From Asterochloris sp. CNOR1 (lineage: Eukaryota; Chlorophyta; Trebouxiophyceae; Trebouxiales; Trebouxiaceae), in contig OZ017757.1 in the NCBI GenBank assembly GCA_963969365.1, positions 434,001-498,000 on the forward strand: a stretch of DNA of 64,000 nucleotides, read 5' to 3'. The translations under genes were made by a program, and so were the position numbers. The notes under the pieces are model-generated. The model did no database searches, had not been told where the DNA came from, and was given only the letters and a program-made list of their open reading frames with translations. Positions 1-64,000 of this stretch are shown here, in pieces. The stretch's first letter is position 1, and every line of letters begins with the position of its first letter.

Positions 1-3000
1 GGCAGGCTGTTGGTGATGTTACCAGAAGCATATCTGCTCGCTGAGCTAAGCAGCAGCCTGCCTGCTCACTGTGGTGAGCTGAGCAGCAGCAAGCCTGTTC
101 GCGAGCTGAGCAGCAGCAGCAAGCCTGCTTGCATGCTCTGCTGATCACAGACAGGCTGCCCAGCAAGGCAGCGAAGGCTGGACATGCATGCAGGCGATGG
201 GGCCTCAATGCTCTGATGGAGGCATTGGTGCAGCGTTCAAGCATGCAGGGCTGCAGGACGCTGCAGCAGGGTCACTTGTGGCTCCCATGCCCTGCAGGTG
301 CGGCGAGTCGCTTTCCTGGTGCTGGCAGACAGCAGGAAGATCACCTTTGACAGGTTGAGGTGAGGCTCCTGCCGCCTCCACCATGTGGTGCAGCTGTGCT
401 CAGTTCAGACCTGACTCTGCATTTGCTGCAGCTTCCTGTGCTGTCCCATCAGAGTGGCTCGCCGGTGCATCTTGCTGCAAGTATGATGTGCTGGGTTAGT
501 GGCTGTCAGGACTCCCTCGCAGGGCACCTCCAGCAGCATTCTCAGAACGATGCTGGCGCTTGCTCTGCACTGCCTGCTGGGCACAGCGAGCTCCTGCGTG
601 CTTGGCCAGCAGCACTGTCACCCAGCTCAGGCACTGGCAGTCAGACTCGACTTGGGAGCGACGAGCAAGGTGCCCTGCTGCAGCGGTGCCCAGCGCGCCA
701 CCCTGCTCAAGCAGGGCCTGGGGGACCGCGCGGCGTCAGTGCGTGAGGCTGCGGGCAGCATGCTGCAGTCCTGGCTGGCCGGCGAGGCCTGTGGGCAGGA
801 CCCCTTCAGCCTGCTCGCGGGACTGCAGGTCACTGAGTTTGAAGGTGAGCACCCACCACCCTCATCCTCAAGTTCTCAAGTATGGCACTGCCTGCGGGCA
901 GGTCCTCCCAGGCTGCTGACAGGGCTGCAAGGCACCAGATCTGCAAGTGGGCACGCTAGCAGCTTCCAGTCTGAGCTTTGCATCATTCTGGTGTCCCAGC
1001 ACGTGGTGCAATCTGCACTCCCAGCTGTGCGGGCCGAGCTGTGCATCTGCTGCTGCTGCAGATGAGGCTGTGCAAGCGCTTGATGCTCTGCTGCGGAACG
1101 GCCTTGTGGCTCTGGACAGTCACGCTCACGCCGCTGCTGAGCAGCAGGAGGGCCTGCACAGCGGAGCTGCAAGCGGCCGGCTTCTGTCTCCTGAGGAGGC
1201 TCTCTTCTGGTGGGTGCCAGCAGCTTGTTGACCGACATGCTGCACGAGCACAGCTCCATTGGTGCTGGAAGGTCTGAGACATGTGTGGACTGCCTCCCTG
1301 CAAAGCTTATACGGTGCTATGGGAGCTGCGCAGGCAAGCATCTGGGCCGCCCAAGTGGACTCCATGTGGACTCCAGGTCTTGCCAGACTGTCCAGTGTGT
1401 GCTCAGCTGTGCGCAGCTCTGCCACCTCTGGTGCTGCTGCTGCAGCCAAGGGTAAGGGCAGACAGCAAGGTGCTTTGCATACCCAATACAGCCAAGAACA
1501 GAGGTGGACAGCAAGGTGACGCCATGTGCAAGGCAAACACGGACCTAGTGGCATGTGCAGGCGCGTAGCGTGCCAGTTCCTGGAGGGTGGCAGCCGGCAG
1601 CGCGGGCAGGCCGCAGCTGCAGCAAGCGGCGCACCAGCCGCTGCAGAGGCCGCAGCTGCAAGCGACGGGCTGGAGGTGGGCACAGCAGCACACTGCTGGA
1701 GCTGTGTGCTGCCCAGGATGGCTGTGTCCCTCTGGAAGGGCCGTGATGGGCAGGCATGTGCTGCAGGCTGATGCAAGTTGAACCAGCGTGTGTAATGCTG
1801 TTCAAATATGGCCGCCCCACTCCGCACCTGCGCTACCTTGTGGCCGATGGCTCACATGTGCAACACCTTTCCTGGACCCGTAGCATGATTATGCTCCCTG
1901 CACTGCAGATTCTAGAGCGTGCTCTCCCAGCAACCGCTTCGGATCTAATGGAGTTGATTGACCGCCATGCAGCCCAGGGTGCAGAGCACCGCTTTGCTGC
2001 CCGGCAGCTGCTGATCATTGCAGCCCAGTGCCTGGTGAGGCAGATGAAACATGCCTCTGAAGGGCCAAGCAGCAACTATAGCTGTGCATTCACAGCCAAG
2101 TTCATGACGCAAGCCTCCACGGCCACTGCAACATTTTTCAGCAAGCAATCTGAGTCTGTGCTTGCCAAAAGGTAGAAATGCACAGCCAATTGTTTTCACC
2201 CATTGCATTGGCTGCTGCAGGACCTCACTGATGCTGCTGGGCGCAATGCAGCTGCTCTGCTGGTGCAGAGATTGCTGTGTGAGGAGCCCAGGTGGGTGGC
2301 AAAACCAGGGACCCAAATTGTCAGGGACACTCCTGTGCCGAAAGCAGGGGACATACAAGCTGCTGTGCTTAAGAATGCAGGTGAGTAGCAAGAATGATGG
2401 CCCATTTGAGGCGTCAGCAGGCTTGTTTGTGCCATAAGCATGTGGCATCAACCTTGCACCAAGTGCTTTGAGGCCCAGCTTCATTGCTTGGGTGCCTGAT
2501 GGCCATCACTGGCATTGATGATTGGCCTGGTTGCTGTGGCGCACCCTGGTCACTCTGTTCAGTCACTGCTGTGCAGCTCCGAGGCAGTTGGCAGCCATTG
2601 GGAGGCAGCCATTGGGGAGCTGGCTGAGAGGGTGTTCCCCAGCCATAGTGACCTAGCTGCAGCAATGCTTCAGGCCCTCAGCCAGGTGTATGACCAGTGG
2701 CACCTGGATGGCAGTCCTGCAGCTGGCCTGCTGGCAGCTGAGGATGCACCTGCTTCAGAGGAGGCTGGTGATGACGGCGCAGGCAAGCTGCCTGTGCTGC
2801 TATATATTTTATATTGCCGCAGCTGTACCTGCAGGCATGTCTGACTGCATGGCAGGCTGAGGAAGTGCCACGCTGATAGCCACGACTGCTGCACAGCAGC
2901 TGCGCCCTGCACCAGGTCATCTCACTCTGATGGCCATGCTGTGAGTTTAAATGCAGCCAGCTTGCACCTTTGCAAACCTAGGTTGCTTGCTGCAGATGCA

Positions 3001-6000
3001 ATGGCAGGCATCCTGGCACGGGCTGCCCTCCTGCGTGGCGACAGCGAGCACCTTGAGCAATGCCTCAGGGTGGCAGGGCTCCTGCTGGAGCGCCTGCCGT
3101 CAGCCAGGCTGGCGCCTTTTGCCATGGGAACTGCAGATAAATTCACATGCCTGGCAGATGTCTGGCACAAACTCATCCTTCCCAGCCTGCTCAACAACAA
3201 GGTGGACGCTGTCAGGTGATGATATGAGGCATTTTGGTCAGCCTGATGCCTGCAATTGTCGTGGGCGCTCGTGCAGTATCAGGAACAGCGTCAGTGTGTC
3301 AGAGCCGTGCAGACCTTGCCCTGCCGATCAGTGCTGGCAGGCTGCAAGACAGCCACCTGCATATCCAGCATTACTGCTTGTGCGTGCAAACAGGTTTTCA
3401 GGCAATGTGTGGAGCTTTCAAAAATGTGTCCCTGCCGTCAGGCGGCCACAGACCGTCAGGGACTTCTGCAACTGATGCGCAAGCCAGGCAGTCAAGCTGG
3501 CACAAAATTCATTAAGCCCTTTGTGACACAGACTCAGATGCGTGCAGGGCAGAGGCGGTGCGCTGTCTGGGGCTGTTCTGCCTGCTGGAGGGCTGCGTCC
3601 CAGAGCAGGCCACCCTCGGGGTGCTCCTGCTGCGCCAGGCCCTCCTGGGGGAGCACCCAGCAGTGGCAGCAGTGGCTGCACAGGGGCTGACTGACCTCGC
3701 CATGCTCAGGTCAGTCCCTTAGTGCCATTGTGTGCCCCTCGGCTCCGCCTGCACCCTCCTCTGTGACTTTCAACGTGATTCGGCATTTGTTCACAGCTTG
3801 ATGGGGGTGGTAGCTTTCGGCACTGCTCAGGAACCCAGGAAATTGAAATGCTGGGCTTGGCCCTTGCTGCAAAGCCTGCCTTGCTCAATCTGCCTTATGC
3901 TGAGGCCGGCCCTAAGCTTTTTCAGTAGAAGCAGATCAAGTGCTGCTACAGGCTGCTACTTCAACTGCAGGGGTGCCAAGGCTCTCGATGAGCTGACCAC
4001 TGGCCTCCTGCTGAGGCCTGAAGAGACAGCCATGATGGTACAGGCAGCAGGCTTTCAGACTGGCCAGAAAGGGCTCGCCGAGAAGGAGCCTATGCTGGAG
4101 TTGCTGCTGTGTCGACTGGCCACTAGCATTGAGGCGGTTGACACGCTGTCCACAAAACGGTGGGGCAGTTGTGCAGCTCACTGGGCGGCTGCTGATCGCG
4201 CTGCTGCTTGGGAGGGCAGCACCTGCTGCCCTGCTGCTAGCCAGGGTGGGCCACTGCAATTCAGGCTGCTCTCTCGCATTTATGGAAGCAGTGGAGCAGC
4301 AAGGACTTAGCTCTTGATGTCTGCGGCTGCCTCTGGAGCAGGGCATGCTAATGCAGCCTTTTCTGAGCGCAGTATGAGTTTGGGGTGCTGGATCTGTTGC
4401 GAAAGAGATGGCAAATGCTGTCAGGCCATTGGAATGGCATTCGGCACAGGCCAGCAATTGGACACCAAGCAAACTTACATCATTATGAGTGTCCAAGCCT
4501 GGGCATGAAGGCACAGCAGGGCACTTGCACATGGGTCACCCTGCACGGCAAAGGTGTATATGTCGTGCACAGCAACAGCGATTGAAGAGTGTCAGAGCAC
4601 ATGACCAGCCAGCAGTGTCTGCAGGCTGTGAACTGTGAGTGGCAGCTGCATTCAAGCACCAACAGGAGCGGCAAACTGCAGGCAGGGCACAGTAATTTGT
4701 ATGTGCACATGTCACGTTAACAGCAGTTCAAGCAGTGTATGTAGCACTTGTGTGCAGGGCCAGGACTGAGCTGGCTGCAGAGCTGACAGCCACCTTGCAG
4801 CATGCTGCCTTCTCCCGACCCCTGCTGTCTTTGGCTGCTGAATTCTCTACTCATCTCATCTGCAGGAACACAAAGGAGGAGGAGGAGGCTGCTGAGCTGG
4901 CAGCCTCAGCAGAGCTGGCTGGGTCTCTGGCAGAGGGTCTGGCCAAGATTGCGCTCACGGCATATGGAGGGGTGCAGCTGGAGCAGGCCGACGTAGTGAA
5001 GGTGGCTGATGCTGCCTTCATGCTGAGATAAGGGGATCGTTCATTGGCTGCTGGTGCATGGTGGCCTGGAGTCTGCTTTGGCAGTTGCCTGACTGACAAG
5101 TGGTGTCCGTGCATCCCCCATCGCTGTGGTACTTCTGGCGGGGGACTTGGGAGCTCTGTGCCACAGATTAGTTGCTAGCACTGCTGCATGTCTCCAAGGG
5201 CGGGCCCTGGCATGTAGCGGACAGCCTCTCCAACATGTAAGTCTCAGCTAAAGCTAGGTTCCCTGAGGCCCCTCACCCTGGCCCTTTTTGCTGCAGGTTG
5301 CCTGCTGGTGCTGGTTGAGCCCCTTTGGGGCCAACTTGACTGCCAGACAGTGGGCCATCTGCTGCTGCAGTGCTGGTGTTGACGTGTCTGCCTGCAGATT
5401 GCACCAATAGGGGCCAGGACTGACTAGTGAAGTGAGGCTGGATCATCTTTGACCCTGCGCCTGCAGGTGCTGGCACAGCTGCTGGTGGCCCACTTTGACC
5501 CCCAGACGGAGCACGCAGGCCGCCTGAGGCAGTGCCTGACGGTCTTCTTTCCTGCATATGCGGGAGCAGGGGCTGACAGGCAGCAGCTGCTGGGACGCGC
5601 CATGCTGCCAGCTGTGCACCAGACATTGGCAAGCAGTGGGAAGGGAAGGTCGCCAGCGCCTTTGCTGCTGCGCTTTGTGCTGCAGCTGCTGCAGGTAAGG
5701 TTCTGAGGTGCTGGCTGTGCAAAAACAGCATCATGCTTGGTGTCATCGATCACTGTACATGGGGCACCACTTTCAGGGGGTACAGGTCAAGGTACTTGAC
5801 TTGTCACTGCCTGGGGCCTTGCGTTTTGATGGGTACAGGTCAATATGCTTGGCCTGACCGATCACTGCATGGGGTAGGTGCAGCATTTCAGGTGCTGCTG
5901 CCATGGATATCCGGAAAGCTGCTGGACAAGGAGGACTGCACCACAGCTCTTCTGCTGTGTGCTGCAGTTGCTGCAAGCAGGTATGGTCGCGCTGTATTTA

Positions 6001-9000
6001 TGTCTGACCATGAACCGCTACGTTTAACACCTCTCCGGCTTCTCTGGGAAGCAGGAGCTCCACTGTGTGCTGGGGCAAGTAAGCTAGCTATTCTGTAGTG
6101 CGTAGTCTTAGGGGGTGTTAAGGGAGTCTGTTGCAAGAACACAGTCTCAAGAAAACAGCTACACAGGAGCTGTGCTGCTCGCCTGGTGTGCACTCCTGCT
6201 CTGCCCAGGCCATGGCCACAATGCAGTCAGGAGACACTGCAGCTGGCTGATCAAGCAGGCCAGCACACAACTGAGGGGCCTCAGCGGCACTGCAGTAGCG
6301 GGGGATATCACAGAGCTTGAGCTTTGATCCCTTGAATGTTTGCTGTGCAGATGTCCCCACACGCCGATGACGGGCCTGAGTCAGCAGCTGCAGAGCCAGC
6401 AGACGAAGACGATGAGCAAGAGGTGGACAGCCGTGCTGCAGCGGGCACGTCCGTCAGGCAGCAGGAGCACATGGGCTTCCCAGATCTGGCAGAGCAGCTG
6501 CTGGTTGAGGTGAGCCCAGACCCTTGTTCCATGGGGAGTTGGCAGCCGTCTTAAAGCGGGCCTTCATTGGCTCTTGAACACTTGCACAGCAGCAGGCCCC
6601 TCCTGCAAATAGCGACTGCAGATGAGACTCTCAATCCCTAACAAGGCATCTGCCATCTAGAGGTGACTTGCAGGTTGCAGAGTTGCCCTGCAAAGCATCA
6701 AAGAAGATGGACGCCTTACAGCTGCAAGCCTGCCCCAGCTGCCTACTGATCCCATATGAGTAATTGCTGGTATCCTGCTGCGGGTGCTGGGCTGCCCCAG
6801 GATAGCACTTGTCTTGCATAGATGCATGTCTGCCAGATTGTTGTGGCACCAAAGTGACCAAAGCAACCTCTGGTGCAGGTTCTGGGCTGTCCCAAGACGC
6901 CGGCCTCCAAACCCTACATTTCCAGCTTGCTCAAGGTGTTGGCAGGCCTGCCTCTGGGAGGCTGCAGCCAGGAGGCAGTCAAACGCCTGCGGAGTCTGGC
7001 TGGTGCGTGGGCTGCACTCCTCTGCTTACTTGTCCAGTACCCCTGCCACAGCTGTGGTGAATGGGGAGCATGTGCCTGCAAAGTCTGCCGCAGCCAGGAG
7101 GGTCACAAGGGCCTGCAAGGGCTGGCAAGTAACAAGAATGCAGCTGCGGTGCATGTGCGTACTGGGTGCCTTTTGGGGAAGCAGCCTCTGACTTGCATAG
7201 GATGCGTCCTGATAGCCCCTGCGCCAGTGCATGCTGAGCAGCGGCCAGCCCGCCGAGCTCTGCAGGTGCACATAGGCCTCTTGGCTGCATAAGAGGCCTC
7301 TGTGCATGTCCTGACCTTGCCAACTCAGAGCAGACACCTGCCTGATGCAGACAGGATCCAGGTCCAGGCACAGCACTTTATGTGGCAGTTTAGAGTGCTA
7401 TTATTGCTGCTTACGACTTGCCTGTGTTTGAATCATCAAAGGCATAATTCCTGCTGGCTGTATCAAGGCCTGGCTTGCCAGCAGCTGCTGCCATTTCACG
7501 GCAAGGCTGATGCTGCAGACAGGGTGAGAGCTGGAACAAAGGACAGATTGGCACTGAAGGATGCAGACCAACTCATTGCCAGGCTGGCTGCAATGGACAA
7601 GACCCCTACAGAGGTGGGTTGTGTGAGGCTGATGCCTGGCCTTTGTCTGGCATTTGGGCGCCTTGACTGCAAGCACATGCAGGACCTGCAGCAAATTCTG
7701 GTGCTCAGGGACCTGGAATCCTGAAAGCTTAACTTCTTTTCCAGGACATCTCTTTCAGCACCAGCCGGCAGCTGAGGAGACCGGTGCTCAGCGGCTGGGG
7801 TGACAGGCGGTGCTATGGGCTGCAAAGGCACTGACACTTGTCTTGCTCCAGGCAGATCCGTCTTTACTTGAAGCGGTGACCTTGCATTTTAGTGATGCCC
7901 AGACATTGTTGGCCGACTACAATGTGTGCCCTCATGCAGGTCTATCCGTGACTTACCGGGCGCGATGCTGCCTTGCCTTGCAAAGTAGTCAGCGAGAGGC
8001 CCAGAGCTAGATGCTGCGCCTTTCAACCTTCTTGGCCATGTGAGGCAGCTGCATCTTGCTGTGAAACAAATCTTCACATGATTGGCCGCAGGCACCTCTC
8101 GGCAGAGGACTGGGCACCGCTGCATGTTGCCTAGCCAACTGAAGCAATTGCAAGCCAATTAAAGCAGCCCTCCATCTCTTCGCTGCAGGGTCTGTCGGCA
8201 GGGGACCTGGCATGCTGCATTCTGCTCTCCACCAGGTAGCGCTCGTCAAAGCCAAGTAGAGCAGCCCTCAACTGTCTGGCTGCAGGGCCTGTCAGCAGAG
8301 GACCTGGCAGCGCTGCTGGCCCAGGTCAGCTTGCACAGCGCGGAGGCCCAACTGCCCTTTGATGGCAGCCAGACGCCAGCCAGGAGGACGCCGGCGCGGC
8401 CGCGGCGCAGCAGGGCTGCTGCGGCTGTGGCTGCAGACTCTGTGAGCAGCGACGAGGATGAGCAGGTGGGGCCTTGGATCAAGGGGTGATCACTGTCGCA
8501 ATTGAGCACCGCCAGCGGCAGCAAAGGCTGCAGGATTGGAGAGCAGGGGTGGGTGGGGACTCACGGGCTCCTATGATCTGCATTCTGCATCACGAACGTG
8601 CAGCACTGGCAGCTGCGGCAGGGTAGCTGTGGAGGCTGGGAGCAGTGATGAGGAGGAGCAGGTGAGACGTGGTCTGGCATCATGCGGGGAGGAGCCCTGA
8701 ATATGTAGCAAAGCACTGGCGGCCGCAGCAGGGCTGCAGTATAGCTGCTGCAGGAGAGAAAGGCGCAATGGGAATGGAGGGCTGATGAAGGCTGCAAACA
8801 CTGCAAACAGGTGTCTCTATGACCAAACAGAGCACACAGCAGCAGGCCCTTCATAGCACTGTGTGTCTGAGCTTTGCAGCACTGTGCAGGTGCAGCAGCT
8901 GGCCCCTCCCAGCACTGTGCGTCGCCAGCTGCCAGCGCGCACCACCCGCAGCAGCAAAAGGGTTGTGGAGGAGCCTCTGCCTACATCATCAGACAGCGCA

Positions 9001-9273
9001 AGTGAGGACATGGGCAGCGATGCCAGCTGTGCGTCTGATGATGCAGCCTCAAATGACAAACATGCAGCTGAAGTTGGCCAACAGAGCACAGCTGCGGAGG
9101 CTGAGTCACAAGTGGTGCCGGATAGTGATGGGTCTGATCTGGAGAATGTGTGCAGCCGCCAAAGCAGCAGAGCATACCCTAGGAGTGGCAGCGCAGCCTC
9201 AAACCAGAAGGTTGGAGCAGGCAGCAGGCGCAGCTCAGCAAGATCAGCGCTTGCAGAGAACATCATCAAGTAA
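1..9273 (+). CDS. CAPG: Condensin complex subunit 3 (CAP-G/YCG1 family), 5' partial, multi-exon
   Basis: HEAT-repeat subunit of condensin, which compacts mitotic chromosomes with SMC2/SMC4. Exons I can place with agreeing phase: 298-359, 684-844, 1062-1209, 1561-1675, 1909-2034, 2221-2291, 2577-2767, 2996-3215, 3548-3709, 3971-about 4036, about 4866-5001, 5467-5694, 6351-6509, 6879-7002, 7519-7613, 7745-7799, 8286-8465 and 8890-9273 (TAA). Family signatures appear in order: VRRVAFLVLADSRK then LLKQGLGDRAASVREAA, QLLIIAAQCL, CLGLFCLLEG, SLAEGLAKIAL, and the hallmark LRQCLTVFFPAYA at about 5530. The C-terminus (8286 onward) is a low-complexity acidic Ser/Asp/Glu and Arg tail, usual for the family. 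By comparison with human CAP-G the first exon here matches roughly residue 200, so about 200 residues lie upstream of the window. The stretches 4040-4860 and 7800-8285 probably hide further exons that I could not phase. Confidence 0.93.
41..130. repeat. Short tandem repeat in CAP-G intron
   Basis: Three imperfect direct copies of a roughly 35-base unit built on gagctgagcagcagcaagcc lie just inside the window, upstream of the first recognisable CAP-G exon. Intronic, no coding potential seen. Confidence 0.6.
8092..8285 (+). repeat. Two decayed tandem copies of the CAP-G exon at 8286, 97-base period
   Basis: Acceptor-plus-exon starts at 8092, 8189 and 8286 are exactly 97 bases apart. Each follows a CAG and begins with a form of GGCCTGTCAGCAGAGGACCTGG. 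The flanking intron is also repeated (agcagccctc before the second and third copies). Only the third copy continues as an open exon encoding GLSAEDLAALLAQ; the first two are decayed. Confidence 0.85.
8600..8760 (+). repeat. Decayed copies of the acidic CAP-G exon end
   Basis: The real exon ends near 8465 with gacgaggatgagcag followed by the GT donor. A similar end, gatgaggaggagcag followed by GTGAG, occurs at about 8663. The upstream part of that exon (gccgcggcgcagcagggctg) recurs degenerately near 8603 and again near 8713. None of these can be joined in frame, so they are read as intronic shadows. Confidence 0.65.
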
Positions 9274-9357
9274 AAGCATATCATGAACAGTCAATCACAG
9301 CAAGTCATTGCAGACCAGGACAAGAAGGTTGCATGGCAAAGAATTCATTCAAGCCAA

Positions 9358-9362
9358 TGTAA
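9358..9362 (+). terminator. TGTAA poly(A) signal of CAP-G
   Basis: TGTAA, the usual chlorophyte polyadenylation signal, lies 85 bases after the CAP-G stop codon and 9 bases before the stop of the convergent patatin gene, so the two 3' ends nearly abut or overlap. Confidence 0.6.
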
Positions 9363-9370
9363 GGGTATAG

Positions 9371-10958
9371 TCACGAACGCTTGGGGAAGATCTGTTCAAG
9401 TTTGCCAGCCTGATCCAGCCGCTGCGCATAGGCCTCTCCCTGCTTCACTAACCTCAAGACATCTTCATAAGATCGAAGTTTGAGGAAATCAAAGCGAGAA
9501 TAGCTGAGCTGGTCATCGTCGTAGTAATCTAGCATCAGGGATCTCCGCCCCTTGCACTGGAGGAGCTCAGAGTTGCTCTTGGTCAAGAAGTCCCCCAAGC
9601 TCCCATCGATGCACAGCTTGCCCCTGAATCTGACAGCTGGCCGACCGTCCAGGAAGAACGGGACGTGCACCAAGGCCATGGTTGCATCGATGAGCTCTTG
9701 CCGCGAGGCAAAGTCTTGGACGGCCACAGGCGCAATGGAGGGCAGCTGAGTGACCACCAGACGCAGGCGTGTGCGGCAGATCTCGGCAGCGTTGCATGGC
9801 AAGATGTCGTCTAGCCACTCGCGCACCAGCTTCCCCCAGATGCCTGCCAGGCCCAGTTTGCGGTCCCAGATCTTAGCCTCCTGGGCCAGCTCGTAGGCTC
9901 GACTGACGGCCTTCTCTGAGTCCACCTGCAAACCCAGAACACTGAAATCAAGATGTGAAGATGTGTCGCCCAGTTCGCCCCAGATGCCTGTAAGCGGTCC
10001 CAAATCTTGGCTAGCACAGCTGGTAATACTAGCTGACAGCTCTGTCTGGGTCCACCTACAAAATGCAAGCCTTGTCAGACGCTTTCTGAGTGGCCGCCTG
10101 CAAGATTTCTGCTCCAGGAACTTTTGTATGTACAGAAGAGGCCACACAGCGTCTAGCCGCAGGATGCAGAAGTCTCCAGGCAGCACTTCACCTGCTTGCC
10201 GAGAATTACCGACGGGTTCTGGGAACCTGAAGCACCTGGGGGATCTTGGAGTGCATACTAAATTGCCCATGATTATTCAAAGGGTGTTCTGGCCAGGACT
10301 GTGCCTTCATTCGGCAGCTGGTGCTTCAGGCCCTGAGCTTGCATGCTTCGGCCACAGGGCTTGCATGCAGAGCCCACCCAGCACCTGCCCGCTGACGGGC
10401 AACAGGTCCCCCATGCCACTCAGGTTGCAAGCAGGGCCCACCTCGCACATTGCCAGTACCACCACGAGCGCTCCTGCAGACGCTCCTATCATCTCCGCCC
10501 TGCTCAGATCTGCACAGAATGTGATGGCTGGACAGATTCGCCATATCAGGACATTGAGATGCCTCAGGGAGCTCACCGTAGTGTGCATTGAGATATTGAG
10601 TACCGCCAATTTGCCAAAAGAAGAGTATGCCGCCCCCTGCGCCAATCAGTACTGGTGCATCGCTCTGGGCCTGCTGCAGGGTGCCCACATTGACCTGCTG
10701 CTCAGCAGCTGTGGCGCCAATCAGCACTGGTGCCTTGCTTTGGGCCTGCTGTGTTGTGCCTGGATCGATCGGCTGGTCTGCAGCTGCAGATGTAATGAAG
10801 GTGCTGCTTCTGCATGACCGCCTGGCGCCAGCTTGGTGTGAATGCCGGGCCTGCCTGGCATGCACTTGCAGGCGATGCTGGAGGTAAGGCTGGCATTGCA
10901 GGCAGGGCAGCCCTGCAAAACGAGAACAGGAATGAGAGGGCCCACAGGCAGCAGACAT
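9371..10958 (-). CDS. Patatin-like phospholipase (lipid acyl hydrolase), predicted plastid-targeted
   Basis: Three exons on the minus strand, 10958-10577, 10509-10442 and 9925-9371 (stop), join in phase to 334 residues. Patatins hydrolyse acyl esters of membrane or storage lipids through a Ser-Asp dyad. The oxyanion glycine stretch GAGGGILFFWQIGG precedes GASAG (nucleophile about Ser138), and the catalytic Asp sits in LCIDGS (about residue 257). The first ATG of the frame, at 10958, starts a Ser/Ala/Arg-rich leader of about 60 residues that looks like a chloroplast transit peptide. Residues about 75-125 hold a 25-residue tandem repeat ending QSKAPVLIGA / QSDAPVLIGA. The second intron (516 bases) contains decayed copies of the following exon start. 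Substrate class cannot be told from sequence. Confidence 0.9.
9965..10120 (-). repeat. Decayed duplicates of the patatin exon-3 start inside its own intron
   Basis: The plus-strand text at about 9828-9935 (gatgcctgcc, gcggtcccagatctt, gagtccacctgcaaac) recurs as gatgcctgta, gcggtcccaaatctt, gggtccacctacaaaa at about 9982-10065. A third, weaker acceptor region occurs near 10079-10110. They lie in the intron and would break the frame if retained. Confidence 0.75.
10637..10790 (-). repeat. In-frame 75-base coding repeat in patatin exon 1
   Basis: Two direct copies at 75-base spacing; the plus-strand matches are ccaatcagtactggtgc and ccaatcagcactggtgc. They give two 25-residue units ending APVLIGA. 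This lengthens the linker between the transit peptide and the patatin core. Confidence 0.85.
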
Positions 10959-11664
10959 CGCCCGGACAGACCGCACCTGATGGACTCTGCCCTGAAGGCA
11001 ATGCCATTGGCATCCTTGGCGCTAATGCATGGGGAATTTGACAAAACGAAAGATCACTATGCAAGTTCATGTCGATGTAGGACAGTGCACAAGCTGTGCA
11101 AGCCGTTCAAAGGAGTCGGCTGAACTTCATGGTGGTAAAGCCAGGCTGCATAAGTCCCTGGCCATACTTGACTATGAAGCTCCTGAAGCACCTGTCATAC
11201 AACAGCAGGTTTGCAAAGCAAAGTTGAAAGACAATGTGCTATTCATAGGCTGCAAAGAGCAGTCGTCTGATGACTTCAGTTCTGAGCAGTCGCTCCAGCA
11301 AGCAACATGTTGATGACGGCGGTCTCAGGCGCCGTCAGTCACACAAGGGTAGGCGTCATGAGGCAGCATTCCTGCAGTCAGAAGCCTGCCGTCAGCACCT
11401 GTCTCAGCTGGACATGTGTACGCCTGTCATCTGAAGGTCACCCAGACAACCCTTGGGACCAGCACTGCTGCACACAAGCATTCCAGTCAGCCTCCGACTC
11501 AGCACACTCAACCCAGATCTGCAGTTGGTGCACATTCGTGTTCACCCATTCACCCTCAAACAGTCCCGGCTGTACTCAAGGGTGCACTGGCCTGGTGGCT
11601 TTCTTCTTGGTGGCAGCGCATTTTCTGCGTGCCTCAAACGCAAGTTCCCACAGTTCTCAGAACT
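10959..11664. other. Intergenic stretch, no gene seen
   Basis: Lies between the 5' end of the patatin gene and the 3' end of the GH43 gene, both on the minus strand. Short open frames exist on the plus strand (for example 11029-11313) but show no family signature and no splice-consistent partner. It should contain the patatin promoter and the GH43 3' untranslated region. Confidence 0.4.
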
Positions 11665-14600
11665 TCAACCAAAACCCACCTGCCCCCAGGTGGCAACCAC
11701 GCTTGGTATATCGCCATTCCAGAAGACGGAGGCCACATTTGCTGCACGGTACTTGTTGTTGGGGGGCGGCGCGTCCCAGCTGTGGTACGCCATCAGATCC
11801 ATACCATGGTTGCCCCTGATGACACTGCAGGCGCCAGGGCCGATAACGTTGCGCCCCATGTCTGCTCGCAGAATGGGCTCGCCCAGCTTCTTGTATGGTC
11901 CTACAGGAAACCAAAGCGGAGCACTTGGGGACTGCTTCAGTATGCTCTGCAGATCGCTCAGGTCCCAGCACGCACAAGTACACATGCCAAGCCAGATCAA
12001 ATGGTGCAAGGGCCTGGCCACTTTCTGGTGCAGTCCTGCATGCAGCAGCTGGGCATGGTTGGCGGAGGCTGAAGGAAGACAGCTGTGGCTTCACAGCATC
12101 CCCTGACGCAAGTGAACTATTGATAAACTGAGAAAAGGTGCTGCCAGACAACATGCAGACGGACACTGCGGGCCAGCTCCTATGGCTTGAATCCCTGCCA
12201 GGGGCCACACCAAGACCTCAGCTGCAGCCAGGCCAACGCTGAAGCTGCTTTGGCCACATCATAGGCAGAGGGGGCACTGACTCTTCATGAGGCAGGCTCA
12301 GGAAAGGGTCCAACACAGTGGCGGGCTCCTCCAAAACCTCATCAGAGATGTTGTCAGCCATGTCGCTGCTCATAGCATAGCGATTTCCAAAGTTGCTGCC
12401 ACAAGAGGTCAATTTCCCCACCCAAGCTCAAGGCATAATTTGTAATGACTGGTCATGCACCGGTGACCCTCGCAGCACAGTATTGCAGGCACTAAGGTGC
12501 TGATGGCACTCCAGCCCTCACCCGTGACCTGCTCGGCAATTGCCACTCCGACAGCATAATGCTGCGACCCATAGTCATTGCCAGAGTAGAAGAGGTAGAA
12601 CTTGTTGTTCCTCTCAATGAGGCAGGGCGCCTGTAGGCAAGCATGACGTCTGTGAAAGCCAAGGTAGCATGAGTGGGCCTCTGCTACACAGGCAGGCCAG
12701 GCAGTGGTAATTTATGTGGGCACAGCATCATGTGAAGCCGCTGCAGGACCACACAATGAACCATGCAGACTTTGTTCTGAAGGCACAAAAATTTGCGGTG
12801 TGATCCAGGTATTGCTGCAGAGAACGACTCTGTTACAACAAAAGTCTGTGCCTCCATGTCTGCCCTGGGTTTGTCAGCAATGCAGGCTACCCAATTGCTG
12901 GCAAGCAGAGCAGGCCAGCTTGTGTCTGTATGCCGCTGATGCAAGCTGCCCACATGCTCAAAGGCCAAAAGCAGCCCCGTACCTCTATGACGTGCCCCTC
13001 CCAGCCCAGGTCGTTTCTCAGGATGTCAGTGGCAGGCCCTGCCAATTGCAGGCCGTCTGGTGTCAGGGGGGCAATCGACATGATGCAGGGCAGGCCCTTA
13101 CTGTTGCCGTCTGACTTGAAAAGCAGCCTGCAGCCAGCAAGAGGACGCTAGAGGGCAGAGGTGCATGGCGCTGCGCACATGCAGAGCAGACTAAGCCTGG
13201 CGCATTGAAATTTCTTCATGAAATGTGAGAGGCGTGCAAGGCACTACAGCCAGCCCGCAGTAAGGATGTCTGAAGGACACAGCAGCTGCCTGCAGATGGC
13301 AAATAAAACCAAGCCAGAGGACACAAACCACCTCTCAGAATCATGTGTGCGAGCCAGTGTCTCACCAGAGGCTATCCCCTACACGGATGGCATAGGGGTC
13401 AATGGTGCCGCCCTTGTCATGCTGCAGGAAGGCGAGGCAAGTTAGTGAGGACAATGGTAGGCAGGCAGAGCTCGAAACCTGCAATGGTGTGAAGCATGTA
13501 GCCACACAATGTCAGCACCCTGTGCACCTGAGTGACCAGGGGCTGGCGACCGGCAGGCTTGTAAGGCCCTCCCGGGTACTGTGCCTCTGCCACACCCACA
13601 ACCTGGTTGCCCGTACCATGCTGGCGCGCCACAAAGTACATCAGATAGGGCGCCCTGCAGGGCGTGACACCAGGTCAGAAGCAGCCTCATTGCTGGAAGG
13701 CGACAATGGCCAGGGGCCCCTCAGGATCTCAAACAGATGTCTGCAGCTGTCAAGACCTGGAGGGCCCTTCTGCTGCAAATCTTGGGAGTTCCTCTGCTGA
13801 AGTTGCCATGGTAACCTGCCCCTGTCCTCAGACCATGGCCTTGAGCACTATTCTGGGCTGGAACGCTGGAAAGCTGTGACGCTCACATGAGGAAGCAAGT
13901 CAATGTCTACAGCAGCAATGGCCTACATTGCGGCACAGACTGCAATGTTGCCGCGGGGCCCCAGTGCACCACAGCCCCACAGTGTCTGGAGAGCTGCCTG
14001 TGCTCGCCAACCAATGCTAAGGACACACATCCTGTGCTGGGAAGTACAGGTCCTGCCCCTCGGTTGCACACCCAGCGGCAGCTGCACACCCAACTACAGC
14101 CTGAGCATGCAGCCTATGCAGCAGCAGCCCATGCGCACCTGCCCCCCATTGAGCCACGCAGCGCCTCATTCAGGTGCGCCCTGAACCCTGAGTGGCCCTC
14201 TCCAGAGCCGCCGGCCTTGATCACGCTTGGGGCCCATGTGAGCCCTGGATCGGCCCACTGAGGCAGCTGAGGCAGCGCGTCCTGCATGTGGTGGAAGCGC
14301 CTGTAGTCCTGGGTGCAGGTGACCTGCAGGCACAGCAGCTGGTCAAGAGGGGGTCAGGATCTGAGAGAAGTTAAGCAGATTGGGGATTCGGCTGCATGGG
14401 TGCAGTCCTACTGTCCTGTGTGCAGGCAGCCTACAGGCAAAGCAGCTGCTGTTAAAGACAAAGGGGGTTTGGGGGGAGGAGGCTGGGTTGTCTGCTTGTG
14501 TCACAGGAGGAGACGCTGCAGTGCTGCAGCTGTGGAGGGGTGGCATGTACCAGTGGAGGACACACTGCGGTTCATTAGCTATGAGGGAGGACCGCGGCCG

Positions 14601-17600
14601 CATAGAGGCAGTGTCTTGCTGGGGCTGCTGCTGTGGCGCTGCAGGCGTGGGAATAAAGTGACTGTGCCCGGATATTATGAACATGTGTGACCAGAGTGGG
14701 AAAGAGGCTTCAGCAGATGTGCGCCAATGTGTTGCGGAGTCAAGTTGACACTGAGTCACGTGGTCAGACTGGACATGCTTTCCTGGCAGCCCAGCACAAT
14801 ACAATTGCACAGCCTGGGCACCGTCCATAGGCAGACAGCGCTGGCCTGAACGTTGCAACACCAAGGACAGATGGCTCAACCATAATCAGCCAGGATCACT
14901 GTTGTAGGGGCACATGGCACCACCGGCGGCACTGCGTGCGGTCCCCAGGCCATACTGAGGTCGCCCAAGGGGCCTTACAATAATGCTGTGGCCACTTCTG
15001 CATGATAGGCCTGCTTCAAGGCTCTGCTCAGCTCACCTGGATGTTGCAGCCGCCAGCATTGGTTGAGAAGAAGTACACAGTTCCGTTGTCCTCAAAGGCC
15101 TCTGGGTCAGCAAAGTCCTGGTTGATTACAGGGTTCCTGAAGCCAATGGGTGGGGGTTGTTTGGCCACAGCTAGTGTTCATGGACCGCAGAGGGGTATCA
15201 GAGGACAGCACCGGCAGCCAAGGCAGACCTGGCGGTACCTGTGATGCTGTGCTAGCTATAGTGCAGCAAGAGCAGACACGGCACACCAAACAGCGAATGA
15301 AACTCACAGCTGCAGCTTTCTCGGGGATTCCTGGCTAAAGCAAGGAGGCGCAACGGGTTGCCCTGCCAGGCAGGGCTACACAGGTGCTGCCAGAGGGTGC
15401 AGCAAGCACCAAAAAATTGCATACAAATGTTTTGGCCAGAACATACAGCAAAAGCAGCGGCAGGCAAGTGCAGCTGCCACTCTTTCTTCAAGCAGGCAGG
15501 AGCCCAGAAGATGCCAAACGAGCTGTCACAGGCTACATCGTCATGCAGGGCAGGCGCACTGCTGGCAGAGGCAGAGGCTTCTGTGCAGCATGAGCACTGA
15601 TTGTGCCTCACATAGCTGCCTCAGGTGCAGGCAGAAGCCAACTGGCCTACCTTGCTGGACCTTAATTGCCTGAAACCCTGCAGGACTGCTGTAGAAGGAT
15701 GCGCCCAGGAGGCCCCACGCACCACACCAACCCACCTGAAGCTGAGGCGGGGACAGGGGCACCCATTCTGCTCCCCCAGAATGTCTCCCCCACACTGGCC
15801 GGGCACCAGCTCCCACTGGGATGCCTCAGGGGCCAGCTGGGCCTCAGGGGGCCCTTGCGAAGCATAGGCCAGGCCGCAGGCGCCCTCGCGGCCAGAGGCG
15901 TACAGCCCAACGCCCCCGTTGGGGGTGAATTGCAGGCGCCAGGTCTGGCGGCCTGAGCCGTCCGCATGGGTGAAGAGGTCCACATACCTGCATGGCAGCC
16001 ATTGCTACCTTGAGAGCTGAAAGATAACCTGACGCAACTGCCCTATTCTGCATCATTGATGTGAAGCCAGCAGGGCAGCTGGCAGGTAGTGACTGGGCAT
16101 GGCATGCAGGCATCAGGCTCTCTCTGAGCGGTTCAACATGGATGCAGAGCTTAATAAACCTGAGGGAGGAGAGTGCAGCTTGAGTGCAGCATAGCTGAGC
16201 GCAGTCGCTGGTGTATGCTGCTCTGCTGACCCACGCAGGCCAGTACTGTTGACACGTGGACAGCAGGCACTGCAGGCACAGGGGTGTGCTGCTGCAAAGA
16301 AAGGAGTTCAGCTGCTGAATGATCGTGAGACTTCGAGTCACCATGGCTGTACACAACCATGTTGCTTTGGTGCAACATCATTGGCAGACCATCTGGACAT
16401 GATTGCTTCGAGTGAATCTGCGTGCTGGCATGTCTTCCTGGGGGCAATGAGAGGGTGGCATCAGCAGAGTGGATGCCATGTCTGCAGGTCCATGCACTCA
16501 GACTGCAGCGAGACGTCCTGCAGTCTCGGGGAGGCGTGCAGGCAGGACGATGCTTGCCAGCGCATGCACATGCCTGCCTGCCTCCCGGCCCTGTCAGCTT
16601 CTGGCGTGCCCCTCAGCACAGAGCAGTCGCCTCCCTGCCGTCTGGGGCAGCAGGTGCAGCTGCTCTTACTGCGCCCAGACAGACCCCCCCTCCTGTGCCA
16701 TTTCCCGGAGCGCCCACATGAGCACTGCTGCTGTCTCAGTCTTGCAGCATGCGCCCACTGCACCCCCAGGTGCAAGTTCCTTCCCAGTGTGGCTGCCATG
16801 CCCACTTACCCCCACCAGAGCCTGGGGTCAGTGTTCATGGCGACACGATACTTGGGAGCATCTGCCTGCCTGTCCTTCTACACACACCAAGCTGAGCTGT
16901 GCAACTCCCACGCAAGCTTGGTCGACACATGCATCTAGCGCTGCCGTGGCACCCTCGGTGCCTCCAGGCGCACCTTCCAGCCCTGCAGCACACGCCCTGT
17001 GCCAGGCATCAGCACTGACTCTATGTGTAGCACTTGGCTGGGAACAGGCGACAATTGGCCCCTCGTCAATGTGTGCATGTGTGCTGCGACTTCAGTTGGG
17101 ACCTGATGTGTGGCTGGGGGGCGGTGCCGATGCTGCAGGAGCTGCACTGCATGTCTGGCATTTGTCGTACCCCCCATAACCACTGCCTGGCACAACTGCT
17201 TTCCTTTCCTCCCCTGCAGTGCTCTTTGTGCCTGACACCAAGCATTGCACCGCTACGAAGGCATCTGCACGCCAGCCCTCCCGCACACACCACCCTGAGC
17301 TGTGAAGGTCTCACGTGTGGCTGGGATCAGCGCTGACTGACAGGTAGCGCCCTGCTCCCCCAAACAGGTTCCTGACAAAGAAGGTGCCTGGGGGCCCTGG
17401 GGCGTCCTCCAGGCACCACATCTGATTGGGGCCTGCTCCTGACCAGAGATCCACAACCTTCTGGTCCGGGCCAGCTGCAGGGAGAGGGGGGAGCCCATCA
17501 GGCAGTTTGTGGCTGCCTGCCTGCAGGAGGTGGCTGGCTGCGCGATCAATGGAGGACCCTTCATGGACAATGCATGCTAGGACCACCTCGTCCAGTATGT

Positions 17601-17750
17601 ATGCAGCAATCGCAGGCTGCCCACCATGGCTGAGCCAAACCCTGTCGTCCTGCCTGAGACTGGCCCTCAGGAAGCAGGGCACTCCAGATGAGAAGCCATA
17701 GCTGGCATAGTTGAATGTCCTCCTGGCAAAGCCTGGTGGGAATGAGAAGG
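11665..17750 (-). CDS. Glycoside hydrolase family 43 enzyme with N-terminal beta-trefoil-like region
   Basis: Minus-strand, multi-exon; arabinan or xylan side-chain hydrolase of the five-bladed beta-propeller GH43 family, probably secreted or vacuolar. Recognisable exons: about 15150-15037 (NPVINQDFADPEAF, catalytic base Asp), 14323-about 14180 (QWADPGLTWAPSVIK), about 13654-13545 (LMYFVARQHGTGNQ), about 13411-13370 (GGTIDPYAIR, pKa-modulating Asp), about 13113-12980 (DLGWEGHVIE, general acid Glu), about 12628-12520 (NNKFYLFYSGNDYGSQHYAV) and about 11900-11665 (GPGACSVIR, YHSW). Upstream exons near 17480-17331 (VVDLWSGAGPNQMW, GRYLSVS) and 15990-15850 (VDLFTHADGSGRQTWRLQF) repeat a Q-x-W pattern like ricin-type beta-trefoil lectins. 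The 5' end is unresolved: an acceptor at about 17729 implies an earlier exon. A small extra exon may exist near 12380-12250. Confidence 0.85.
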
Positions 17751-18050
17751 TCATGACTAATGCATGCAATTGATTAGGGAGTCCTCTGAGTGGTAAGGCC
17801 CTCAGCAGTGACCTGTCTGGTGTGACTGATCATCAGATCGCATTGACAAATCAGCCGGAGCCGGTAAAGAAGCAGGCTCAACCTGTGCATGCAGCTCATA
17901 TATGCCTGTCCTCTTGTGCAGTCAGCTGAGCAGGCTGCACTTCGAGGTGCACTGCAAGTGAGGGTCACTAGAGGCTGCTGTCAGGATGTGCAGCAGGCTA
18001 ACCCAGTTGTCCATCTGCTGTCAGTCTTGCTTTATGTCTCCTGACATTCG
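17751..18050. other. Gene-poor stretch upstream of the GH43 gene
   Basis: May contain the missing first exon and promoter of the GH43 gene. I see no signal peptide I can connect in phase. Confidence 0.3.
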
Positions 18051-19110
18051 AGACGACTTCATGGACTCTCTGATGCCACTGCCGACTACCATCTGGACTC
18101 CTCCAGCACACCTCGTGTGTTGATTGCCATGTCACATTATAAGGGGTCAAGTCTCCCATTCACCCCATAATCCCACAGATCTGCTGCTTCTGGCGCTGCG
18201 CAGCCACGCATGCACAGCCAGAGATTTGCAAGAGCACACAGCCATGCCACATGGGAAGGGGAATTCAGACATCCTCCAGTTGAACGGTGTTGCCTGCCAT
18301 CTGTGCACCAGCCCCAGCTTGCACTCGCTTGCACAACCCAGTGCACCTTCTTGGCTGTGCTGAGAGTCACCTGGTCTGGGTGCCAGCCTTGTCGCTCATT
18401 GGCTTTCCAGTCCCACTCAGCCAGCAGGTGTGGTGGTCCAGTGCTGATGCTGGGCTGCCTTGTCTTATTGCAGCCAGCCTCACGCCCACTCTGTGGGCAT
18501 CCATACCCAGTTGTCCTTCTGATTACAGGGGGCGCTTCATCTGTGCCCACAGAGGCCACACCTCCAGGCCCTTCTGATCCCACTGCATGGCGTCACAGTC
18601 ACTGGTCTCCTTTCTCCGCTGGCCTCCCAGTCCCACTCCGCTGCCACCTCTGGGAGGTCGTGGGCCAGATCATTGTAGGGGCACACTGCTCTGCCAGCAT
18701 TGTTGGGGCGGATTTTGCCACTTGAGCAATTGCTGACTGTTGCCTGCCACCTGTGCGGCTGCTCAGTCTTGCACATGCCGCTCCTCCACCATACTTTCCT
18801 GTTCCTCTGAGGTGCAACCATAGTCTTGCCATGGTGGACATTGGCTGCACAGTCCCACTCCTCGTGCAGGTGCGGAGCCAGTCTGCTGACGTCAGGCCCA
18901 GCCTGCTCCTCAGAAATGCCTGCAAACAACGCAGGTGGTGTGCTGCTGTGCTTTTGCCCCAATTACAGGACTGCTGCACCAGGCAGGTATGCTCGCCAGT
19001 GCTACTGGACTGTATTTGTGTGGCCTGGGCTGCCTGATGGAGGCCCCTGTGCAGCTTAGGCAGCTTGGCTGCCAGGTGCCCCATGCATGATTGTGGCAGC
19101 CACGTCATGC
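18050..19110 (-). pseudogene. Broken tandem copy of the zinc-ribbon repeat gene
   Basis: Closely parallels the open copy at 19955-21030, at an offset of about 1.9 kb. Shared stretches include SSTPPAL.AG..EEQAGPD, PEVAAEWDWE.., CGLCGHR, PHLLAEWDW, GWHPDQVTL and PEAADLWDYG. The matching segments fall in different frames here, with at least two frame disruptions, so no single protein can be read. The similarity also covers about 150 bases upstream of the coding part (LAAKLP..HR.LHQAA), so the duplication was of a whole 1.05-kb unit. Spliced expression of part of it cannot be excluded. Confidence 0.75.
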
Positions 19111-19939
19111 ATGAGGCAAGTCACTCCTGCTCAAGCTGCAGAGGAGGCTTTGCCGCAGGGCTATATCGTCACAAGGTGGGGCTGTGGCAAAACATTCAGC
19201 AAAGCCACTTCAGGCAGGCCTGTCGCCTTGAGGTAAGACCTCAGCCGTGTGTCACGCACCTGACCTAGTGTAGCAACGCAGCACCTGCCAAGTCTGCAAG
19301 CAGACTTTGCGTTCTGCCGGACAGAAACCTGGCCACAGTATCAGCCGCCTGGACCTGCTCTTGCGGCAGGAGTGGCAGCGTCATGCCTTTCGGAAAGTTG
19401 GTGCAGCACCGGAGGCTTCTGGAAGAGCTGCAGTGACTGTGTGGTCTCTGGCTCAGACCATCATAGGCAAATCTTGTGCCTGAGCCCCTAGTCAGAAATG
19501 AAAGGTCGCTGAAGGCCACTTATGGGCAATGCATGGCTTGTTGTGCCATGAGACATTGGCTGATAGATTTTCTGTCAAACATGTTGCAGGCCTGCTTTGC
19601 CATGGTGTATGCCAGCGCGCAGCATGCCTGTGTACGACGAAGTCAATGGTGCATGTGCTTGATAGGGACCTCCTCTGGAACTGGACAAGCAATGTGTTCC
19701 CTGCAACAACCTGCAGGGGGCTAGCTCGCCCCCGGTCACATAGAAGCGGCTGAGGAAAACAGGGACTACAATGCTTGTGGCGGACCATGGCAACCTCAGG
19801 GCAGCTTGGTAGTGTGACTGTGTTGGTCAGATAGAGCGTCTATAGCTTAGCACAAACGCAGACACCAGGCTCCATGAACTTTACCATTGATGATTGAAGA
19901 TGTTATTCGAGTTGGAAACTGTGCTGCTCAAGCCATTCT
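19111..19939. other. Spacer between the two zinc-ribbon copies
   Basis: About 830 bases with only short open frames on both strands (for example minus 19519-19265 and 19788-19492), none with a recognisable motif or coding-like periodicity. I see no gene. It should hold the 3' end of the open copy and the promoter of the broken one. Confidence 0.4.
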
Positions 19940-20862
19940 TCATTGCTCCTTGATGATCTTGTTGACAACCTGGTCAACTCTCTGATGCCACTGCCTACCA
20001 CCTAGCCTCTTCCAGTACACCTCTTGCTTGCATTGGCAGGTCACGCTGTGAGGGGTCGCCTCTCCATTCAAGCCATAATCCCACAGGTCTGCTGCCTCCG
20101 GGCACTGCACAGCCAGGGAGGTGCAAGCACACAAACCCTTGCCAGAGGGGAAAGGGGAGCCAGTATTCAATGTTATGCGATGCTCCAGTGCGGCTTGCCA
20201 TCTGTGCACCAGGCCCAGCTTGCACTCGTCTTGCACAACCCAGTGCACCTGCTTTTGCGAGCCCAGAGTGACTTGGTCTGGGTGCCAGCCACATCTCTCA
20301 TTGGCTTCCCAGTCCCACTCAGCCAGCAGGTGTGGTGCTCCGACGCTGATGCTGGGCTGCTGTGACCGGATGCGGCGGGCCGCACGCGCACACTGGGGGC
20401 ATCCAGTCTTATATGTCCTTCTGTACACATGGGCACGCCATCTATGCCCACAGAGACCACACGTCCAGGCTGCTTTGAAAGTGCTGCTTGCTGTCACGGT
20501 CTCTGCGGTCCTCTCGCCATTGGTCTCCCAGTCCCACTCTGCTGCCACCTCTGGGTGATTGTGGGCCAGGTCGTTGCAGGGGCAGACTGCTCTGCCAGTA
20601 TTGTAGGGGCAGCTCCTGCCATTGGAGCGATTGTTGATGGTTGCCTGCCACCTGTGCGGCTGCCCAGTCTTACAAATGCCGCTCCTCCACCAGGCCTTCT
20701 TGTTGCTCTGGGGCGCGATGATGATGCTGCCCAGGTGGGCGTTGGCCGCATGGTCCCACTCCTGCTGCAGGTGTGGAGCCAATCGGCTGATGTCGGGGCC
20801 AGCCTGCTCCTCACATGTTCCTGCAAGCAAAGCAGGTGGTGTGCTGCTGTGCCTTCGCAAGG
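19940..20862 (-). CDS. Protein of repeated zinc-ribbon modules (DUF4379-like)
   Basis: Single open frame of about 306 residues on the minus strand made of four modules of the pattern L..EWD..N......V...S.....W.C..C.H.W. Module starts: LAPHLQQEWD, PEVAAEWDWE, PHLLAEWDWE and PEAADLWDYG. This matches my memory of the Pfam 'probable zinc-ribbon' domain DUF4379, found in algae, protists, bacteria and large DNA viruses, with unknown function. Only the second module keeps a full C-x2-C...C-x2-C set (CGLCGHRW ... GCPQC); the others lack one or more ligands, which suggests relaxed constraint or a partly structural role. There is no ATG at the frame start; the frame continues upstream to about 20895, so a 5' exon is likely. 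Neighbours give no functional hint beyond the duplicate copy. Confidence 0.72.
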
Positions 20863-21030
20863 AAACATCCTGAATGACAGGACTGCTGCACCAGGCAGGT
20901 ATGCTCGCCTTGAGTGCTACTAAACTGCGTCTGTGTGGCCTGGCCTAGTTTGGCTGCCTGATGGAGCCTCCTGTGCGGCTGTGGCAGCTTTGCTGCCAGG
21001 TGCCTGATGCATGATCTTGGCAGCAGATGT

Positions 21031-21690
21031 GGGATCTGGTTACTCAGAAAGGGGCGAGGAGTCTTGAGCATGCTTCAGTTGCTTCGATTGAGGATGGCAG
21101 CACGAGACCACAGCTGTGGGTCTGGGACCCACCTCCATGGACAGCCCCATCGAGGTCCTCAAAGGCCCACCCAACGTTTTTGCGAAACCCCAGATCAGGC
21201 AATGAGTGGAACTAAACCTTGCACTCTTCTCCTCAGCCATGAAGAAGCCCTGGATTCTGAGCCGGTGGTTTCAATCTGGCTTGATATCAATCAGGGACAA
21301 CATGAATTCAGCCCATGCTGCAGAGCCCTGCTGCTTGTTGCAGGTGCCTCCGGCTCATTGCAAGGGCTAGTTTTCATCATGAAGTCTGGCTTGAGACAGC
21401 AGTCAGCTGTCCAGTGCAAGTGCACAGCGGCCCAGCAGATGCATTCCAGACAAATTTGGGGTGCAAGCAGGGCCCAGACGGCAGATAGTGGCAGCAAACC
21501 TGACTGAAGCTGCAGTTGTCCTGCGCATATGAATGACTGTAGCTCAGGTGTCTCGCTGCCGCCATGGCAGTGAATAGCTTTGCCAGTCACTGAGCTCTGT
21601 CTATCCTCACAGCAAGCTGTGATGCTGACCAGAGGGAAGCTGTCAAAACAGGACAGGCTACTGCAAAGCAAAACAATATGAATAGTGCCT
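21031..21690. other. Intergenic stretch, no gene seen
   Basis: Between the start of the zinc-ribbon gene and the stop of XPC. Short frames only; no family signature on either strand, and no TTACA (reverse poly(A) signal) that I could find for XPC. Confidence 0.35.
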
Positions 21691-21696
21691 TCCAAC

Positions 21697-24600
21697 TCAG
21701 ATCTCCTCCAAATTCACTGACGCTCCACCTTGAAACAATGTATCTCTGCTGGGGCTGACATTGTCTGAGTCAGAGTTGGGCTCTTGCAACACTTGGGCTG
21801 AGACTGCTGGCAGGACGGCATCATCGCCTTCGCCTGTCAGGGTGACAACATCACCATCTGCTGGTGGTGCACCTACAAGCAAAGGCTTGGCCATCAGGCC
21901 TTGAGCAGCACCAGTGCAGCTGACTGTCAAAGCAGCCTCGCTGCAGAAGAGCGCTCTTTGCAGAGCCCTTCCCAGCAATCTTGCAAGCCTGGAGCTGCAC
22001 CACGTGACCGTGTGCAGATGCTCATCCTGAGCACAAACCCATGCTGCAGCTGGGATCAGGATGGCAACGAGGGCTCCCCACTGGCGCCTTCACACAACAC
22101 AGGGGAAGGATCTTTCAGCAGTTCAACAGCAACAAAAGAGGCTGTCTTGAGGCTCTCCCAAACAGACCAGGCAAGCTACCTCCATTCCTCCTCCTGAGCC
22201 GCCCTTTGCGCTGCTTCGCCCTGGGCTGCGCAGCCTCAGCAGCGCCACTGGCGCCAGCAGGTGCTGCCCCACTGCTGACAGCCCCAGCTGGTGCTGCATC
22301 TACAGCAAAGGACAGGGACCAGGATCAGGGATGAAGTACTGCCCATGCAATATGCCACAGGAATTACTGTAAAAGAGGAGGTACATAAGCCTCGAGACGC
22401 CAAGCGCTGCCATGCCTTGACTTGCGGCTGCTCTGATAGCAGCCTCGAGGGCTGCTACGTCTGCAGCAAATATACGCGCAGCAATCATGACATCAAGCGC
22501 TGCCGTCCCCCGGCCTAGCGGCCCTGCCGCTGGCAAGCCTAGCAGCTGCTGTGTCTGCAACAGATGTGCACACAAACCATCCAGGATGTGATTTGTGCCA
22601 AGCCCATGGCCGGCGACATCAATGCTGCAGGTGAGATAGGGGCTGTAAACAAGTTTTGCTGACCCTTAGCTTTGCAGCATTGCTGTTGGCATGCTCAGGC
22701 AGCATGACGTCTTGCAGATGGTCCAATGCACTGCTTAGTTTTTAGCAGGGCCCTGGCAGGCGTCACGCTGCACAGTTGTCACAACTTTCCCTCAACAGCT
22801 CTGCTCAAGCCCTATCTTGCCCAATGGCTGCCCTTACCAATGTGAAGCAGCAGGCATGGCATCCAATCAAATTCACGCAAAGTGGTGCCAGATCCACAAC
22901 ATATACAGCCAGGGTCGCCAACTCACCCTGTGCGCCTGCATTTCCATACTCATTTCGCAATCGTATACGATGCCACAGCGTGCGCAGAATGTCGCCCCAG
23001 AGCTGGTCGGTGTCCTGCTGCCGCTTCCGCCGTGCCCTCTCCTGCCGGTCCCTGCGGCACACCAATGTGAATTTTACCAAAGAAGCCCCCTCTTGCGAGC
23101 TGACTCTTGGCGAATAAGTGGCAGCACCTCACTTCCTGTCGCCGCCCGTAGCATGTTTGTCTCCTGACACTTCCTGCGGCACAAGGCGCATAAGAAAAAA
23201 GCCCTAAAACTTTGCAGTGGAAACGACGTGTTCAGGAGGCAAGCGCTGGTCAATCCTGCTGCTACTTCTGCCGTGCTCTCTTGCAGCGCTGTGTGCATTG
23301 TCCTGACATGGGTGTCTGTTGGAAGCAAACAGCGCAGCGCATCCCTATCAATTTGCTTCCTGCAACACTGTTCCTACAACACTCTTCCTACAACACTGTA
23401 AAGTAGGAGTAGTAATAACCAAAAAAATTCATTGCACACAACAACCCCATCAAGGTTTGATAAGGCACTGACGCACTCCCCTGCCTGCTCCACTGCCCTC
23501 ATCAGCAACTGCATGCCTCCAAGATGTGCATGCCGCCCCACAAGACGGCACTCACTCCTCTGCCTGCTCCGCACTGCGCTGCACCTCGTCAGCAAACTCC
23601 TCGCAGACCACAACCCCCTCAATGATGGGGGTGGCCCGCCCGCCGCGATACGAGAAGCCCCGCAGCGCTGGTGCGTAGTCTATGCCCATCTTCCTGCAGA
23701 CGTTGGTCACGTAGCGCACATTGACGTCCCTGGTGCCCTGCACCGCAGGCAGGGCAAGAACTTGCTGCTCAGCATTGCTATTGCAAAGCCTGCACATCGG
23801 CTCACTGTCTCAGCCCTTGACGCCCTCCACTGCAGCTCACATGAAGTGTCAGTGAAGTCGTCTGTCACATGGTGCACATTGTCCTGTCGGGTTCGTTGCA
23901 GCAGGGCAGGAGCTTGCTGTTGACTGTCAGTACTCCGTAGTCTGCATTGATGATTGACGGGCTGCAGATGTCTGAATGAAAGCTGCTGCGGGACAGCAGT
24001 ATTGTGACGTTGCAGCTGGTGGTATCATTATGCATGTTCACGTCCCTGGTGCTGTGCACCAAGAGCATTGACCCAGCTGCTCACCTCAAAGTGACAAGGC
24101 CAAACCTGTGCAGATGCTGGCATTGGCCCCCATCCTGCAGCATGCAAGGTGCTTGCCACATGAACCAGGCCATGGGAAGTGCCCTGAGTGATAAGGGCGT
24201 CAATGGTAGGCACATGACTCAGCACTCCTCGCCGGGGGCCATCAGCCAGTAAAGCTGCGCTGGTATGATTGCATGCTGAACATGTGCAGCCGACCTGGGT
24301 GCGCTTTAGGCAGGTAGGGCGCTGTCAGAAGGCACATAATCAGATTATTCGTGGTGTTGGACAGCTGAGAAGAGCATACAGCTCAAGTGCAGCGCAGGCC
24401 AGCACACCTTGGGCAGGGAGGGCACCAGTGGTGGGCACATGACGTTGCCCCGCTCGTTCTTGGGCACCACGCCGTCCTTTGCTTCAGGGGCCACCCACAC
24501 CTCTGTCTGCCACTCCCCATACAGGCTGGTGTTGACAGCCTTGGCCGGCTGGTCTGCAGGCTCCTCATTGACATCAACAGCATCGGGGTCTGCCTGCACG

Positions 24601-27600
24601 CAAAAGAGTAGGCACAGGTTGGGGAGCTCACCGGACAATGTCTGTTGTGCTGGGCAGGCTGCTCATAGCAGTAGTGTCTTCTGTAGGAGCAACAGCCGGC
24701 ACAAGTGGGTATGCCTAGTAACCAGGACCTGCTGAGGGGCTGTGACGCGGGGCAGACGGCCTTGCATTGGATGGCTGGCTGGTCTGCTGGCTGTTCCTTT
24801 GAATGTCCAGCACCTGGGACTGCCTCCATGCAAATCATCATCATGCTGGTTCTCACATATGGTGTATGAGCGCTCTTTGGCTGCTGTGTTGTGTGACAAA
24901 CCGGTGTTGGGCAGAGCCTCCTGCGAACTGACAAGGCAATGCTTCTGAGAGACTGCAGGCTGGCGGTCAGAGCATACCTGTTGCTGACCTCTATTCGACA
25001 AGCAGTCACTACAGGGCCCTGATGTCAGCAGCAGCATGGGATCCCAGATGATCACCTCCTGATCCTGGGCTGGAGCCTCTGCCCCGCGCTTCTTGACCTG
25101 CTTGAAGGGTGTCTTCACCTGGTCTTCGCAAATGACACGTCCCTCCTGAAGCCACCTGCAGCAGTAAGGTGCAGCTGCGTTGCTGGAGTCCGCAGTCTGG
25201 AAGCGCACTACTGCTGGAGCCACTTACCGGTACTCTGCATGTGCAGGGCCTGGTGGGCCAAACCTCAGCTTTGTACGAACAAAGTAAAAAGCATCAATAG
25301 TCCCTTAGTGTGAGTGAACCATTACAAGCCTCTGCATGAGGACGACTTTGGCGAGCAGCATCCCACCTTACCTGGTGTTTAGAGGGAAGAAGGTGTTCCT
25401 CACATGTACTTGGTGTTCAGGTCGACAAACTGCTCGATCATCGATACTTTCCCCACTGTGCAGGCCCTTACATGTGCTCAGGTGCAGGGCCTCTTGCGGC
25501 CAGCCTCAGCTGCATTTTTGGATGAAACACAAAGCTTCCCCTCATGTGCAGACAGGCCAGGCGCTCCCCCTTCCTTCAGCCGCCCCACCACATGACAAAG
25601 TAGGGCAGAACTACTCACCTCTCCTTGGTGTGTAGGTGGACAAGATCGTCCCTCAGAAAGTACTTCTCCCCACGGTGCAGGCCCTGGTTGGCGGCACCAG
25701 GCCTGACTGCATCGTACCGCCCCAGATGCCTCTCCAGGATGTAGAGCGGGTGATTTCTGCAGCACAGGCCAGAGCATCTTTGCTGCTGGGCTTCACTATC
25801 TCAAACGCCTTGCAGCCTTCACTACTGCCACTATAAGGTCCTCTAAGCAGGCTGCCTGACAGATACATTGCAGTCCAGCAGTGGCCTCCAGGCTAGTCAG
25901 CGCCGAAATTGCCGCCTCCTGCCGCGCAGCAGTACAAAGCTGGAACTTATGTTGTCGTCATCTTGGCAGGCTCGACCAAGTCATTTCATTCTGGCATCCA
26001 CTCACTGTCACAACGCAGCGTTGAAAGCAGCCCCGCAATCCATGATGCCTGTGCTGTTCAGAAGTGTCAGCTGTCGCTGAGAGTTGCTTCCTTATAATCT
26101 CGCAGCAGGCCAAGACTGGATCTCACCCTGTCTCAAGCAAGGCGAGCTCGCTGAAGCCAGTGCTGACCTGAAGGCATCCAGGCTGCTGGGTGGACTCAAG
26201 ATGGCTCTGTAATACCCAAGCTGCCAGGCCTCAGCACCGCCTGACCCCTGCTGGTGTGCCTGACATCTGTAGCCCCAGGCAGAAGTCTCCAGGCACGCCA
26301 GGCTGACCTAAAGTCATCTACACTGCTGGGCTTGACTTGGTCATGCTCCTTCTGGATCTGCCGCAACTCCTCATCCTCCCTGGCAGCCATGGCTATGCTT
26401 GCCTTGCTGTGCAGTGCCTCCGCCTGGGGCTTGCCTGATGCAGCTGTGCCGCCGTCCTGCTGCTGCATGTGGGCAACACGAGCCTCTCCCTGCACAGCAG
26501 CAGGCCACAGCGACTAGGAGTGCCATGCTGTCACATTCCTGTAAACTTGCAGCTGCAGGCAGCAGCTACACTGCTGTCCACCAGGAGTCTGGCTGCAGGT
26601 GATCTGCCCTGCCACGCTGCTCTACAAGGCCAATGCTTGTGATTCTGGTGCAGCGCTGCCGTCTCAGGCATGCCTGCTGAAACCTGCAGTTGCTTGTCAC
26701 AATCTGCAGGAGTCTGGCCTCAGCCTTACACAGGGGCCCAGTAGGTGCTTGAACCCCGTGCAGTTGCAGGTCAAGTCCCGCAGGGGCCTGCCTCACCTCG
26801 GCCTTGTGCAGGGGAGCCAGGAGGTGCTTAAACCACTTGCTGTCTCGCAGCTTCTGGGTGTAGGGCATGTGGCCAATATAGCGCCGCGTCACGTCCTTGG
26901 CACCACCATTGGCAAAGGCCACCACATATGCCAGGCCACACTGCCTGTACACAGAGCATGGAGGCCTCGGCATGGCATGCCAGCATGTATAGAGAGGTCA
27001 TCCTATACATGATGGACATCTCTGGTTGCCTACAGGACCTGAAACCATACGCGACAGCAGCGCGACAATGTGCCATGACTGCAGCACTGCATGCAAGCAA
27101 TAAGTCTGACAAGATGGGCCAGCAGGCTCTGTAGTCAGCACCCAGGAGGTGCAAAGAAGCCCAAGGGCAGCAGTTGATCTGGCTTACCCCAGGCCACTCT
27201 GTCCCACCATTTCCAGTGCAGAGCAGCCGCTCTCAGCCTGCTAGCATCAAGCACCAGCACAGCAGCGCCCCTTGATGCCGCTTACCCCTCATGTAGCAGC
27301 TTTCCTGCCTTGTCTGTCTCACCTGACGCCTCCGCCCTCGACCTGCTCTGGCTTGTCCAGCCAGTTCAGCAGCGGGTCCACATGCACCCAGCGTCCCTCA
27401 TCCCCACTCCCGCAGAACACCTCTGCCCAGGACATGCACAGCTGACCGCGCTGTGGATCTCGTGCCCAGCTGAGCCCTGCGCCCTTTTTCTTCTGCCGGG
27501 CTACAGAAAGATGTGCAGGACTTGTCGCTGCTTTGACAAGGCAATGGTGGAGGCCTCAGCAACCTTCTACGTCTCCAATTTCACAGCACATTGGGCCCAA

Positions 27601-30600
27601 CTGCTGTCTAGAATGCAGTGCTTGTAGCCCTGAGGGCCAGGTTGCCTGTGCATGTCCCCATTGTGCATGGACGGATGCATGAGGGTGCACTCATTGCCAG
27701 GAGCTTCTGGTCAGCTGCTGATGCACAAGCAGCACCGCCGAACCTGCTGATGCATGGCTAGTACATATGGGGAGCATGCTGCTATTCACAGGAGCCGCCG
27801 GTGCTGCTTGCAGCTGCCAGCAAGCAATCAGCATTGCTTCTATCAGCCCAAGAAGCAAAGCTGTTCGCAGAGTCCACCAATTTTGGCAGCAGCCGGTAAA
27901 GTGCAAGGTGAAGAGCACGCAGTGAGCCCCTGACATGGGCAGCATCAGATTGCAGGCCGAAGTAAAGATATGCCCACCAGAGCTAGGGTGCATGCAGGCT
28001 TGCAAGCAGCACTTGGTGCAGGCATGGGCACCAATAAGTACTGCAGCTTTGACCAGAACAAGCAGGTTGAAAGTGCCCCTGCCACAGCATGATGCAGCAG
28101 CAGCAGCAGCAGCATCCCCTCACGAGGCTAGCTTGCCAGCAGAGGTTCCGGGCCCCTGCCCTGGTGAGGAGACCACAGAATGCTATAGCAGCAAGGGCAT
28201 CCCACCTGAGGCTGGCTTGCCAACAGACATGCTGGGGGAGCCTGGAGTGCCTGCACCATTGCTGGCTGCAGGAGACTTGGCCGCTGATGCTGCAGACTTG
28301 GCTGCAGCGGCAGCTGAGGCCTGCATGGCCATCTGGATCTGGTTGTCAAACTCCACATCTCCCTTTTTGGCCTTTGCGGAGGCATCTGCAGGCATGGCAG
28401 ATGACTAGTCACAATTCTGCACTGCCTTGGCGACACTGGGACATGTCAGGCTGATGTCTTCCATCGAAGAGTCTCCTTGCTGATGCGCTTCTTTGAGAAA
28501 ACACAAGCAGCAAGCAGCTGGTGGTAGACCACGCTGAGGGACAGGCATAGATGCAGTCGTGACCTTTGCGACTCTGTCCACAAGCAGGATGAAGCTTTGA
28601 ACATGTGAACGGCCCCAGCATCCTGGCCTTGGGGGGGAAGAGTGCATAGACCTCCCCTGTCTCTGCAGAGGAATTTATTGCTGCCTGCTGCCAAAAGCAT
28701 GTTGCCAGGTGCATTATGTGCTCACCTGTGGGGGCAGGCCTGCGTCCTGACCTATTGTCTCGCCTGTATTCAACAACTCTGGCTGCCAGCTGCTGCCCTT
28801 CCAAGTGTGTCGGCCCTGCTCAGTGCCTGTGCTGATGCTCAGCGTATGTGCTGACTTGAGAGACATCGCAAGCATCAATCATTCCCAATTCCAGGATCCC
28901 TCTCTGTTTGCTGCTGCCATAGGATCTGATGTGCTAGTAGCCCACCTCAATGGCTGTGCCTACCTGAGGCAGCGCCAGCATCCTGACCCAAGGCAGCTTC
29001 TGCTGGTAGTTGTCACGACTGCCTGCTGCGGCCGCATAGTGTGGACCCTGCCACACTGCCCCCCTCACCGCTTGTGCCCGCTTAAATGAGTTCATTTTGC
29101 CTCAAGGCAGTAAGTGCACTTCACAATACATCTTGCAGCCCATAAGGGGATCCTTGGCCAATTGTGCTCACCTAAGGCAGAGCCAGCATCCTGACCTGCA
29201 GCAGCTTCTGCCTCATCCTCTGCCTTGCGCTTCTTCCCACGCCCAGCCTTCTTGGCTGGCTTTGCTGCAGGTTTGGGGGAGCCCTGGTTGAGCACTGCAG
29301 CAGCAAGCAGCGCTATGGTCAAGAAGGCCCCCAATCAGGTGGCAATGGTCACCTTTGCACAAAGTGCTCCTGCAGCTGACACGGCAGACAGACTGCCATC
29401 AGATGGCATCAAAGAGCTACAGGCGGGTAGTAGGGATGCACCAGGTCATGTGTAAACAGCCTTCAAATCAAGAGTGATCTGGTGCTCCTGGCTTGCAGCG
29501 GGGTCTCTCTCGACTTGGCGCCTGGCCAGCCATTGCCTGCAGCATCTGGTGCAGTAGCGATTCTTGCTTCAACCAAATGCTGGACCCAAATATGCTCTTG
29601 CCGGCAGCAGCGCTGAGCCCTAGGCTGCCGTCTCCTGCTGGTGCCTTATATCTTTTGCCCCTTCCCCGCTCATGTGTAGCAGGTCATAACTGAATCCAGG
29701 ACATGACAAAGATGCTCGACTTGCCGGCAGCGGTGCCATGCACAGCGCCTGGTCGGCCATGTCTTACAAAATCTGATGCGGCAGCAGGTCACACATGGAC
29801 AGCTGCCACACCCAGTGCTGTTGCCAGCAGCAATGGGTGTTGTGGCCAAGTCTTGGGCTGCCTGCACGTGCAGCTTCTGGTGCTGCAGCTGGCCAGTCCA
29901 GACCCTGGCCTTGCCTGCAGCTGTGCCATTCATGGCCAGGTCCTGTGCTGCCTTCTCCTGCAGCTTTCTGCGCTCCCGGAGGTGTGGCGGCGCCCTCAAC
30001 TGGATGGCCCCAAGCGGCTTTAACGGTGCCACCTCCAGCGCTCTGCAGACAGTCAACAGTCTGCCTGGGGCTTGCCTGTACACGGCAGAACCACCAGCAA
30101 GCAGCAGCATGCCAAGGGCAGCAGACTCAAGGTTTCAGCGAGATTAGCAAGAAGGCGGTAACCTAACACAAGGGGTTCTCAATGCCCTGCAAGCTGGCCC
30201 AGACAGGGTGCTGCAAGGGCAGCAGCCTACCTGACAGTGCGGGTCAGCAGCCCTAGTCCCCTGCACAGCGCGACAAATAGCAGGGCCAGCTGCTCATGGC
30301 TGCCCCTCTTGGAGCACACTGCCTCCCTCAGCTTGACACTGGTCCTGTCGAGGAGTGTGCTGTCCTTGGCAGATGCATCCTCCTGCACCATCCAAACGGC
30401 AGCTGTCAGCTTTGGCCCTGCATATTTTGAGCCCCAGCATGCAACACATGGCAAACGCAGCATAACTGAGGCCACTGGATACCAACACCAAGCGTCTCCA
30501 GCAACAACTTTGGCAGAGCACAGGAGTCCATGACAGGGGCCCCTGCTGGCCAGGACACTGCAGAGCTTCCACTCAGCCTGATGCAGGGGCGCGTCTTGGC

Positions 30601-33030
30601 CCCAGTAGCAGAGCATGCCATGTGCAAGCCCAAGGCCCAACAGGTACACTGTCACCACCTGGGATGCCGTGAACTCAACACCTGCTTCCATGAGGACCCT
30701 GCTGGAGCACAGCCCTGCATGTCTGACCTTCTGGACATGGTCATGTGGGCCCACCTGTGGTATACCCCTGGCTACAGTCGTGCAGGCACCTAGCTGTTGC
30801 AGAGCTGTGGCTTACACTGACAGGCTCTGAGCCCCACTCTGGATCCAGCACAATGACGAATGTGCTCTTGAACCAGTTGACCACGGGCCGCAGCGCAGGG
30901 ATGGAGATGCCCTGGGACCGCCTGAAGCGGGGCCGACACCTGGGATCCAGCAGCGACAGCATCAGACCCTGCAGGCAAGCAAGGCAGGGGGCTCAGAAAG
31001 CGGGCTTTCATACAAGGTGTCACAGGATCATCAAGGACTGGCATAGCAAGCAGCAAAGGGTGTGAGCCTCTGCAGTGCACATCACAGGGCCATTCAAAAA
31101 GGGCCACATGAGCAGGACTGTTTACGTCAAGCATCTAAAGGCTGCTCCAGCAGCATAAGCATGAGACCCTGCCAGCATGCAGGTGTCACATGCACAGTCT
31201 GCGAATCCCACAGCAGGGATTAAGATGCCCTGCACAAAAACGACAGGAGATCTGGATCTGGGATACAGCAGCGACAGAATCAGCCCGTGCTGGTGTATCA
31301 GGCTGGGGACTCACATGTGCTGGCAATGCTGCCCAGCCTGTCAAACAACCACAGCCAGCTTGGCTGAATCAGAATGCAGCTGAGGCTGGCAAGGCCTGCA
31401 TTGCATCTGCTCCCATGGGGCTGCGGCTGAGATGCAATTTGGTGGCCGTGGCCGCCATGCTAATCTCTGCTAAGGTGAGCTGAGCGGTTAGCGCTCTGTA
31501 TCTGAGCAAGGCCACAGCTTGAAGAAAAGCTGGCTTCTACAATGGCCAAGCTGCAGCTGCGCCTTGGACATGGCAGGAATTTGTCGCAGCATCTCATGGT
31601 CCTTGCTACAAGATCTTGCCACAACCCACGTGCCGGCAACGCAATTGCATGCACTCCTCATTAAGCAGCACCATGCATTGAAAACAGCAAAGAAGTTGCC
31701 AGATGGGACCTTTCCTCTGCAGCACTTGGTCAGCTGCTGCAACACCATGCCACAGGATGCCAGTCAAATGCCTGTTGCATACAGCAGGTGGCAGGCAGCA
31801 AAGTGCATTGCAAGGGCAACACAGCATTACATAAGAGCTGACGAGCAGCAGCAATTGGCTGCAGCAGCTTCATGCGACAGCCTCATGCGACAGCCTCTAC
31901 ACTGGGAGCAGGCGGTCGATTCGCTTGTAGTGGTTGTAGCTATCTTGTACCATCCGTCAACACTGTACCAGATACGTGGGGCTTTTGGAAACAGCAACTG
32001 CAGAGAGATATGTACCTGTAGTTCTAGGTCATCCGCTGCAGCATCATGCCACAGTCCCCTTGCGAGCAGTGCCATTGCGTGCACATGGTGCACCTGCACT
32101 GCCAGAGCTTTGTCCCTTCTGGTGATGCGCGGGCGCCGCTGCTTGCTGGGCCCATCCAGAATCTCAATGTCTGCAGAATTTGAACCACTGGGAGGTCACA
32201 GTCCAGATGGTGCACAGACAGGAGCCAGAAGGCTGGCATTAGCCTGATGGTGAAAGACGAAGCACTGGTGGGGGCCCTGGTGGCGGGCAGTTGTCACTCA
32301 AGTCCCCACCAAGAGGGCTGCCCACAGCCACGGCTTCAAGCAAGCTGCACCCCAAGGCAGTGGTGGGCCCCCCAGAGGCAAGCAGCCCTCACCAGAGTCC
32401 CTGTCCTCAGCCTCCACCTCAAAGGCTCCCTCAAACTCCTGGGGCCCCGCAAACTCATCCTGCCACCCTGTGTCGCTGTCGCTGCCATGCGCTGCCTCCC
32501 ACTGCAGGCAGGCACTTGTGTTTGAAGACTTGTGGCTCGGCCTGTCTGAACTGACTCATCCTGCAGCCCTGCCTAGCATGGTATCAGCAATCAGGCCTGA
32601 CAGAGACGAATTCATAGCCAGGGGTGCTGACCCCATTGCTCATCTCAGACTCTAAGGCTTCAGGTGCTGCCTGTGCTGGTGATGCACCATTCAGTCACCC
32701 AAAGCGCAGGCTGCACCATAATCCAACACAGACTCCGAGTTTGCTGCTGCCGCCTTTGCTGGTTGTTCACGCCCTCTCAACTGCCAAGGCTGCCTGAACA
32801 GCAGCAGCGCTGAGCCCATTCGTTGATCTCAGACTCTGGTAGCCCTGCCCACCCCCTGTGTTGGCAGGGAGGCATCAAGCTCCAGGCTGCCAGAAGCGCA
32901 GCCGTGTGCCGACCAGAGTGCTCACCTCAGACTCTGAAGCTCCTGCCGGCCCCTGCATGGGCAGGGGTGTGTCCTGCTCCCAGGCCGCCAGGGCAGGGGC
33001 TCCACAGGCCGCGCCAGCATCCTCTTGGAG
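21697..33030 (-). CDS. XPC: XPC/RAD4 nucleotide-excision-repair DNA damage sensor, multi-exon
   Basis: Recognises helix-distorting lesions and recruits TFIIH, with RAD23/centrin. Exons on the minus strand, N to C: acidic linkers 33030-32915 and 32530-32260 (GWQDEFAGPQEFEGAFEVE), about 32170-32010 (VHHVHAMALLARGLWHDA), about 30965-30850 (GISIPALRPVVNWFKSTF), about 30390-30227 (GSHEQLALLFVALCRGLGLL), Lys-rich linkers 30050-29190 (KKAGRGKKRKAEDEAEA), 28395-28183 (GDVEFDNQIQMAMQ), about 27430-27330 (GRWVHVDPLLNWLDKPEQVE), about 26960-26820 (YVVAFANGGAKDVTRRY), about 26490-26330 (REDEELRQIQ), about 25765-25620 (NHPLYILERHLGRYD), about 25160-25050 (WLQEGRVICEDQVK), about 24590-24410 (LYGEWQTEVWVAPEA, VPKNERGNV), about 23740-23555 (KMGIDYAPALRGFSYRGGRA, EGVVVCEEFADEV), about 23080-22930 (LWGDILRTLWHRIRLRNEYG) and 21870-21697 (acidic end, NLEEI stop). 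These cover the transglutaminase-like fold and all three beta-hairpin domains. The start codon is not placed and may lie up to about 33.4 kb. Confidence 0.95.
23430..23500 (-). repeat. Decayed copy of the XPC beta-hairpin-3 exon end
   Basis: The plus-strand text acaacaaccccatcaaggtt and ccctgcctgctccactgccc mirrors the real exon at 23560-23625 (ccacaaccccctcaatgatg, cctctgcctgctccgcactg). On the minus strand it reads DGVVVCNEF against the real EGVVVCEEF. It lies in the next intron. Confidence 0.7.
23865..24080 (-). repeat. Two decayed copies of the XPC beta-hairpin-3 exon start, 158-base period
   Basis: The real exon has cacattgacgtccctggtg at 23717. Matching text occurs at 23875 (cacattgtcctgtcgggttc, then gcagggcaggagcttgctg) and at 24033 (catgttcacgtccctggtg, then ctgtgcacc). 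Both spacings are 158 bases. Confidence 0.8.
25404..25600 (-). repeat. Decayed copies of the XPC HPLY exon
   Basis: The real exon contains tacttctccccacggtgcag ending at 25680. Degenerate forms are tactttccccactgtgcagg at 25445 and cttcccctcatgtgcagaca at 25535. They lie on the 3' side of the exon in the gene's sense. Confidence 0.7.
26135..26260 (-). repeat. Decayed copies of the XPC exon before HPLY
   Basis: The real exon end reads agtcatctacactgctgggc at about 26313. Related text, aggcatccaggctgctgggt, occurs at about 26170, and a further fragment (ttgctgctgggcttcactat) at about 25780. Confidence 0.55.
26600..26800 (-). repeat. 78-base degenerate array beside the XPC DVTRRY exon
   Basis: The real exon end has gccttgtgcaggggagccag at 26801. 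A copy with gccttacacaggggcccagt begins at 26723, 78 bases away, and both carry the next motif (gtgcttgaacc / gtgcttaaacc). The stretch gaaacctgcagttgc near 26674 gives a third copy at about the same spacing. Confidence 0.75.
28960..29010 (-). repeat. Decayed copy of the XPC Lys-rich linker exon start
   Basis: gaggcagcgccagcatcctg at about 28969 repeats aaggcagagccagcatcctg at about 29174, which is the end of the linker exon in plus-strand text. Confidence 0.55.
29700..29910 (-). repeat. Repeated AAQDLA segment of XPC linker
   Basis: Three related units at about 29722, 29820 and 29912, each with gccggcagc / gccagcagc / gcctgcagc followed by a ggccaRgtc motif. On the minus strand the two higher units read AAQDLA in the same open frame, so they could be an in-frame coding duplication. 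The lowest, near 29722, is decayed. Confidence 0.6.
31145..31290 (-). repeat. Two decayed copies of the XPC PALRP exon start
   Basis: The real exon has ccagcagcgacagcatcaga at 30947. Degenerate copies are ccagcagcataagcatgaga at 31147 and acagcagcgacagaatcagc at 31265. The latter also keeps the downstream part (agggcatcttaatccctgct on the minus strand, matching GISIPA). Confidence 0.8.
31590..31680 (-). repeat. Decayed copy of the XPC ALLARGL exon
   Basis: The minus strand reads MHAIALPARGLWQD against the real HAMALLARGLWHDA at about 32080-32040. It is followed by unrelated text, and sits in the intron 3' of the real exon. Confidence 0.75.
32640..32840 (-). repeat. Tandem array of the XPC N-terminal acidic exon boundary
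   Basis: The string cagactc with a preceding CTC/CAC donor context recurs at 32646, 32729, 32830 and 32938 (spacings 83, 101, 108). The last is the donor of the exon that stays open; the others are degenerate, though one could serve as an alternative short exon. Confidence 0.65.
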
Positions 33031-34070
33031 GCTCTGAGGAGGTGCGCGGCTGAGCAGCTGCAGGCAGTGCGCCAGTGTGCACGGGTTGAAGCAGAGCGGA
33101 ACACAGAGATGGTGTGAGGAGCAGGGCTTGGCGGTTTCAGAAAAGCTTGCATTGGGGCCGTGTGGCTCACAGAGCTGCAGTCTTGCAGCAGAGCCAGCTG
33201 CTTGGTGGCCAAGGAAGCAAAGAGGGATCCAAAGGCCTGAGCAGCTGTCAGCTGTGGGCAGCAGACGCGAACTTGCGCAGCCAGCGTAGGCGGCTGACCT
33301 TGCAGGCAGAATCTGAGCTGCTGAATGCGGTGTAGCATCCCACTAAGCAAGCACAGCTGCAAATCTCAGAGGCTGAAGCGACGTCTTGACTAAACATGTG
33401 GGACGGTCAGCTGATCTAGGGTCTATGCAATGGTCAGCTGATCATTCATTTGCCTGCTACAGCAATGCTTCTGCATGCAGCTAGGCCCTCATCCTGTGGG
33501 CAGTGCTGGGTCCTGCAACAAAATGTCCTAGACAGGAAAAGGCATGGTGCCAACAGAAAGGACGTGGTCCTGATTGCTCATATTCAGCAGCAGACACTGA
33601 CAACATTGACATCACAGGCACAGCCAGCCAGCTTATGCGCAGCACTCCTTAAGGCTGTGCACAAACTGACCTGTGCAGCACCTGCTGACTTCATCACATC
33701 CCGATGCCTGCTTGACCGCGACTTAAACTTGTGCAGTGAGGCCATGCTGGCGCCATGGAGCGTCCCTGCATTTGGTGTCATACTTCCTGGCATTGCACTG
33801 ATCCTTGAAATCAACCATGAGCAATTGCATACCTGGCGCTCGTTGCTGTACAGGCTCTGCACCATCCTGTGCTTCATGGTTCGAGTCATTCAAAGTATCA
33901 TCTGCCCAGCGCTTGGGTGCCATTTTGCGTTTCAGAGGATGTGATCTAGTGCTGGGTGCAGTGCTGCGTGTGAGTTCGGGTGTCACAGCACAGCACGACC
34001 TAGGTGCTGCATTGCACCCAATCTGATGAGGTGCCGTGTCACAAGCTTCTGTGCTTCGGCAAATTGGCCC
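33031..34070. other. Stretch without an assignable gene
   Basis: The part next to XPC (33.03-33.4 kb) probably holds its first exon or promoter. From 33.4 to 34.07 kb I see only short frames in both directions with no family signature. Confidence 0.35.
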
Positions 34071-34074
34071 CTGG

Positions 34075-34700
34075 ATGTCATGCAGGAAGGCACTTCTTCT
34101 ACTGACAAAGATGTGTTGTGGTAATGCATACTGCAGCACACTTTCAGTATCTGGCACAGCAAGGACTTGACCTCAGCCGGCTGGCACCCCTCCTGCACCA
34201 GGGTGGGGCCAGGCAAATGACCATAAGCCACAGGGTTGAACAAACTTCTGGTGGAGCAGCAGCATGTGAAATGCTGCCCAGCCCCACACACGGCAGGCAA
34301 GAGTTGATTGTCTTGCAAAATGGCAAGGCTGCCCCTATCACAGTCTACAACCACCCAAAGGTGCCAGCAGAGTGAGAATTGTGGGTCAATGCTTCCATGA
34401 CACCGAAGACCATGATGGCAGACAGCAACATTGAGGCAGTGTGGAGGTTTGGCTGCCACGCGCTCAGGATGTGTAGCGGGATAGTTGCCTCGATTGAAGC
34501 CCTCAGTGAGGCAGCTAGCATCAGCGCTGGAGCCTCTCACTTCTGGCTGAGTAAACACAGATACAATGAGCAGCAAGGCTGGCATCCTGACGCGGTTGCT
34601 CTGAGATGTGGCTTGCAGATCCATTTGGTCTTGCTGAAGCTTAGCCTGGGGCACTGGGGCAGGCTGTCCCCGATGTGTGCACTGTCAAGGGAACCGACTC
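34075..34700 (+). pseudogene. Decayed third copy of the zinc-ribbon repeat gene
   Basis: On the plus strand, opposite to the 18-21 kb pair. It keeps recognisable landmarks in the right order: AQQGLDLSRLAPLLHQ (open copy: EEQAGPDISRLAPHLQQ), NHPKVPAEW (NHPEVAAEW) and GWHPDAVAL followed by a VHW-like segment (GWHPDQVTL). The frame is interrupted and the zinc-ligand Cys pairs are gone. It is much more diverged than the tandem pair, so it is an older copy. Confidence 0.65.
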
Positions 34701-34923
34701 CCCATCTCCACCCGGCCAGGCTGTCAGTGCTTGCAACTGGCTGCCTGTGTAGTACCCAGAGGCAGCTGATATGAGGGTCGTCAGCTCAACAGCACCTTGA
34801 GACCCTAAAGGCCAACAGGCACGCTGGCTGACCCCATCTTTTGCTAAGGTGTACATACTGCCTTGGCCTGCTCTGGGCCCCCATTCTGGGGCGTGATACT
34901 GGTGCAGATTGAGCAATTTCAGG

Positions 34924-37548
34924 TCAGTCTGCCTTCCTCAGCCTGCTGCCTGCTGCAGTGTCATCCCCAGCGATCTCTGCCATGAACTGCTGCAGCTTCT
35001 CCTGGTATGTGAAGATCACGCTGAGGATGATGACCATGCTGGCCAGGATGCCTGCATGCACAACGCTAGAATCCTTGAAACTTATGCATAAGCGCATTAC
35101 AGCTGCCTTGACACTGCCTGCTCAAGCAGCCACATAGCATGCTGCCTGCTGCTGTGCATCCTCTCTGCAGATATTGCAGTGTTTTGAGGCCACAACGCAT
35201 CAACACATTGAGGCAGCCAGTGCTGGCAGATTCCATCATGCTCTCATCATGGTGCAATGCATGCTGGCTGGACAGCTTGCAACGCCACCTCGCATAATGC
35301 TGTGCACTACACAGGCACAGGCACCGCGTGGGCAACTGCGCATAGTTCTCGAAAATCCTGCACATGCTGCTGATGTAATCCAGGGCACTGCTGCCAGCCC
35401 TCAGCAATCTGAAGCTCCACATGCAAGCCTCAAGCCCCACTCCATGTCTCAAGTGGAATTGTGCTTCTCACCTGCGCCAGACACCACGTACAGGCCCTTC
35501 AAGGCCTCCACAGGACTCACATTCACCCATTGGTAGCGCACCAATAGATGCTTGGGCCAGTGCGTGGAGTTGCGGAACTCCTCCACCAGCAGCGCGTGCT
35601 GCTGGAGATAGGCTGGCGGCACGAGCACCACCTGCAGTCCGAAAGTCGCCAGTAATATCAGGTTGCAGCTTGTTGCCGAATGGCAGAGCATGTCACTATG
35701 GGTGAGCTGGGGCCTTGTTGCCACCAGTACCCACCGACTCGGCCAAGCACATTTCATGTTGGCCTTGGCTGGATCTGTGCTCTTGTTGGCAACTGCTGTG
35801 TCTGGATCAACAGCACGTTGATCACCAGCACACACCCCTGTGGTTCTGCAACACCTCAGGCTGACGCAGACCTTTGCTGCCACCAGCTACCAGCACAACA
35901 CATTGTCCCGACACTCTGGCTGGGCTGTTGTGATGCACTGGCTGACCTTGGGCTTAGCTGACACCAGCTCCCAATGAATTGTGTCACCAGGCTGACCAGC
36001 AGCACGATTCTAGAATTGCACCCTTCAGCGGCTTGTACTCAAGGGCTCAGCAAGCCTCTGACTGCCCAGCTTGGCTTGGCAGCACTGTCTCTGCCTACCT
36101 TGGCCTTGGCCGCCACCAGCTCAGCAGCTGAGTAGGTGAGCTCAACCTCCAGCATTGGCACTGCTGGAGCATGTTTCCCAATCAGGGTCAGCCAGGGAGT
36201 CACCAAGCGCTCTCCTGCAGCAGGATAGTCAGGCTGTGCAGATGCCAGCTGGGGCCTGCAGCTGAAGGGGCTTTATTGCTATCAGGAGCAGCCACGGCGT
36301 GACCAGGCGCTTCCCTGCAGCAATAACTGTCCCTGGTCTTGTGAAAGTGAAAGCAGTCACTGGGTTCTGCACTAAGGGGCTGACGGCAAGACCAGGAGGA
36401 GCCAGTGCGCAGCTAACAGCAACCCTGCAGCCAACCATGCGTCCCCAATCAGGCTGTACAGGCACTTTCTGGGATTTGCAGCAAGGGGCAACTCTCCTAT
36501 CAGGGTGAGCCAGAGCATGACTTAGGAAGGAGGCAGGTTCTCTGCCTCCAAACACTAGCTGGCGAGCTGGTCATTGCACAGGCTGTTGAGCAGCCACCAA
36601 GTTGGCTGATGGGCCGCTCTTATGCAACCCACCAATTAGCAGCTGCTGAGCCATCATGGCCACAGTGCACGCACATGTACAGCACAGCAGAGGATAGCTG
36701 CACAGGCAGTAGTCTGGTGTCATGCTGCACCAGGTGCCAGATGTTGGTGCACTCCACAGTCCATGTTCACCTCACCATCGAAAGAGAACGAGACTTTGTA
36801 CTTGTCCACAGTGCTGAGGCCTCCAAAGAGTCCCAGCGGAACAACAGCCTGCACATAGAATCAGACATCTGAACAGACCCAAAGTTGACATCCTTGATGC
36901 AACCTCAGCCTGCGCACACAGACACACACAGGCTTGCACGACAGCTCTGAAGAATGAAGGGCTGATGGTCTGAGTAGACACTGCATGGTTGCCTCTGCAG
37001 CAACATCAAGGCAGCAAGGCCAGCAGGGCTCCCCTGAGCTTCAAACCATGATCAGAGCACATGGTGTCACCCGCCTTGTGATGAAGGCCGCATGATGCAG
37101 TCTGCCATGGTGCGGAAGATATGCATCTTCAGGTGGGGTGCAGGCTCACCACTGTCTGCTCCCCAAAATGGGGGCAGTTACGTCCAAGCAAGTCCTGCCA
37201 ATGGGTGCGCTTCTGCAATAGAGGCACACATGTACCCTCGGCAAAAGATCTGTAATTCTCATGCAAAAGCTGCTGGACTCTGCAGCCAGTACAGCCTCTG
37301 CTAGAGAACTGCACATGGGAGAACTTGCACACTGTAGGGCTAGCTTCGCCACCTGATTCAGCTATCATGTTCCCACAGCGCAAGAACCAGAGCAGGCAGA
37401 CCAAAGCATGCCTGAGATCTAGCCTCACCCCATGGACCTGCGCCCGCCGTGATGCTGGCACAAACTCGCCAACTTGAAAGCTGGTGGCGCCACTGGGGAC
37501 TTGTTGGCACATCAGGGCTGTCAGCAGGAGCCATGCTGCGCAGCGCAT
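34924..37548 (-). CDS. Small type I membrane protein resembling plant Expp1
   Basis: Six minus-strand exons with agreeing phase: 37548-37429, 37212-37150, 36848-36776, 36214-36099, 35631-35472 and 35051-34924 (TGA), 219 residues. ATG at 37548 begins a signal peptide (MRCAAWLLLTALMCQQVPSG). The luminal part includes HWQDLLGRNCPHFGE, VDKYKVSFSFDG, ERLVTPWLTLIGK and STHWPKHLLVRYQW. A single membrane helix (GLYVVSGAGILASMVIILSV) sits near the C-terminus, followed by a short charged cytosolic tail. From memory, the order and motifs, above all HWPKHxLVRYxW before a helix, match plant proteins annotated 'Expp1'. Their role is not known to me; a secretory-pathway location is inferred. Divergent from the dehydrogenase gene, with 280 bases between the start codons. 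Confidence 0.75.
36270..36520 (-). repeat. Array of decayed copies of Expp1-like exon 4, about 100-110-base period
   Basis: The real exon start region carries tcagggtcagcc at 36182 and cctgcagca at 36214. Copies: 36282 (tcaggagcagcc, then cctgcagca at 36314), 36392 (ccaggaggagcc, then cctgcagcc at 36424) and 36500 (tcagggtgagcc). The 36282 copy still reads KRLVTPWLLLI against the real ERLVTPWLTLI, so it is the most recent. Confidence 0.85.
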
Positions 37549-37828
37549 GGATCACCAGGGATCACTGGGTTCCATCAAAGCATGGAAGTTGGACTCCTCT
37601 GGGGCATACGCCTGAGATCAACGCATAGGCACCTGTCCTGATGATGTGATCATTTTCGCAATTGCATGGCGCTGGCAGCCGTGTTGACAGAGTGAAAGTG
37701 GTTTCTCATGTTGACCATAGGTCACAGATCAATTTTCCCATGGCATGCTGTGCTCGCTGATTGCTCGCCCTTTGTCATCTGCAGTCAGCAGCTCATCCAG
37801 AGTCAACCACAGGCAGTTGAGAGCCATC
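37549..37828. promoter_or_regulatory. Shared divergent promoter region
   Basis: 280 bases separate the start codons of the Expp1-like gene (leftward) and the dehydrogenase gene (rightward), so both promoters must lie here or inside first introns. No TATA box or other known motif stands out. Confidence 0.4.
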
Positions 37829-40800
37829 ATGAGCTCGACCAGCAAACTCTACCCTCCTGCAGACATCAGCATGCAGACTGTGCTCGTGACAGGTGCTGAA
37901 CATCAGATTCCCTGTACTCCTGGCTGGAACCCCCAGTATCACCTGATCATTCAAACACATGTGCAGGAGCCAGCTCAGGCATTGGCGAGGCGTGTGCATG
38001 GCGCTTTGCAGAAGCAGGTATATGCCTGTCGACACTTGAGAGCCAGGATTGGAGGAAACAGTTTTCTCATCAAGATGCAGCTCATGGCTCACCTCTGCAG
38101 GCTGCAAACTGGTGCTGACAGCCCGGAGAACCGACAGGCTGGAGAAGCTGGCCAAGGAGTTGCATGACAAGTACAAGGTCAGAACATGCCTGGGAAGACA
38201 TTGAGTGCTGGACTGAGCTGAGCAACCCTGCACTTCCCATTGAGACTGCTTGTGAGGTAGAAAATCGTTCCAAGGCACAGCTGCTCGCTGCATTTCTGTC
38301 AAGGACGATGGTTGTCCTCTTTTGGCAAAAGCTCTGTTCTGCATGGGTCAGCATTGGCAGGGGCACACGCTGCCACACGACATTGGCACAGCATGCTGTC
38401 AACTTCTCGAGATGTGTGCATGGCCACTTGCAGCAGGTCCGACCTGCTGCACTGCGCAAGGCCCATTGTGTCTGGAAAACACCCGCCGCTCACAATTGAC
38501 TGCAGCACCGTTGTGGAGCTGGGATAGGGCGTCATAGACCTTGCAATGGGGGGCACTTGGGGGGCCGCAGTTGCTAGTAACCCTCGCTCAGCTGCCCTAC
38601 ACAGTGTTGAGTGCGCAGCTAACCCCCCTGCAAGGTTAGGCCTGGCTGTCAAGCTCTTCTTTGGCCGTGCTGCTGAGTAAGGTGACTGACTGTGCAGGTG
38701 CCTGTCCACTCGGTGTCCCTGGACCTGATGGACTTTGAGAAGCTGCAGGAGCTGCCCAAGCGCCTGCCAGCTGAGTTTAGAGAGGTGGGCCTTGCTGCCA
38801 GCTTTCTGGCTGTACCCGTCAGCCAGAGTGCACCTTGGCTGCTAATAGTGCCTGCAGGAGGTGCCTGCCAGTAGAGCCCTGAGATGGGCTTAGTTGGCAG
38901 CCAGCCGCTGCCTGCTTGCTGCGTCCAGGGAAGTCAAATGTTGCTACCTGCTTGCTGCTGCCTGCCCAAGCAACTCACAGTCCTTTTCAGAGAGCTGGGC
39001 CTACAATCCATTGTGGAGCTTGTGCAGTGTGTCTGGTGCTGCTGGTGTGACAGTCCCACATTGCCAGGCTGCAGACTGCCAGTGCAGCACCTGCTGGGTT
39101 GCAAGGGTGCCCTGAGCACCAGGGGCTCTCGCAGCCATGGTGTGCTTTGCTGCTATGCAGACTTGCAGCCTGTCTGGCCAGCTCAGGTGGATAACCTTTG
39201 GAGCGGTGCTGCCCTGGATGTTGGCACCGCTTCTATATGTGGAGCTGAATGTTGGGACACGCGTTGCTGCCTGCTATAGGTTGACCTCCTGCAGAGCGAA
39301 GCAGGCTCCACTCTGTGCATAGCTCCTGTGGGTGGGGTTGCGGCCCTGCAACTTGCTATGCGTGCTTGCTGCAGATTGTTCTGTTGCACACTTCAGGCCT
39401 GGCTGCCTGGAACAGCCCCAGCAGGTGGTGCAAGGGCAGCTCCCCACCCGTGCCTTATCTGCTTGCTGCAGGTGGGCATGCTGCTGAACAAAGCAGGCTT
39501 GGCCCTGCACATGGTCCGACACAAGGTCTGTGTAGGCTTCGACCAAGCTTTTTCTATTGCTTCCTGCAGGTGGATATCCTGCTGAACAACGCAGGCCTTG
39601 CTCTAGGGACAGCCCCTGTCCAGGACAACAAGGAGGAGCACATCATCAGCATGGTAAGCTGGACAGGTTCCTGCTACAGGGCAGTGCATCACCTGGTTAC
39701 TGACCTTCTGATGCGCATGTGCCCACCGGCAGGCAGGCCTAGGTTGTTACAACAGAAAGGGTGCAGGCCTGGCTGTCAGCTGCCAGCTGTCACATACTTG
39801 CTGGGGTCTCAGTCACTCCACAGGAGCCGTATCTGGCTGCCTACACCAAATGATCAGCCTGGCTGGCAGATAGGCTGAGGGGGACTGCAACCTGCAGCAG
39901 CGTGCTGGCACTGACCGCACAGCGCTATACACAAAAGTCTGAGCAGCAGCAGCATCTTGGCATCCAGACGCTGTGGACACATGCAAGCTGGCCGTCTTGA
40001 AGACCAGAGGCACTCAAGCTTCAGCAGGGCATGGTCATGCGCAGCCTTTCACATGCGCTCAATGGCAAGCGTCAGCTTGCAATGTCTTGCCACACTTCTG
40101 CCACAACGTTGCAGCCTTGGCGCTGCAGGTGAACACAAACATCACAGCTGTTGCACTACTCACCAAGATTTTTGCAGCAGGTGACCAGCAACTGCTCAGT
40201 CCTCCCTGTACCTGGCAATCTGCTGCTTAATGACTCCTGTGCCCCACACTGAAGTCTGCTGACACTGCAGGCATGGTCAAGCGGGAACGTGGGCACATCG
40301 TGAATGTGAGTCTATACTGACTTGGAGGTGTGCACTTGCCTGGTTGGGCTGACAGCCTGCATACAGGATTCATGTTGCCAATTGCGTCTGTCTCTATTTG
40401 ACCTGCTGACTGAAAGTGCTGTACCCGTTGCCTACAGATCTCCTCCATTGCTGCCCATTGGAGCTACCCAGGTGAGATGTGATGTAATTTGCATGCAGGT
40501 CAGCAGTGTCCTATATATTCTTCTGCAATAAGGCTCTGTCTGCAGGTGGCAGCATTTACAGTGCCACCAAGCACTTCATTCATGGGTTTACAGAGTGTGC
40601 AAGGTGCGCTGTGAGAGGGCCTCTCTCACAAACAAATCTGACTTGCTCAAGCTCCACTTGCTCACGTAGCAGCACTGTCCCCCTCTCAGGCAGCTGCAGC
40701 TGTCTGAGACAGCTCCGTGCATGCCTGTGCCAATTGCTGATGTATCTGCAGACATGACCTCGTAGGCACTCCCATTCGGGTGACAGCCATCAGCCCTGGC

Positions 40801-42298
40801 GCTGTGGAGACTGAGTTCAGCAAGGTGATTCAGGGGCTGCACAGGTGCATGCAATCCCCTGCATTGCATCCCCAGGTACAGGGGGGCCCAAGATGACAAA
40901 CTGTCCTGCCCGTGGCAGCAGCGTCTTTGTTACCTGTCCAATGCAATGGCCGGCAGCTTCAGCACTCTGCGGGTGCTGATCAATGCCAAGAGCACAGCAA
41001 TCAACAGCACCAATAGGGGGCGATCGATCTGGGTCGACAGGGAGCATACTGACGCCTCTGCAGTCATCAGCTTTTGACTTTGCAGCCTGAATTGAAACCC
41101 CCAGTGTTGCATTCCCCTGACAGCAGGGTGGCTAAGGAAGGAGGCCAGGCCACTTGAGTTGTGTGGCAGTGTGTTGCTAGGAACACAGTTGTGCTGTGAT
41201 CATCTGCCTGGCCAGCTGCTCAGCATGCCCTTTTCCCCTTCCTCAACCATGGGGAAGGCCTTGCCTGGGGGACCGGCAAATTTGCAGCACCTGAGAGGTA
41301 GACTGTGTAAAGACTCCGTGGTATAGAGAGGCAGAAGTGTCCTCTGAGGGGCCGTCAGCCAATTGGGCAGCTCAGGTGCTAACATGAGTGCAGCTCCCCA
41401 TGATGCTGGCCCACTGCCGACAGACTGTCAATGCCTGCCACAGCTACTGATCAGAAACTGTGCCGCCATTGACAGTGCTGCCGGTCCCCTGCTCCAGGTC
41501 AGATACGGCGGCGACTCCTCCAAGGCTTCAGCTGTATATGATGGCATCGAGCCCCTGGTCGGTGCAGATGTGGCAGACAATGTCATGTAAGCCTGATATA
41601 TGGCATCTGCATCAGTGATGTGTCTGCATAGGTCAGGCTCCAGGCAACCATGCTGTCAGAGCCCCTTGTTGGAGCAATGAGGACAGATGGGAGCCTGCCT
41701 GCCGTTGTCAGTCTGCTGGCTCTGGAGAAGATATTTTTGCGCAACAGCCCAGTGCTGACGCCACTGCCTGTCACCTGCAAGCACCTCTTTTAACTGTCAG
41801 CCAGAATGGCATAGGCCGCCGACCCTGTTCGGCTAGGCATCTGCTGTTTTGCTCCTGCAGAAGACAACCTTTGCAGCATCAAGCTTTGCAACATCATTGA
41901 TCTGTGCAATATTGACACGTAGATGCTCTCTGCAGGTATGCTGTCACCCGGCCCAGTCATGTGCAGATAGGTGAGCAGTGGTTTTGCGCACCCTGTATTT
42001 CACTGTGTGCAGCTCAGAGCTTGATATCACCTCTGCCAGTGCAGGCGAAATCATTATGTATGCTACCCTGCAGTCCAGCCCTCAGGTGCGGCTGCACAGC
42101 TCTAGAGATCTGCTGCTTGCCCTGTCAAGAAAATCCAGCAGCCTTTTCAGCAGATGTTCAAGTGCGACGAGTCTTTGCTGTGGTGCAGAGCATTGCCAGA
42201 GTGCTGAAGAAAGACTGAGGGTGATGCAAAGGTATCTTCATTGGGCCACAGAATTGGTGCTCAATACTTTGCACTGGAGGCCACAGGACCTGATGTGA
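37829..42298 (+). CDS. NADP-dependent short-chain dehydrogenase (YdfG/YMR226C-like 3-hydroxy acid dehydrogenase)
   Basis: Exons, all in phase: 37829-37892, 37967-38017, 38101-38177, 38698-38784, 39570-39653, 40129-40180, 40271-40305, 40438-40471, 40546-40603, 40752-40824, 41498-41586, 41936-41970 and from 42045. Classical SDR oxidising beta-hydroxy acids such as serine or L-allo-threonine, probably cytosolic. It shows the TGASSGIG nucleotide loop, TARR (NADP-preferring Arg), LLNNAG, NISS (catalytic Ser) and YSATK (catalytic Tyr/Lys), then SPGAVETEF and VRYGGDSSKASAVYDG, close in order to yeast YMR226C. About 260 residues are reached at ATLQSSPQ (42085), the family's usual end. The frame stays open to a TGA at 42296, but the last 70 codons run into a dispersed repeat, so a further splice at 42086 is more likely than this longer tail. 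Confidence 0.93.
38785..38985 (+). repeat. Decayed copies of the dehydrogenase exon 38698-38784
   Basis: The exon end, gcgcctgccagctgagttta then gaggtgggcctt, recurs as gtgcctgccagtagagccct then gatgggctta at about 38861. It recurs again as ctgcccaagcaactcacagt then gagctgggcc at about 38964. Spacing is about 100 bases. Confidence 0.65.
39088..39569 (+). repeat. Array of decayed copies of the dehydrogenase LLNNAG exon, about 95-base period
   Basis: The true exon starts at 39570 (gtggatatcctgctgaacaa). Preceding copies start after an AG at 39472 (gtgggcatgctgctgaacaa, reading LLNKAGLAL), 39375 (attgttctgttgcacac, then caggcctggctgcctggaac), 39280 (gttgacctcctgcagagcga, then gcaggctcca), 39187 (gtggataacctttggagcgg) and, weakly, 39088. 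Decay increases with distance from the live exon. Confidence 0.85.
41636..41720 (+). repeat. Decayed copy of dehydrogenase exon 41498-41586
   Basis: cagagccccttgttggagca at about 41658 echoes cgagcccctggtcggtgcag at about 41549. Both are preceded by an AG-GTCAG exon start (41631 and 41498). Confidence 0.65.
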
Positions 42299-42515
42299 CC
42301 ACAGGGCTCGGCCTGCTGCATGCATGGTATCATCGATGCAGCAAGGCTCTCGAGAGCTCATTCTTAAGCTCAAGCTTGGCTGTGAGAGGCTGAAATATAA
42401 CCCCAAGTTGCAACATGAAGCCTGACTTGGGCAGGCTTGGATGACTTCATTTTCCAGTACGGTTTTTATTCTCAGCCTTTGCATTCTCTTGCTGGGACAG
42501 CAGGATACACTGTGT
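42134..42515 (+). repeat. Dispersed repeat family, copy 1, left arm
   Basis: Aligns with 57492-57850 on the same strand: both share ctttgctgtggtgcagagca / ccttgctgtggtgcagagca, a conserved peptide end VVQSIA.VLKKD-stop, and ctgctgcatgcat, then gggcaggctt and tctgggacagca / gctgggacagca. It overlaps the nominal C-terminus of the dehydrogenase gene. Confidence 0.8.
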
Positions 42516-42689
42516 GCACTCATCCAGTTGCTTGCCAATCCTGCAAAGCACAGGCACTGGCAAAATAGCGATGACATTGATGGACACACGGCAGCTACCT
42601 GGCATGTTGTCACACTTGTTGTGGCATTGCTGAGCACCCTTTAGAAGCAGCATGAAGCTCAAGTCAAGTGCCAATGCTTCAAAGGTGCC

Positions 42690-42957
42690 TTGCTACAGTA
42701 AACAGCTGTTGCTGGCTGTTTGCATGGGTTACAAGCTGCTGCCCCTGCTGTTCTGCTGTTAGTGCGAGACAGCAGTGGCAACCGACCAGGCAGGTGCACA
42801 ATGTCCACCCTGCTCTCCCAGAAAGAGAGTGCGCACAATGAGTGCACATGGAGCTTAAGGCCTGCCGAACTCAGGCAGCTTTACAGTGTAGATATGGTTG
42901 AGGCGTGCACAGCCAAGCTTGTAAGCCATGATGCACAATGCATGCAATAGCCCTGGC
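42690..42957 (-). repeat. Dispersed repeat family, copy 1, inverted right arm
   Basis: The reverse complement aligns with 57690-57880: it shares cgcactctctttctgggaga / tgcgctctctttctgggaca and ggtggacattgtgcacctgc / tggtgaacattgcgcacccg. With the left arm at 42134-42515 it makes a diverged inverted pair around a spacer of about 175 bases. Confidence 0.8.
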
Positions 42958-43323
42958 TTGCAGCCATGCCAGCAGGTACCCAGATTGCTATAAAGTTTCA
43001 GGCCCACTTGCTGGAGCCTGGTGCAGTAAATTTTGTTGATGACGGCTGAAAATGCGGTCTAAAAGGCGTGCCTGCCGGTAACTGCCATGAAGCCAGCAGA
43101 TTGCTCATCCAACCCGCTTTCTACTTAAGTGGAACGCGTTTTTGAAATATGCCCTAATCCACTTGGCTTGCAAGGCTGTGACCAGGCTGTGACTATTTGA
43201 TATCACCCCACATGTTGGAGGCTCTCCAACGCTTAGGTCTTGTTGAAGCAACGAGTCCGAGCTTTCGTTGTGATTCGGTATCGTTGAGCAGGCGGCTGCA
43301 CGGGAGGCGATAAAGCCTGCACA
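42958..43323. other. Intergenic region upstream of the surface-protein gene
   Basis: About 365 bases with no coding signal; presumed promoter of the large plus-strand gene. No named promoter element stands out. Confidence 0.35.
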
Positions 43324-46300
43324 ATGAGGCATGTGTTGGCCATGCTGTTGGTGAGCAGAACAATGTCAAGCCGCTGGCATGTGCCCTCCTTTGCTGTTTG
43401 CACAGGAATTGAAGAGTTCAGGAAGTCTGCAACGTGTGTGGCTCTGCTCAACACCATCAATTGCCGCTGTCTTGTGGAGACTGGGATCAAGAGTGCCTGT
43501 GGAGTTGATCCTCCAGAAAGACTGCTCAAGCTTATGCCCCTGGGTGTGCAGGTGACCCTGCTGGCTCAACTCATTGCCATCCAAGAAGTTGGGTGGGTTT
43601 TGCAAGCATGAATACATCATACATAAGTTACCTGACTGATAGATGCCTGCCCACCAAGACATCCCTGATGGTGTGCTGCTGAATGATTCATACTGCCTGT
43701 CTGCAGCGCAGCCAACACCACAGCACCAGGTGGGTGGGGACCAAGTACCCAATTTGATTGCAATCAGTCTGTGTTGAATGCGATGCATTGGCCAGCACAC
43801 AGAAGGGAACCTCACAAAACAGCTTCTCTGTTCAACTTCAGCCAACACCACTGGGCCGCCAGCTACCATCGCTGAGAGCCCAGCCACCACACAAGCTCCA
43901 CCACCACCACGACCACCGCCGCCACGACCACCACCACCATCACCACCACCACCACCACCATCACCGCCACCACCACCATCCAGCACCACTGTGGCTACCA
44001 ATCAGGCGCCACCACCATCACCACCACCGCCACAACCGCCGCCACCTGAGGCCCCAGCCACAACAAGGGCACCAGCCAATACCACTGTGGCAACCGCCCA
44101 GGCGCCACCACATCCACCACCATCACCACCACCACCTTCGCCACCATCACCATTATCACCATTATCACCACCAACACCACCTGAGGCCCCAGCCACAACA
44201 AGGGCGCCAGCCAACACCACTGTGGCTACTACCCCGGCGCCACCATCACCTCCACCGCCACAACCACCACCACCACGACCTCCACCGCCACCATCACCAC
44301 CGCCACCATCACCACCGCCACCATCTCTACCACCACCACGATCACCTCCACCTCCACCACAACCTCCACCGCCACCATCACCACCACCTCCACAATCACC
44401 ACCACCTCCACCACAACCTCCGCCGCCACCATCACCACCACCTCCACAATCACCGCCACCTCCACCACAACCTCCGCCGCCACCATCACCACCACCTCCA
44501 CAATCACCACCACCTCCACCACAGCCTCCACCGCCACCATCACCACCACAACCACCGCCTGAGGTGCCAGCCACGACCCGGGCACCAGCGACCACTACTG
44601 AGGCCCCAGCCACCACCGCTAGAACACCAGGTCCCACTACTACCGAGGCCCCAGCGACCACTACTGAAGCCCCAGCCACCACCACAAGAACACCAGGTCT
44701 CACTACTACCGAGGCCCCAGCGACCACTACCGAGGCCCCAGCCACACCAGGGGAGCCAGCCGCCGCCGCTGGAACACCGGGTCCCACCACCACTGAGGCC
44801 CCAGCCACACCAGGGGAGCCACCCGCCGCCGCTGGAACACCGGAGCCCACCACCACTGAGGCCCCAGCCACACCAGGGGAGCCAGCCGCCGCCGCTGGAA
44901 CACCGGAGCCCACCACCACTGAGGCCCCAGCCACACCAGGGGAGCCAGCCGCCACCTATATGGCTACCCCGCAGGCGCCAGCAACCACCAGTGATGCCCC
45001 AGCCACAACAGAGGAGCCACACACCACCACTGGAGTGCCAGCTCGCAACACTGTGAGCCCAGCCATAACAGAGGCGCCAGCCACCACCTCGGTGCCATCG
45101 ACCACCACTGAGGCGCCAGCAACCACGACACAAGGCCCCGCCACAACAAGGGCTCCAATCGCCACTGCGATGCCAGTGGGGGCCTACCTTCCGGGCCTGA
45201 CCACTTCAGCCTCTGGGCCAGTGGGGTCAGCTGCTTCTCCCAGGGCTTCAGCTGGGGCGCCATTGCTGTTTGTGGAACAGCCACCACTTGGTCCTGAAGC
45301 ACAGCCTTTGCCTCCTGCCCCTGGACCAGAGACCATTGGACAGGCATCCCCTTTCCCACCGGGGACACCACAGGGGGCCTTCCTCCCAGGCCTGACCACT
45401 TCAGCCCCTGGGCCAGTGAGGGCAGCTGTGTTTCCCACACATTTGCCTCCAGCTGGGGCACCGTTGCTGTTTGTGGAGCAGCCACCACTGGGTCCAGAAT
45501 CACGGCCAGCCCCTGGACCAGAGACTATTGGACAGGCATCCCCTTCCATCTCACAGACACCACAGCGGGCCTACCTCCCAGGCCTGACCACTTCAGTCCC
45601 TGGGCCAGTGGGGCCAGCTGCGACTCCCACACATCTGTCTCCAGCTGGGGCCCCAGTGCTGTCTGTGGAACAGCCACCACTGGGTCCAGAATCACAGCCA
45701 GCCCCTGGACCAGAGACCGTGGGACAGGCAACAACTTCTCCACCACAGACACCACGGGGAGCCTACCTCCCAGGCCTGACCACTTCAGCTTCTGGGCCAG
45801 TAGGGCCAGCTGCGATTCCCACATCTCTGTCTCCAGCTGGGGCACCATTGCTGTTTGCGGAACAGCCACCACTCGGTCCTGAAGCACAGCCAGCCCCTGG
45901 ACCAGAGACCATTGGACAGGCAGCAACTTCCCCACCACAGACACCACAGGGGGTCTACATCCCAGGCATGAACCACACAGCCCTTGCGCCCGTGGGGGCA
46001 GCTGCGATGCTCACACCTCTGCTTCCAGCTGGGGTCCCGCCACCTTCCATGACACCATCACTGCCGGGTCCAGAGTCACAGCCAATCTCTCCAGCCGCTG
46101 GACCAGTTGCGCAGGCAGCCACTTCCCCACCACAGACACCACCGGGGGCCTACCTCCCAGGCCTGAACACTTCAGCCCCTGGTCCGGTGGGGGCAACAAC
46201 TCTTCCCACACCTGTGTCTCCAGCCGGGACCCCACTCCCTTTTGTGACACAGCCACCAGCTTCAGCCTACACCACCTTGACAACAAGCCCACAGCCTCTG

Positions 46301-49300
46301 GCACTGGCCCCAGCGCCGCAGATCGAGGCTCAGCTTCCACCTCAAGTGCCAACAGGCACCACGCTTCCAACAGTGCAGTACGCCATCTACCCCTTGCCTC
46401 CCACGGCCCAAGGGCCTGCCGGCGGAGGGCTGGGTGAGTCAGGGATTGCTGAGTGAGGGCTGCTTGTAGATGCAAAATGCAGTTTGGCGCTACCATTAAC
46501 ATACTGTTTGTGACACAGCCCATCTCTGGCCCAATGCTGCTGCCCAGACGTGTCCACTCGATGCGACATGTTGTCAAATTTGTCACAGACTCTGTCACAG
46601 CAGGACAATTCGACAGACCCAGATTCTGGGTTGGGCAACCCTTCAGTCTCACGGTATTGCTCTGCTGCTGTGCAGTGCTGTCACCCAGTACATCACCCTT
46701 GCCCACAACCAGCTATACTTCACCTCCAGCCTCCTCCACATGTACAGCATTTGCGGCAGCTGCAGCCGCAGCCTTTGGCACGACGAGCTACAGTATGCTG
46801 CAGCTACAGGTGGGTGGGTGCTGGCTTATTGTATTGATAACAACATGCAAGTGAAGGGAGCCTCTATCATTAGCCACTGTGGAGCTGATACCAGAGCTGT
46901 TGCAGGAATGCCAGACGCTGGGCTACTGCAACACCACCTCTCCTCTCGTCACTCCAGCTGGGGCCTGCAAGTTCTGCCGCTATGTCCTCAATGCCACTCT
47001 GGCTGAGTGGACCCTGGCCGCCTTCTATGGACTTGATTATGACCAGGCGACCATCTCCCCACAGAGTCTTGGCCCCAGCACAGCCCCGATGTCAGTCACT
47101 GACCCAGTCTTCCCATCCTGGGCTCCTCAGAGCTGTGACAATGCCCTCCAGGTCAGTCTTAGCAGCTGTAGAAAGGGTCCTGGGTAGTATGCTGAGCAGA
47201 TGAGCCTGTGCACATAGGCCTGTAGGCTGCAGCGTATACTAGCCAGTGATCTGGAAGCGCATGGTGACACCCAGACACTCAGTCAATTCTGTATGCAACT
47301 TGGGTGAGGCTCAGAGCCAGTGCAGCAGCTTTCGCAAGGGTACTCGGAGCACAGCTCCCGCAGGACCTCACACTGATGTGCAGGGCGCAGCTTGTCATGC
47401 GCAATGTGGCCTCCTGCAAAGCCTTGTGGTGTAGCAGCATGCTGGGTGCTGGCTGATGCATGGCTGCTGGATGCCCAGGAACTGGAAGACGTGTGCCCTC
47501 CTCATATGTAGAGAGCGCTGATCGTCGCTCCATCTGGCTGCAGGACATGGCCAGGGGGACCGACGCCTGCAACGCACTGCCAGCCATTGTGGCCAGCGTC
47601 GACCCTTCCATCACAAATGCCACAGCCATCTGCACAGCATTTGCTCCCCTCATTGGGTGCAATGTTTCAGCTCCAATGACGTCTCCTCAGACCTGCAGCA
47701 CCTGCATGGAGTTTGTCAGCACATATTCAGTGCTCTATAAGGCTGGCCAATATGCAGCCCCTCCCGGCGGCATCACACAGTTTTGCTTTGACGCCACCAG
47801 CAGCGACAGCCCTGCCAGGTGAGATCCCTGCAGGCCTAGCAACATGAGCATGACAGGTGCATACATCACCCCTTACCCACAGAGGAAGCACACAGGTCTC
47901 AGGTGTTCACAGTACCCTCATTGCCCTGCAGCTTTGCAGCCAGCCTCAGCTCTACGCTGTCTTGCCCACTGCAACGGAATGACCAGACCTGTTGCCAGCC
48001 TGTGGACCAGAACAATTTTCTGGGCCAGTCAGGGGTCAGGGGCATCTATCTGGGGAGCCTGCAGTGTGCAGCCTCCAGCTGCAACAGCCAAGTGAGCAGA
48101 CCCTCCAGGGTTGTGCAGCCCAGATGTGTGCTGTACAGCTGCTTGCTGGTGCCAGGCTGCCTGTTGGCTCATCGGTCTGCCACTCTGGGCCCTGCACTTG
48201 CTTGCAGCTTGAAACACGGCTAGTATTACGGCTAGCAGGTGTGCCTGCCCAGGCTGCTTCAGGCACACTACTGCTCCTGCCCCCTCCTTCAGGTGGCCTG
48301 CCTGCCCAACCCTGCAGCCGACTCGTGCGCCAGCCGCAGCGCTGATCAGTGTACCAGCGATGGGTTGTGCAGCCTGCACTATGACTTCACAGGGGGCAAC
48401 ACCTGCTTCAGCTCCAGCCTGGCGGGTGTATGCAGCAGCGCTGGTACCACTGGCTATGCAGGCTGCACTTCTGTGCAGACCTCTGCAGGATCACAGGCCT
48501 GTGTTGCCAAGCAGGTGTGCCACCTTGTGGACCGACCAGCTGTGCACCTCTGCTCCCAGCTCTCTTGGTCTGCTGCCATCCTGTCTCACGAGGGGCGCCT
48601 GTCCTCTGACGGTGCTTGCTGATGCCTGCAGGAGTGCAATGCTGTGTGCTCAGACTGTGACATGTGCGTGACCCAGGCGGCTAGCTTCGTCACTCAGATC
48701 TACAACCAGCAGTTTGCAGGCACCAGCAACCTGGCAGGGCTGTCTCAGGCAGTCCTCCAGTTCTGCCTGGGCATGTCAGGCCTCACCTACACGCAGTGCT
48801 CTGCTGCTGCTCAGCTGGTGTTTGTAGACACCCAGTTTGCAGCCAGGCCTGCAGCCATGTGCAGGTGAGCAGCCCTGTGCAAGCTTCTTTGCGCCTGCAA
48901 CCCGTCTGACCTGACACCTGTGGTTCTTGCTGCAGTGCCTTTGGCCCTTGCACCACAGCTTGCAGTGCTCGCTTCAGCCTAAACCTGTGCTCCAGCACTG
49001 GGTACACCACCAGCAACAGCTCAACCTTAGCACAAGCGTCTCTTACGGCGGTGAGCATGCTGCCTGTTTCGTGCCTGACAGCTGCAGCATGTATGTGCTG
49101 CCTGCTGTGTAGGTAAATGTGCAGCATGCTGCAAGCTATAGCTACTGATTTGCTGCACACGCGCAGATGTCTCACACTACAGCATGCCTGCCCTGCAGGG
49201 GGCGTGCAATGGAGATATGGACTGCAGCGGCAACACTCCTGTCTGCAGCTTTGCCAATGCCACCACCACTCGCAACTGCAATGCTGCCACTGGCATCTCC

Positions 49301-52300
49301 TCTGCTTCAAGCGTCGGGCAATGCATATCGGTGAGTGACTAGGCCCCCTTGAACACTGGCTGCTGGGCTGGTGCCCATCTGTCGTGCTGCCGCACCGTGT
49401 TGAGAGTGACACTTGGCGGTCTGCTGCCCTGCACTCTGTGCACACCCCTGCTGCAGGTCTGCAACACTGTGCAGCCCTACCTGGCCTCGTTCAACACTGG
49501 CATCTGCAACATAGCTGGTGACTGCGGCGCTGGGTTCATCTGCCGTACCCAGGCCGGCACAGTGCGCCTCACCTGCGACAGCACCGCTACCTCGCTGTTG
49601 GCAGCTCTCAGGCCCACCAGTGCGACTGGCTTCTGCCAAGTGAGTCACTGCCCTCAACGGCTGCCTGCACTTGGGTGGCACATGTGAGCATTGTGCGGGG
49701 CAGTGGAACCACAGCATCTGTCCACTGACCGGTGCACCATTTTGGCTGCAGCCTTCCAGCGGGGCAGTCCTCAGGAGTGCCAACCTGACATCTGACGGCT
49801 CTGCCATCACAGTTGGGCTGTCGACCGCCGCTATCCTTCAGACCACGCAGCTCAGGCAAGCATGCATGCCGCTCTTCAGGCCCTGACACTGTCTAGGGCT
49901 CGCGTCAGTCCTGACTTGAGGAGGACGGCCACAATGCGTGCCACTGTGTCCATGCTGTCTACAGTGCGATCTTCAACAGCGCAACCCAGCAGGCCCTTGG
50001 AAGTGGGGCCTCTGTGAGCCTGAGCGGGCCCCAGACCCTGCTCGCGACCCTGGGTGGAGGCACCTCCGTCACCCCTGGAATCTCACTGACTCTGGTCTCT
50101 GGGCAGAGCTCTCTGGTGGATGCTGTCCTCCTGCAGGGCTTCAGCGGCAACACTTCACTGGCAGTGAGCACCTCTGAGAATGCCTGCCAGATTGCTATGG
50201 CAGACATTGCTGCCTGGCTGCCTGCTGCAGTGGGCTTCAGTCATGCGCGGCACACATCAGGCATAGAGTGTGGCAGACTGTACGTACAGTATACGTATAC
50301 CTGGCGTTGGCCTGGGCACAGTCAAAGGGCAACAAGGTCCTTGGCACCCCACACACCATGCAGACCCTCTTGATTGGTGCTTGGACAGGTGTCCAACTCC
50401 CCAATCCCTCCCAGTGCCGCCATCTCTGGTCCCACCACCCTGGGCTCAGCGTGCAGCGGATCTGCCGGCACAACGGTTACCTTTGACGGCTCGGCATCCC
50501 CTGTGAGCCAGGGCAGGCCGCTGACCCAGTATGCATGGGCAGCCACCCGGACAGGGGGCGCTCTCAGCTCAGGCCTGTCGGCAGCCATTGTGGCAGCCAA
50601 TCAGGCCACCGACCTGGGCACACAGTCCAGGCTCAGCCTGTCTCCGGCCGTGGTGGCTGCGCTGGGCGCCGACACCTACACCATCACCCTGACGGTCACC
50701 AACTGGCTGGCCCAAACTGCCCGCACCAGCATCACTGTCACCAAGGCGGCTGCGCCAGTGCCTGTGGTCAGCATTGTTGGCGGCGCCAGCCAGAGCTTCA
50801 CGCCCAGCAACGGGCTGCTCCTCTCTGCGCAGGTCGACAAGTCCTCTGTCTGCGCAGGGCTCCAGGTGTGCACGCCATCGCAGCATTCTGGCTCAGCTTG
50901 GCTGCAGCAGGAGCATGCATCCCACATGTGCTGCTGTCTGGTGCTCCACCCTGCCTTGGCCCTTTCTCTCAGCAAGGCTGCCTCATGTTGCTGCCTGTGC
51001 TGCCTGGCACATTGTTGACGTCAACTGAGGCCCACCCGGGTACTCATTGCTCCTCCTGCTGCACTTCTGCTGCTGAGGCATTGCCCCCTGCTGGGCTGCC
51101 GCAGCCGTCATCAAGCTGTGTCATGGCTCCACCCTGCAGGTCACCTACACCTGGAGCTTTGCCAGCGGCTCCCCCACCTTCACCATCCCCAACTCAGCTG
51201 CCAAGGACCTGGTGGTCCCTGCCAGCATCCTGAGCGGCAGCGCCGTCGCAGGGACAGTCTACACAGTCAACGTGGCTGCTGCCCTGTCGGTGAGTGCTGC
51301 AGGGCTTCCTCACCTGCTGGTGCTGCACCCCGCCTGTTGCAGACCTGCCTGCTGAAGGACATGCACACAGGTGACTGGCATAAGCTCCCACTGACGCCTT
51401 GAAAGACGCCATGCAGGGCAGCTCTGCCTCCACCAGCGACTCTGTGAGCCTGACCTCCCAGGGGTCCCCCCTTGTGGCAGCTATCTCAGGGCCCAGCGGC
51501 GACATCATCCCCACCAACGCAGTCGCCCTGAGCGGCTTGGGCAGCTGGGACCCTGATGACCCCTACAACGCACAGTGAGCTCTGCTGCTGCCCTGGTGTT
51601 CTGGCGGCCATGCCTGGCTGTGCAGTATCCTTTCCCAGAGTCGACATCAGAGCTTCCTGCCTTCAGGGCTGCCATGGGCTACACCTGGAACTGTGTGCGC
51701 TACCCGTACCCCAACAGGAGCGTCGGCAGCAAGAGCAGCTGCCCCGTATCCACCGCCACCAGCTCCACCCTCACCTTCCCAGCCAACTCCTTCACACGTC
51801 AGTTGTACCTACACATTGTCCAGGGCATCAGCACCTGCCCTGCTGCGTTTGTAGATGCAAAGCACTAGTGCCAGTCCTGCAGCCGGCGAGCAACTGTCTG
51901 ATGGTCCTCCAGCGTTGCTACACATGTTTCTGTGTTCAGGCTTCAAGCTGTGTGCATGCCTGCCATGCAGCTGACAACAACTTCATTCATGAGATCACGT
52001 TGGTGATTGCCAAGACCATTGGCAACCTCACCCGCACCGACACCACTGTGACCAGCATCCGGGCACGCGATCTCACGGGTGGCACCCCTCCCTCTGGCTC
52101 TGCAGTGTGAGTGGCCGTGCCATCTGACCTCTTTGCATGTGCTGCGTGCTCTGACTAGTCTGTACACTGCTACCACGTGGTGCACTGCCAGGCCCTGCAG
52201 CAGCCGCACTGACCGTATGCACGTTGTGCTGCAGGCGTAGCTGCGTGGGAGCCTGCCCAAAGTACGTCAACCCCAGCAGCACACTGCGCGCCCAGTTCCA

Positions 52301-55300
52301 GCCCTCCAGCATCAGCGCCTCAGCGTACTACAGGTGAGGCATGTTCAGCCAGAGCAAGCATGCCACTGATGCAAGCTGAGCAGGAAGCATCCATATTTGG
52401 CTCAGTCTCCCCTGTGTAGCTCAGGACCAGCAGCATGCGGCCAAAATGGCGCAAATCAACTTTGCCTGGCAGGGCCTGACCCAAATACTGGTCTCTCTAA
52501 TTTCTGCAGGTACCAGTGGTCTGCCGACACTCTCAACCTGGCCACCCCTGGGCTCACAGATTCAGCAGGCACCACCTCTCAGAACCTGGTCATCAACCCC
52601 ACTCTGGCGGACGGCACCAGCGTTTTCGCTGACGGCCAACAAGTCACCCTGACTGTTGTGGTTACCGACTTCAGGAACCCCGTCCTCAGCAATACTGGCA
52701 CCGTCCTGGTAGGCCATGTTGCTGGCTCCCTGGCTGTGGATGAATGGCTGGTCTTTACACAGCAGAACAAGATGTATTCCCCAGCTGAGCTCGCTGTCCA
52801 ATGAGCTTCATGTCATCCCTCTCGAGGCTGCCCACCATGTAGGCTGAGGCTTCTTGCCATCGATGCTGAGTGCACCCTTACAAGCCAGCTTTGCTGGCCC
52901 TTCCGAGGCTGTGTGCTGCTGGCTGCAGGTGACCACCAACAGTCGCCCCATCTGCAGCGCGTCCTCAGGGCAATGCGTCACCTCAGACAAGAGCACCGGC
53001 CTAGCCCTGAACGACACCTTCACCTTGACGGCTGCCAATTGGGCCTCGCCCAATCCTCTCAGCTACGAATTTGGCATCGTGCGCTCTGGCCTGCAGAGCG
53101 CCTATGTGACCAACGCCGCTGCCTCAACTTATACCTTCCCCAACCTGGACGCTCCTGTGGCCCCTGCCACCACCCAGACGCTGTTTTGCTGCGTGCAAGA
53201 CACTTACGGCGCTTCAGCCTGTCAGACTCTGAATGTGACAGTCACCCCCTACATCCCTGTGATCAATGCAGCGGCCCTCAGCGATCTTACTGCCGACCTG
53301 GCTGGCTCCCTGGCTGCCCAGGACCCTTCTGCCGTGCTCAGCTCAGCGCGCCGCCTAGCGTCAATCAATGTAGCCGTCACTGGCTCCTCCAGCACTGCCA
53401 GCACCGCTGATGCAAACGTGACGGTGAGCCTGGTTGCTGACATTGGCATCTATGTGGAGGTCAAGTCTGCAGCAGGCATGCAGGCAGACTGCGCGCCAGA
53501 CTTCAGATCAGATCCAGCTTCCCAGCTTCCCAGCTGCAGAGTCACAACCCTTGAGCGCTGGTGCTTGTCCTCATTACCTTCAGCCACAACTTGTACAGTG
53601 CAGGCAGCACTGACGACCCGGTCAGACACTGTGATCAACGCTCTCGCGTCCCTGACAGCCTCCACTGGCCACACACCGGCCGCCCTCTCTGGCACCGCTG
53701 CCCTGGCAGTGGCCGCCTCCCTGCAGGGCATGACCAGCAGCCCTGCCACCCTGTCCTCTGGTGCAGCCAACACGGCGCTTGGCGCAGTGGGCACCATTGC
53801 CACCAGCTTGAGTGCAGGTGAGTGCCCTGCAGTTGTCCAGCTAGGTGCCAGGAAGTGTGTGTAGACTCTCTGTTGGAGTGCAGTCACTGCAACATGTTTT
53901 GTTCATGAACACAAAAGTAAGTGACTGCCAAGCAGTAGTTCTTTTTACCTATTGCCTGCTTCCTGTGTGCTTTGGTCCTTGGGCGTGATGCCATTGGGCT
54001 GCAGCATTCCTGACATGGTCAGTGCTGCTTCCACACCTGGTGTTTGCCAAAGTGCAGGCACACAACCCATCACGTCAGGCAATGCTGCCCCCATCTTGTC
54101 TGTCGCGCTGGCTGCATCCACGAAGCTGGCAAGCGCTGTCAGCGCTGTCGTCACCAGATCTGGCCGCCGCCTGCAACAGGCCGCTACCAGCCCCACTGCA
54201 GCCCTGACGCTGGCAACAACCAGTCAGATCACCAGTGACGTGCTGGCAGCCGCTTCCATAGGGCAGCTGGTCAATGAGCCTGCCACCTGCGTCAGCAGCG
54301 CTGGCCTGGTTGCACAGACAGCGCAGTTGACGCCTGGCCAGGCCCAGAGCGCGCTCTTTGACCTCAGCAGCGGGTGCAGCGCCACCAGCTCTGGGTCATC
54401 AGCGCCAGCCAGCACAGCTGGCCGCAGATTGCTCCGGGGTGAGGCTGCAGCACAGATCTGCAGACGTCTTCACAGTTGCATTGCGGCGCTCCAACAGCAG
54501 TGACTCCTGGGCAGCTAGCAGCTGGTCCACTGCTTCTACAGATGTATACCGTTGCGCTTGTGGATCTGCATGGTCCTCTGGGGCTGGCAGCAACAGCTGG
54601 TCCTGCACATGTCACTGCATTGATGCTCATCATGCACACCGTCCCTCCAAGGCTGAATGCTTCCCTGCTGCTGCCTACAGAACGTGGACTGCTGCAGTTC
54701 AATGCCAGCGCCAGCGGGCCCTCCATCCAGCTGCCCTCAGACGTTCAAGCGGCATGTGCCAGCTCCCCCATCTGTGCCAATGACACAGCGCTCAACCTGC
54801 AGGTGAGCGACTGGCACAGTTGCGCGACAGCAGCGAGTGTGCCAAGTAGCCATGCCCGTGCAGGTGTGAGGTGGCTGATGCCTCTGCAGGTGGCCTATTA
54901 CTCTGACTCCAGTGTTCTGACCAGCTACCTGGTGGCACAGTTTGGCACAGACTGGCTGGGCATTGGCTCCACTCAAGAGGCCATTGGTGAGGTCTTGATG
55001 CTCACCTCCTTGGGTGTGATTGCCTGCTGGCAGCGCAGCCTTCTGGCTGTCCAGGGGGCTGCAGGAGTCTTCTGCCTCCTGCAGTGACTGGCTACATCAA
55101 TATTGCCCTCAGCTCAGGAGCTTCTGGCAGCACCACCACTGCTGCCTCTATCCCAGGAGGACAGGCACTGGCAGTCATCCCCTTGACCCAGGGCGCATAC
55201 AACAGCTCCATGACCATGGCCTGCCTGGCAGTAGACTCCCTGGGCAACGTTGAGGGGTGAGCAGTGAATGTGGGCTGCACTTGCTGCGGTGCTGCGGTTT

Positions 55301-56957
55301 GTCTGAAGCGTCTCGTGCAGGGACATGGGCGTGTTGCCGTGCTAAGGTGCTGCCACAAGCATGTAGTGGGCTGTCAGCTCGGAATGGATCCACATGTGAG
55401 CAACTGCACCTTGTACAGCAGCAGCCTGGCCCCCCTGAGGCCCAAGCGTGTCGTGCTCTGCAGATACCCTCCCACCTTGAGCGCAGCTGTGCGCCTGGAG
55501 CAGGTGTCTGGTGACAATGCCTACTGCCTGACCAGTGTGACTGGCCAAGTCTTCGCAGTGCAGTACCCCTACACCGCATCAGCGGACGCTGCACCTGCGC
55601 CTGGGCCTGTGGTGAGGAGCATGCCTGACCATCACGCCTTGCACTGAGGCTACCTGCCCATGAACTCTGACTCAGATGCACACAATGCCTTGGGCCTTGC
55701 ACTGAGGCCAGGCTCTTCCTTGACTGCCTGCTACTGCCAAATACTTCAAAAAATGGTGCTGCCCCATGCCTGGCCCAGAAGCCAGGCATGGCTGCCTGCA
55801 GCATCTTGCTGTGCACCTCATGCTGCATCCAACCTCTGCTGGCTGAAGCACAGTACGGTGTACCATGGCCTACATTTGCTGTGCTGCAGAGTGGTTACCA
55901 CTTCGCCAGCATTGCAACCCCCTCTCCTTTACTCAACGGCTCCAGCTCAAGTGCCACCTCATCACCTATCACTGGCTCTGCCAGCATTCAAGCTAATCAG
56001 CCTAAGGTTTCCTTCCGTATCCTCCTGACCAGCTTTGATGTCAGCACCTTTGGAACATCTGCCCAGGCGGCCTACATTGCTGCCATCGAAAGTGCTGCTG
56101 GCAACAATGCCACAGCAGCCATCACCTCCATCACAGCTGGCTCAGTCAATGTGGACACAACAGTGAGCACACGTGTACATTTCACGCCTGGTCCCTGAGC
56201 TGCGTGCTCAGTGCTTGACTCACAGGTTGCAACGCTGCAGGTCACTTTCCCCAGTGGCACCTCAAACTCAGCAGTTGATGCCTTTGCCAATACCATTCAG
56301 AACAGCCCCAACACGGTCCTTCCTGCAAGCACCTATGGCACAGTCACGGTTTCTGATGTGCAGACGACAGGCATCACCCCAAGTGAGTGCCACCTCTGCA
56401 TGGCCTGACTCCCGGCGTCCCCTTGCGCGCATGATTGTCTCTGGTCAGGTGCTGCTCTGGCAAGCTGTGGACTGCTTTCTCCTTAGCAATGTGCATGCAA
56501 TGAGTTCATTCCTGTTTGAAGGCCCTCTTCAAGCTCTGCACCGCCCAGCATTGACATGATTTCCAGCCTAGCCTTCAAAATGCACAAGACGCCTTGCTGA
56601 CAGTACTTGAAATGCCTGCACAAGGTGCTGGCTCAACTAGCCATACCTTGGTCCTGAGTTGGCCATTGGAAATGCTTGCAAACTGACCACTGTCTTCCAC
56701 GCAACACATGCTGATGCCGGTGCTGCTTGCATGCAGGTCCTGCGCCATCACCCAGCAGCGGCAGCAGCACCGAGGGCTTATCTGGCAGCGCAATAACAGG
56801 AATTGTGATTGGGTCTTTTGTGGGTGGTGCAATTTTTATCGCAATGGTTGCTCTCTGCATACTTTGCTGCTTCAGACGTGCCGACCCACAGTCATCAAGG
56901 CACCAGCCCCTGTTCCATATAGAATCCATCAATCAAGTGCGACCTGTGCAGCATTAA
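43324..56957 (+). CDS. Giant single-pass surface protein: Pro-rich stalk, Cys-rich modules, PKD/REJ-like region, membrane helix
   Basis: Many exons, over 2,500 residues. The 5' end is uncertain: ATG 43324 could start a split signal peptide (MRHVLAMLL), but phase with the Cys-containing exon at about 43406-43553 does not close. Exon 43842-46433 encodes, in order, a PPSPPPP stalk (pherophorin-like), TTEAPAT mucin-like repeats, and six units of about 64 residues starting GAYLPGLTTS. Exons from 46691 to 49640 encode Cys-rich modules (for example 46906-47151, 47500-47819, 48293-48513, 48632-48864). Exons about 50389-52800 look like PKD/REJ folds (ISGPTTLGSACSG, LTQYAWAA, TYTITLTVTNW; ISGPSGDIIP, LGSWDPDD, YTWNC). 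Exons to 56395 are Ser/Thr/Ala-rich with RRLQQ and RRLLRG dibasic sites. The last exon (about 56738-56957) has one helix, GIVIGSFVGGAIFIAMVALC, then CCFRR and a short tail. Probably a cell-surface adhesion or wall-linked protein. Two neighbouring genes could be fused in this model, but phases agree across most junctions. Confidence 0.8.
43885..44580 (+). repeat. CCACCACC-rich low-complexity tract encoding the Pro/Ser stalk
   Basis: Nearly pure CCA/CCG/CCT/TCA codons giving PPPPSPPPP runs, interrupted by three APATTRAPANTTVAT inserts at about 43985, 44080 and 44200. Part of a single exon; a typical extended glycosylated rod of chlorophyte wall proteins. Confidence 0.9.
45175..46345 (+). repeat. 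Six tandem 64-residue coding repeats
   Basis: Units start near 45179, 45375, 45567, 45758, 45950 and 46145 (period about 192-196 bases) with GAYLPGLTTS or close variants, continuing GPVG.AA.PT, SPAGAPLL, EQPPLGPE and PAPGPETIGQA. All remain open and in frame; the last two are the most diverged. Confidence 0.9.
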
Positions 56958-57491
56958 TTCTCTTTCAACATTTAGCTGTCCGGCTGGCAACATCGTCACC
57001 TTCTATTGTGCTGCCTGGACTCAGGCGCAGGCTATGTGTCTTCTCAAATTCCCAATCAGCTCAGAAGGGACCTTATGGCCATGCATCACTCAATGATTTG
57101 GTAAGCTTAAAGGCATATGCATGATCATGGAGAAGGGTGTCAAATCCACGACGACCACGACCAGGGAGGATGCATACTGCAGCGTACAGCTGTGCACAGA
57201 TGTGCATGATCCAGTGGCAATTGACGAGATGGAGGATCAATGACCTTGAGGTTTGTGCAAAGCATGCTGACTCTGAGGCAAGTTTCCAAAGCCAGCAATG
57301 GTGGAAAACACACACTCTACAGTGTAAGGCTTCTGATCTGGAGCTACCTGTGCAAGCACTATTATGGTTTCTTCTGTGCAATCTAGAGGGTGACACCATA
57401 TCTACAGTAGATCTCCAGCCCAGAGGTGCTGCTTTTTAGCCTGGCTGCATGCCTTGTCAGTCACTTCTCTCTGACAGTTGCAAGATGTTTA
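56958..57491. other. 3' flank of the surface-protein gene
   Basis: No gene seen. Contains the TGTAA at 57323 and ends at the dispersed repeat at 57492. Confidence 0.4.
57323..57327 (+). terminator. TGTAA poly(A) signal candidate of the surface-protein gene
   Basis: TGTAA 366 bases after the TAA stop at 56955-56957; the first such motif I found downstream on this strand. Confidence 0.4.
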
Positions 57492-57960
57492 ATACAGCAG
57501 CCACTAGGCAAAGAACCTCGAATGCAACAAGTCCTTGCTGTGGTGCAGAGCATTGCCAGTGTGCTCAAGAAGGACTGAATAATTGAAAGGCATGTGGAGT
57601 GGGCCGCAAAAACTGGTGCTCAACACTTGTTGCAACGTGGGGGGCCGCTGGGATCTGGCGTGACTAGAAGCAAGACCTGCTGCATGCATCATGCAGCAAG
57701 GCTGTCCACCTTGGCTGTGAAAGTATCAACTATTTCTGCACTGTTGAATTGGAGTCTGAGTTGGGCAGGCTTGAATGAGCCCATCTTCCAGTACGTCTCA
57801 TTACTTTCATCCTTTGCGCTCTCTTTCTGGGACAGCATGGTGAACATTGCGCACCCGCCTGGACGCTTGCCATACTGCATAGCACAGGCCAGGGCGTCAG
57901 ACGTGACCTTGCAAATGCCAGATGTATGGGCAGCAGCAATCACACAGGGCAATCAACTTC
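57492..57960 (+). repeat. Dispersed repeat family, copy 2
   Basis: Second copy of the 42.1-kb repeat. It keeps the VVQSIASVLKKD-stop end near 57535-57577 and a downstream segment that reads FALSFWDSMVN on the plus strand (CALSFWESRVD in the inverted arm of copy 1). Differences between copies in the KKD end are mostly silent (aag/aaa, ctc/ctg), as if that stretch was once coding. No terminal repeat, target duplication or transposase frame is visible. It lies between the surface-protein and nucleoporin genes. Confidence 0.75.
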
Positions 57961-58130
57961 AGTTGCAAAGGTTGAGCAACAGCAAGGCATAATCTTATGC
58001 ATTGACAGCTTCACGATTGCCTCACTAATGTAGAAAGCAGATGGCCAGCAGACCCACAACATGTATGCTGGTCTGCCCAACAGCTGCTGCTGTCAATCAC
58101 ATTCCACTTTTGCATACCCATGAGGAGCAG

Positions 58131-61100
58131 CTACACTGCTGAGACGGTCCCATCGAGATTCAAGCACCATGCGCGGCTCACACTCTTGACAGCGCCTTTC
58201 TTGGGAAGCTGAGCATAGAAGGAGACTGCTCCATTGGGCATCTTGAGCTCAATCATGTGGCGCCCGCCAGGCTGCTTGCGTATGAACAGCTTCCCCTGGC
58301 GCTGGTTCCCCCACCCCTGCAGAGAGTAATTCACTCGTGTGATTGCCTGTGGCAGGCTGTGCAGGTCTGCTCCTTAACACTGTCGCATGATGGGGCATTG
58401 TCTTGGGAAGTGCTCCTATGCGTGAACCTGCTTGCAACAACCCTAACCCTAACCCCCCCTGTGGGGCATCGCTACTTCATCCCTGCACAGAGTGAGAAAC
58501 TTGAAACAGTGGATCTTGTCTGGCGGGGTGTGGCTGCTGAAGCCTGGCATGGACTGGCGCACCTCTGCGAACAGGGACAAGTAGCCAGGAGATGTATCAG
58601 GCAGGCCCTGCACAGAGTGGCAATCAGTCAGGTGTCTTCGGCAGGCTACAACTGCTGAAGCGTGGTGCTGGCCACCCGCTACAGACACCATTAAAAAAAC
58701 TGGGCAGTGTGTTTGCTTGCAGGTGCTGCGCACCCATGCAATAGCCTGCTGGCAGGTGAACAGCCTTTTCTGTGGCTGATTGTCCCAGCCTTGCTCACAG
58801 AGCAGAGTCACAGGCTTACAGTCAGCTGGCTCCCTGTGGAGGCCTACATGTGCTGAAGCCTAGCGTGACTCCAAACCCTTCAGGGCATCAGTGGCTCTCA
58901 ATCAGTGGGGTTTCAGCCGCCCCTGCACGCTGTTTAAGCATGGTGCAGGCGTCACGCAAGACATGCCCAGATCTCCCTGATGCTGGCTGCTCTACTGCAC
59001 GAGACAGAACGTGGCACGCACAGTCATGTGTGGCACAATGCGGGCCTGTACTGTGCAGCTGAGCAGCAAGCCAGCATCAGACAGTTTACACTCAAAGGCT
59101 TGCCTGCTGGGTCCTTGAGAGCACAGCAGAAGGGGGGCTACATGGCAGGGCCCAATGCACAGGCAGATACTAAAGCTCCAGGGACTTGCCTCTTTGGGAT
59201 CGCTCAGGTTCTTGAGAAGGAACGCCCTCACTTCATCAGAGAAGGCCACATTCTCATCCTCCTTGAACTCTACCTGCAGCAGTGTCCCTTTCTCTTTGCA
59301 CTGTGGTTTTGCAATGGGCAAGTCTCGGGCCCCAGCGCGCAGAACCCGTGGTGATGAAAGCGACCAGTTTCTGTGGATAGCAGGCCGCTGCAGGTGGGAC
59401 TGCTGGAAGGCCTCTGCAGGGAGAAGTCAACTGCTCAGCAGGCCAGGCCAAGATGGGGCTGTCCCCTGGCGCAGCCAGCCGCACCCTCCTCAGCATTCTA
59501 CTGCAGGCAGTCAGGCTGCCTGGCTTCACACTGATATTGGCTTGACACATGAGAGGTAGGGGACACCTTGCACGTGCGGTGCTGAGTTAGTTATGCCCAC
59601 ACAAGCGCTATGCCCACACATACACCTCAGCGCAACCTGCAGGCAGGCAGCCTGCTGGCATTTCATGGCAGGGTCAGCCAACGCTCGCGCACATTTCGCA
59701 ACCCACAGGCAGCCCAAGATGCCGGCACTGTTGGCAGAGCCAGCCAGTCTGCAGGCAGGCGGACCCTAGCTGAGAGGAACACAGGGCCATGACAGCCTTC
59801 GGTGCAGTGCGACACCTCAATCGTGTTGCCTCCCACCTGCGGGCCAACCAGCTGGTTCTTCAAAGTTCTGCCTGTAATTTGCGTTTGTGCCGGTCTTTCA
59901 GCTCTGGGGTTCAGCAGTACTGGCCTGTGCCTTGCATCAGTTGTGATGTTGTGTCCTTCATTCAGCTCTTAAGATTATGCAGCACTGGCCCACCGCACCA
60001 AATACCAGCAGTGCATGAACTGCCTAGCAGTGACTCTCACTCACTCTGCAGTTGTGGCCTCCTTGCAGTACCCATCAGCAATGCCGGGGACATGTCCCTT
60101 ACCCCCAGCTGTCAGGCCTCCACCAGCAACTCCTCTTCGAAGCCTTTGCACTGGCACCCGTCTGTCCCAGCATGGCGGTGTGCTGACTTCAGATGTGACT
60201 CCCACTTGCATCCTCTGAGCCAAGTCTCTGTGCAGGCACAACCCGGTCACAGCAGCCAGCACCAAGGTGTGGCGCTGTCTCCCCTGACGACCGACCTGGC
60301 CTCTCACAGCTCGCGTCCGCAAACTCCACATCATGCCAGACGATCTGGTCACAGCAGCCAGCATCAGGTTTGGGTTTGTCCCGCCCTGAACGCCTGCCGG
60401 TCCCTCACTCATCCTACCAGCAATTGTCAAACTCACGTTTGGCTCATTGGCGCCAGTGTCTTCAGCCTCCCCCTCTGGTTCGGCCCCTCCCCCGTTGTTC
60501 GGTCCAGCTGCGGCACCCCCTGAGCCAAACTCCAGAGGCGCTCCAGGTCCAAACGCTGGTGCGCCCCCAGAGCCAAACGGAGGCACTGCTCCAGGGCCAA
60601 AGGCTGGGGTGGTGGCCGGCGGGAAAGCAAATGATGGTGCACTGCCTGCAGGCAAGATGGGTAGTCCCATGTCAGCTGGGATGGCACTTGTGGGGCAACA
60701 TGGCTCTGGTCATGGCGCTGGTCAGCTTGGGCCACTCTGCATGCTGCCTGCAGCAGGGACATCAGCCCCTGGCGTGAGTGCCCCAAGCACAGGTCCCTGC
60801 AGCTCAGCGATGAGCTACATGGCACAATGCTGGTCTGCAAGGGGTCATCACTGTCGGCACTGCCCCTGCCCACGTCGGCACCAGCAGCACTGCAATGAGT
60901 GCTGCAGAGGCCCGTACTGTGACCTGCACGGCTCAAGGAGCCGCCAGAGCCCTTAACACAACAAAGAGTGAAGCACAGCTGCAACAGTGCAATTCCCAAT
61001 GTGCTCACTTGCACCGCTCCCAAAGCCGCCGAGGCCCGCTGCGGCCGCAGAGCCAGCGCCCGTGCCAGCCGTTGTTGCCCCCAAGCTGAAGAGGCTTGGT

Positions 61101-63090
61101 GACGCGGCAGAGCTGCCAAACGTGAAGGACGGTGCTGTGCCGCCACTGGCCGTGGGCGGTGCAGGCCCGCCGAATGAGAACCCATGGCTGCCTGCAGCTG
61201 AGCTGCTGGCGCCTGCACCCGTTGTTGGCTGGCTGGCAGCTGCCATGCTGCCTGCCCCAAAGGAAAACACCTGGCTGCCAGCAGCCGTGCTGGTGCCTGC
61301 CCCCACACTTGGCTGGCTTCCAGCCGCCGAGCTGCCTGCCCCAAAGGAGAAGCCCTGGCTGCCACTGGCGCTGCCAAAGCCAAACGTAGGGGCCCCAACA
61401 GATGCCTGAGCCCCTGCAGCTCTGGCAGCGCCTGCCCCAAAGACTGCCTGGCTCCCAGCTGAGGCGCTGCTGCCTCCTCCAATGGACAGCGCAGGGCTGC
61501 CGGGAGCCGCGCTGGTTGTACCAAAGCTGAAAGGCGGGTTGCTGGGCACAGAGAAGGAGGTGGGGCTGCTGGCCTGGGTGACCTCCCCTGAGCCTGTCAC
61601 CGAGGTGGACTCGCTGCCAGTTGCTGAGCCTGCAGCCTGGTTGGCTGCGGCTGAGCTGCCTCCCAACCTAAACAGGGGGCCCCCAGAGGCAGGCTGGTTC
61701 CCTGCAGCTGAGGTGCTGCCACCCCCAAAGCTGAACAGGGGAGCCCTGGAGGCAGGCTGACTCCCAGCAGCTGAGCTGCCTCCCATGCCAAACAGGGGAG
61801 CCCCAGAGGCAGCCTGGTCCCCCGCAGTCGAGCTGCTGCTGCCCCCAAAGCTGAACCGGGGGGCCCCAGAGGCAGCCTGGTTTTGTACACTTGAGCTGCT
61901 GCTGCCCCCAAAACAGAACAGGGGAGCCCCAGGGGCAGCCTGGCTCCCTGCAGCCGAGCTGCTGCCGCCGAAGCCAAACAGGGGGGCACCAGCAGATGAG
62001 CTGGTGCCGAACAACCCGCCTGTCGAGCTGGCCCCAAAGTTGAAACTGGGCACGCCGGATGTGGGTGCCGGGCTGGCAGCAGCTGAGCTCGCGCCAAACA
62101 TCGTGCCCTGGCTGCTGCCACCGTCAAAGGGAGGTGCCTGGCTGACGGCAGGCCTGCTGGCCTGTGCTGCGCTGCTGCCAAAGGCAAACGGTGGCAGGCC
62201 AAAGGACGGCGCCGCACTGCCCCCCAAGGTCTGGCTGGCAGCGCCCGAGCTGACTCCAAACACTGGGGGCCCCTGGCTGCGGCTGCCCACTGGAGGGGTC
62301 TGCGAGACCTCCTCTGCAATGGGCGGCAGGCTGGGCCCAGCAGGGGCGCCGCCGAACCCTCTGTCAAACCCTCCATAGGCTGCTGAGCCTCCAGGGGTTG
62401 CTGCAGAGCCAGGTGCGGCTGCCGCAACGCTGCTGGCTGCAGGCGGTCCTGTGCTGGGGCTCCCAAACCCAAAGGTGTTGTTTGACCCGTCGCCAGCATG
62501 GCCAAAGCTCCCTGCTGCCTTGCTCAGGGGATCGCTGCCTGTCATTGCAGCGCCTGCACCAGCACAGCCAGGGCAATTGACAACGCAACCATTTCCAAAG
62601 GTGAAGAGGACATAGGGCTGAGCTGAGAGACAGCAGAGTGACAGTCAGATGCAGCAGGGCCTGCATTGCATTGCCGAGCTGAACGCACATGGGAGAGGGA
62701 CAACATCAAGCTGGCGCTGGTGGGGCACAAGCGGCACCAGCATGTTCTCAAAGTGTAACCAGAGCCCCTGCCAGACAAGGCCTACACCACCCAGGTGCCA
62801 GCAGTACCTCACAACCTGCTTGCTGTACAACAGACCCTGCATCCTCACTGTCACTGCTTGCCTGCAATGCCATCTGCGGCTCCCATGGCAGGCTGCCAGC
62901 TCACTCCAGAGGCAACCCCGCCCTTGCTGCTGGCAGGCGAACCAAAGAGGCCGACTGTGCTGCTCTTGCCTGCCGCTGCTGCAGCTTCCGAGCTGCCACC
63001 CGCCCCAAACTTGGTGCTGGTGTCCGCCCCAAACAGTGGCTGCGCTGGCCTGCCTGCTTCAGACCCAGCGTGGCCTGCAGGGTTTGAGAC
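58131..63090 (-). CDS. FG-repeat nucleoporin with Nup50/RanBP1-like C-terminus
   Basis: Component of the nuclear pore permeability barrier. Minus-strand exons include about 63090-62885 (PLFGADTSTKFGAGGSSEA), 62538-61009 (over 500 residues of Gly/Ser/Ala with FGFG, FSFG and LFG motifs about every 20 residues), about 60652-60438 (FGPG/FGSGG repeats, then an acidic GEAEDTGANEPN end), about 59285-59205 (VEFKEDENVAFSDEVRAFLL) and about 58320-58131 (GWGNQRQGKLFIRKQPGGRH then MIELKMPNGAVSFYAQLPKK and a stop). The last two resemble the start and middle of a RanBP1/Nup50 PH-like domain, by memory only. FG-repeat identity is firm, the Nup50-type assignment moderate. The N-terminal exons are not placed and may lie beyond the window; the exons between 60.4 and 59.3 kb are also unresolved. 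Confidence 0.8.
58441..58457. repeat. Short interstitial telomere-like motif
   Basis: Two perfect CCCTAA units followed by a C-run inside a nucleoporin intron. Too short to claim a telomeric origin. Confidence 0.5.
58715..58800 (-). repeat. Decayed copy of the nucleoporin PH-like exon start
   Basis: The minus strand reads EQGWDNQPQKRLFTCQQ against the real LQGWGNQRQGKLFIRKQ near 58320-58260. The copy loses the frame soon after. Confidence 0.75.
60240..60420 (-). repeat. 102-base tandem pair in the nucleoporin gene
   Basis: ggtcacagcagccagca occurs at 60245 and 60347, followed in both by related text (ctgtctcccctgacgac / ttgtcccgccctgaacg, then gacctggcctctcac / gccggtccctcactc). One of the two is probably a real exon, but I could not decide which. 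Confidence 0.65.
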
Positions 63091-63099
63091 AACATCAGC

Positions 63100-64000
63100 G
63101 CTGATGCTGCAGCGGCGAGGCAGTCACTCAATGATTCAGCGCAGCCTGGAGAGTGCTGGGTGTTGCCCAGTGCCGTCTGAATGATTTGGACTGTATGCCT
63201 AAGCTGAGGGAATGGACAACAGAACAGCTGTGTGTGTTCTGCGTTTGCTTGTTAGCCTGCAGGGTGCAGCGCCCCATTTGCACTGGTGATGCTGTCACAG
63301 CTTAGCTTGTTGATGGTTGCATGTTTGTGCCTCAGCCACAGTCTGGGCAGGTCTGCCCGATGTTGATTGAGGCCTTATCTGCATGTCCTGTGAGGTGGGA
63401 TGCAGCGCAGGGCTGCTGCTGCTGCAGGAGGTTGTTATACAAAGAGGGCAGTGTGACTCACCTCCAGTGAGCTGCACAATGAGCTGCACGTGGTTTGCCT
63501 CTTTCCTCATGAGGGCTTTGCATGATAACATCAGATATGATGGCTGTGCAACATGCTTGTCCATCGATAAGTCAGTCCAAAAGGTGAGTATCTTGAAGCT
63601 GCGAGGACTGAGGACGCTTGGCTGTGCTGGGCACCGTGAACAGGGGCTCACCATGCTGCTTGCCTGTTGTCAGGCCAGCAGCTCGGCAGGCATACAACTG
63701 GCAATGCAACAACACCCACCCGGGGCAATGCGTCCACCTTTGGAAGTAGGGGCATGCTGCCGGCTGGTGTCCTGCTTGATGGGGCGGCCAAGCAAGCCTC
63801 GACCTGAGTCATTCCCCTTGGACCACCTGTCTGACAGGCTGGCTTCGAGCCCCACGTTGCTCCCTTGTGCAGACTCTTTGACACCACAGAGCCTGCCAAG
63901 CACTCGTCCGACTCAGGCAAAACTCAGGAGGCGCACCGAAGCTGAATCTGGACTGGAGCTCACCATGCAGAGCAAAGCGACTCCGCTGCCTCCCGCCTCC
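63100..64000. other. Probable 5' part of the nucleoporin gene, exons not resolved
   Basis: Minus-strand open frames at about 63920-63650 carry a basic, Ser-rich sequence (SDRWSKGNDSGRGLLGRP) that could be an N-terminal exon of the nucleoporin. No FG motif, start codon or splice chain can be fixed, so this is left open. Confidence 0.3.

Follow-up and report, generated by a model that had tools for sequence, protein, structure and literature searches.

Local tandem copies of exon edges in the introns of the green alga Asterochloris sp. CNOR1

Introduction

Can introns lengthen by copying the edges of their own exons? Intron lengthening without transposons is poorly documented. A first-pass annotation of a 64,000-nucleotide stretch of Asterochloris sp. 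CNOR1 DNA (contig OZ017757.1, positions 434,001 to 498,000; hereafter the window) proposed such growth by recurrent tandem duplication of exon-intron junctions, having found decayed copies of neighbouring exons in the introns of at least six genes. Similar patterns are known from other processes. Tandem exon duplication, as in mutually exclusive exons, places exon copies beside an exon, and intronic minisatellites are tandem arrays within introns. Intron gain by tandem genomic duplication is reviewed in PMC3443670, which refers to Hellsten 2011 as well as to Gao and Lynch 2009. Introner elements, according to PMC9860276, bring bulk changes in intron content, chiefly in lineages that evolve fast, green algae among them. 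Our literature search, with most subscription journals outside its coverage, found no account of pervasive junction-spanning duplication in introns.

Results and discussion

Excess of local direct repeats

We sampled 294 kb, made up of the window and 23 ten-kb stretches, one of which (L020) was picked for its match to the CAP-G gene and not at random. Local direct repeats were sought by an ungapped scan. Low-complexity coding arrays were masked (two in the window; 43.8-46.5 and 60.9-62.4 kb in the 294-kb counts), and three low-complexity segments were dropped from the 294-kb set, reducing it from 191 to 188. These 188 direct repeats compare with 1 at control offsets and 1 inverted repeat. In the window alone, 51 ungapped segments were found at offsets 30-599, with none in either of two control ranges. 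Direct self-matches at E<1e-3 occurred in 107 of 225 two-kb windows (cross-window 3, shuffled 0). Inverted self-matches were seen in 48 of the 225, compared with 30 after shuffling; this excess is weak, and palindromes inflate it.

Local copies derived from exons are present in 23 of the 24 stretches and, counting partial models, in 33 of the 42 multi-exon genes that were predicted. Exons and introns were assigned by self-trained gene models, built without RNA support. By these models 96 of the 188 repeats lie at an exon or splice junction; the segments include 96 exon-containing, 64 intronic and 17 exon-exon, the last kept out of exon-containing counts. Repeat density was 0.29 per kb in intergenic DNA (a small sample of 27 kb and 8 segments) vs 0.35 in introns. 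We confirm that exon-edge copies exist in introns, also beyond the window. A minimum step of ~80 bases with a mode of ~110, suggested by the BLAST set, was rejected because BLAST self-comparison misses short steps (at 85% identity it detects 0/150 at step 60, 2/150 at 80 and 138/150 at 100) and the ungapped scan shows shorter ones.

Exon-edge copies in the window

The places named in the first-pass annotation were tested as 16 alignments, each against 400 dinucleotide shuffles (floor p_shuf 0.0025) and against as many as 1000 places drawn at random from the window. The features are as follows, functional copies being called live and decayed ones shadows:

8257..8316, + strand: CAP-G live intron-exon junction, template of the array (gene model, shuffle test)
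8074-8123 (78%) and 8160-8218 (86%), + strand: two CAP-G shadows, compared with 8257-8316; step 97; both p_shuf 0.0025
9966-10062, - strand: patatin-region pair with 9832-9932 (77%); step 134; p_shuf 0.0025
23853-23946 (68%) and 24011-24060 (72%), - strand: XPC shadows, compared with 23695-23794; step 158; both p_shuf 0.0025
24542..24834, - strand: XPC junction of exon 24408-24593 and shadow 24772-24834; step 230
25399..25685, - strand: XPC donor side of exon 25619-25756 and shadow 25399-25468; step 215
30895..31313, - strand: XPC junction of exon 30755-30968 and shadows 31146-31181 and 31213-31313; steps 200 and 318
36181..36516, - strand: Expp1-like junction of exon 36099-36214 and array upstream in the gene; step ~100
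39264-39329, 39363-39419 and 39460-39506, + strand: short-chain dehydrogenase (SDR) shadows, compared with the live edge around 39557-39619; all p_shuf 0.0025
39557..39619, + strand: SDR live acceptor and start of the copied exon (gene model, shuffle test)
58269..58845, - strand: nucleoporin junction of predicted exon 58131-58316, with shadow 58743-58845 compared with 58269-58368; step 474; p_shuf 0.0025
60340-60389, - strand: nucleoporin pair with 60238-60287; step 102; p_shuf 0.0025

In CAP-G the copied unit is the acceptor and the start of exon 8286-8485 (80% over 61 bases in the ungapped scan). The step-158 array of XPC derives from the acceptor junction of exon 23556-23737, which belongs to a Rad4/BHD gene (Pfam). 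The SDR shadows copy the start of exon 39570-39653. The SDR Pfam match is continuous at 145 bits when the shadows are omitted and partial at 129.8 bits when they are included, so that protein homology puts them outside the coding sequence. The Expp1-like gene, whose protein had no match in a Pfam search, has a strong first shadow (36281-36322 vs 36181-36222, 81%, p_shuf 0.0025) and an overall alignment of 62% (36181-36408 vs 36281-36516).

The observation of copies in six genes is confirmed: 11 of the 16 alignments reached the floor. Three were weak by dinucleotide shuffles, namely a fourth SDR shadow at 39184-39230 (p 0.005), Expp1-like 36496-36513 (p 0.0125) and patatin 10071-10103 (p 0.0175). 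By the same shuffles, similarity at Expp1-like 36393-36431, also named, was not significant (p 0.15), nor was it at 60433-60442, a place added to the test (p 0.73). Two of the pairs are not clean cases of an exon copy in an intron, as each lies within one predicted exon. In the patatin pair (9832-9932/9966-10062) either copy may be live or a shadow, and the nucleoporin pair at 60.24/60.34 kb (60238-60389) may be a coding repeat and not a shadow, its step of 102 being a multiple of three.

Geometry and reading frame

From 104 arrays we excluded 8 touching intergenic DNA and 6 that were exon-exon, leaving 90. Duplication was recurrent, with more than one pair at the same place in 22 of the 90. 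Among pairs spanning a single junction, the dead copy lay upstream in 39/40 acceptor pairs and downstream in 27/27 donor pairs. It was thus on the side predicted by head-to-tail duplication in 66 of 67, and the description of the copies as local, same-strand, exon-derived and tandem is upheld. Both junctions of an exon were spanned in 2 of 82 pairs, and no junction in 13. Steps modulo 3 fell 31/26/39 in the exon-containing class, where they ignore reading frame, and 15/2/0 in the exon-exon class. Outside the latter, 37 of 171 segments had an aligned length above 0.7 of the step, and decay or indels could explain the rest. Aligned length over step had a median of 0.42 in gapped pairs.

No shadow acceptor near an intron start, and no shadow donor near an intron end (<=10 bases), was found among 67 shadows with an assigned intron. 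The geometry is that of growth of existing introns, not of intron creation. Introns that contain an exon-derived shadow have a median length of 465 (n=59) and the others one of 261 (n=505), a longer intron also being likelier to contain a shadow. Mismatch between live and shadow copies was 0.246, 0.208 and 0.286 at codon positions 1, 2 and 3 and 0.283 in intron sequence; the lower values at positions 1 and 2 fit one copy under constraint. Copies had also been said to decay with distance from the live exon, which our comparisons do not bear out: the near copy was the more similar in only 12 of 24.

A probable explanation: tolerated random duplication

The pattern is probably explained by random tandem duplication that introns tolerate, combined with longer visibility near exons. 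Stretches of tens to a few hundred bases would duplicate in tandem at more or less random places in the genome. Duplications inside an exon would usually spoil the protein and be lost; those confined to an intron, or spanning just one splice junction, would be tolerated. The copy adjoining the rest of the exon would stay spliced and the other would become intron, so that the intron gains one unit while the outer copy and its splice site decay. As the live exon is conserved, an old copy of its junction would stay recognisable for more time than a copy of intron sequence alone, and exon edges would appear favoured for that reason. We infer that placement is random, that the process is neutral and that the event occurs at the DNA level, through slippage, end joining or template switching. 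The exon-edge copies look like ordinary local DNA duplication tolerated by introns, a simple lengthening route. The arrays resemble intronic minisatellites in being tandem, and some are young and short-stepped; they differ in that one unit is a conserved live exon edge and the rest decays. Such an exon preserves a readable record of duplication, from which the rate, the age and the splice-site death of intron-lengthening duplications become measurable.

A steady process of this kind should leave many young exon-containing copies. Those observed are for the most part old: at least 90% identity was seen in 2 of 96 exon-containing vs 20 of 64 intronic segments (ungapped scan), which counts against tolerated random duplication and leaves simple steady growth unsupported. 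It is possible, though doubtful, that a past episode of junction-spanning tandem duplication, now largely stopped for exon-containing units, gave introns much of their length; most multi-exon genes would then hold relics of it that can be dated, along with a stock of half-dead splice sites. An absence of young copies (0/138 BLAST pairs outside the exon-exon class at >=90%) was dropped, since 22 segments at >=90% emerged from the ungapped scan and a further copy at 92.6%, in an NADK-like gene (below), had been hidden in the exon-exon class.

Splice junctions could instead be preferred duplication targets, if some factor linked to splicing or to transcription, such as R-loops or exon-edge breaks, made tandem duplications start there. 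We simulated tandem duplication without junction targeting, varying age and indel rate. The observed share of exon-containing arrays, 75 of 90, exceeds the simulated 0.545-0.743 at moderate ages (T 0.1-0.3), but older ages or more indels yield 0.82-0.98 without targeting, and the full range of 0.545-0.983 is too wide to rule out targeting. Simulations that match the short alignments (median 0.42) give a median identity of 65-67%, below the 70-75% observed. In the scan that also detects short steps, exon-containing segments number 96 and intronic ones 64, and intergenic density is similar to intronic. A junction-specific process is thus improbable, random duplication plus visibility giving a similar share. 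In the proposal that introns grow by tandem duplication of junctions, the exon-derived, tandem copies and the longer introns are supported; targeting and steady growth are not supported.

Spare splice sites and an unlikely role as alternative exons

Pools of spare splice sites had also been proposed. They exist, in a minority of shadows: of the 40 shadow acceptors 12 have a score of >=7.5, and of the 30 shadow donors 4 have one of >=6.0, by cut-offs chosen afterwards. The acceptor G is lost in 11/42 shadows vs 12/123 at the three preceding positions (p 0.018), and donor GT bases in 16/58 vs 6/56 at the next two positions (p 0.032). We do not claim that shadow splice sites are selectively killed: the gene finder treats any intact site as live, which biases this comparison.

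That shadows are alternative exons kept for use, made by tandem exon duplication, is very unlikely. Exon-sequence copies do adjoin an exon in both cases, the gene finder called several shadows exons, and near-consensus scores are retained at 16/70 shadow sites (by the same post hoc cut-offs). An NADK-like gene in one stretch (L006) also has an in-frame copy of 95 bases, 92.6% identical at step 96, which sat in the exon-exon class; its Pfam score is 68.1 bits with both copies and 58.7 without the second, the live copy not being told apart. Against this, the copies here take in part of an exon and one junction, with both exon ends spanned in so few pairs; they show no frame preference, they decay, and the SDR domain match is better without shadows.

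Unlikely explanations: intron creation, dispersed repeats and artefact

Tandem duplication of exon sequence could have created introns, duplicated AGGT-like sites becoming new donor and acceptor. The donor and acceptor consensus have CAG|G in common, PMC3443670 documents the route in other species, and there too local tandem duplication with splice-site text alters intron structure. In that route, however, a duplicated exon segment becomes a new intron, whereas here an existing intron lengthens and its junction stays; the shadow acceptor at an intron start or shadow donor at an intron end that creation predicts was seen in 0/67, and this origin is scarcely credible.

Introner-like or other dispersed repeats that adjoin exons by chance are a highly improbable source. 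Introner elements are dispersed families that create introns, whereas almost every copy here is local and comes from its host gene. Strict locality fails: CAP-G 8107-8311 has a non-tandem antisense copy (68%) inside a predicted intron on another contig, C7, which is also a point against tolerated tandem duplication. In searches of limited sensitivity, this was the one dispersed CAP-G copy, the SDR and XPC arrays matched only themselves, and we did not find the introner hallmark, similar sequence shared by the introns of many genes that are otherwise unrelated. Two long queries, 33.9 kb in total, had just two matches, the C7 copy and a repeat at 34247-34454 of the window; their sensitivity is doubtful, as they missed their own location. 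When loci within the 294 kb were compared with one another, 12 distant pairs emerged, all <75% and not intron families.

The chance that low-complexity text or faulty gene models produced the pattern is close to negligible, and for the excess itself this reading is already refuted: introns are rich in CTGCAG and the models lack RNA support, but the other-offset, cross-window, shuffled and inverted controls are near zero, the excess is independent of gene models, and CTGCAG, the acceptor consensus here, is equally common in the cross-window control and therefore not the cause. For gene annotators there is a warning, as shadow copies can be called exons. In CAP-G, the shadow stretch 8189-8209 is called a small exon by the gene model.

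Local copies of exon edges in introns

The decayed copies of exon edges that the first-pass annotation described in introns are a real feature, widespread in the 294 kb sampled of this genome, and the best reading is that unremarkable tandem duplication at short range shows up here because the exons are conserved. The genome (56.38 Mb in 21 contigs, 18 of them 1.99-4.47 Mb each; GC ~58%) has compact, intron-rich genes, which with the GC content and the splice-site sequences suggest a green alga. Our sample, ~0.5% of the genome, comprised the window (C12:434001-498000) and 23 stretches of ten kb; the positions of 22 were fixed beforehand, and one (L020) was included for its CAP-G match. The self-trained gene finder (450 training introns, mean 330; exon median 112) gave, at convergence, the donor consensus CAG/GTGAGC and the acceptor CTGCAG/G. 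Four of the five predicted window proteins searched carried Pfam domains (Cnd3; Rad4 and its beta-hairpin domains; short-chain dehydrogenase; GH43), with no match for the Expp1-like protein.

The copies first proposed in six window genes proved mostly real: of 16 alignments tested, 11 reached the test floor, three were weak and two were not significant, one of these two being a place added in this analysis. Beyond the window, direct self-hits occurred in 107 of 225 two-kb windows versus none after shuffling and three in the cross-window control; inverted self-hits, in 48 windows versus 30 shuffled, showed a weak excess. An ungapped scan of the 294 kb yielded 188 segments at steps (distances between repeat units) of 20-619 and one at 3000-3599; a closely similar ungapped count found one inverted segment, against the 188 direct. 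The locality of the copies has an exception: the CAP-G array (window 8107-8311) has an antisense copy (68%) on contig C7 (L020 4854-5078), which holds two array units and sits in a predicted intron of another gene.

By predicted gene models, the 188 segments were 96 exon-containing (46 IJ, 30 EI, 13 JJ, 7 EJ), 64 intron-intron, 17 exon-exon, eight intergenic and three mixed. The 189 BLAST pairs were 103 exon-containing, 51 exon-exon (mostly from the window's coding arrays), 22 intron-intron and 13 touching intergenic sequence. By BLAST, local duplicates took up 25 bases or more of 97 of the 564 predicted introns, and at least 13,288 of 183,267 intron bases in all. Intron-intron segments occurred at 0.35 per kb and intergenic ones at 0.29, the latter resting on eight segments in 27 kb.

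Anatomy and age of the copies

In 82 pairs the gene models make one copy live and the other a shadow. Forty are acceptor-only, with the shadow upstream in 39, and 27 are donor-only, with the shadow downstream in all 27; two contain both junctions and 13 neither. Live-shadow mismatch was 0.246, 0.208 and 0.286 at codon positions 1, 2 and 3, and 0.283 in intron sequence. Steps showed no multiple-of-three bias, which exon-exon repeats do show. With shadow exons, the dehydrogenase matched its Pfam profile only in part (59-188, 129.8 bits); without them the match was continuous (20-187, 145 bits).

The clearest case, outside the window, is a gene whose product has a Pfam NAD_kinase match.

L006 8554-9316: NAD-kinase-like gene, acceptor-edge and donor-edge copies flanking one exon

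Here the acceptor and first exon bases are copied upstream of predicted exon 8841-9197. Within that exon, 95 bases (9010-9104) recur 96 bases further along with 92.6% identity, and another, decayed copy (75%) lies in the next intron (9226-9316). The 96-base step is in frame, and therefore the young copy may be translated.

Nearly all exon-containing copies are old: two of 96 segments reached 90% identity, compared with 20 of 64 intronic ones (Fisher p 1.5e-7; p 0.003 for steps of at least 80 only). Short-step intronic minisatellites, apparently younger than the exon-containing copies, account for part of this contrast.

Minisatellite segments, 90-100% identical
L005 1738-1822
L014 5978-6178
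L015 2540-2623
L028 1656-1700

The remainder could reflect a past pulse of duplication or selective removal of new copies at junctions; alternatively, some young copies that keep the frame may have been called as exons. Decay with distance from the live exon was not borne out, the nearer copy being more similar in 12 of 24 comparisons, 11 of them from one stretch (L011).

Mechanism

Targeting of junctions by the duplication process is not needed, although it may play a part. In a simulation without junction preference, scored by the share of exon-containing arrays among detections, this share was 0.545-0.743 at T 0.1-0.3 (0.694 in a T 0.3 rerun) and 0.817-0.983 with greater ages or more indels; 75 of 90 observed arrays contained exon. 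Under the latter settings simulated identities fall below those observed, and the fit is therefore only rough. The positions of the shadow sites speak against creation of the introns by tandem duplication, with 0 of 67 falling within 10 bases of the intron's other end. The proposal that introns grow by recurrent junction duplication is supported in part: the copies are real and widespread and fit intron growth at junctions, but junction specificity is not supported. Tandem duplication was already known to reshape introns; intron growth at junctions would be a further form of it.

Other repeats in the window

At 18016-21024 a reading frame that is cysteine-rich and zinc-ribbon-like is directly duplicated over 1.1 kb (76%), with a diverged inverted relative at 34163-34777 and further matches on contigs C17, C12 and C1. 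A dispersed pair (42132-42972 and 57491-57889; 68% identical, one part direct, one inverted) had no third copy in a genome search. A long proline/threonine-rich coding tandem array (43898-46258; units of 54, 63 and 192 bases) belongs to a large extracellular-matrix-like gene model. A 68-base imperfect palindrome (80%) lies at 41417-41484, in sequence labelled intron.
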